DNA of 33,521 bases from a virus. Location: IMG/VR virus record IMGVR_UViG_3300042922_000364, positions 1 through 33,521 of that record; one strand, 5' to 3'. Below the pieces are notes generated by a model. That model worked only from the letters and a program-made list of their open reading frames with translations, did no database searches and had not been told where the DNA came from. The position numbers and the translations under genes were made by a program. Positions 1 through 33,521 of the stretch are shown piece by piece. Position 1 is the first letter of the stretch. Each line of letters opens with the position of its first letter.

Positions 1-849
1 GGTCGTTACCTTAAAGAGATCCCGGTCGACAACTGCGTAAAAATTGAAAAGATTACGGACGGGCCGCTTCGTCAAAGCCTGAAAGCACATTATGTAATCA
101 AAGGCTCAAAAATAGAAGTAACGTACACCATGGATCGGCATGCGACGGCACTTCGAACAGATCTTTATATTGACTGGCAGGAAGCCGGGAAAGAAACAGT
201 TCCTCTTCTGCAATACCGAGTTCCGACAGCTTACCAGACAGATGAGTTTCTTTATGATATTCCCGGCGGTGCAATTCGGCGTCAGGCGGGCACGACGGAT
301 GTGCCGGCTCTTCAGTACGGTGTGGCCGTTCACCCCTCAGGCGACAGTGTCATTGTTGTCAGTGACTGCAAATACGGCTATCGAGGTTTAAACAAATCGC
401 TCGGCCTGTCTTTGATTAACAGTTCTACAGGCCCTGACCCGTATCCGGAACTCGGGATCCAGAAGGTTACCCTATGGACGGGCAGTTTCAAAGCGGATGA
501 AAAGGCGGCGAAAGACTTTTCGGAAAGATGCAATCATGCAATGTTCTATCAGTCGTCGAATGCACACAAGGGTAATCTTCCGTTACATGACAGTTTATTC
601 TCTTTTCACTCCGATACTGTGGTTCTATCTTCCGTTCTTCCCGCGGGAGATGGTGGAATCATAGCTCGTCTTTATGAAGTAAAAGGAGTAACAGGTAAAG
701 TGGTCTTACACTTCAATAAGCCGGTTCGTATGGCAAAATCTGTAGACTTATTTGAGAAAGAAGTTAACACTCCTGTTTCAGTTCAGGATTGTTATGTTTC
801 CTGTGAAGTAGAACCGAATTCTATCTGTGAGCTCAAGATTCTACTATGA
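1..849 (+). CDS. Alpha-mannosidase (GH38), C-terminal part, 5' end outside window
   Basis: The frame is open from base 1 to the TGA at 847-849 (282 codons), so the gene enters from outside the window and only its C-terminal part is seen. The text resembles the C-terminal beta-sandwich domains of glycoside hydrolase family 38 alpha-mannosidases: a run ending DIPGGAIRRQ, then VPALQYGVAVH, a phrase close to LIVSDCKYGY, SLGLSLINSST and DPYPELGIQ, and a beta-rich tail. The catalytic domain lies outside the window. These enzymes release alpha-mannose from glycans, usually in the cytoplasm of Firmicutes. It is host DNA unrelated to the prophage. The family call rests on remembered motif similarity, so the exact substrate is unknown. 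Confidence 0.8.
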   Translation, partial: GRYLKEIPVDNCVKIEKITDGPLRQSLKAHYVIKGSKIEVTYTMDRHATALRTDLYIDWQEAGKETVPLLQYRVPTAYQTDEFLYDIPGGAIRRQAGTTDVPALQYGVAVHPSGDSVIVVSDCKYGYRGLNKSLGLSLINSSTGPDPYPELGIQKVTLWTGSFKADEKAAKDFSERCNHAMFYQSSNAHKGNLPLHDSLFSFHSDTVVLSSVLPAGDGGIIARLYEVKGVTGKVVLHFNKPVRMAKSVDLFEKEVNTPVSVQDCYVSCEVEPNSICELKILL

Positions 850-1406
850 AATTTCTACTCCAATAAACAGTCATTTAAACTGAGTCACGTAAGAGTGAAA
901 ATGTTTGGTGTAGAACGTGCCGCACCCCCTTCGTCTGAGTAAAATGATGTCAACATCGGTATAATAATGACTAAAAGGGGGTGGGGACATTTTTCTTGAC
1001 ATATTCTTGTAACTGATGTAACCACTTTAAAAATAGTAGATACAGAAAATAATACACATCCGAATATAAATTGTACTTCTTCCAGTTCCGAATGCTTCTC
1101 TTATCAGCTCATTCAGAACTTTTTCATACTTATTTCTGAGCATAGAGTCTTAGTTTCTAATTTAATTATTTTTTCAACTTTATTAGAAAATGTTTCATGT
1201 ACGTGCCAATTGAGTTGTGCTCTTTCCACGAAGCTGTTTCACTCGGCTTGCAAATTCTTTGTAAATCTTTAGCTTACCCCAACCCATACCCCTACGGAAA
1301 TAGAAAAGATAGTAATTTATGACATAAAATAGTAATACAGTTTCTTTATGGTAGATGTGCCATGAGATAATAAGAGACTATAAAAGGAAAGATGATTTAC
1401 AAACAT
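850..1406. other. AT-rich stretch without a convincing gene
   Basis: About 550 bp between the mannosidase stop and the tRNA remnant. I see no intact gene. It holds a 9-bp inverted repeat (CACCCCCTT at 923-931, AAGGGGGTG at 975-983) and, on the minus strand around 1195-1335, a short open stretch that faintly resembles the C-terminal end of a group II intron reverse transcriptase (see findings). The composition and decayed look suit the scar of an older mobile element. Confidence 0.5.
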
Positions 1407-1451
<45 letters not shown>

Positions 1452-1457
1452 AACAAA

Positions 1458-1490
1458 CCCAGTGTCCATGCGGATGCTGGGCTTTTTCTT
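1458..1490 (+). terminator. Intrinsic terminator after the tRNA remnant
   Basis: A 10-bp stem (CCCAGTGTCC with GGATGCTGGG, two G-T pairs) closes a 4-nt ATGC loop at 1458-1481 and is followed by CTTTTTCTT. It sits 7 bp after the CCA of the tRNA remnant, as the natural terminator of that tRNA gene would, so it was probably duplicated or carried along with the tRNA end. Confidence 0.75.
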
Positions 1491-1570
1491 GGTCTGCGTT
1501 CATCGGGCAAAACACGAAATGTTCAAGATTTGTTCAAGTAAGAACGGAAAAAACAAGGAAAGATACGATA

Positions 1571-1608
1571 AGAGACTGCCTTCCATTACGAAGAGCAGCC
1601 TCTTTTTT
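1571..1608 (+). terminator. Intrinsic terminator, plus strand
   Basis: AGAGACTGC (1571-1579) pairs with GCAGCCTCT (1595-1603) with one internal mismatch, followed by a run of T to 1608. It lies just past the 3' end of the minus-strand integrase relic and faces it, so it would stop plus-strand transcription entering that gene. Confidence 0.6.
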
Positions 1609-1789
1609 ATTTTTGATACTTTAATGTAGCCGGTTTTAGAATATTCTCCAATACAGTACAGGCGGCTACCTGTGTGCTCTTTATTGTATGTGAATAGGTG
1701 TTGACTAATATACTTGTCTGAGCGTGTCCGGTGAGATCCTTCAATGTACGAAGATCTGTTCCATCAGTTATTTCTAGAGTAGCGAAGGT
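1607..1789 (-). pseudogene. Tyrosine recombinase (integrase), C-terminal 60 codons, truncated by the prophage
   Basis: Read on the minus strand, 60 codons and a TAA stop (1607-1609) give the end of a phage or ICE integrase: TFATLEITDGTDLRTLKD, then LTGHAQTS with the conserved histidine box, then NTYSH with the tyrosine nucleophile, then a helical tail. Normal family members have LRH just before TFATL. Here the integrase reading starts precisely with T at base 1789, and the upstream bases belong to the prophage end. The catalytic arginines and the N-terminal domains are therefore lost and the gene cannot act. With the tRNA-Met remnant it marks an older tRNA-integrated element that the Mu-like phage later entered. 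Confidence 0.85.
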
Positions 1790-1818
1790 TGTACTCAGAC
1801 AGGATAAGTGACAAACCG
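1790..1818 (+). repeat. Left prophage end, transposase recognition sequence
   Basis: TGTA (1790-1793), GACAGGAT (1798-1805) and TGACAAACCG (1809-1818) match, at the same spacing, the parts TGTA, GACAAGAT and TGACAAATCG of the right end read inward. The TG terminus and the two repeated GACA motifs 12 bp apart suggest the terminal MuA-type binding site. A further TGACAAA lies at 1899-1905 and may be an internal site. Confidence 0.75.
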
Positions 1819-1860
1819 GGATAACCCGGGAAACCGCGGGAAAAATCGAGAAAAACCAGT
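1815..1860. repeat. Degenerate tandem repeats around a CCGGG/CGGGAA core
   Basis: Just inside the left end, the units AACCGGGAT, AACCCGGGAA, AACCGCGGGAA and AAATCGAGAA follow each other at 10-11 bp steps, about one helix turn. AGCGGG recurs at about 1866 and 1886. Such helically phased repeats near a transposable phage end could bind transposase or a bending protein. Function is inferred from position only. Confidence 0.45.
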
Positions 1861-1915
1861 ATTTAAGCGGGTTTACATGGTTTTCAGCGGGAATGCATTG
1901 ACAAAAATATTGAGA

Positions 1916-1947
1916 AACGGCGTCGAACTCAACGGCGCTGTTTTTTT
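1916..1947 (+). terminator. Possible intrinsic terminator near the left end
   Basis: AACGGCGTCG (1916-1925) pairs with CGGCGCTGTT (1933-1942) with one mismatch and one G-T pair, loop AACTCAA, followed by a T run to 1947. In this orientation it would stop transcription that enters the prophage from the left flank and shield the control region. Confidence 0.6.
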
Positions 1948-2064
1948 ATGCCATCTTTCCCCTACTGCGACAACCATCGCGACGCTCGCGTAACAACCGG
2001 AAACTTGCAGAAAACACCGAAAAATCGCTATACACCGCCGTTAATTCTCGTTCAGACAAACAGA

Positions 2065-2130
2065 AAGAGCCGCTTAAATACCCCGGAAGCCTCAGCAGCA
2101 GAGAGGAGGAAGGGTACTTGAGCGGCTCTT
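2065..2130. repeat. Long imperfect hairpin, possible terminator of the repressor transcript
   Basis: The arm at 2065-2083 pairs with 2112-2130 over 19 positions with one G-T pair and one mismatch, enclosing a purine-rich loop. Read on the minus strand the stem is followed by a pyrimidine-rich tract (TTTCTGTTTGTCTG), so it may end the minus-strand repressor transcript. It could instead be part of a structured RNA. Confidence 0.5.
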
Positions 2131-2177
2131 GTCTTAATTATAGCGCCGGGGGGCTGCGAAAGCAACGGGCCCGCCGT

Positions 2178-2214
2178 GCTAACGCGCCGTTAGAAAGTGC
2201 GAAAAAGCGTTAGC
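2178..2214. repeat. Inverted repeat GCTAACGC / GCGTTAGC
   Basis: GCTAACGC at 2178-2185 is repeated inverted at 2207-2214, and a further CGTTAG at 2188-2193 can pair with the first arm, so two alternative hairpins are possible. A similar CTAACG-based hairpin occurs in the late-region gap at 17044-17074. Confidence 0.45.
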
Positions 2215-2345
2215 CAACCAGCCAAAATGACAAAACACGTTCTTATCACGCACGTCGGGGGCATTATTGGCGTTATTCACACCGTTCTTGTGCGTACATA
2301 GAACTGGTCGCACCCGTTATAAACTGGCATGAATATGCGGGCCGT

Positions 2346-2449
2346 CAATTCTACATTTCAGCAAATCGCGAAATTGTTGTAGAATTGCCGGATTCATGCG
2401 GGTTTCAGCCTGCCTAATCAACGCTGGAAACCATGTTTTCAATTCTACA
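2346..2449. repeat. Three copies of CAATTCTACA, one inverted
   Basis: Exact copies at 2346-2355 (plus), 2378-2387 (inverted) and 2440-2449 (plus). The first two form a hairpin whose outer stem is extended by GCATGAAT (2327-2334) and ATTCATGC (2392-2399). The inverted form reads TGTAGAATTG and shares its first five bases with the right prophage end (TGTAG read inward). This suggests internal transposase or regulatory-protein sites, but that is inference. Confidence 0.5.
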
Positions 2450-2487
2450 TTTTTTTGATATACAAGTAAATCAAAAAGCGTAAAAAA

Positions 2488-2928
2488 TCAAGCTGTTCCC
2501 TTGGTGTTATTATTGGGGACGAATTCGGTTGCGGTCTCTTCGGTATATGTCGAGAATAATGACCTTCCGCTCCCTTTTTGATTAGCTCTATCATACTTCA
2601 TTTTGATGTTATCAAAGGCGTCTTCCCTGTCTCGCTCGTCTAACGCACGATACATTTGCACAAGACCATACTCAGCATCGGAAATGGACAGATGATTTTC
2701 ATTGGTTAAAGATTCATCAGCTTGAATCTTATTAAGGTCGTGAAACAACAGATCATCAGCAGAAATCTCGAAAAAACGTGAAAGCGAAATAATAGCATCA
2801 AATCCGGGCTTTGCTCGATCACGTTCCCAATCGCCAACGTTTCCCGCTGATACGCCTATAGCAGCAGCAAGTTGTGTTTGAGTAACCCCTTTTTTACTTC
2901 GTAATTGCTTAAGATATGTAGAAAACAT
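2488..2928 (-). CDS. XRE-family phage repressor (immunity repressor)
   Basis: A 146-residue DNA-binding protein. Residues about 5-60 form a Cro/C1-type helix-turn-helix domain (YLKQLRSKKGVTQTQLAAAI, then GVSAGNVGDWERDRAKPGFD), followed by an acidic linker and a C-terminal part around residues 85-110 that could mediate dimer contacts. No LexA-type Ser-Lys autoprotease motif is evident. The ATG at 2926-2928 is preferred over an earlier Met because GAGGAGA lies 5 bp before it, and the longer N-terminus would translate the operator region. It is transcribed away from the early operon and shares the intergenic switch with it, as Mu c does. It most likely keeps the prophage silent. Its sequence is unlike Mu c, which has a different fold. 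Confidence 0.88.
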   Translation of the reverse strand: MFSTYLKQLRSKKGVTQTQLAAAIGVSAGNVGDWERDRAKPGFDAIISLSRFFEISADDLLFHDLNKIQADESLTNENHLSISDAEYGLVQMYRALDERDREDAFDNIKMKYDRANQKGSGRSLFSTYTEETATEFVPNNNTKGTA

Positions 2929-2941
2929 AATTGTCTCCTCT

Positions 2942-3003
2942 CGAATATTCGCAAAAAATCTTATGGAAATCACGAATATTCGTTGACAATCCTCGAATAT
3001 TCG
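2942..3003. promoter_or_regulatory. Three operator palindromes CGAATATTCG
   Basis: Perfect 10-bp palindromes lie at 2942-2951, 2973-2982 and 2994-3003. Centre spacing is 31 and 21 bp, that is three and two helix turns, so all face the same side. The third lies between the -35 and -10 of the early promoter, the second abuts its -35, and the first lies near the expected start of the repressor transcript. They are the obvious binding sites of the adjacent XRE repressor, perhaps also of the Ner-like protein. Confidence 0.85.
2960..2989 (-). promoter_or_regulatory. Candidate repressor promoter
   Basis: On the minus strand TTGTCA (2984-2989) is followed after 18 bp by CATAAG (2960-2965), a weak -10. 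The -35 overlaps the early -35 on the other strand and the second palindrome lies in the spacer. Transcription would start near operator 1, which would allow autoregulation. Confidence 0.45.
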
Positions 3004-3011
3004 TGTATAGT
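2983..3011 (+). promoter_or_regulatory. Early promoter
   Basis: TTGACA (2983-2988), a 17-bp spacer and TATAGT (3006-3011) form a near-consensus sigma-70/SigA promoter. Operator 3 occupies the spacer. It drives the rightward early operon, and its strength fits a promoter that must be held off by a repressor. Confidence 0.88.
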
Positions 3012-3073
3012 ATTGATATACAAATAAATCAAGTAAATCATAGCACAAACCATTCTAAAAAGAAACAAAAAAA

Positions 3074-3114
3074 GATAGCAAAAATGATAGCTGTGAACTA
3101 TCAAAAATGCTATC
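3074..3114 (+). promoter_or_regulatory. Leader hairpin just before the first early gene
   Basis: GATAGC (3074-3079) pairs with GCTATC (3109-3114) and GATAG (3086-3090) with CTATC (3098-3102). The two stems are separated by a symmetric AAAAAT/AAAAAT internal loop. The structure ends 3 nt before the AAGGAG ribosome site at 3118-3123, so it may tune translation of the first early gene or protect the 5' end. No ligand class is recognised. Confidence 0.5.
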
Positions 3115-3131
3115 AAAAAGGAGTGAAATCA

Positions 3132-3290
3132 ATGAGGCATGGGAAGCGTCCGACGAGGGCGCAGAAAATCACAATCAATCAGTATGGTCTTAATTCTGAG
3201 AACTGGCTCGTTATTCGGGCAACGAAGGAAGATATCATTGTCCTTCACAAACACACAAACCGAGTGCGGAAAATTCCCGCCGCGAGTTGA
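3132..3290 (+). CDS. DUF6906-type small protein
   Basis: A 52-residue basic protein, first gene of the early operon. Its start MRHGKRPTRAQKITINQYGL and the following NSENWLVIRATKEDIIVLHK fit the DUF6906 pattern found in many Firmicutes prophages (a short K/R-rich start, then LNPDNWLV-like and a short beta hairpin). The ATG at 3132 follows AAGGAG by 8 nt. A longer frame exists upstream but has no ribosome site and would cross the operators. Function is unknown. Its place directly behind the repressor-controlled promoter suggests early expression. Confidence 0.75.
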   Translation: MRHGKRPTRAQKITINQYGLNSENWLVIRATKEDIIVLHKHTNRVRKIPAAS

Positions 3291-3304
3291 AAGGAGAGGA
3301 ACGG

Positions 3305-3535
3305 ATGGTAACAGCACGAAAGCGTGGACATTTAATTTCCTATATTGGTGGTATATGGGTGTATGTCAGCGACAACAAGCCAATTGGCCAAGAAGAACGA
3401 CCCTGTGTTCGGTGCGGTAGATTGCCGACGCCGGAAGGTTATGATGCTTGTCTCGGCTATGTTGAGGGTGCAACATCGGCTTGTTGTGGACATGGGGTTG
3501 AGAATGCCTACATAGTTAGAAATCAAGATAGCTAA
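3305..3535 (+). CDS. Small cysteine-rich phage protein
   Basis: A 76-residue protein with a probable zinc site: CVRCGRLPTPEGYDACLGYV followed by ACCGHG. The CxxC and the later CCGHG could hold one metal. The segment PTPEGYDACLG...ACCGHG is, from memory, a recurrent motif of small uncharacterised Firmicutes phage proteins. ATG at 3305 follows AAGGAGAGG. A TTG at 3287 would overlap the previous stop and lacks its own site. It probably contacts nucleic acid or protein, but no function can be assigned. It lies 14 bp after the DUF6906-type gene in the early operon. Confidence 0.68.
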   Translation: MVTARKRGHLISYIGGIWVYVSDNKPIGQEERPCVRCGRLPTPEGYDACLGYVEGATSACCGHGVENAYIVRNQDS

Positions 3536-3550
3536 TGAAAGGAGCACAAA

Positions 3551-4051
3551 ATGAAAACAGTTCTTAAGTATTTGCAAGAGCAGGAAGAAATGGCATGGCA
3601 CAACCGGCTTTGTTACTCTCAAAACTACGGGATGGATACTCCGAAGGTTGGTTATGAGAAGGAATTCAAGGAAAGCGTCAGAGATTGTGAGATAGTCGAG
3701 GAGCTACTTAAACTTGTAAAAGAAAAAGAGACGCCCGCAGAGCAGACGCCTCCATGTGATTACTCTTTGCAAAAGAAAACCGTTTTGCTTATCAAAAAGC
3801 ACTGTATACCAAAACGTTTGTACATTGACCATGGCAATGATTATGTGCCGGATATATTTCCGAGTGAAGGCACCATTTGTTTCGTTACCTTGCAAGGAAT
3901 ACCGTTCAAGGGTCAGATATTTAGCAGCTCTAAGCTTATGGGATGGATTGGGCAACGAGTGCTTTTAAAATTCACCAGTGATGGACGGGCGATAGCTTTT
4001 ACCAGTTCAGGCGAAAGAATCGGGGTACTCACTTCTTATCCGTTGGAGTGA
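3551..4051 (+). CDS. Hypothetical early protein
   Basis: A 166-residue protein with a good ribosome site (AAAGGAG, 7 nt before the ATG). Residues 1-60 are helical and charged (LKYLQEQEEMAWHNRL, KEFKESVRDCEIVEELLKLV). Residues 75-166 look beta-rich (KRLYIDHGNDYVPDIF, GTICFVTLQGIPFKGQIF, QRVLLKFTSDGRAIAFTSSG). I do not recognise a family. Its 3' end overlaps by 23 bp the end of a gene on the opposite strand. Early genes in this place in Mu-like phages are often host-takeover or counter-defence accessory genes, but nothing here proves that. Confidence 0.65.
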   Translation: MKTVLKYLQEQEEMAWHNRLCYSQNYGMDTPKVGYEKEFKESVRDCEIVEELLKLVKEKETPAEQTPPCDYSLQKKTVLLIKKHCIPKRLYIDHGNDYVPDIFPSEGTICFVTLQGIPFKGQIFSSSKLMGWIGQRVLLKFTSDGRAIAFTSSGERIGVLTSYPLE

Positions 4052-4286
4052 AGTCGAGAAAATCAGGCTCGGCAAGGTCATCAAAGTTGTGAGTATGCTG
4101 AGAAATAAATTGTTCGGTCATAAATTGGATAGCATCGTTCCATTCTTCAAGCGTAACGATACCCTTATCCATCAGAATTTTCAAGAGCGCACGTGCTCCA
4201 ATTTCATCAGCAACCATCGAAGTGGTCAGGCCAGTTACAAAGTTTGTCTTCGACAACTCACGAACATACTTTTCTTGTTTAGTCAT
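4029..4286 (-). CDS. Hypothetical protein on the minus strand, inside the early region
   Basis: An 85-residue acidic protein starting MTKQEKYVRELSKTNFVTGL and ending DLAEPDFLDFTPTDKK. It is predicted to be mostly helical with no known motif. The ATG (4284-4286) follows AAAGGGGG by about 8 nt, which supports translation, whereas a start nine codons earlier does not. A TATAAT-like box lies on the same strand at 4323-4328. It converges on the preceding early gene with a 23-bp tail overlap, so it would be transcribed against the early operon and could be made in the lysogen. The frame is not a simple shadow because the opposite strand is largely non-coding over most of its length. Confidence 0.6.
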   Translation of the reverse strand: MTKQEKYVRELSKTNFVTGLTTSMVADEIGARALLKILMDKGIVTLEEWNDAIQFMTEQFISQHTHNFDDLAEPDFLDFTPTDKK

Positions 4287-4345
4287 ATCATTTACCCCCT
4301 TTCTATGATGCAATGTAATTTCATTATAGAAGAATGGAGGAGGAT

Positions 4346-4513
4346 ATGAAAGTCATTTGTAAAAACGCAAACGGCGCCGCACTTACACTCTTTGAAGAAT
4401 ATGAGGCCAAACCCGCGGTTAATCGGGATTATTACAGAATCATTGACGACGAGGGAAACCTCAACAGTTTCAGAACCTTTCGGTTTACCCCTGTACCCAT
4501 TATGAAAAATTGA
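4346..4513 (+). CDS. Small hypothetical protein (55 aa)
   Basis: ATG at 4346 follows GGAGGAGG with a short spacer, and the frame runs 55 codons to TGA at 4511-4513. The product starts MKVICKNANGAALTLFEEYE and has a central YYRIIDDEGNLNSFRTFRF, which could form a small beta hairpin. No family is recognised. The very strong ribosome site and sensible codon use support it as a real gene. It precedes the HTH gene in the early operon. Confidence 0.62.
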   Translation: MKVICKNANGAALTLFEEYEAKPAVNRDYYRIIDDEGNLNSFRTFRFTPVPIMKN

Positions 4514-4551
4514 AGTGAATCTTAGAACCATTACAGAAAGGAGGACGCCCG

Positions 4552-4749
4552 ATGAAGAGCAGAGAAGTAACGCCGTTTGGTGTATCTGTGAAGAAAAAGC
4601 TGATTGACAAGAGAATGTCTCAGGTGGAACTTGCGGATGCCCTCGGGGTTAAAAAGCAATATCTCAGTTTGATTTTCTCTGGCGCACGGTCAGGGGAAAA
4701 ATACAGAAACAGAATTATTGAGATTCTTGAGCTCGAAAGAGCAGGATAA
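4552..4749 (+). CDS. Small XRE-family HTH regulator, Ner/Cro-like
   Basis: A 65-residue protein made almost entirely of a helix-turn-helix: VKKKLIDKRMSQVELADALG, then VKKQYLSLIFSGARSG and a final helix. The length and place (early operon, between the switch and transposase) match Ner of Mu, which turns down early and repressor transcription; here the fold looks like XRE rather than Ner. AAAGGAGG lies 8 nt before the ATG. It probably acts on the CGAATATTCG operators or on its own sites. It could instead aid transposase regulation. Confidence 0.75.
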   Translation: MKSREVTPFGVSVKKKLIDKRMSQVELADALGVKKQYLSLIFSGARSGEKYRNRIIEILELERAG

Positions 4750-4762
4750 AGGAGGAAACAGT

Positions 4763-5110
4763 ATGAATAAAACAGCCGCTATTATTGCGAGTTGCACAAC
4801 CCTTGAGAAACAGCTCGACGTGAAGCCTACCCAGTTAGGGGAAATCATGGGCTTAAAGTGTAAGGTGAAAGCGTACAAAAGGTACGAGAGCGAACTTGAA
4901 GACGAAATCAGTGAAGCAGGTCTTGCACTTTATGATTACATCCAAGAGGTCAGAGCCCGTACCGAGGCCTTTGAAGGAATGTTGGAAGCAACGAGGGCGC
5001 AGCGGGAAAAAGTCGAAAGTTTGTTAGCTGAAAAAGAAAGTTCTGGACAAAAGGAAAGAGAGCTTCCCGACACCACTCGAAAAAGCTCTCTAACCGTGAA
5101 AGACTCGTGA
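4763..5110 (+). CDS. Hypothetical coiled-coil early protein
   Basis: A 115-residue protein. Residues 1-40 (NKTAAIIASCTTLEKQLDVK, then PTQLGEIMGL) may fold into a small helical domain, and residues 50-95 are a long charged helix (EDEISEAGLALYDYIQEVRA, then EGMLEATRAQREKVESLLAE) with coiled-coil character. The ATG at 4763 follows AAAGGAGG; an in-frame ATG 15 codons upstream lies inside the HTH gene and has no site. The C-terminal coding bases contain hairpins at 5057-5091 and 5099-5119 that might weakly attenuate transcription before the transposase. Function unknown. Confidence 0.65.
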   Translation: MNKTAAIIASCTTLEKQLDVKPTQLGEIMGLKCKVKAYKRYESELEDEISEAGLALYDYIQEVRARTEAFEGMLEATRAQREKVESLLAEKESSGQKERELPDTTRKSSLTVKDS

Positions 5111-5173
5111 AAAGTCTTTGTTTATATTATACCATGAATCCCTCGAAAATCAATCCGGAAGGAGGGGCAGCAG

Positions 5174-7225
5174 TTGCCGGAATCTTTTGTCACAATGGAC
5201 GAGGCCGCAAGCTATGAGGGCATTAAATACAAGACGTTTGCACAGCGTGTCGCACGAAATCCAAAAGTCTTCAAAACAAAAACCGAGCCGCAGGAAGACG
5301 GCGGAAAAGACCGGGTTTTGGTTTCCCTGTCTTCCCTCACCACAAAAGCCCGTAAGGCGCACAAGGCGGTACAAAAAGTAAATGGGAGGGATGTCATCAT
5401 AGAAGCAAGAGCCAATGAAACGCCGTGGTATATCGACGTGGATTTGAACTGGTACATAGAAACCCACAAGGAACAGTATTACAAAGCCGTTGAGCTCTGC
5501 AAGCAGATTCAGCAGTTTGTCGAATATGGCGACGGAGAGCGAACCGCTTTTGCCGGAGCCTTTGCATCACAGCTCGGAATGAGCCAAAGAACGCTGTACC
5601 GCTGCGCGGAGGGATATCTTGAAGCCAGTGCGTGGGCGCTTCAAACCGAAAAGGAAGAGGGCCGCAGCTACGATTATTTCAAGGTGCTTTCCCTTTGCCG
5701 AAAGCCCAAGGAATCGCACACCTTTCCCAGCTTGACAGATGAGCAGAAGGCACTCATTGAAAACATTTGGTTCGACAAGCACTTCGCCGCGAACCTCGGA
5801 ACGATTGAAATGCTCTACTGGAAGTTTGAAGAAGTCGCCCATAAACAGCAATTTGAGAATTACCCCTCCATTAAGACAGTGGCCCGGTACATCAAGTACC
5901 TAATGGATGACTGCCACGGAGAAACTGCCCGTTTCCTCGCCGCCAACGGGACACGGGAATGGAAAAACAAGCGGATGCTCAAAGGCAAGCGCGACACGGC
6001 CTCCCTCGCCGTTATGGAGTTTGTTCAGGGCGACGAACACACCTTCGATGTGTGGGTGCAATTCACGCAACCGAACGGGAAAATCAAAGCCGTCCGCCCG
6101 AAGCTGGTCGCTTGGCTGGATACCCGGACGCGCTGCATCCTCGGAGACGTGGTTTGTGTCGACGCCAACTCGCAGACCTTGAAGGAATCGCTTGTCAAGA
6201 TGATATATGGTTCGCCGGGCGGCGTACCGAAGCACCTGCACATTGATAACGGCAAAGATTACACTTCAAAGACCAACACCGGGCAGAGCCGCAACGAGCG
6301 GGCTATGGACTTTGACAGCGAGACGAGAGGCTTTTACCGTTCCATCGGGATTGAAGAATGGTCGCGCTCCCTGCCTTATGAGCCTTGGGGAAAAGGTCAG
6401 ATTGAACGGTTCTTCGGTACGGTTTGCGCCCGGTTTTCAAAATGGTTTGAATCCTATGTCGGAACGCTGACGGGCTCCAAGACCTACGCAAAGCGTCAAA
6501 AGGATATTCCGGGAATGCTGGAGCACGGGGAACTGCTCACAATGGAAGAGTTTTACGGACTTTGGACGAAATGGAAAAACGAGTTTTACCACCGCCGTGA
6601 ACACAGCGCCCTTCGCCAAAACCGGGAGAAATACTTCTCGCCTATAGACCTGTTCGAACATGCCGAAGAAAGATACGTCAAGGCCCCGCCCCCGCGCGAA
6701 TATGCGGCCATGATGCTGATGAAGTCGGACAAGGCGCTTGTGAGAAATCAAGGTATCATCAAATTTGGCACGCTCTACACGGCTTATGAGCTTTGTAATT
6801 ATATTGGCCGTACAGTAGGTATCAAGTGGGACGCCGACGATGTCACAAAGTTGTATGTCTTTGATCAGGCCGGGAAAAAGATATGTGAGTCCGTGTCCGC
6901 CGAACTCTTGCAGATTGCCCCGAAGGTTCCGCAGGCTCTCCTTGAGGAACACCTGAAAAAGCAGAAGCGGCAGTTCCGTGAAGCGCGGGAACAGCTTGAA
7001 GAATTCACAACGCCGTTTGAAGCCCGCAAGGCCGAAAATGCAACGCCGGATATTGTGGGCGGTCTTGACCTGACCATCAGGGCGGAACGACCGGAAAAGA
7101 TTATCGCGCTCCCGCAGGATAAGGAATATCGGTCATCCGGAAGCAAGTCTAAGAAAAACGGCGATGACACGTTCATCACCGAAAAAGCAGAAACGGCCCT
7201 TGAAATGCTCAGGGCCCTCAGTTAA
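5174..7225 (+). CDS. Mu A-like DDE transposase
   Basis: A 683-residue protein that cuts the phage ends and joins them to target DNA. The N-terminal part (about 1-75) resembles the winged-helix end-binding region of MuA-type proteins, with further HTH segments near 120-145 (FASQLGMSQRTLYRCAEGYL). The RNase-H core has the acidic triad by alignment to MuA motifs: D287 (in VQGDEHTFDVW), D358 (in HLHIDNGKDY) and E411 (in WGKGQIERFFG). A MuA-like beta-barrel follows (about 500-570) and then a charged tail likely to bind the ATPase. The start is TTG at 5174, 7 nt after GGAAGGAGGGG; the first ATG seven codons later has no site. Length is close to MuA (663). All three acidic residues are present, so it should be active. 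Confidence 0.95.
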   Translation: MPESFVTMDEAASYEGIKYKTFAQRVARNPKVFKTKTEPQEDGGKDRVLVSLSSLTTKARKAHKAVQKVNGRDVIIEARANETPWYIDVDLNWYIETHKEQYYKAVELCKQIQQFVEYGDGERTAFAGAFASQLGMSQRTLYRCAEGYLEASAWALQTEKEEGRSYDYFKVLSLCRKPKESHTFPSLTDEQKALIENIWFDKHFAANLGTIEMLYWKFEEVAHKQQFENYPSIKTVARYIKYLMDDCHGETARFLAANGTREWKNKRMLKGKRDTASLAVMEFVQGDEHTFDVWVQFTQPNGKIKAVRPKLVAWLDTRTRCILGDVVCVDANSQTLKESLVKMIYGSPGGVPKHLHIDNGKDYTSKTNTGQSRNERAMDFDSETRGFYRSIGIEEWSRSLPYEPWGKGQIERFFGTVCARFSKWFESYVGTLTGSKTYAKRQKDIPGMLEHGELLTMEEFYGLWTKWKNEFYHRREHSALRQNREKYFSPIDLFEHAEERYVKAPPPREYAAMMLMKSDKALVRNQGIIKFGTLYTAYELCNYIGRTVGIKWDADDVTKLYVFDQAGKKICESVSAELLQIAPKVPQALLEEHLKKQKRQFREAREQLEEFTTPFEARKAENATPDIVGGLDLTIRAERPEKIIALPQDKEYRSSGSKSKKNGDDTFITEKAETALEMLRALS

Positions 7226-7242
7226 AAACAGGAGGAATCACA

Positions 7243-8214
7243 ATGGAAGCAGCAGCAAAACTTTATGTTACCGAAGAGAAATCCCTTGCAGATAAAGTCA
7301 ACGAGTATATCACAAAAAATCACCTTACTATTGCATCGGTTGCGGAAGCAATCAACTACTCACGCCCGACCATGTCCCGATATCTGTGCGGAAAATACGA
7401 CAGCGACGCCAGTGAGCTTGAATCAAAGCTCGCCGTTTGGCTTTCAGGAATGACCAAGGGAGAGGAAATACAACTTACGACAGACCAGCCAACCCCGCTG
7501 CGGCTCATGAAGCGGCAGGGATTCTTTGAAAGCCGCGACGCTAAGGATGTGATCGGCGTGTGCAGCTCATGTCAGGAGTACATCGGACTCGGCATCGTAG
7601 TCGGAAAGTCCGGCTTCGGCAAGACCCACGCACTCAAGTATTATTCCAAAATGCCCCGCACGGCGTACATTGAATGCGACGACACCATGAGCAGCCGCGA
7701 CCTTGTGGAAGCCATTGAAAAGGCACTCGGAATCCCGAACGGGTACGGGACAATTTGGAAGAGGGTCAACGGAATCCGGGAATTTTTCAGTGTGAACAAA
7801 GGATATCTCCTCATTATTGACGAAGCGGATAAACTCATTTCCAAATTCACGCAAAAGAAGATGGAAATTCTCCGGGCCATATTTGACCAAACCGATGTCG
7901 GCATGGTGATTGCCGGGGAGCCCCGGCTGGAAGCGCAAATCAAATCCTACCTGAACCGTTTTGCCAACCGGATTGACTTTTATGCAAATCTTAAGGGGCT
8001 TGCGGGAAAAGAAGTCGAAGCATTCCTTACCGGATACGAAGTCGAAGAGGACGCTCTCGCAGAGCTCAAAGCACGAGCCTGCAACAATCAAACAGGATGC
8101 TTCCGGCTGCTTGACCGGACGCTGAACAACGTGTTCCGTATTCTGAACAACCGTGGCGAACTCAAAATCACGGTGGAAATCATCAAGCAGGCATCCGGTA
8201 TGATGATGCTGTAA
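7243..8214 (+). CDS. Mu B-like AAA+ ATPase, transposition target-DNA activator
   Basis: A 323-residue ATPase. Residues 1-70 carry an XRE-like HTH (HLTIASVAEAINYSRPTMSR), the non-specific DNA-binding part also seen in MuB. The AAA+ core has Walker A GKSGFGKT (about 121-128) and Walker B LLIIDEADK (about 189-197). It resembles the TniB/ExeA/MuB group. It starts 17 bp after the transposase stop with an AGGAGG site, so the two are co-translated. MuB-type proteins coat target DNA, stimulate strand transfer and give target immunity. The catalytic motifs are complete. Confidence 0.93.
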   Translation: MEAAAKLYVTEEKSLADKVNEYITKNHLTIASVAEAINYSRPTMSRYLCGKYDSDASELESKLAVWLSGMTKGEEIQLTTDQPTPLRLMKRQGFFESRDAKDVIGVCSSCQEYIGLGIVVGKSGFGKTHALKYYSKMPRTAYIECDDTMSSRDLVEAIEKALGIPNGYGTIWKRVNGIREFFSVNKGYLLIIDEADKLISKFTQKKMEILRAIFDQTDVGMVIAGEPRLEAQIKSYLNRFANRIDFYANLKGLAGKEVEAFLTGYEVEEDALAELKARACNNQTGCFRLLDRTLNNVFRILNNRGELKITVEIIKQASGMMML

Positions 8215-8247
8215 TCTCAAAATAACTGACAAAAGGAGCGTTTTAGA

Positions 8248-8454
8248 ATGTTTGAACTAAAGCCCAATATCAATGAAATTTCTCTATCTAAATTGAGGTC
8301 ACTGCCACTGCCCGCAATTGAAAAGCTTCATCGGAAGTATGGCATTGATTTCGTGATCAACGATGGGCAGCTCGTCGGCATAACAGGCGTTACCGTTGGA
8401 TTTGACTACGGCTCGGGAGCAGATATGACCGCCCTTTGCCCGGCGGCACTTTGA
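8248..8454 (+). CDS. Small hypothetical protein
   Basis: A 68-residue protein starting MFELKPNINEISLSKLRSLP and containing KLHRKYGIDFVINDGQLVGI. The ATG at 8248 has AAAGGAG upstream. It resembles small genes seen between the B-type ATPase and gam in other Firmicutes Mu-like prophages, but I know no function. It lacks membrane segments and cysteine pairs. Confidence 0.6.
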   Translation: MFELKPNINEISLSKLRSLPLPAIEKLHRKYGIDFVINDGQLVGITGVTVGFDYGSGADMTALCPAAL

Positions 8455-8470
8455 AAGGAAGTATGGAATA

Positions 8471-8995
8471 ATGTCAAGAAAGCGCATAAAGGAAGCCCCT
8501 ATACTGAAAAATTGGGAGCAGGTCGACGCCGCCCTCAAGGAAATAGCCGAAAATGAAATCGCCCTCGCAGACATTGAGGGCGATATGAACAAGCAGATCA
8601 ACGGCATCAAAATCACTGCGGCGCAGGAGGCAAAGCCCCATCAAGACCGGATTGACAAGCTCGGAAAAGACATCAAGGAGTATGTCACAGAGCACCGCGA
8701 TGAACTCGGCAAGAAAAAGTCAATAACCCTCAACTTCGGCGAAACCGGATTTCGGCAATCTACGACAATCGGGCTTCCCCGTGACGAAGAGGAAATACTG
8801 GAAATCATCCGAAAGCTCAAGGCCCGCAAAATGACCGACTGCATTGTTACCAAGGAAACCGTCGACAAGGATGCCCTTCGTCAGTACGGCGAAGAGAAGG
8901 TCACGGCGGTCGGCGCGAAGTGGAAAAGAACGGACACATTTTGGTTTGAAGCGGCGCGGGATAAGCTCGAAAGGCTTGAAGCCGACGAACTGTAA
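8471..8995 (+). CDS. gam: Gam-like host-nuclease inhibitor
   Basis: A 174-residue protein with the Gam pattern: an N-terminal helical coiled coil (VDAALKEIAENEIALADIEG, then HQDRIDKLGKDIKEYVTEHR) and a C-terminal beta part (KKKSITLNFGETGFRQSTTI) with the signature LNFGETGFR. Mu Gam is a Ku-like dimer that binds DNA ends and blocks RecBCD-type exonucleases. Length equals that of Mu Gam. AAGGAAG precedes the ATG. It lies in the early operon after the transposition genes, as in Mu. Confidence 0.92.
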   Translation: MSRKRIKEAPILKNWEQVDAALKEIAENEIALADIEGDMNKQINGIKITAAQEAKPHQDRIDKLGKDIKEYVTEHRDELGKKKSITLNFGETGFRQSTTIGLPRDEEEILEIIRKLKARKMTDCIVTKETVDKDALRQYGEEKVTAVGAKWKRTDTFWFEAARDKLERLEADEL

Positions 8996-9007
8996 GGGGG
9001 AAGGAAA

Positions 9008-9457
9008 ATGGCAGCAGCAGCACGGGGGCGCACAAACGCCCCCCATTATTCAATCCGTATGATTTGGGGGATTGCAAAGTCCCCTGAGCTCTCTCTTGAC
9101 GACGAGGCTTTATACAGCGTCATTGAACGGGAAACGCAAAAGGACAGTATGCGCAAGCTCACGCAGGGCGAGATTGACCGGGTTTGCCGTGTGCTCCAAC
9201 AGATGAAGGACAGCGTCAGCAAACCCGCCCAGCGTAAACGCACGGACGAAGGCGGCAACGTTAAAACTGAGCGGCAACGCAAGAAGATTTACGAACTCAC
9301 TAAGACGCTGGGCTGGAACGATGACAACCAGCGCATCAACGGGTTTGCTAAGAAGATGTTCAAGGTTGAGCGGTTGGAATGGCTCACGCCGTCACAATGC
9401 TACAAACTGATTGAAGCCCTGAAAAAGATGGTTGTCAGACAGGAGGATAATTCATGA
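9008..9457 (+). CDS. gemA: GemA-like regulatory protein (Mu gp16 family)
   Basis: A 149-residue protein matching the DUF1018/GemA layout: an N-terminal segment RMIWGIAKSPELSLDDEALY, VIERETQKDSMRKLTQGEID and a C-terminal part with TERQRKKIYELTKTLGW, INGFAKKMFKVERLEWLTPS and a helix QCYKLIEALKKM. GemA of Mu modulates host gene expression and DNA topology-related functions. A strong purine-rich site (GGGGGAAGG) precedes the ATG. The stop overlaps the next start (ATGA), showing translational coupling. Confidence 0.85.
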   Translation: MAAAARGRTNAPHYSIRMIWGIAKSPELSLDDEALYSVIERETQKDSMRKLTQGEIDRVCRVLQQMKDSVSKPAQRKRTDEGGNVKTERQRKKIYELTKTLGWNDDNQRINGFAKKMFKVERLEWLTPSQCYKLIEALKKMVVRQEDNS

Positions 9458-9645
9458 ATGACAATCCCAATTCAAATGAAGTTATAAACGCAGTAGGAGC
9501 TATGGCAGAAATGAGCTGGATATTTTATTCCACGGCAATAAAAAAAGGCTTTAGCGCTGTACAGGCTTTCCAGCTAACGCAAACTTATTTATCAAGTCTG
9601 ATGAGGCCCCCTATTTCTCCGCCTAATCAGGAAGAAGGAGGCTGA
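9454..9645 (+). CDS. Small conserved phage protein
   Basis: A 63-residue protein coupled to gemA by a 4-bp ATGA overlap and with AGGAGG within the gemA end. The central part SWIFYSTAIKKGFSAVQAFQ and LTQTYLSSLM resembles a short amphipathic helix pair common in small Firmicutes phage genes of unknown function. The proline-rich end (MRPPISPPNQEEGG) is probably flexible. Confidence 0.6.
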   Translation: MNDNPNSNEVINAVGAMAEMSWIFYSTAIKKGFSAVQAFQLTQTYLSSLMRPPISPPNQEEGG

Positions 9646-9649
9646 CATT

Positions 9650-10051
9650 ATGACAAAGGAAGAATGGAAACAAGCGGAGGATGCTCTTAAGAGACTTTTC
9701 TTTCCGGTTTACTTGAAGGCCGACGGATACGACGTTGCCCTCGTTTTGGAGCGTGTGGGTGCCTATAAGAACATGATCATGGTGTATATCGACGGAAAGT
9801 TCCAAGGCAAGTGGTTAGCGGAGGATTGCGAGGAGCGCCGCCGCTTTTGCCAAAAAAAGGTACGGTCATTGCTTACCGCGAAGCAAAAGGCGGATTATAA
9901 AAAGCTATCCCAAAGGCAGCAGAAAGACCTTTCCAAAAGGTACCACAATCTGGAGTATGAAATCTATACGCCGCAGTGGTCATCCTTCGGCGCTCTGAAA
10001 AGGCACTTGATTTCTAATAATACAAACATTGAGCTTGTCAAAATCAACTAA
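9650..10051 (+). CDS. Hypothetical conserved phage protein
   Basis: A 133-residue protein with the segments LKADGYDVALVLERVGAYKN, MIMVYIDGKFQGKWLAEDCE, a basic lysine-rich middle (QKKVRSLLTAKQKADYKK) and SSFGALKRHLISNNTNIELV. From memory this pattern recurs in Firmicutes phages and usually lies near early regulatory genes. The role is unknown. The basic middle could bind nucleic acid. A GGAGG site lies upstream and inside the end of the previous gene. It ends 14 bp before the activator. Confidence 0.65.
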   Translation: MTKEEWKQAEDALKRLFFPVYLKADGYDVALVLERVGAYKNMIMVYIDGKFQGKWLAEDCEERRRFCQKKVRSLLTAKQKADYKKLSQRQQKDLSKRYHNLEYEIYTPQWSSFGALKRHLISNNTNIELVKIN

Positions 10052-10065
10052 AGGAGGACTTCGTG

Positions 10066-10365
10066 GTGGATATGGTAAAAGACCTTACCATCGACATGAT
10101 TCCCGAAGCATACCGCCCCATCGCGGAGAAAATCGGGATTGAAAACCTTGCAAAGCTCGCGGAGCTTGTCGGCGGTACAACATTCTATATGCCGAAGCTG
10201 GAGAGCTTCGTCCGACCCGTCAGGGACGAGCGGATTAAAGCCGAATTCAATGGCTATAATCATGCAGAACTCGCTCACAAATACGATGTCACCGAGCGAT
10301 GGGTCAGGCAGATATGTGGTGAAGGCCATGCAGAAGGCCAGCAAAGTTGGTTTGATGCTTCGTAA
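10066..10365 (+). CDS. Mor/C-family transcription activator
   Basis: A protein of about 99 residues of the Mor family. An N-terminal dimerisation part (MIPEAYRPIAEKIGIENLAK, ELVGGTTFYMPKLE) is followed by a C-terminal HTH (AEFNGYNHAELAHKYDVTER, then WVRQICGE). In Mu, Mor activates the middle promoter and C the late promoters by contact with RNA polymerase. Only one such gene is present here, so it may switch on late genes directly. Starts: GTG 10063, GTG 10066 and ATG 10072 are in frame. The AAAGGAGG at 10050-10057 gives the best spacing (8 nt) to 10066. Confidence 0.88.
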   Translation: MDMVKDLTIDMIPEAYRPIAEKIGIENLAKLAELVGGTTFYMPKLESFVRPVRDERIKAEFNGYNHAELAHKYDVTERWVRQICGEGHAEGQQSWFDAS

Positions 10366-10437
10366 ATTCAAGTGAAAAACGCAAAAAAACTCAGAAGTAC
10401 TACAGATATTACATTCATCCAAAATACGGTAATCTTA

Positions 10438-10476
10438 GAGTACAGGGACAAAGTCCCTGTACTCATTTTTTATTTT
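10438..10476 (+). terminator. Strong intrinsic terminator at the end of the early operon
   Basis: A perfect 12-bp stem (10438-10449 with 10453-10464), AAA loop, then ATTTTTTATTTT. It follows the activator gene. The ribosome site of the holin begins only a few bases later (10479), which leaves no room for a separate promoter between terminator and holin. Confidence 0.92.
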
Positions 10477-10493
10477 CAGGAGGAGAAAACAAA

Positions 10494-10928
10494 ATGGAAG
10501 CAATTCAGTCTATGGCGAATCAGTCCCTTGTAAATCTTTTCGTTGCACTTCTTGGCCTGCTTGCCGCATATGCGACATACGGAATCAGCAAGATAACGAC
10601 AAAAGCCAAAGCTCAGACCCAGCAGATCAAAGACGATGCGCAGCGCAAACTCCTTGACGACGCAATCGACGACGTGGAGGAGCTGACCACAAAGACGGTC
10701 GGAGCCATCGAGCAAACCACTGCAAAAGAACTCCGCGAAGCAGTCAAGGCGGGTTCGGCCAAAAAAGAAGATTTGATTGCCCTGTCCAAAAAGGCAGCGG
10801 AAGAAATCGCCGAACAAATCAAGCCGGAAGCCCAGCAGCTCATTGAAGAAAACTTCGGCAGCTTTGAGGATTATCTCATGAAATGCATTGAAAACAAGGT
10901 GCTTTTCCTGAAATCCGTTGGGGTGTAA
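10494..10928 (+). CDS. Holin, LLH family
   Basis: A 144-residue protein with one N-terminal membrane helix (about 11-32, LVNLFVALLGLLAAYATYGI) followed by a long charged helical region rich in A, E, K and Q. This is the layout of the phage LL-H holin superfamily (Holin_LLH). It would oligomerise in the cell membrane and release the endolysin at lysis. AGGAGG lies 9 nt before the ATG. As in Mu, it is the first late gene, but its endolysin is some 22 kb away at the right end. Confidence 0.82.
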   Translation: MEAIQSMANQSLVNLFVALLGLLAAYATYGISKITTKAKAQTQQIKDDAQRKLLDDAIDDVEELTTKTVGAIEQTTAKELREAVKAGSAKKEDLIALSKKAAEEIAEQIKPEAQQLIEENFGSFEDYLMKCIENKVLFLKSVGV

Positions 10929-10934
10929 TGCCGC

Positions 10935-11261
10935 ATGGATGCAAGCCAAATTATTTCAATGGTATTTCAAGTTACCCTAACTCTCGTTGTCGGCCTGATC
11001 GGCTGGAGTGTGAAGAACACTGTGGGGCCGATTAAAGAAAACATTAAGAAAAATGCTGACAACCTTGAAAAACAGGACGCAAAACAAACTGCGGCGGTTG
11101 AAAAGGTTCAGTCCCAACTGAACGACTTGAAAAGTGACCTCCCGTTCGTATATGTTACCCGGGAAGATTATATCCGCACAATGAACAACGTCGACAAACA
11201 AATGACCATCATGGACGGAAAGCTTGACAGGCTGTTGTCCAAGGGGTGTAAGGAGGAATAA
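10935..11261 (+). CDS. DUF2730-like membrane protein (Mu gp24 position)
   Basis: A 108-residue protein with an N-terminal membrane helix (VFQVTLTLVVGLIGWSV, about 10-27) and a coiled coil (NIKKNADNLEKQDAKQTAAV, EKVQSQLNDLKSD), then VTREDYIRTMNNVDKQM. This architecture and its place between the lysis gene and the terminase match Mu gp24 and other DUF2730 proteins, which may assist lysis. It also recalls XhlA-type proteins. The start at 10935 has only a weak site (GGGGTG), 6 bp after the holin stop, so coupling is likely. Confidence 0.7.
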   Translation: MDASQIISMVFQVTLTLVVGLIGWSVKNTVGPIKENIKKNADNLEKQDAKQTAAVEKVQSQLNDLKSDLPFVYVTREDYIRTMNNVDKQMTIMDGKLDRLLSKGCKEE

Positions 11262-11267
11262 CAACCA

Positions 11268-11591
11268 ATGGGTATCATGGACGAAATGACCGAGCAGGAG
11301 GTTGACCGCAACAAAGCAATCCGGGGGTATATTATCCGCTCGCTCGCAAAGGGAAATCAGAACGCGCTCCTCGTACGGCAGATTACAAACGCCCTTGTCG
11401 CCGACAGCCTAATTGTTTCCCCTGACATCAGCAAGCATATTGACTACCTCAAAGAGGCGGGGTATATCTCATTCCCGGATAAAAGCGTCACTTCCTACAC
11501 GGTATTTCGGAAGGACGGCGTCATCAAGCTTACTAAGGCCGGGGTTGACCTTGTAGAAGGAACAATAACCGACCCGGGAGTGGACGTTTAA
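11268..11591 (+). CDS. Winged-helix-like phage protein (Mu gp25/26 position)
   Basis: A 107-residue protein. The body reads as a winged helix: AIRGYIIRSLAKGNQNALLV, RQITNALVADSLIVSPDISK, then HIDYLKEAGYISFP and a beta wing (TSYTVFRKDGVIKLTKAG). In Mu-like phages, small genes of this type lie between gp24 and the small terminase. It may act in DNA recognition for packaging or late control. AGGAGG lies 12 nt before ATG 11268; the ATG at 11277 is an alternative. It ends in a TAATG overlap with the terminase gene. Confidence 0.65.
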   Translation: MGIMDEMTEQEVDRNKAIRGYIIRSLAKGNQNALLVRQITNALVADSLIVSPDISKHIDYLKEAGYISFPDKSVTSYTVFRKDGVIKLTKAGVDLVEGTITDPGVDV

Positions 11592-12151
11592 TGGCGAACC
11601 GAAAGCGCACACGAATCAACTCAAAAATCACCCAGCTTCCCGACGGCATCAAAGAACAACTTGACGCTCAGCTTCTTGATACTTCGAACAGTTACTCTGA
11701 TATTGAGACATGGCTCAAGTCTCAAGGCTATAACATCAGTAAGAGCGCGGTCGGTCGGTATGCAATTCGAGCCAACAAAGCGGCTCAGCGTGTTGTGGAA
11801 ACTCTTGAACGTACGAAAGCAATTGCCGTGGCAGTGGACAAAAGTCCTGATTTGGATTTCACCAAGGCGTCGCGCATGGTGATGATGGACGGCCTGATGC
11901 AGCGTGTTAGTACGGCGGAAGAAGACTTCGCAGAAATGCCACTTGACAAAGCCGGACGGCTCATTGCTTCCTTGTCCCGTGTGCAGGTTTACGATGACAA
12001 GGTCAAACGGGATTATAAAACAAAGATGGAGCTCGCCTTTGATGGCCTTGAAGAGGAACTTACAAAGTCAATCAAGGCAGACCCGCAGCTCACGAAGGAG
12101 TTGCACAGCGTTCTCCAAAAAGCAAGAGAAAAGATGTTGAGCGATGATTGA
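11591..12151 (+). CDS. Terminase small subunit, DUF3486 (Mu gp27-like)
   Basis: A 186-residue protein with the DUF3486 layout: start ANRKRTRINSKITQLPDGIK, EQLDAQLLDTSNSYSDIETW, an HTH segment (SKSAVGRYAIRANKAA) and a long C-terminal helical part with EELTKSIKADPQLTKELHSV. It recognises the pac end for headful packaging. The TAATG junction with the preceding gene and the 8-bp overlap with the large subunit show translational coupling. Confidence 0.9.
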   Translation: MANRKRTRINSKITQLPDGIKEQLDAQLLDTSNSYSDIETWLKSQGYNISKSAVGRYAIRANKAAQRVVETLERTKAIAVAVDKSPDLDFTKASRMVMMDGLMQRVSTAEEDFAEMPLDKAGRLIASLSRVQVYDDKVKRDYKTKMELAFDGLEEELTKSIKADPQLTKELHSVLQKAREKMLSDD

Positions 12152-13913
12152 CCTTACAGAATACATCGACAAGCTGGAAGAACCGGAAGACCGGGAAGCG
12201 GTTGCAAGCCGGGAATATCAGAAGCAGCTCTTTGAACAATATGTCACGCGCAACGACCAACACGCAGCAGAACGCGCGGAGCTGCTCCGCACCTATCAGG
12301 CCGGGACGGCGCTCACCGGTGAAAAAGGGCTGAGAAAACGCCTTGGTGCGTTTGACCTTGAATACTTCGGACGGGCATATCTTCCACATTACTTCGTTCG
12401 TGAATCCCCGGAATTTCACGGAGAGCTTGACAATATTTGGTCAGATGGCGTTATGAAAGGTAAAGACCCCTACGCGCAGGCCAAGGAAATTGACAAAGCG
12501 CCGGGATGCCGCCGCGCAATTGAAGCGCCGCGCGGCCACGCCAAGAGCACAACGTTCACCTTTAAGGACGCCATTCACGCCGCGACTTACGGCTACAAGC
12601 ATTATACGATTATCCTGTCGGATTCGTCTGATCAGGCGGAGGGGTTCCTCACCGACATCAAGACCGAATACGAAGAGAACGCCGCAATCCGGGAGGACTT
12701 CGGCGACCTGCAGGGCAAGGTGTGGAAGGCAAGCGTTATCCTGCTGTCCAACGGAGGAAAGATTGAAGCGCTCGGCGCTGGGAAGAAAATTCGCGGACGG
12801 CGTCACAAACAATGGCGTCCTGATCTTATCCTTTGCGATGACCTTGAAAATGACGAGAACGTCAATACCCCCGACCAACGTAAGAAGCTGCGCAACTGGT
12901 TTTACAAGGCTGTATCAAAAGCGGGTGATACCTATACCGACATTGTCTACATAGGAACGCTGCTGCACTTCGACGCTTTACTTGCCAACGTGGCAAACAA
13001 CCCGCAATACAAAACCGTGAAATACCGGGGCGTTATCAGCTTCGCCAGCAACACAGTGTTATGGGACGCATGGGAACGCATTTACACCGACCTTTCCAAC
13101 GACAACCGACAAGAGGACGCAAAGGACTTTTTCGAAGCTAACCGGGAAGAAATGCTGGAAGGCACTAAGGTCTTGTGGGAAGCGAAGCTCTCCTATTACG
13201 ACCTTATGATTATCAAGATTTCCGAAGGAGAAGCCAGCTTCAACTCGGAAATTCAAAATGACCCGATTGACCCCGAGTCCTGCGCGTTCCAAGAGGAATG
13301 GTTCGACTATTACGATGACGATGGAAAAACCGTCCCGGACTTTTCCGACCCGAAGTTCATCTTCATAGGTGCAAACGACCCGTCACTCGGCAAGAACAAA
13401 AAGAGTGACACATCATCCATAATTATTTTGGCAAAGGATACCCGTACCGGCTACCTGTATGTTCTGATTGCATCGGTAGAAAAGCGGAAGCCGGACGTCA
13501 TCATTAATGACGCGATTGAAACCAGCAAGCGGCTGCGCACGGACTACAAGAAGCCGCTTTATAAATTCGGCGTTGAAACTGTGCAGTTCCAGTTCTATTT
13601 CAAGGAAGTCATGGTTCAAAAGTCGGTGGAAGCTGGAGAGTATCTTCCAATTGAAGAAATCAACAGCGTCCAGAATAAGGACGCACGTATTCAAAGCTTG
13701 CAGCCATTTGTAAAGAATGGTTACATCAAGTTCAGCAAAAAGCACAAGACCCTTCTCAAGCAGATGCAGGAATACCCGATGGGAAAAAACGACGATGCCC
13801 CGGATGGATTGCAGATGGCCGTCAAGCTTGCGCTTGACAGTAAGATTGGGAATAAGGTCGATTACAAATCCATTATCAGCCGAGCCCTGAATTTCAGGAA
13901 CGGCGCATATTAA
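12144..13913 (+). CDS. Terminase large subunit (Mu gp28-like)
   Basis: A 589-residue packaging motor. The ATPase half has a Walker A variant APRGHAKST (about 128-136), typical of gp28-type terminases, and Walker B LILCDD (about 226-231). The nuclease half begins near residue 408 with GANDPSLGK, giving the first metal-binding aspartate, followed by SIIILAKD and a C-terminal NDDAPDGLQMAVKLAL, which fits the last nuclease acidic site. It cuts phage DNA within flanking host DNA and drives it into the prohead. It overlaps the small subunit by 8 bp. All motifs look intact. Confidence 0.94.
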   Translation: MIDLTEYIDKLEEPEDREAVASREYQKQLFEQYVTRNDQHAAERAELLRTYQAGTALTGEKGLRKRLGAFDLEYFGRAYLPHYFVRESPEFHGELDNIWSDGVMKGKDPYAQAKEIDKAPGCRRAIEAPRGHAKSTTFTFKDAIHAATYGYKHYTIILSDSSDQAEGFLTDIKTEYEENAAIREDFGDLQGKVWKASVILLSNGGKIEALGAGKKIRGRRHKQWRPDLILCDDLENDENVNTPDQRKKLRNWFYKAVSKAGDTYTDIVYIGTLLHFDALLANVANNPQYKTVKYRGVISFASNTVLWDAWERIYTDLSNDNRQEDAKDFFEANREEMLEGTKVLWEAKLSYYDLMIIKISEGEASFNSEIQNDPIDPESCAFQEEWFDYYDDDGKTVPDFSDPKFIFIGANDPSLGKNKKSDTSSIIILAKDTRTGYLYVLIASVEKRKPDVIINDAIETSKRLRTDYKKPLYKFGVETVQFQFYFKEVMVQKSVEAGEYLPIEEINSVQNKDARIQSLQPFVKNGYIKFSKKHKTLLKQMQEYPMGKNDDAPDGLQMAVKLALDSKIGNKVDYKSIISRALNFRNGAY

Positions 13914-14001
13914 CAAAGGTTCAAATACGAATCTCAATGAGGAGATGTAGGTCTTAGTAAATCAGGTTATTCACGGCGACAGTCTAAGCGTTCTTCGAAG
14001 C

Positions 14002-14652
14002 ATGGAACCGAATAGCGTTGATGCAATCATCACAGACCCGCCCTATGGTATCAATTATCAATCCCACCAGCGCAAGGCCAGCAATCGAATGGCCAAGATT
14101 CAAAATGACAAAACCCCATTTATATGGTGGCTCTATGACGCCTATAGAGTTTTAAAAGATGGGGACGGTGGTTCATCAGGCGTACTGATATGTTTTACAA
14201 GATGGGATGTACAGCAAACCTTTATTGATGCGATGCATCTTGCCGGTTTTTCAGTAAAATCAGAAGTCGTTTGGTATAAAATGGCGCACGGTGCGGGTGA
14301 CTGTAAAGCTCAGTTCGCACCATCTCATGAAAACATATTGTTTGCAGTTAAAGGGAAATTTCAATTTCCAGCAAAAAGGCCAAATGATGTACTCTCTGTT
14401 CGCAAAGTAAGCAGCGACAAGTTGGTGCATCCAAACGAAAAGCCTGTTGAGCTGCTCGAAAGTCTTATTCTGTCCGTAACTCAACCCGGTTCAATTGTTC
14501 TTGACCCGTTTGCAGGGAGCGGCCCTACGCTGATAGCAGCCGAACAAACCGGGCGAGATTTTATAGGAATTGAAATTGAATCCCAGCATTGCGGAACCAT
14601 CCGGGAAAGGTTTATAAAAGCCGGTAAGGAGGTTGAAATCATTGAGCAATAA
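14002..14652 (+). CDS. DNA methyltransferase, probable N6-adenine, beta-class order
   Basis: A methyltransferase inserted between terminase and portal. Motif IV TDPPYG is near the N-terminus (residues 11-16) and the AdoMet motif I LDPFAGSG near 167-174, the order of beta-class enzymes. DPPY favours adenine N6 methylation, as in Dam-type enzymes. Homologous text extends upstream of this ATG (VNQVIHGDSLSVLRS, from about 13957), including the usual GD motif, but no ATG, GTG or TTG is present there and ATG 13945 is followed at once by TAG. GAGGAG at 13939-13944 is ideally placed for a start at 13954, where TTA stands. It is more AT-rich than its neighbours and has no partner nuclease, so it looks like an acquired protective methylase. 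Confidence 0.85.
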   Translation: MEPNSVDAIITDPPYGINYQSHQRKASNRMAKIQNDKTPFIWWLYDAYRVLKDGDGGSSGVLICFTRWDVQQTFIDAMHLAGFSVKSEVVWYKMAHGAGDCKAQFAPSHENILFAVKGKFQFPAKRPNDVLSVRKVSSDKLVHPNEKPVELLESLILSVTQPGSIVLDPFAGSGPTLIAAEQTGRDFIGIEIESQHCGTIRERFIKAGKEVEIIEQ

Positions 14653-16246
14653 AAAAAAGGCAAAGGCGCAGCAATCGGCAGCTCCCCCAATAAATTCAAA
14701 GCGGCCCGATTTAAACGAAATCGCGGTTGCACAGGTGCAGGATAAATATTCCGGTTATCCGAGCAATGGCCTGACGCCCGTCCGGCTTGCAAACATCTTT
14801 CGGGAAGCAGATGCCGGGGATGTTCTCCGGCAGATGGAGCTCTTCGAGGAAATGGAAGAAAAAGACCCTCATCTGTTCTCACAACTCCAAACCCGTAAGA
14901 ACGCTGTCACCGGACTTGACTATGAGGTTATACCATTCTCGGATGAGGATGAGGACAAAGCTATTGCCGAGTTTGTTTCAAATGAAATCAACAGCATTGA
15001 GAATTTCGAAGACGTCGAAATGGATTTATTGGATGCTATCGGCAAGGGCTTCGCAGTATCAGAAATCATTTGGGGCTATAGCAGCGGCAAGACTACAATC
15101 GAGGAAATTAAAAACCGACATCAAAAGCGGTTCTTTTGGGATTCAGTGGATGACAGCTTCAAGGTCATGACCAAGGAAAACCCGAGCGGGATTATCATTC
15201 CCGAGAACAAGTTCATAGTACACCGTTACAAGGCCCGGAGCGGGCACCCGTCAAGGGCTGGCGTACTGCGGGTTGTGGCTTGGATGTATTTGTTTAAGAA
15301 TTACGACATCAAGGATTGGGTCAGCTTTTGTGAAGTCTTCGGAATGCCGCTACGGCTCGGCAAATATGCGCCGGGCGCAAGTGAAGAAGACAAAGCCGCT
15401 CTTATCAAGGCACTGGTGCAGATCGGTTCCGATGCTGCAGGTATCATCCCGGATGGCACGGAAATCAAGTTTGAGGAATCGGGTAAGACCTCCAGCATTG
15501 ACGTTTATGAACGGCTTGCCCGGTATTGCGACGAACAAGTTTCAAAGGCTATTCTCGGGCAAACCTTGACAAGCGATTCCGGGGGCGGCAGCTTTGCACA
15601 GAGCAAAACACATAACGAAGTTCGGCACGACCTCACGGTCGCCGACTGCAAAGCCCTCGCATCCACTTTGCGCCGTGACCTTATCCGTCCCCTCGTACAG
15701 TTCAATTTTGGAGAAGGTCAGAGAATCCCTTACATCCGCTTTGATTGCAAGGAATCGGAAGACCTGAAGGAAGCTGCTGATATACTCACCGTACTGATTC
15801 AGGGAACGGGACTAAAAGTCCCGACATCGTACCTTTACAAGAAGTTCAGTATTCCTGAACCGCAGGAAGGCGATGAAGTAGCCGCTCCACCAGCAGCTCC
15901 TCCAGCAGCGCAGCCGCAAGGTGCGCCGGTTCCTTTTAAGGCTTTGTTTCCTGCCGTTGCTCCCATAGCTCTGAAAAGTCCACCAACCCCAAGCTCACAA
16001 GCTCAGGTCGACAACCTTGCCGACCATGTGGTTGCTAAGAACGCAGGAACGTTTCAGGATATGTTCGCGCCGGTTCTCAAATTAGTTGACAAAGCGGGCA
16101 GCTTGGAAGACCTGAAGAACATGTTGTCTGATGACAAGACGGTTGAAGAACTATGCACCGGCATGAACGCTTCCGACTTTGAGGCACTGCTGCAAAAGGC
16201 AATGTTCCTCGCAGATTTGCAAGGACGGTCGATGGGGAATGGATGA
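14642..16246 (+). CDS. Portal protein, DUF935 (Mu gp29-like)
   Basis: A 534-residue portal. Family features are the start NKKKAKAQQSAAPPINSKRP, a middle with LTPVRLANIFREADAGD, LFSQLQTRKNAVTGLDYEVI, then AVSEIIWGY, GRPSHP-like phrasing in KARSGHPSRAGVLRVVAWMY, and KDWVSFCEVFGMPLRLGKY. A Pro/Ala-rich linker follows near 415-440. It forms the dodecameric ring through which DNA enters the head. TTG 14642 is chosen because AGGAGG (14627-14632) sits 9 nt before it; TTG 14633 would be only 1 nt away. It overlaps the methyltransferase end by 11 bp, so the insertion of that gene is neatly fitted into the operon. Confidence 0.93.
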   Translation: MSNKKKAKAQQSAAPPINSKRPDLNEIAVAQVQDKYSGYPSNGLTPVRLANIFREADAGDVLRQMELFEEMEEKDPHLFSQLQTRKNAVTGLDYEVIPFSDEDEDKAIAEFVSNEINSIENFEDVEMDLLDAIGKGFAVSEIIWGYSSGKTTIEEIKNRHQKRFFWDSVDDSFKVMTKENPSGIIIPENKFIVHRYKARSGHPSRAGVLRVVAWMYLFKNYDIKDWVSFCEVFGMPLRLGKYAPGASEEDKAALIKALVQIGSDAAGIIPDGTEIKFEESGKTSSIDVYERLARYCDEQVSKAILGQTLTSDSGGGSFAQSKTHNEVRHDLTVADCKALASTLRRDLIRPLVQFNFGEGQRIPYIRFDCKESEDLKEAADILTVLIQGTGLKVPTSYLYKKFSIPEPQEGDEVAAPPAAPPAAQPQGAPVPFKALFPAVAPIALKSPPTPSSQAQVDNLADHVVAKNAGTFQDMFAPVLKLVDKAGSLEDLKNMLSDDKTVEELCTGMNASDFEALLQKAMFLADLQGRSMGNG

Positions 16247-16976
16247 TTTTACAAGCAAGCTTTCGACCGACAAGCTCACCTTTGAAGAAGCGGTCAAATA
16301 CTTCGGTGATAAAATCGCCCTGACTCCGGCACAATTCCGAAAAATAGGGAGCAAATACCAAACCCTTGCCTTTACGGTATCGGGATACACGAAGGTTCAA
16401 CTCCTGAATGCCTTCCACGACGAGCTGCTCAAAGCAATAGAGGACGGCACAACGATGGAAAAGTTTAGGCAGAATATGAACGACTTCTTAGAACAAAAGG
16501 GATATGAAGGCGTAACACCATTTCAGGCGGACAACATTTTTCGGACGAACGTGCAAACAGCCTATCAGGTCGGACACTACGAACAGATGACCGACCCCGA
16601 AGTGATGAAGCTCCGACCCTATTGGCAGTATGACGCCGTCAACGATTCACACACCCGCCCCTCCCACTTGGCAATGGATGGAAAAGTTTTTCGGGCGGAT
16701 TCGCCCGTATGGGATACATGGTATCCTCCAAACGGTTTCCGATGTCGTTGCACAGTGCATACGCTTTCACAGAGGCAGGTCGACGAGATGGGACTGACTG
16801 TTTCGGATGACGTGCCACGGTCGACGGAACTCAATGACGGACGATTTGTAAATGTCAGACCCGACCCCCACTTCTCAACCAACCCCGCAAAGACACAGTT
16901 TGACCCCGACCTTTCCGGTTACCCTGAACCGCTCGTCAAGGCTTATAAAAAGATGGAACAAAAGGAAAAACCGTGA
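16239..16976 (+). CDS. Mu gpF-like minor head protein (SPP1 gp7 family)
   Basis: A 245-residue head morphogenesis protein. The family signature is seen in YDAVNDSHTRPSHLAMDGKV and YPPNGFRCRCTVHTLS, with the conserved R/SH and CRC residues. The N-terminal half is helical (FEEAVKYFGDKIALTPAQFR). These proteins sit at the portal vertex and help assembly or early DNA entry. The start at 16239 gives an 8-bp overlap with the portal; its ribosome site is poor, so translation is probably coupled. Confidence 0.9.
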   Translation: MDDFTSKLSTDKLTFEEAVKYFGDKIALTPAQFRKIGSKYQTLAFTVSGYTKVQLLNAFHDELLKAIEDGTTMEKFRQNMNDFLEQKGYEGVTPFQADNIFRTNVQTAYQVGHYEQMTDPEVMKLRPYWQYDAVNDSHTRPSHLAMDGKVFRADSPVWDTWYPPNGFRCRCTVHTLSQRQVDEMGLTVSDDVPRSTELNDGRFVNVRPDPHFSTNPAKTQFDPDLSGYPEPLVKAYKKMEQKEKP

Positions 16977-17043
16977 ACGGCTCTCAAATGCCCGTAAACC
17001 TATTTAGAGGGCAGAGGGTGAAACATTACAGGGGAAGGAACGG

Positions 17044-17074
17044 AACGCCGTTATAACGCGTACTAACGGGCGTT
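17044..17074. repeat. Hairpin in the gap between gpF-like and protease genes
   Basis: AACGCCGTTA (17044-17053) pairs with TAACGGGCGTT (17064-17074) with a one-base bulge. No T run follows, so it is not a terminator. It lies in the 140-bp gap 16977-17116, the longest plus-strand gap in the head genes, with no gene visible in it. The CTAACG-type arms recall the inverted repeat at 2178-2214. Confidence 0.45.
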
Positions 17075-17116
17075 ACAAGCGCAAATTTAAAACGCTGAAA
17101 ACATTAGGTGATTAAA

Positions 17117-18184
17117 ATGTCAAAATTAACCGTATGCAAAGGCGGCGAAGCGGAGCTCAAAGGTGCCCCCGACGTGGTTAAAATCCTGCCGCTTGGTCTT
17201 GTGAAATCCCAAAGAGGAGATTTTACTGTCGACCGGGAAAGCTTCGACGACATCAAGAATAAATTTCAGTCCCGTGGAATTGATATCGTAATTGACTACG
17301 AACATCAGACCCTCCAAGATATCCAAGCTCCGGCGGGCGGTTGGATTAAAGACCTCTTTTTGGAAGGGGACGCAATCGCGGCGAAGGTAGATTGGACGCC
17401 AACAGCTAAGAAATACCTTGAAAACAAGGAGTACAAGTATCTTTCCCCCGTTGTCCTTGTACGGAACTCTGACCACAAGGCGGTCGCCCTGTTATCTTGT
17501 GCGTTGACAAACACCCCGGCAATTGACGGGATGTTTCCAATAATAAACTCAATCAATCTGGACGAATTTGAAGAAGGAGACACATCAAACATGGACATTA
17601 TCAAACAAATCGCTGCCCTGCTTGGGCTCGACGAAAACACCCCGGAGGCAGAAGTTCTCCAAAAACTGACCGATGCGCTTAAGGAAGCGCAAAAACTGAA
17701 AACGGATGCCGAAGCTGCAAAGGCAAAAGACGGTGCAGCACAAGCAGAAGCCGCGGGCAAAGTTGTAGCAAACAAAGTGGTTTGCGGGCTGCTCAATTTG
17801 GAGCCGGGCGCGAAAACCGAGGATGTCGTTACCGCCATTATGGCGCTGAAAGCTCCGAGTAATGGAAGCGTTTCTAAGGCCGATTTTGAAGCACTTCAAT
17901 TAAAGCTTGCCAAGAAGGATGCCGAAGATTCTGTCACACTTGCACTTAAGGCTGGAAAGCTCGCCGCCGCCCAAAAGGATTGGGCCACGGAATACGCTAT
18001 GAAAGACCCTTCCGGTTTTGCTTCGTTTGTCGAAAAGGCCCCGCAGGGCGTCCCGGTAGGCGAATTGGAATTTGAAGCCAAGGTAAACAAGGCGGGTGGA
18101 GTTGATGACGACACCTTGAAGGTTTGCAAGATGATGGGCGTCAGCAAGGAAGACATTGACAAGTACGGAAAGGACGCGAGATAA
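17117..18184 (+). CDS. Prohead protease with scaffold domain (Mu gpI-like)
   Basis: A 355-residue protein. Residues 1-150 are the Mu I-type protease: VVKILPLGLVKSQRGDFTVD, DIVIDYEHQT with the catalytic-type histidine, AGGWIKDL, YKYLSPVVLV and SCALTNTPAI with a candidate serine. Residues 160-355 are a helical scaffold with coiled coil (TPEAEVLQKLTDALKEAQKL). It would fill the prohead, cleave scaffold and itself, and leave. ATG 17117 follows AGGTGA with 6 nt spacing; GTG 17108 overlaps that site. A second start inside the gene makes the separate scaffold. Confidence 0.9.
   Translation: MSKLTVCKGGEAELKGAPDVVKILPLGLVKSQRGDFTVDRESFDDIKNKFQSRGIDIVIDYEHQTLQDIQAPAGGWIKDLFLEGDAIAAKVDWTPTAKKYLENKEYKYLSPVVLVRNSDHKAVALLSCALTNTPAIDGMFPIINSINLDEFEEGDTSNMDIIKQIAALLGLDENTPEAEVLQKLTDALKEAQKLKTDAEAAKAKDGAAQAEAAGKVVANKVVCGLLNLEPGAKTEDVVTAIMALKAPSNGSVSKADFEALQLKLAKKDAEDSVTLALKAGKLAAAQKDWATEYAMKDPSGFASFVEKAPQGVPVGELEFEAKVNKAGGVDDDTLKVCKMMGVSKEDIDKYGKDAR
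17591..18184 (+). CDS. Nested scaffold protein (Mu gpZ-like), internal start
   Basis: Within the protease gene and in the same frame, GAAGGAGA (17573-17580) precedes ATG 17591 by 10 nt. Starting there gives a 197-residue product, MDIIKQIAALLGLDENTPEA onward, which is exactly the helical scaffold part without the protease. Mu makes its scaffold Z in the same way from within gene I. The internal ribosome site is seen directly. Production of the protein is inferred. Confidence 0.78.
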   Translation: MDIIKQIAALLGLDENTPEAEVLQKLTDALKEAQKLKTDAEAAKAKDGAAQAEAAGKVVANKVVCGLLNLEPGAKTEDVVTAIMALKAPSNGSVSKADFEALQLKLAKKDAEDSVTLALKAGKLAAAQKDWATEYAMKDPSGFASFVEKAPQGVPVGELEFEAKVNKAGGVDDDTLKVCKMMGVSKEDIDKYGKDAR

Positions 18185-18185
18185 C

Positions 18186-18593
18186 ATGCTTACATCAGGA
18201 AGAAACACTCCCCTCATTGCGCACGGTGCGCGGATGCTCTCCCTGCCGGTTGCCGCAGGAACAATTATTTATGATGGCTCGCTTGTGGCAGTGAACGCGC
18301 AGGGGTTTGCAGTTCCCGCAACCAAGGCGGCAGGGCTTACCGCAGCGGGCAGGGCAGATACTTTTGCAGACAACAGCCAAGGCGCTGCCGGTGATATCGC
18401 CGTTAATGTGCGCCGGGGAGCATTTATTTGGGAGAATGACCCCGCTACGGCAAACAAGGTTACGCAGGCCCTTGTCTTTAAACCTTGCTATATTCTTGAC
18501 GACTGCACGGTGACAGCCCTCGCCGACGGCAGCTCTGTCGCAGGCACGGTGCTTGGCATCACCGCCGACGGCATCATCGTCGAAACAGTTTAA
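18186..18593 (+). CDS. Capsid decoration/cement-like protein
   Basis: A 135-residue, Ala/Gly/Val-rich, beta-rich protein: MLSLPVAAGTIIYDGSLVAV, AVNVRRGAFIWENDPATANK, ending AGTVLGITADGIIVETV. The pattern (small residues, a G-x-V-x-x-G rise at the end) is like head decoration or cement proteins (DUF2190-type) that lie just before the major capsid gene. The start ATG 18186 overlaps nothing and lies 2 bp after the protease stop, with AAGGAC upstream. Confidence 0.7.
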   Translation: MLTSGRNTPLIAHGARMLSLPVAAGTIIYDGSLVAVNAQGFAVPATKAAGLTAAGRADTFADNSQGAAGDIAVNVRRGAFIWENDPATANKVTQALVFKPCYILDDCTVTALADGSSVAGTVLGITADGIIVETV

Positions 18594-18621
18594 GACCACA
18601 TAACAGAAGGAGGAAAACTAC

Positions 18622-19512
18622 ATGATTATTAATCAGCAAGCGCTCCGTGGAATCTTTACGGGGTTCAAGACTATCTTTGCAAAGGCATTTGACAACAGCC
18701 AGATCTTGTACGATAAGGTTGCCACAAAAGTCCCCTCGGAAACCGGAGAGGAATCCTATAAATGGCTCGGTATGATTCCGAGACTGAGGGAATGGATCGG
18801 CGAGCGTCAGATCAAAAATCTGGAAGCTTCCGACTATACCATCAAAAACAAGCCCTTTGAAGTTACAGTCGGCGTTCCGAGGGAAGATATTGAGGATGAC
18901 AAGATCGGCATCTATGCCCCCATGATTCAGTCGATGGGCCAGAGTGCTGCAACTCATCCCGATGAGCTGGTCTTTGAGCTTCTCAAGAATGGTTTCTCTA
19001 ATAAGTGCTATGACGGGAAGGCTTTCTTCGCCACTGATCATAAGGTTGGGAAAAAGTCTATCAGCAATAAGGGCACAGCAAAACTGACCCTTGAAAGCTA
19101 TACCGCAGCCCGCGCCGCTATTATGTCGCTGACTGATGATGACGGCAAGCCGCTTAAAATCATTCCTGACACGCTGGTTGTCCCTCCGGCACTTGAAGCC
19201 AAAGCCCGTGAAATTCTTCTTGCTGACCAGATCAGCGGAACGACCAACACCATGAAGGGAACCGCGCAGCCTCTCCCTGTCACCGACCTTGCCGGTGCGG
19301 ATGAAGCATGGTATCTGCTCTGCACAAGCCTTCCCATCAAGCCGCTGATTTATCAGGAGCGGAAGGCCCCCACCTTTGTTGCCAAAAATCAGGAGTCCGA
19401 CGATAATATGTTCTTCGATAAACAGGCAATTTATGGCGTTGACTCTCGCGGAAACGCCGGTTATGGATTTTGGCAGATGGCTTACGGTTCAGACGGCTCC
19501 GCGAACGCCTAA
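18622..19512 (+). CDS. Major capsid protein (Mu gpT-like)
   Basis: A 296-residue protein, close to Mu T (305). Family features are the start INQQALRGIFTGFKTIFAKA, KVPSETGEESYKWLGMIPRL, REWIGERQIKNL, the E-loop-like ASDYTIKNKPFEVTVGVPRE, and the end GVDSRGNAGYGFWQMAYGSD. It has an HK97-type fold and builds the head. It has an excellent ribosome site (AGAAGGAGG), as expected for the most abundant virion protein. Confidence 0.95.
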   Translation: MIINQQALRGIFTGFKTIFAKAFDNSQILYDKVATKVPSETGEESYKWLGMIPRLREWIGERQIKNLEASDYTIKNKPFEVTVGVPREDIEDDKIGIYAPMIQSMGQSAATHPDELVFELLKNGFSNKCYDGKAFFATDHKVGKKSISNKGTAKLTLESYTAARAAIMSLTDDDGKPLKIIPDTLVVPPALEAKAREILLADQISGTTNTMKGTAQPLPVTDLAGADEAWYLLCTSLPIKPLIYQERKAPTFVAKNQESDDNMFFDKQAIYGVDSRGNAGYGFWQMAYGSDGSANA

Positions 19513-19527
19513 GACAGGCGGTAACAT

Positions 19528-19977
19528 ATGGGATACTGTACGGCGGAGGAAGTCCGCAGCATGATCAAGGATGACGCTCTGAACGTTCTGATCGGCGACG
19601 AATACATTGACGACCCGGCGGAACGGGAAGCAAAGATTCAGCCTATCATTCAGGAGGCTATGTCCGACGCCGACGGGGAAATCGACGGATACCTTGCAAA
19701 AAGGTATCCGGTTCCCCTTACGCAAATACCCAAGGCAATCAATAAGTTTGCGAAAGACATCGCGGTTTATAACCTCTTTTCCAGAATAGGCATTGACGAG
19801 AACGATAAGGAGAAAAACTATCTCAACCGCTATCAGTCTGCCGTGAAGTTCCTACAGATGGTTGCTGAAGGAAAAGTTGACATCGGTGTCGGAAGCACTC
19901 AGACAGCTGCAAGCGCCGGATTCGCGGCTCAGTCTTCCCCCCGGCTTTTCTCACGGGGAAGCCTAAACGGAATGTAA
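19528..19977 (+). CDS. DUF1320 head-tail connector (Mu gp36-like)
   Basis: A 149-residue protein with the DUF1320 pattern: YCTAEEVRSMIKDDALNVLI, IIQEAMSDADGEIDGYLAKR, YPVPLTQIPKAINKFAKDIA and YNLFSR. These proteins form the adaptor ring below the portal. The ATG at 19528 follows GGCGG. A Ser/Ala-rich tail ends the protein. Confidence 0.9.
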   Translation: MGYCTAEEVRSMIKDDALNVLIGDEYIDDPAEREAKIQPIIQEAMSDADGEIDGYLAKRYPVPLTQIPKAINKFAKDIAVYNLFSRIGIDENDKEKNYLNRYQSAVKFLQMVAEGKVDIGVGSTQTAASAGFAAQSSPRLFSRGSLNGM

Positions 19978-19980
19978 CTC

Positions 19981-20487
19981 ATGGGAGATTATAGCATCCG
20001 GATTGACGGCGACACCCGGAGGCTGCTCAACCGGACAAAAAAGCTCTCTGAGATTGACAAAAAGCATGTCAACCTTACCCTTGCCGAAGCAATCAGAACA
20101 TCCACTAAGAACCGGTTCAAAACCACCAAAGACCCATCCGGAAAAAAGTGGGAGGAATCCACTCGGGCAAGGGAAGAAAATGGTGTCACCTTAACGGAAA
20201 CCGGGCGGCTGAAAAACTCCATTAAGTCAATCGCTTCGGAATCAGGTTTCGCCGTCGGCACCAATACCATTTACGCCCGGACACACCAACTTGGTGAGAA
20301 GGGCCGCACTGTCACCATCCGGGCAAAGACCTCAAAGGGCCTTGTGTTTCAGGTGGACGGCAAATGGGTGCGTAAAAAGAAGGTCACTGTTCACATTAAA
20401 ATCCCGGCCCGCCCATTTTTGGGATTGGACGAGGACGATATGCACGAAATCAAAGGAACGCTGGAAGACGTATTCAAGGAGGAGTAG
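19981..20487 (+). CDS. Virion morphogenesis protein (Mu gpG / P2 gpS family)
   Basis: A 168-residue protein with the family signature: NRFKTTKDPSGKKWEESTRA, LTETGRLKNSIKS, then a beta part with VGTNTIYARTHQLGEKGR and IPARPFLGLDEDD near the end. It aids tail or head completion. In Mu this gene follows F directly. Here it stands after the gp36-like gene, three genes later than in Mu. It starts 3 bp after the previous stop. Confidence 0.9.
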   Translation: MGDYSIRIDGDTRRLLNRTKKLSEIDKKHVNLTLAEAIRTSTKNRFKTTKDPSGKKWEESTRAREENGVTLTETGRLKNSIKSIASESGFAVGTNTIYARTHQLGEKGRTVTIRAKTSKGLVFQVDGKWVRKKKVTVHIKIPARPFLGLDEDDMHEIKGTLEDVFKEE

Positions 20488-20489
20488 CC

Positions 20490-20993
20490 ATGTTTGTCGA
20501 ATGCCGGGAATATTTGATTGATAAACTCAAGCAGGCAGGCATGAAAACAACTCCGTACACCACTATGAAGCGTCTATCCGCAGCGGCGGAAAGCCACATT
20601 TGCGCCGTGCTCTTCGGAAAAGACACCTTTGCTCGTAACGGCTCAAAAACCATTTATCAAGATGAAGCGGGCATCAGACACAAGCGAAGGAAAGTCTTTG
20701 ACCGGGGGCTCAGCTTTAACGTTGTTATCGGAGATTATGACGAGGACAAGGTTGAAACTATATTTGAAGCGTTTCTTACGTCCTTAGACGCTGGCCTATA
20801 CATTGGGGGGAATTATGTTCCAATTGAGGTTGAAAGCTCAGAATGGGTTGACAAGGACGACAGCATTCTCAGGGCCAAGATTGCCGTCAACATCAAGGTG
20901 ATATTTGACGGTGGAGTGTACAAGGACAGCAACTTCGCAAAACTTACGGATACAGATATCCAAACAGAAAAGGGGAATTCAGATGGCGGCTAA
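20490..20993 (+). CDS. Tail terminator candidate (Mu gp37 position)
   Basis: A 167-residue protein beginning MFVECREYLIDKLKQAGMKT, with beta-rich middle RGLSFNVVIGDYDEDKVETI, FEAFLTSLDAGLYI and SILRAKIAVNIKVIFDGG. This alternation and the place between the virion morphogenesis and sheath genes fit tail terminator (gpU-like, Mu gp37-type) proteins. The assignment rests mainly on synteny. AAGGAGGAG lies upstream in the end of the previous gene. Confidence 0.65.
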   Translation: MFVECREYLIDKLKQAGMKTTPYTTMKRLSAAAESHICAVLFGKDTFARNGSKTIYQDEAGIRHKRRKVFDRGLSFNVVIGDYDEDKVETIFEAFLTSLDAGLYIGGNYVPIEVESSEWVDKDDSILRAKIAVNIKVIFDGGVYKDSNFAKLTDTDIQTEKGNSDGG

Positions 20994-21198
20994 TAAACCA
21001 ACGGAGGAAACAACCGGCGACGAAACCGCACTGGTTGAAATCACTCTATTGAAAAAACAGAAGAATACAACGGATTCCGTCTTTTGCGGTGTGTGTGCCG
21101 CCGAAGGATGGAGACCGGGCAAATCGGTTTCAGCAACAGATTATGACGCGGCGGTTCAACAGTTTTTGAAACGCTCAGTCGGAAAGGCGGGACGTTAA
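20983..21198 (+). CDS. Small tail protein (Mu gp38 position)
   Basis: A 71-residue protein, overlapping the previous gene by 11 bp with AGGGG before ATG 20983. It starts AANKPTEETTGDETALVEIT and has a middle DSVFCGVCAAEGWRPGKSVS with a CxxC. It lies just before the sheath gene, where Mu has the small gp38. Function is unknown. Confidence 0.6.
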   Translation: MAANKPTEETTGDETALVEITLLKKQKNTTDSVFCGVCAAEGWRPGKSVSATDYDAAVQQFLKRSVGKAGR

Positions 21199-22632
21199 TT
21201 GTTAAGAGACGTAACAACACAAGTCACAGACGGGCTGCTTGGCCTCGGCGGTGAAAAGGGCGACGGCGTCCATGTCAAAATAGGCGTGTCTCCCGTGGTG
21301 TCCGATACCCCCGTTATCATTACCGGAGATATGGACGCAACAAAAATAAAAGCCCGCCTCGGCTTGAGCCCACTCGCGGACGCCGCGATGGATTCGGTCG
21401 AAAACGGGTCAAACAGAATTCTTTGCATCCCGGTAAAGGCGTCCACTGACGGAACGCTCGGAGCGGTTGATAAGACGATAACCGGAACCGGGAACTGTAC
21501 TGCAACGGGGAAGCCCTACAATGCCTTTGATGTGATTATCAAAATCACCGGGCAGGGAACGCTGAATACCGCGCTGTTCCAATATTCCATTGATGGCGGG
21601 TACTCCTATTCGGATGAGCTGACAGTGCCTTTGACCGGGTCGTTTGAGGTGCCGTCCACTGGTATCACCCTGCAATTTACCGCAGGCACGGGTGAAGACG
21701 CCGCAACGGCCTCCTTCAAGATTGGAGATACCTACAAAGTATCTACTACAGCTCCGGCCATGACCAACGCCGACGTGATCGGCGCGCTGGCCAAGTTAAG
21801 GAATCCCAGCGAAACCTTTGAATTAATTCATGTTGTTGGAGAATCATCGAAGGACTTGTGGGCGGCGGTTGCAGCCGAACAGCTCACCCTCATCAACACG
21901 TATCACAAACCGGTGTTTATTATGCTGGAAGCATATAACAAGCTGAGCACTGAAAGCCTTGACGAGTACACGCAGCGGCTTGCCGATGACAAAAAGAATA
22001 TCAAAAACACTGATATTCAGGTTGTGACGGCCCGCTCGCTTTATACCAAGATGGACGGGACAACACGTGAAATCAACAACGCCGGAATTGTGGCGGGGCT
22101 TTACGCAAAGGCAAAGCCGCAGCAGAGCATTGGCGAAACCAAATCCTTCAGCATTTCCTCGACAAAAATGCTCGGCCTGCGCCCGCTTGGTATTGAAGAT
22201 TACATTGAGGTGCTGGATACCGCGAAGTTCCTTACGTTCCGTCAGTATGACGGCCTTGATGGGTATTACGTGTATAACGCGCGGGTTATGTCCCCGGACG
22301 GTTCCGATTATCGGTATGCTGAGGATGTGCGGATTAAAAATAAAATCATCCGCAAAGCCCGAAAAGAAGCTCTTTTGCAGCTCCAATCCGACGTGGACTT
22401 GGAAGACGTTCAGGGAGACCTTGACGCAAAGGCCCTGTTCATTCAGGCTCCGCTCGACGATATGGTACGCGCCAAGGAGATTTCCTTCGTAACGGTTACC
22501 GTGCCCAAGGGTCAGGATATTCAAACGGATGAGATCATGCACATTACCATCCGATTTGTCCCGCGCGGAAAAGTGCGTGAGATCGTAATAGACCTTGGTG
22601 TTTCCAAGGCCGAAACCGCAGCCACAGCATAA
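21199..22632 (+). CDS. Tail sheath protein (Mu gpL-like)
   Basis: A 477-residue sheath. The N-terminus (LRDVTTQVTDGLLGLGGEKG, HVKIGVSPVVSDTPVIITG) and the C-terminal part with SSTKMLGLRPLGIEDYIEVL, YYVYNARVMSPDGSDYRYAE, DVRIKNKIIRKARKEALLQL and VTVPKGQDIQTDEIMHITIR are characteristic of phage sheath proteins of the DUF2586 type. Residues about 90-185 form a beta-rich insertion (FQYSIDGGYSYSDELTVPL) that would lie on the outside of the tail. It starts with TTG at 21199 directly after the previous stop, with AAGGCGGG upstream. It gives the particle its contractile tail. Confidence 0.92.
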   Translation: MLRDVTTQVTDGLLGLGGEKGDGVHVKIGVSPVVSDTPVIITGDMDATKIKARLGLSPLADAAMDSVENGSNRILCIPVKASTDGTLGAVDKTITGTGNCTATGKPYNAFDVIIKITGQGTLNTALFQYSIDGGYSYSDELTVPLTGSFEVPSTGITLQFTAGTGEDAATASFKIGDTYKVSTTAPAMTNADVIGALAKLRNPSETFELIHVVGESSKDLWAAVAAEQLTLINTYHKPVFIMLEAYNKLSTESLDEYTQRLADDKKNIKNTDIQVVTARSLYTKMDGTTREINNAGIVAGLYAKAKPQQSIGETKSFSISSTKMLGLRPLGIEDYIEVLDTAKFLTFRQYDGLDGYYVYNARVMSPDGSDYRYAEDVRIKNKIIRKARKEALLQLQSDVDLEDVQGDLDAKALFIQAPLDDMVRAKEISFVTVTVPKGQDIQTDEIMHITIRFVPRGKVREIVIDLGVSKAETAATA

Positions 22633-22644
22633 GGGGGAACAAAC

Positions 22645-23076
22645 ATGATTATTAACGGAAGATGCTATGATTGGAGCGATGTTGATGTTAAGCTCCCCGG
22701 CATTAACGTCCAAGTTCAGGAAGTTTCGTACGATGACGAACTGGAAAAAGAAGCCGTCTACGGAAAGGGCCAAGCTCCGAGGGGATTCGGAACCGGAAAC
22801 TATAAGAGTAGCGGAAAAATCAGTATGCTGCGTGATGATTATAATGACCTGCTGGATTACTGCCGAAACAGCAACATCAGCTTTTACGGCCTTGTTATCC
22901 CAAAAATCATTGTATCCTACGCAAACGCCGGGGAGCGTACCCGCCAGGACGTCCTCGACACAGTCACTTTTTCAAAACGCAGCAACAAGGCTTCGCAGGG
23001 CGACAAGTCGCTCAAGGTTGACCTTGACATCCTGATCGTAAACGGCGTTATTCAGGATGGCGTAAAACCGGTTTAA
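22645..23076 (+). CDS. Tail tube protein
   Basis: A 143-residue protein following the sheath. It reads MIINGRCYDWSDVDVKLPGI, YGKGQAPRGFGTGNYKSSGK, MLRDDYNDLLDYCRNSNISF and DLDILIVNGVIQDGVKPV, the usual pattern of myophage tube proteins (beta barrel with a conserved G-rich turn). It stacks in rings inside the sheath. AAGGGGG lies 7 nt before the ATG. Confidence 0.88.
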   Translation: MIINGRCYDWSDVDVKLPGINVQVQEVSYDDELEKEAVYGKGQAPRGFGTGNYKSSGKISMLRDDYNDLLDYCRNSNISFYGLVIPKIIVSYANAGERTRQDVLDTVTFSKRSNKASQGDKSLKVDLDILIVNGVIQDGVKPV

Positions 23077-23109
23077 TCTCAAAATTTTTGACAAAAGGGA
23101 GTTCTTAAT

Positions 23110-23466
23110 ATGACAGATAACGTTCAAACGATTGGCGCAGTAACGCCGACTAACGAAGACCTGAAAAGCAAGTACGGCCAGATTTACAGAGTAAGCACGA
23201 CCGTCCAGCCGGACGATGATACCTCCGTTGATTTGGAATATGTTTTCAAAAAGCCGAATGTCGCAAGCTATGACCGTTACGTAAAGACTGCTGCCAACGG
23301 AGCAACAAAAGCCCTGCAGGCGTTTCTCTTCGACAACATCGTTGACGAACATCAGAAAAAGCTTGAAGATGACCTTGAAGTATATCCCGCTCTTGCACTT
23401 GGAATTGGCGAGAAACTGCTTTCAATGCTCGGCCTGAGCAAAGATGTAAATTTAAAGAAGCTTTAG
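23110..23466 (+). CDS. Tail assembly chaperone, short (unshifted) form
   Basis: A 118-residue protein between tube and tape measure genes, where Mu has gp41. It reads DLKSKYGQIYRVSTTVQPDD, YVFKKPNVASYDRYVKTAAN and ends LSMLGLSKDVNLKKL. Chaperones of this type coat the tape measure protein during tail assembly. Close to its stop it has a slippery heptamer, so a second, longer product is expected. AAAAGGGAG lies upstream of the ATG. Confidence 0.85.
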   Translation: MTDNVQTIGAVTPTNEDLKSKYGQIYRVSTTVQPDDDTSVDLEYVFKKPNVASYDRYVKTAANGATKALQAFLFDNIVDEHQKKLEDDLEVYPALALGIGEKLLSMLGLSKDVNLKKL

Positions 23467-23678
23467 ACGAGCAGCTCCGGGAGGTACGCGAGAATTTTGT
23501 TTCGGCGGGAATAATTGAGATTTACCGTTTCGTGCCTCCTGCTCTTCTAAAGGATAAGGATGTCGGAGCAATGATGATCGACGAGTTCATCCAAACGCTC
23601 GCATACGCAAGGTACATTCAGGAGGTTGAAGCCGACATTACCGCCCGCGCCATTTCAGAAGTATTTGCGGAGGAATGA
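23110..23678 (+). CDS. Tail assembly chaperone, -1 frameshift fusion (G-GT-like)
   Basis: A frame without its own start codon and site overlaps the 3' end of the chaperone gene and runs on to TGA 23676-23678. Slipping by -1 at AAATTTA (23448-23454) joins the two: KDVNL is followed by KEALDEQLREVRENFVSAGI and on through DEFIQTLAYARYIQEVEADI to FAEE. The fusion is 189 residues. This is the conserved G/GT arrangement of tail chaperones, and Mu has the same at gp41/gp42. No alternative start with a ribosome site is visible for the second part, which supports frameshifting. Confidence 0.85.
23448..23454 (+). promoter_or_regulatory. Slippery heptamer A AAT TTA for -1 frameshift
   Basis: In the zero frame the codons are GTA AAT TTA AAG, giving the canonical X XXY YYZ form with X=A, Y=T, Z=A. 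The zero-frame stop is only nine bases downstream (23464-23466). I see no clear downstream pseudoknot. Confidence 0.82.
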
Positions 23679-23709
23679 AAAAACCGGCCTCTTTACAAGG
23701 TCGGTTTTT
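23679..23709. terminator. Bidirectional intrinsic terminator
   Basis: AAAAACCGGCCT (23679-23690) pairs with AGGTCGGTTTTT (23698-23709) with one G-T pair, so there are T runs on both strands. It directly follows the frameshifted chaperone on the plus strand and spans the end of a minus-strand gene. It lies in the path of late transcription. Confidence 0.85.
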
Positions 23710-23932
23710 GTCTGCGAATCCACGCACCGTATAGTTTTGTTGCGTTTTTAGCCGCTTGAAATGGAGTTTGCTTTTTCTTGTCCATTTGCCTTCCCATCGT
23801 TTGTTCATTTCCTACCCATAAAGCGTAAGGAATGATATACAAGGACAGAGGAACGAAGACTAAAATCGAAACAACCACGCCCGCGCAAAGCGCAAATACC
23901 AGCACTTGGAATACCACTGTAAAAAATACCAT
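23693..23932 (-). CDS. Small membrane protein, antisense moron
   Basis: A 79-residue protein encoded against the late operon. Residues 1-40 form a long hydrophobic stretch, probably one or two membrane helices (VFFTVVFQVLVFALCAGVVV, then SILVFVPLSLYIIPYALWV). The rest is basic and soluble (MDKKKQTPFQAAKNATKLYG, AWIRRQKPTL). GGAGG lies 9 nt before its ATG and its end lies in a bidirectional terminator. This self-contained design between chaperone and tape measure suits a moron made in the lysogen. Superinfection exclusion is one possibility, by analogy to small membrane proteins of other prophages; there is no direct evidence for it. Confidence 0.78.
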   Translation of the reverse strand: MVFFTVVFQVLVFALCAGVVVSILVFVPLSLYIIPYALWVGNEQTMGRQMDKKKQTPFQAAKNATKLYGAWIRRQKPTL

Positions 23933-23987
23933 AGTTTTACGCCTCCATTTTTAATTACTATATCACAAATAGGGGGTGAAGTATAGT

Positions 23988-26291
23988 GTGAGTTTAGAAT
24001 CTGTTTTCAAATTATCGGTTATTATGAATATGATTGATAACCTGACGGGTCCGATGGCGAAAGTCTCTACTTCGGTAGACGGCAGCGTCGGCAAAATCCA
24101 GTCACTCAATCAGACCTTCGGCAGCATGACAAAGGTCGGGGCCACCATGGCGGGCGTCGGCGCACAGATTACCAGCGCATTGCTTGACCCGGTGGAATCC
24201 ACCTATGCGTCCAAAAAGGCACTCGGTGAGTTGAGCTCGCTTGGCATTAAAGATTTGGGGGCGCTTGATAAAGCGGCACGGTCATTCTCCGATACATGGG
24301 CGGGAACAACCAAGGCGGATTTTATCACCGCCGCTTATGATATCAAATCGGGTATCAACTCCCTAACGGACGTAGGCGTCGCGCAATATACCACACTCGC
24401 CGGTGAAACCGCAAAAGGAACAAAATCTTCAATCGCGGAAATGACTTCCCTTTTTGCAACCGGGTACGGCATCTATAAGGATGCGTACTCAAAAATGTCA
24501 GATTTGGAATTTGGAGAAATGTTCTCGGCGGGTATTTCAACCGCCGTTCAAAAGTTTAAAACAACCGGGTCTGGAATGTCCGAATCAATTAAAACACTCG
24601 GTGCGTCCGCGACTTCCGCTAAGGTTCCGCTTGAAGAGCAGCTTTCCATTCTTGGTATGCTGCAGGCCACGATGGGCGGTTCAGAGGCGGGTACGAAATA
24701 CAAAGCTTTCCTCCGTACAGCCGCGCAGGGCGGCAAGGAATTAGGACTAAGTTTTGTCGATGCAAATAACCAATTACTATCCATGCCGGAAATACTCAAC
24801 AAACTGCGCGGAAAATTTGGCGACACGATGGACGCCGCCGAAAAGATGAAACTGCAAAGCGCATTTGGAGACGCCGAGGCGGTTTCCCTAATTGACCAGA
24901 TGTACAGCAAGACCGGAGCACTGCAGGGAAACATCGTGGGAATGTATAGCGCTTTGGGTAAAGGAACCGGCGTAACCAAAGAAATGGCAAACGCCATCAA
25001 CAATACCGACCCGGATAAATATCAGTTACTACAGCAGCGGCTTGACAATGTAAAAGCGTCACTCGGAAACACTCTGCTTCCCACAATCAACTCGGGAATC
25101 GGAAAGATTGAGGAAATGCTGACAAAGGTAGATTCATGGGCGCAAAAGAACCAAGACCTCGTACGGGTTATATTGCTTATCGCTCTTGCCCTCGGTTCTT
25201 TCCTGACCGTTGGAGGTACAACCATTGCAGTCTTTGGAGGCATTGGTCTTGTTGTTACTAAAACAATAGGGTTCTTTAATGGCTTTTGGAGCGGACTGCT
25301 TAAAATACCCGGTATACTCACTACTATTCATATCAAAGCTTTGTATGCTGGGGATGGTTTGAAGGCAGGGTTCGGAGCCATCAAGTCCGTCGCAGGCAGC
25401 GCGGTTTCCGGCATTGGTTCGGTAGCAAGTTCTATCGGCAGCTTTGCCAAACAGGCCGCTATAACCGGAGCAGGAGCAATTAAAAGCTTCGTGATCAGCC
25501 TTGTCGGAATGGCGAGGCAGGCAATTACAACGGCAGTGACTGCACTGCCCGGCCTGATTTCTTCCGTTTGGAGTTTCACCGCTGCGCTGCTCGCGAACCC
25601 GATTACATGGATTGTAATTGGTATTGTGGCCTTGATAGCCGTCATCATCCTGCTTTGGCAGAACTGGGATAAAGTAAGCGCATTCATTTCAACCACTTGG
25701 AATAATGTGGTTGCTGGTGTCACCGGAGGAATTAACAACCTTAAAACCGGAATCGGCGGCGTGATTACTTGGATTACTGAGAAAATTGCATGGTTTGGGG
25801 AATCAGGCAAAAAGATTGTTGACACGCTGGTGAACGGAATCAAGAGCGTCGCAATGAAACCGGTTGATGCTGTGAAGGGCATCTTTGACAAAGTCCGCAA
25901 GCTCCTGCCGTTCTCGGATGCGAAGGAAGGCCCCCTCTCTCACCTGACCCTAAATGGCCGTCGCGTCATGGAAACGGTGACAACGGGTATCAACCAAACT
26001 TCCGACATGCCCTCAAAGGCAGTCGACAAGTCTTTCAAAAAAGTAGACTTCACCACCACCCGGCAGCCGATTAAGAAAGTCAGCCTTAAGGAAACCAGCG
26101 AAAAGTCCGAGACTGAAAGTTCAACAACCACCAAAGAAAAGGGTCTAACAATTGAGAAGTTCTTCATGCAGATTGATTTCAGCAAAGTCAATGACCTGCC
26201 TAAGCTTCTCAAGCTGCTAAAGGAAATGGAAGATTTCATCAACGCCAACGGCGGCTCGGTCGATAAAGACCCGACGCCGGAACCGGCTTAA
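23988..26291 (+). CDS. Tape measure protein
   Basis: A 767-residue protein that fixes tail length. The N-terminal part has the TP901-type layout (SVFKLSVIMNMIDNLTGPMA, then FADTW-like text in ARSFSDTWAGTTKADFITAA, and SIKTLGASATSAKVPLEEQL). Hydrophobic segments lie near 391-425 and 537-560 (NPITWIVIGIVALIAVIILL). Near residue 641 is the phrase LLPFSDAKEGPLSHLTLNG, common at the end of tape measures of myophages. GTG 23988 is preferred because AGGGGGTGA (23971-23979) lies at proper distance; GTG 23976 falls within that site. Length is typical for a tail somewhat longer than Mu's. Confidence 0.93.
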   Translation: MSLESVFKLSVIMNMIDNLTGPMAKVSTSVDGSVGKIQSLNQTFGSMTKVGATMAGVGAQITSALLDPVESTYASKKALGELSSLGIKDLGALDKAARSFSDTWAGTTKADFITAAYDIKSGINSLTDVGVAQYTTLAGETAKGTKSSIAEMTSLFATGYGIYKDAYSKMSDLEFGEMFSAGISTAVQKFKTTGSGMSESIKTLGASATSAKVPLEEQLSILGMLQATMGGSEAGTKYKAFLRTAAQGGKELGLSFVDANNQLLSMPEILNKLRGKFGDTMDAAEKMKLQSAFGDAEAVSLIDQMYSKTGALQGNIVGMYSALGKGTGVTKEMANAINNTDPDKYQLLQQRLDNVKASLGNTLLPTINSGIGKIEEMLTKVDSWAQKNQDLVRVILLIALALGSFLTVGGTTIAVFGGIGLVVTKTIGFFNGFWSGLLKIPGILTTIHIKALYAGDGLKAGFGAIKSVAGSAVSGIGSVASSIGSFAKQAAITGAGAIKSFVISLVGMARQAITTAVTALPGLISSVWSFTAALLANPITWIVIGIVALIAVIILLWQNWDKVSAFISTTWNNVVAGVTGGINNLKTGIGGVITWITEKIAWFGESGKKIVDTLVNGIKSVAMKPVDAVKGIFDKVRKLLPFSDAKEGPLSHLTLNGRRVMETVTTGINQTSDMPSKAVDKSFKKVDFTTTRQPIKKVSLKETSEKSETESSTTTKEKGLTIEKFFMQIDFSKVNDLPKLLKLLKEMEDFINANGGSVDKDPTPEPA

Positions 26292-26309
26292 TGGTTCGGA
26301 GGGATAACC

Positions 26310-26933
26310 TTGATTTATGTAGATGACAGCACAGTTAAAGTCGGCGGGGTTATTCTCCCCGGCCTCTTCAAAAGCATTGAAATCAAAAGCGATGCGCAGA
26401 TCGACGAGCAGACGGTCGAGGGCAGTACAGCCAAACCCAAGCAAGCAACCGGCTATGAGGACGCCAAAATTACCGTGGAGCTTGTACTGGAGGACAGCCC
26501 AAAAGAAACGAAGGAGCAGAAGCTTACCAAGATTCAAAACCTCTTTAGGGCTTCCGGGCAGGCGAAACCTATCGTACACGATATTGTAAATACGCACACG
26601 GCTATTCGCGGGATTAAGAAAGTGCTGTTCAAATCCTTGTCAACCAAAGAGCAAAACACTAAGACCAGCGAAATTACGGCCAGTATGGAATTTTGGGAGT
26701 ATGTGCCGACTACCATCACCGCGACCAAGGCAAGCAGCTCCTCAAAGAAAAAGAGCAGTTCAAAAAGCAGTTCCGCAACAAGCGGATTGAGCGCATCATA
26801 TCAAAGCTATTTAAAGAATGATCGTGGCAAAGCGCCAAAGGCAGCAAGCAAAACCGCCAGCTCCCCCGCAAAGGATACGGCGGACAGCTCAAGATATAAA
26901 TATCAGATATCCGGATTGCTTAAGGAGGATTGA
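26310..26933 (+). CDS. Baseplate/tail protein (Mu gpN position)
   Basis: A 207-residue protein following the tape measure. The first 135 residues are beta-rich and resemble small baseplate hub-associated proteins of Firmicutes myophages (MIYVDDSTVKVGGVILPGLF, EDAKITVELVLEDSPKETKE, ASMEFWEYVP). Residues about 140-200 are low-complexity Ser/Lys/Ala (SSSSKKKSSSKSSSATS), probably a flexible linker. It has no LysM domain. The start is TTG 26310, 6 nt after GGAGGG. In Mu this place is held by N, whose name as a DNA circulation protein does not clearly apply here. Confidence 0.7.
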   Translation: MIYVDDSTVKVGGVILPGLFKSIEIKSDAQIDEQTVEGSTAKPKQATGYEDAKITVELVLEDSPKETKEQKLTKIQNLFRASGQAKPIVHDIVNTHTAIRGIKKVLFKSLSTKEQNTKTSEITASMEFWEYVPTTITATKASSSSKKKSSSKSSSATSGLSASYQSYLKNDRGKAPKAASKTASSPAKDTADSSRYKYQISGLLKED

Positions 26934-26939
26934 CTGTAT

Positions 26940-27695
26940 ATGTCAGAAACAGAATTGTTTTATCCTGAGATATCTGCCAGTGTCGGAAATTACAATTTCA
27001 TCAAGGGAATTGAAATTGAATCATATTCCTCAAAGACTTCCTATTTTGATTGGGCTAAAATTAGATTCACAGAAGAGTTTCAGCCGAAGATCAGCCTTGC
27101 ATCCGGGGATAAGGCGTCAATTGAACTTGGGTATGACGGTGCGCTGGAAGAGGTCTTTCAGGGCTATGTACTGAAAGGATACAACGGCGGCACCTCTCTG
27201 AATGAAATCCTGCTGAAGGATGATATGTTGACATTGGAAAGCACCAGCATCACCAGCACTTTCCTAAATGCAACGCCAAGGGAGATCATTTCTTTTGCAC
27301 TTTCAAAAGCAGGGGTCAAGGCGTCGGTGATTTCAAAAACGGCATACCCTGCCAAGAAGATGTTTGCTGTTTCAAAGAAGAGCATCGTTGCGCTGCTACA
27401 GGAGATCAATGCAGCTTGGAACATCAGCGTAAAGTTCTTCTTCCGTGGCGGCGTGTTCTATTGGGGAGAAGCTCCAAAACAAACCGATATATACGAGTTC
27501 AACTATGCAAAAAATATCATATCCCTTGACCGGGTCAACGGCATATGGGAACTCGTTACCGTATCGGCCCCATTTATCCATCATTCGGACATTATTCGAG
27601 TTGACCACCCGGAAACATCGGGAGATTTTGAAGTCAGCAAGGTTGTGTTTTCAACGAATTCAACAGGGTTTATCCGCACTTACATTTACTTCTAA
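26940..27695 (+). CDS. Baseplate hub protein (Mu gpP / gp44-like)
   Basis: A 251-residue protein shorter than the Mu hub (379). It has hub features: a start ETELFYPEISASVGNYNFIK, a beta-rich first part (DWAKIRFTEEFQPKISLASG, KASIELGYDGALEEVFQGYV), then a helix-containing middle (NATPREIISFALSKAGVKAS) and VALLQEINAAWNISVKFFFR with GVFYWGE. These resemble the gp27/gpD hub fold. TAAGGAGG lies 11 nt before ATG 26940. It would form the trimeric centre of the baseplate onto which the spike docks. Confidence 0.82.
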   Translation: MSETELFYPEISASVGNYNFIKGIEIESYSSKTSYFDWAKIRFTEEFQPKISLASGDKASIELGYDGALEEVFQGYVLKGYNGGTSLNEILLKDDMLTLESTSITSTFLNATPREIISFALSKAGVKASVISKTAYPAKKMFAVSKKSIVALLQEINAAWNISVKFFFRGGVFYWGEAPKQTDIYEFNYAKNIISLDRVNGIWELVTVSAPFIHHSDIIRVDHPETSGDFEVSKVVFSTNSTGFIRTYIYF

Positions 27696-27708
27696 GGAGG
27701 CAGGCCGT

Positions 27709-27993
27709 ATGATCGAGGAGCTCGTGCAAACAGGCGTTAACAAAGTATTAAGCGAAGAATTTCCGCACCTGCTCCGCCCAGCTTTTGTGTGCGCGAGGAT
27801 AACGAAGGCGCAGGATGCAGGCGGTTACTACGTTTACAATCTCAAAATACTTGACAAAACGGGCGAGATTGACAGCAGCTTTTCCGAAATACCGAGCATT
27901 CACTCTAAGGTTCAGGCAGCGACAGGAGCGACCGTTGCCGTCGCATTGCTTTATGGAGAGCTTAATCCCTTTATCATTGCGGAGGTAGTTTGA
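27709..27993 (+). CDS. Baseplate spike-like protein, short OB-fold (Mu gp45 position)
   Basis: A 94-residue protein, starting MIEELVQTGVNKVLSEEFPH and then a beta part (AFVCARITKAQDAGGYYVYN, LKILDKTGEIDSSFSEIPSI, and ATVAVALLYGELNPFIIAEV). The arrangement is that of an OB fold as in gpV spikes but lacks the long C-terminal helix seen in full-length spikes, so it may be only the base of the spike. AAGGAGG precedes the ATG at 27709. The stop overlaps the next start (TGATG). Confidence 0.65.
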   Translation: MIEELVQTGVNKVLSEEFPHLLRPAFVCARITKAQDAGGYYVYNLKILDKTGEIDSSFSEIPSIHSKVQAATGATVAVALLYGELNPFIIAEVV

Positions 27994-28406
27994 TGGCACA
28001 GATTAACGATACAGACATTCGGCTGGATGCAGCTTATCAGCTCACGCAGGCCACCAATGGCGACGCCCCCATTGCTTCGGGGCTGGACTGTGTCTTTCAG
28101 GATATCCAGCTTGAGGCACATTCGCAGGAAGGCGAACTTTTCTATGACGAGGCTTGGGGATGGTCGCTTCTTGACTTCCTCCAGAGCGAGGATGACGAGC
28201 TACTTCGCCTCGAAATTCAGGAGCGCATCAAAGAAAAGCTGGCGCGGCGTTCTGAGGTAGACGTGGAAACAATCACAACCTTAGTCAGCATCAGCGACGA
28301 TACTATTTCAATTCACACAACATTCAGTTTTATCAGCAATTCCCAAACGCAGACCGTGGATGTCGATTTAGATCGGGTTAAAGTGGAGGTGACAGACAAT
28401 GCTTGA
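27993..28406 (+). CDS. Baseplate protein, gp25/gpW-like (Mu gp46)
   Basis: A 137-residue protein with gp25-like features: DTDIRLDAAYQLTQATNGDA, DIQLEAHSQEGELFYDEAWG, LLDFLQSEDDELLRLEIQER and a beta end (DDTISIHTTFSFISNSQTQT). It forms part of the baseplate wedge that triggers sheath contraction. ATG 27993 lies 7 nt after GGAGG, and the TGATG junction couples it to the previous gene. It overlaps the next gene by 8 bp. Confidence 0.87.
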   Translation: MAQINDTDIRLDAAYQLTQATNGDAPIASGLDCVFQDIQLEAHSQEGELFYDEAWGWSLLDFLQSEDDELLRLEIQERIKEKLARRSEVDVETITTLVSISDDTISIHTTFSFISNSQTQTVDVDLDRVKVEVTDNA

Positions 28407-29529
28407 TGACGAGATTTTAGACAGCGTTCTTCCGGTTCCTGATTTGAACACCTTGAAAGATGAGACCGTCACAGAGCTTCAGAGCGAAGGCTTTGTTATT
28501 TCAAACTTTCAATCAGGAGGCGTCTTCTATACCATACTGATGATCGTCCTAAATGTCCGTATTGAACTTGTGAAGCTGCTCCGCACGGTATTATCAAATA
28601 TGTTTGTTTCCAGTGCAGCAGATGGTTGGCTTGAAATTAAGGCTGCTGATTTTGCCAAGAAGCGCAAGGCCGCTATCAAAACGCAAGGCAAGGTGACAGT
28701 TGCGCGGCAGGCTTCCGGCGAGGGTATAACCATTCCAAAGGGTCAAGTGTTCAAAACCATCAAGGATATAAACGGTGAGGAGCTGCGCTTCTTTGCTTTG
28801 GCCGACACGGTGCTGCAGCAGGGCACTCTCAGTGTTGATGTTCCGGTGGAGGCCGAAATAGAGGGCTCCCGGTACAATGTCCCACAAGACCAAATCAAAA
28901 ACAGCCTGACGCACATTGAGGGAATAGATACCATTTCGAACGGTGCGGGCTGGATTACCACGGAGGGCAGCGATATTGAAGATGTCGAAAGCCTGCGCTC
29001 CCGGGTGCTCAATGCGTGGGCCGAGCTCTCCACGCTGCCGATTGCGGATAAATATAAAAACGTCTGCGAGGCAGTTCCGGGCGTCTTGTTCGTCCGGGTC
29101 GATGATCAGCATCCGCGCGGACAGGGCACGGTGGACATCATCGTTACCGGTACGGCGGGTGAAGCTACTGAGGGGCTTCTAACGCTTGTCAGAGCCGCAG
29201 CAGATGCAATAAAAGGGCCGTCCGATGATGTACTGGTCAAGAGTTCAACAACGGTTGCACAGCCCATCACGTTAACCGTAACGGTTCCCGATTCCATCAA
29301 CTCGGATGGACTTGAAGACAAGGTGGTTTCAGCTCTCACTGAGCTGCTGAAGGTTCAGAAAAATCGCAGCTTAAATGAGTTGACTTTGGCGGATATTATC
29401 TATACGGTCAAGAGTAAAGTTTCGGAAGTGCAAAACGTCAAGGTCACGACCCCGACGGCTGACGTCGAACTGGATACCGACAAGATCGTCATTGCGGGTG
29501 CAATGGCCGTAACAGTGCAAAAGGTGTGA
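28399..29529 (+). CDS. Baseplate J-like protein (Mu gp47)
   Basis: A 376-residue protein of the baseplate J family. Signature segments are VISNFQSGGVFYTILMIVLN, ADGWLEIKAADFAKKRKAAI, KGQVFKTIKDINGEELRFFA, the linker NGAGWITTEGSDIEDVESLR and VPGVLFVRVDDQHPRGQGTV. J proteins form the wedge that links sheath, fibres and hub. GGAGG lies 9 nt before the ATG. The length matches Mu gp47 (about 360). Confidence 0.93.
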   Translation: MLDDEILDSVLPVPDLNTLKDETVTELQSEGFVISNFQSGGVFYTILMIVLNVRIELVKLLRTVLSNMFVSSAADGWLEIKAADFAKKRKAAIKTQGKVTVARQASGEGITIPKGQVFKTIKDINGEELRFFALADTVLQQGTLSVDVPVEAEIEGSRYNVPQDQIKNSLTHIEGIDTISNGAGWITTEGSDIEDVESLRSRVLNAWAELSTLPIADKYKNVCEAVPGVLFVRVDDQHPRGQGTVDIIVTGTAGEATEGLLTLVRAAADAIKGPSDDVLVKSSTTVAQPITLTVTVPDSINSDGLEDKVVSALTELLKVQKNRSLNELTLADIIYTVKSKVSEVQNVKVTTPTADVELDTDKIVIAGAMAVTVQKV

Positions 29530-29533
29530 GAGT

Positions 29534-30106
29534 ATGTTTGATAACTTCGGAGACTATATGTTTTCGCTGCTGTTTACCCCTCTAAAAAAAGTAAAGAAAG
29601 CAGTAAATCAGTTCTATATTTTTTTCAAAGTAGTCGGTAAGCTTTTCGACAAAACCAAGGAAGACATTTTCAAAGTTCGGGAAGAATCCATGATTATCAC
29701 CGCGAGCGAACCTATACTGAACGTCCACGGAAAAGACAGAGGTATGACCCGTCTGAAAGGGGAAAGCATTGAGGGATACCGAACACGCCTCTCTATGAAG
29801 GGAATCATTGCAGAAAAAGCGGGGTCGTTGCCGGGTGTTATTTTGGCGGTCAAGGCGCTTGGTTATCAAAACGTGAGGGTTGAACCAATGTACTTGACTG
29901 ACCCCACCCGATGGGCCGAGGCCACGCTTTGGATAAGCGGCGGCGATTTTATCGTGACAGACAGACAAGTCATTTTGAACGAGATCAACAAGGTAAAACC
30001 GGCAACAACAAAGTTCACTTTAGCGCAGGAACAGAACTATGACTGTACGATTTATTGGGGCGGGCCCTTGGAAATCGGCAGAATCAGAGAATTTAGGCAG
30101 GTGTAA
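29534..30106 (+). CDS. Baseplate/tail protein, Mu gp48-like
   Basis: A 190-residue protein after the J-like gene. It reads FDNFGDYMFSLLFTPLKKVK, AVNQFYIFFKVVGKLFDKTK, VHGKDRGMTRLKGESIEGYR, TRLSMKGIIAEKAGSLPGVI and a beta-rich end. Helical start plus beta end and the position fit gp48/gpI-type proteins, which join tail fibres to the baseplate. The family (DUF2313-like) is likely from the context. AAGGTG lies upstream. Confidence 0.8.
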   Translation: MFDNFGDYMFSLLFTPLKKVKKAVNQFYIFFKVVGKLFDKTKEDIFKVREESMIITASEPILNVHGKDRGMTRLKGESIEGYRTRLSMKGIIAEKAGSLPGVILAVKALGYQNVRVEPMYLTDPTRWAEATLWISGGDFIVTDRQVILNEINKVKPATTKFTLAQEQNYDCTIYWGGPLEIGRIREFRQV

Positions 30107-30109
30107 GGA

Positions 30110-30967
30110 ATGGCATTCGGAAGCTTTGTATTAACCAACTTTGGTCAGAGCCAGCTTGTAAAGGCCCATAAGGGTAAGAATATTCACTTTTCCCGAATGG
30201 CTTTGGGAGACGGGGACATCGGGACATCGTCCGTATTTGACGTTGTTCAGCTCAAATCGGAAAAGCTCTCCCTTCTGATTGATGCGATATCTATTACAGC
30301 GCAGGAGGCTCTTGTTACGGTATTGCTGTCTAACGCTCTTGTCGACACCGGATTCAACCTCCGGGAAATGGGTCTGATGGCTGTTGACCCGGATACCAGC
30401 CAAGAAGCCGTATATTGCTACAATCGGGATTCCAGCGCGGGTGAATACATTCCTGATAAAAATTCAAGCACGACGCTGCGTGAATATCTACGGATACATT
30501 GCAATGTGGAAGGCGTTCAAAACATTACCTTCCAGCCAAGTGGGAACCCGCTGTTCGTTACCCCGGAAGACCTTCAAACTTCGGTAAGCAGTCAGATCAA
30601 CGCCCTTAGAGGAGTAGCAAACGGGCTCGCAGAACTTGATGCAAACGGAAAGCTTAAGCAGATGCCGACACCTAATGATGTCGGCGCAGCGTCCAAGTCA
30701 CATTCAGCTCCGGTGACATTAACTGCTGCAGGTTGGACGGGCGCAGCAGCTCCATACAGTCAGATGGTGTCAGTTGTAGGCGTCACCACGACAAGTGTAA
30801 ATGAGATTCTGCCCGGCGCATCCATTACAGCCGACCAGCTTACTGCGCTGCAGGCCGCAAACTTGCAGGACGGCGGACAGGCGGCAGGGAGCATTACACT
30901 GTTGGCCTATAGTGATAAGCCAGCGATTGATTTGCCAATCCGCGTCATTGTCAGGGGGGATATGTAG
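30110..30967 (+). CDS. Tail fibre, N-terminal attachment protein
   Basis: A 285-residue protein. Residues 1-150 match the conserved N-terminus of Firmicutes tail fibres (DUF3751-like): FGSFVLTNFGQSQLVKAHKG, IHFSRMALGDGDIG, NALVDTGFNLREMGLMAVDP. These bind the baseplate. Residues 160-285 (VANGLAELDANGKLKQMPTP onward) are a thin repetitive distal part. The receptor-binding function is probably carried by the next gene. It starts 4 bp after the previous stop. Confidence 0.87.
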   Translation: MAFGSFVLTNFGQSQLVKAHKGKNIHFSRMALGDGDIGTSSVFDVVQLKSEKLSLLIDAISITAQEALVTVLLSNALVDTGFNLREMGLMAVDPDTSQEAVYCYNRDSSAGEYIPDKNSSTTLREYLRIHCNVEGVQNITFQPSGNPLFVTPEDLQTSVSSQINALRGVANGLAELDANGKLKQMPTPNDVGAASKSHSAPVTLTAAGWTGAAAPYSQMVSVVGVTTTSVNEILPGASITADQLTALQAANLQDGGQAAGSITLLAYSDKPAIDLPIRVIVRGDM

Positions 30968-32145
30968 TGCCTAATTCCATAAAAGTTGGTGGAAATGGAA
31001 CAATTAAGTATAATGTCTTTTGCCAGCCTACCGAGCCGTCCACAAAGCATGGAATTTGGCTAAAAACCGCCGCCGTGGAGGCTATCAAAAAGATTGTGTT
31101 TGATACACAGCCTTTTGCAGCAGGAAGTTGGTTGGCAGACCAGGGAATAACGTTGCCTAATAGAAATTTATACTGTCACGCGACTTGCGTAATTGGGCAA
31201 TATATTTACATTTTTTCAGGTTTAGCAGGTAGCAGTAATCCTGCACAGTACAACTATAAATTTGACACTGTTGCAAGAACATTTACTGAACTACCCGGAT
31301 TGCCTGTTTCACTTTCGGATGTTAATATACTTACTCAAATGGACGCATTTGTTGTTAATGGTAAAATTTATCTCTTTGGGTCATATTTGCCTGTTTATAT
31401 GTATGACCCGGTTTTGAATACTTTCATGGCGAAAGCAAGCCGCCCCGGGAGTGCCAATTATAGAGCATGTGCGTTACTTGGCGATAAAGTATATGAGTTT
31501 TTACAGGATAAATCAGTATATATCTATACAATATCTTCCAATACTTGGGCGGGTTCAACAGCTATTACCGTTCCAAATACCGGCGCAAACCATGGTGTAT
31601 CTTTTACGTATAATAATAAAATTTATATTAATGACTTCTATGGTGGTTTGATAATTTACAATCCAGTAGACAAAACATTTACATTGGGGGCATCCAGCCC
31701 AATAAATGCAGGTGATGCCTGTTTTTGGGTGGGAGACGAAGTTTATTTTCTTAATAGTTATGGTAGTCCAACCCACAATATGGCTGCATATAAACCAGGA
31801 ACAAATACATGGAGATTACTTCCTGATCATCCAATACCTCAAGGTGGTATTGTAATAGGTAATGCTGTTGGAAATATGATATATGTGTTCCAATTTTGGT
31901 ATAACTGCAAAATGGCGGTGTATTCATTAACAGCCAAGCAGTACCCAGATACCCCAACCGCAGTTATTCAATATCTGTCCGGCGATGCTTCCCACGTTGC
32001 ATCGTTAATTGCAAGCAAACTATGTGATTATCTTCCATCCTATTTTAAGGATGCAATGCTTTTTAAAGACGGAAATTTGCTGTATCCGGAGCTATGGCTC
32101 GGTAATGGAACAGCATGGACAAAAATAAGGGAGGCTCAATCATGA
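30967..32145 (+). CDS. Kelch-like beta-propeller protein, receptor-binding candidate
   Basis: A 392-residue protein with about five kelch-like repeats, each with a strand ending in a hydrophobic run and a later aromatic pair: CVIGQYIYIFSG, YNYKFDTVARTFTELPGLPV, AFVVNGKIYLFGS, YMYDPVLNTFMA, ALLGDKVYEFLQ, SFTYNNKIYINDFYGGLIIY, YKPGTNTWRLLPDHPI. A short N-terminal segment (residues 1-40) could bind the fibre. It starts with GTG at 30967, overlapping the fibre stop by one base. It is clearly more AT-rich than the head genes, a sign of separate acquisition. Role as host-recognition protein is inferred from position and propeller fold. Confidence 0.75.
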   Translation: MPNSIKVGGNGTIKYNVFCQPTEPSTKHGIWLKTAAVEAIKKIVFDTQPFAAGSWLADQGITLPNRNLYCHATCVIGQYIYIFSGLAGSSNPAQYNYKFDTVARTFTELPGLPVSLSDVNILTQMDAFVVNGKIYLFGSYLPVYMYDPVLNTFMAKASRPGSANYRACALLGDKVYEFLQDKSVYIYTISSNTWAGSTAITVPNTGANHGVSFTYNNKIYINDFYGGLIIYNPVDKTFTLGASSPINAGDACFWVGDEVYFLNSYGSPTHNMAAYKPGTNTWRLLPDHPIPQGGIVIGNAVGNMIYVFQFWYNCKMAVYSLTAKQYPDTPTAVIQYLSGDASHVASLIASKLCDYLPSYFKDAMLFKDGNLLYPELWLGNGTAWTKIREAQS

Positions 32146-32393
32146 TTACAAAAGACAATCTTACCTATACGGCTACGGAAAGTGGCTATACCATCGCTTT
32201 GAACGGTACACCGTGGATTGTACAGGACGGCTATATCCCATACCCGGGTGCAACGATGTCCGAATCTGCGCAAAATCATATCAATCAAATCTTAGCAGAC
32301 CAAGCCAACGTGGAAGCTGCATCGAATCAACCAACTATGGAAGATAGAATTAAAGCGTTGGAGGCTGCGCAATTAGCAGCATTGGGGGTGTGA
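32142..32393 (+). CDS. Small tail-region protein
   Basis: An 83-residue protein starting MITKDNLTYTATESGYTIAL and containing GTPWIVQDGYIPYPGATMSE, then a helix ending LEAAQLAALGV. It overlaps the kelch gene by 4 bp and has GGGAGG upstream. Proteins of this size and wording often lie just before XkdX-like genes in Firmicutes phages and may sit on the fibre, but the function is not known. Confidence 0.65.
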   Translation: MITKDNLTYTATESGYTIALNGTPWIVQDGYIPYPGATMSESAQNHINQILADQANVEAASNQPTMEDRIKALEAAQLAALGV

Positions 32394-32396
32394 TGT

Positions 32397-32546
32397 ATGA
32401 GCGGGTATTTTGACTTTTTCAAGGTGCAGTATCAACTCGGCTTGTCAAAGGACAGGCTAAAAATGGCAGTTAAAAAAGGTTATCTAATTGTAAACGATAC
32501 TGTTGACGAATATCAGCAGATTACGGGTGAAACCTACACAGCATAG
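32397..32546 (+). CDS. XkdX-family protein
   Basis: A 49-residue protein matching the XkdX pattern: FDFFKVQYQLGLSKDRLKMA, VKKGYLIVNDTVDEYQQITG, ETYTA. The end YQQITGE is the family hallmark. XkdX proteins of Bacillus PBSX-like phages lie behind the fibre genes and their role is unknown. GGGGGTG precedes ATG 32397, which is 3 bp after the previous stop. Confidence 0.88.
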   Translation: MSGYFDFFKVQYQLGLSKDRLKMAVKKGYLIVNDTVDEYQQITGETYTA

Positions 32547-32594
32547 TTAGAGCAAAGGATAGTAGTTACTAATTTTAGAAAGAAGAAAATAAAA

Positions 32595-33299
32595 ATGAGA
32601 GATATTAAACAATTGAATCCTGAATTACAGGCAGTTATTCCGGCGTTCCTTGCCGATTGTAAGAGCAAGGGATTGAATGTTGGCATCGGTGAATGCTACC
32701 GTTCTATTGAAGAACAGGAAAATTTGTATGCAATTGGCAGAACAGTTGGAACAAAAGGGGCCGTTGTGACTAATTGCAGAGGGGTGTCATACAGTTCACC
32801 CCATCAGTGGGGCGTGGCCTTTGATTTCTTCCGAAATGTAAGGGGCCGTGAATTTGATGATTCAGACAACTTTTTTGAAAAAGTTGGAGCGATTGGCAAA
32901 GCCCACGGCCTTGAATGGGGCGGTTCATGGACTCAGGGATGGGTAGATAAACCCCATCTGCAGCTTGCTAAGTTCTTCCGTAACGGTACTACGGGATACC
33001 TCAAAGCGACCTATGGAACTCCTGCACGATTTATGGCTACATGGTCGAGTAATGCAGTGGCTTTCCACAGTGACACGACAAATCCTGTTACGGTGAAATC
33101 AGGGCATACATATCAAGCTAAGTTTACATGTGCCAATGCTCCGGTGGTTACAGCGCCCACAAGCGGTGTTGTAGATATTAAGCTGGCATCAGCAAGTAAT
33201 AATGATTACTTTTATAAATTTACAGCAATTGGAAAGCCAAAGTCAGGAACAGGCGTATGCGTTGATGGCAAAAGGATATTTGTAATTAACGTAGGATAA
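32595..33299 (+). CDS. Endolysin, M15-family peptidase with C-terminal cell-wall domain
   Basis: A 234-residue lysin. Residues 1-130 are an M15 (VanY/Ply500-like) zinc peptidase: ECYRS, the SPHQWGVAFDFF box with zinc ligands H70 and D77, and WVDKPHLQL with the third ligand H121 and acidic D118. It would cut the peptide stems of peptidoglycan (L-Ala-D-Glu or D-Ala cross-links). Residues about 140-234 (KATYGTPARFMATWSSNAVA onward) are beta-rich and likely bind the wall. No signal peptide is visible, so export depends on the holin, encoded far away at 10494. The gene is AT-rich and has a weak ribosome site (AGAAAGAAG). Confidence 0.9.
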   Translation: MRDIKQLNPELQAVIPAFLADCKSKGLNVGIGECYRSIEEQENLYAIGRTVGTKGAVVTNCRGVSYSSPHQWGVAFDFFRNVRGREFDDSDNFFEKVGAIGKAHGLEWGGSWTQGWVDKPHLQLAKFFRNGTTGYLKATYGTPARFMATWSSNAVAFHSDTTNPVTVKSGHTYQAKFTCANAPVVTAPTSGVVDIKLASASNNDYFYKFTAIGKPKSGTGVCVDGKRIFVINVG

Positions 33300-33321
33300 A
33301 TGTAGGCAGATGCAGCAAAAA

Positions 33322-33362
33322 AACGCAGCGAAAACAGGTTTAAATCCTGCTCTCACTGCGTT
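33322..33362 (-). terminator. Hairpin at right end, terminator for the minus strand
   Basis: AACGCAG (33322-33328) pairs with CTGCGTT (33356-33362), with an inner CAGG/CCTG hairpin. On the minus strand the stem is followed by a T run, while on the plus strand only TT follows before ATAC. It would mainly block transcription coming into the phage from the right. It does not clearly end the late operon. Confidence 0.65.
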
Positions 33363-33421
33363 ATACTATCCTAAGATTTACTTCTTAAAAACGTTACTTG
33401 TTTTTGCCAAATATATTGAGA

Positions 33422-33450
33422 CGATTTGTCAAAAATCTTGTCGCGCTACA
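33422..33450 (-). repeat. Right prophage end, transposase recognition sequence
   Basis: Read inward from 33450: TGTA, four bases, GACAAGAT, three bases, TGACAAATCG. It matches the left end at 20 of 29 positions in the same register. Host DNA, AT-rich and beginning TTTAATCAATT, follows from 33451. Confidence 0.75.
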
Positions 33451-33521
33451 TTTAATCAATTGCTTAATTATTGGAATTTTATGTACCCGAATAATTATGT
33501 AACTCCTGTAAAATAGAGAAT
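33451..33521. other. Right flanking DNA, AT-rich, no gene seen
   Basis: The 71 bases beyond the right end are AT-rich. They do not continue the tyrosine recombinase interrupted at the left end in any frame, although simple insertion would predict that. A 23-codon open stretch on the minus strand shows no known motif. Confidence 0.6.

Follow-up and report, generated by a model that had tools for sequence, protein, structure and literature searches.

Insertion of Escherichia phage Mu duplicates 5 bp of the target, and Mu virions carry host DNA at both ends of the packaged genome. A similar way of life has been described for phage Mushu of Faecalibacterium, in which virion reads show variable host DNA flanking both sides, packaged copies spread over the chromosome carry host tails, and the lysogen is bordered by a 5-bp direct repeat (PMC5883640). 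Variable host DNA at Mushu virion ends has also been shown in a further study (PMC11792537), and virion reads have been used to map the phage termini (PMC5883640, PMC11792537). For the Bacteroides hankyphage, a comparable phage, thousands of insertion events are detected in cell DNA following derepression (PMC12135933).

The window, by which we mean the whole stretch of DNA analysed, is an entire IMG/VR virus record of 33,521 bases in which a phage of this kind lies between a 1,789-bp left flank and a much shorter right flank. Its features are as follows.

1..849, plus strand: 3' part of a GH38 alpha-mannosidase gene in the host left flank (Pfam PF07748 and PF17677 above cut-off)
1407..1449, plus strand: 3' part of a tRNA-Met(CAT)-like sequence, from the anticodon loop to CCA (blastn to tRNA-Met genes; sequence read directly)
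1610..1789, minus strand: about 60 codons from the 3' end of a tyrosine-integrase gene, which is truncated by the left end of the phage
1785..1789: AAGGT, the 5 bp outside the left end (direct reading)
1790..1818, plus strand: phage left end, TGTACTCAGACAGGATAAGTGACAAACCG, agreeing with the right end at 20/29 and homologous to the phage ends of Mushu and of Lutispora/Ruminiclostridium
1790..33450, plus strand: Mushu-like transposable phage of 31,661 bp with both of its ends
2488..3048, minus strand: HTH repressor (HTH_3 and phage repressor PHROGs)
5174..7225, plus strand: Mu-type DDE transposase, TnpA (DDE_2, Mu-transpos_C, phrog_310; 61.9% to Mushu)
7243..8214, plus strand: transposition ATPase, MuB-like (phrog_296 DNA transposition protein, AAA_22)
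33422..33450, minus strand: phage right end, TGTAGCGCGACAAGATTTTTGACAAATCG, 25/29 to the Mushu right end
33451..33455: TTTAA, the 5 bp outside the right end, no copy of AAGGT (direct reading)
33451..33521: right flank, to the record end, 71 bp, 24% G+C
Right-junction and right-flank site sequence: TTTAATCAATTGC
Host site sequence: TTTAATCAATTGCTTAATTATTGG

The phage and its termini

The phage is an ordinary Mu-type transposing phage, a Mushu-like replicative transposer of a known phage group. A minus-strand HTH repressor gene is followed by genes for the DDE transposase, the adjoining transposition ATPase, Gam, a holin and the terminase subunits, and further on by genes for Portal_Mu, a Mu F-like protein, the protease and capsid, and the sheath, tape measure and baseplate proteins. 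The transposase includes its C-terminal domain (matches to PF02914, PF09299 and phrog_310); over its full length it shares 61.9% identity with the Mushu transposase, and it is 57-72% identical to those of further relatives; the Mu-type head genes and Gam are recognised by PF06074, PF04233 and phrog_491. An Rfam search gave no match. Relatives of the peptidase gene at the right end are only 35-53% identical and uninformative on the right flank.

The preliminary description of this DNA had placed the phage termini at 1790 and 33450, and our comparisons bear this out. Bases 1790-1818 agree with the complement of 33450-33422 at 20 of 29 positions, both beginning TGTA, and among all 299,150 register pairs between 851-2400 and 33301-33521 this is the only one to reach that score. 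A blind local-score test of the two end regions against dinucleotide shuffles is not significant by itself (8.5, with shuffles reaching 13), and we accept the assignment mainly because these imperfect inverted TGT...ACA ends are homologous to the mapped termini of Mushu, whose genome starts with TGTGGGGAGACAGGATATTTGAGAAA and ends, read inwards, with TGTAGCGCGACACGATTTTTGAGAAA. The left end of the window phage, TGTACTCAGACAGGATAAGTGACAAA, matches its Mushu counterpart at 19 of 29 positions and the right end, TGTAGCGCGACAAGATTTTTGACAAA, at 25 of 29; the ends of other relatives match as well. Judged by this homology, the phage ends at 1790 and 33450 are correctly identified. The preliminary description had also considered that a better pair of ends with a true 5-bp repeat might exist, and none was found within about 15 bp of the termini.

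Host DNA on either side of the phage

A search with the mannosidase fragment through about 1,250 genomes, sampled around the relatives at the levels of order, family, class and phylum, gave no near relative of the host, the best matches being 44% identical. The integrase fragment gives a weak Pfam Phage_integrase match (positions 135-168 of 172, E 0.028) and, by tblastn to annotated integrases, a best annotated E value of 3e-3. This minus-strand gene is cut just before TFATLEITDG; the catalytic LRH motif would presumably stand just upstream of TFAT, that is, where the phage cuts the gene. The tRNA-Met-like sequence at 1407..1449, a partial one (a complete tRNA was sought in the window and not found), is probably the attachment-site copy of an integrative element. 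Within 1407-1789 it lies beside the 3' end of the integrase, and this region probably represents the attachment site of an element whose integrase gene the phage interrupted. If the gene was indeed interrupted in this way, the element would be disabled.

The right flank has no match elsewhere in the window, an exact 26-bp piece of it has none in viral contigs, and exact patterns drawn from both phage ends and both flanks likewise gave no matches in viral contigs. The two flanks are indeed mismatched as had been described: AAGGT borders the phage on its left and TTTAA on its right, and there is no 5-bp duplication. The truncation of the integrase noted earlier is confirmed too: its 3' end runs on the minus strand up to the left end, and no frame of the 71-bp right flank continues it.

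Target duplications and contig breaks among relatives

In relatives where both ends could be located, we read the 5 bp outside each. Perfect 5-bp duplications border seven of the eight insertions on long cellular contigs: ATGGA in Ruminiclostridium sufflavum, ACTTG in R. papyrosolvens, TTCAG (with the ends on two contigs) and CCAAA (around a 4.9-kb element) in Lutispora thermophila, AAAAT in IMG 2788499847, AACAC in an Intestinibacillus MAG and TCAAT in a Clostridium thermobutyricum MAG. Five of the seven are in cultured or non-metagenome genomes and two in binned MAGs, where IMG 2788499847, like IMG 2599185230 below, is taken as non-metagenome from IMG numbering alone. Since seven of eight relatives carry the perfect repeat, the transposase of this family duplicates 5 bp. 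The window phage itself most likely duplicates 5 bp of its target in the normal way.

The eighth cellular insertion, G859 (IMG 2599185230), has long flanks and no duplication (ATGGG on one side, TAGAT on the other), which implies either that true loss occurs or that this assembly is faulty too; within this phage group it is the strongest natural candidate for a true rearrangement. A XerD-like recombinase gene has its 3' end close to the left end of this insertion (L221, L222, L253, L254).

The unbinned metagenome contigs present a different picture. The duplication is absent from G008 (flanks of 26 and 25 bp), G016 (28 and 70 bp) and G842 (83 and 365 bp), so that with the window none of four unbinned contigs has it, as against seven of eight long cellular ones (Fisher P 0.010, from small numbers and a post hoc grouping). 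Four further prophages (G838, G847, G848, G867), which have a clear left end and no identifiable right end in the stored stretch, were omitted from this count. In two different metagenomes (L160 and L169), identical left-flank bases, aaaacctc, stand beside near-identical left ends, which suggests one insertion sampled twice.

Contigs of this group also show a tendency to break off where the phage ends, which one would expect if the host sequence beyond differs between copies. One (G012) starts and stops exactly on both phage termini, and another (G863), with a left flank of 7,588 bp, stops exactly at the right end. The left end was placed with confidence in 14 metagenome contigs, and seven of these stop 0, 4, 26, 28, 73, 83 and 122 bp outside it; in six non-metagenome records the left flank extends from 372 to at least 7,095 bp. 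The 71-bp right flank of the window falls in the same class as these short stops.

Two further observations come from Lutispora thermophila DSM 19022. The 4.9-kb element (L107:2469-7389; G005:C44:19468-24388) has both Mushu-type ends and the CCAAA duplication and lacks a transposase; it encodes a Mor-like late activator, the major capsid protein, a head protease and a neck protein. Its capsid gene precedes the protease gene, unlike the phage order. A full-length phage with near-identical ends resides in the same genome, and the small element may be either a deletion derivative or a satellite that carries the capsid gene and is mobilised by the phage. The transposase gene of that full-length phage (L007:10001-12079) has an in-frame stop near codon 85 and may be inactive there.

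Origin of the mismatched flanks

We think it likely that the record joins a left flank of 1,789 bp and a right flank of sub-read length, 71 bp, that come from different insertions. This reading is favoured because the attached host DNA differs from copy to copy, both in Mushu virions and in replicating Mu-type DNA. It also agrees with the absence of the duplication from the other unbinned contigs, with the contig stops at phage ends, and with the window being a virus record. The assembler would have been given DNA containing several insertions of one phage, whether these were replicating copies, virions that had packaged host tails or a number of lysogens, with the left end joined to one host site, inside the tyrosine-integrase gene, and the right end to another. 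Where host sequence varies between copies at an end, the contig would either stop or extend along a single read or the commonest branch; a single phage body would be kept, with the commonest or a chance-read flank attached at each end, and the outcome would be a contig with the right ends, unrelated flanks and no duplication. Mixed insertions in one contig explain the mismatch without any rearrangement. The lack of a duplication is most likely an artefact of assembly that follows from the phage's way of life. Two observations count against this: the long left flank, which means that the left junction is well supported, and the lack of a duplication in G859, non-metagenome by its number.

The preliminary description had instead inferred that the prophage had already moved or rearranged its host chromosome, by intramolecular replicative transposition producing an adjacent deletion or inversion, or by recombination between two phage copies. 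The flanks would then be true neighbours of one prophage, although they came from different sites. The mismatch itself, the integrase that is not continued on the right and the repeat-less, long-flanked G859 are consistent with such an event, and there is precedent in the Mu-like phage DMS3, which produces large deletions in its lysogens and then occupies the place of the lost DNA; in evolved lysogens it replaced the deleted segment in five of seven cases (PMC11406979). However, every other unbinned metagenome contig with both flanks also lacks the repeat and each would need its own rearrangement, repeat-less insertions are rare on long cellular contigs (one in eight), and so short a right flank cannot support a single junction. 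A rearranged host is possible, though it is not the simplest reading and we regard it as unlikely; equally doubtful is its specific form, in which a phage-caused adjacent deletion or inversion replaced the 5' part of the resident element's integrase and the record is a natural snapshot of the event. In other words, the preliminary description is right about the phage ends, the truncated integrase and the absence of a duplication; a move or rearrangement does not follow from these, given the mismatch in every two-flank unbinned contig and the duplications in seven of eight cellular ones. The missing duplication is poor evidence for host rearrangement because assembly from mixed insertions is the simplest explanation.

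The last 71 bp might also come from another organism or from read error, through plain misassembly or wrong trimming of the provirus, with no second insertion involved. The right flank has no matches and is 24% G+C, whereas the mannosidase part has 46% and the remainder of the left flank 37%; composition alone is weak evidence, since about 2% of left-flank stretches of this length (71 bp) are just as rich in A+T, and the junction falls exactly on the phage end, as a real insertion gives. We consider this very unlikely. It is scarcely credible that the phage inserts without a target duplication, or with a variable one: the mismatches in the window and G859 would fit, but seven perfect 5-bp duplications belong to transposase relatives or to elements with near-identical ends, and the published Mushu lysogen has the repeat (PMC5883640).

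The practical implication is one of caution. When a virus-database contig of a Mu-type phage lacks the target duplication, that absence does not count as evidence that a genome was rearranged, since the host DNA attached to these phages differs with every copy. Our comparison also supplies ends and 5-bp duplications for a Firmicutes branch of transposable phages.

Faecalibacterium phage Mushu (Mushuvirus mushu, NC_047913) shares with the window phage the order from repressor through TnpA, TnpB, Gam, terminase and portal to tail, a transposase 62% identical and a nearly identical right end (TGTAGCGCGACA). It replicates by transposition and has variable host DNA at its virion ends. It differs in carrying a reverse-transcriptase/DGR cassette at the right end, with none among the window reading frames tested (a non-exhaustive set), and in the 5-bp repeat around its lysogen, which the window flanks lack. 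The prophages of R. sufflavum, R. papyrosolvens and L. thermophila have transposases about 70% identical to that of the window and an identical left end (TGTACTCAGACA), and all of them, unlike the window, are bordered by perfect 5-bp duplications. Escherichia phage Mu likewise has a DDE transposase and ATPase, Gam, Mu-type portal and F protein but is distant in sequence, the window phage belonging to a Firmicutes branch.
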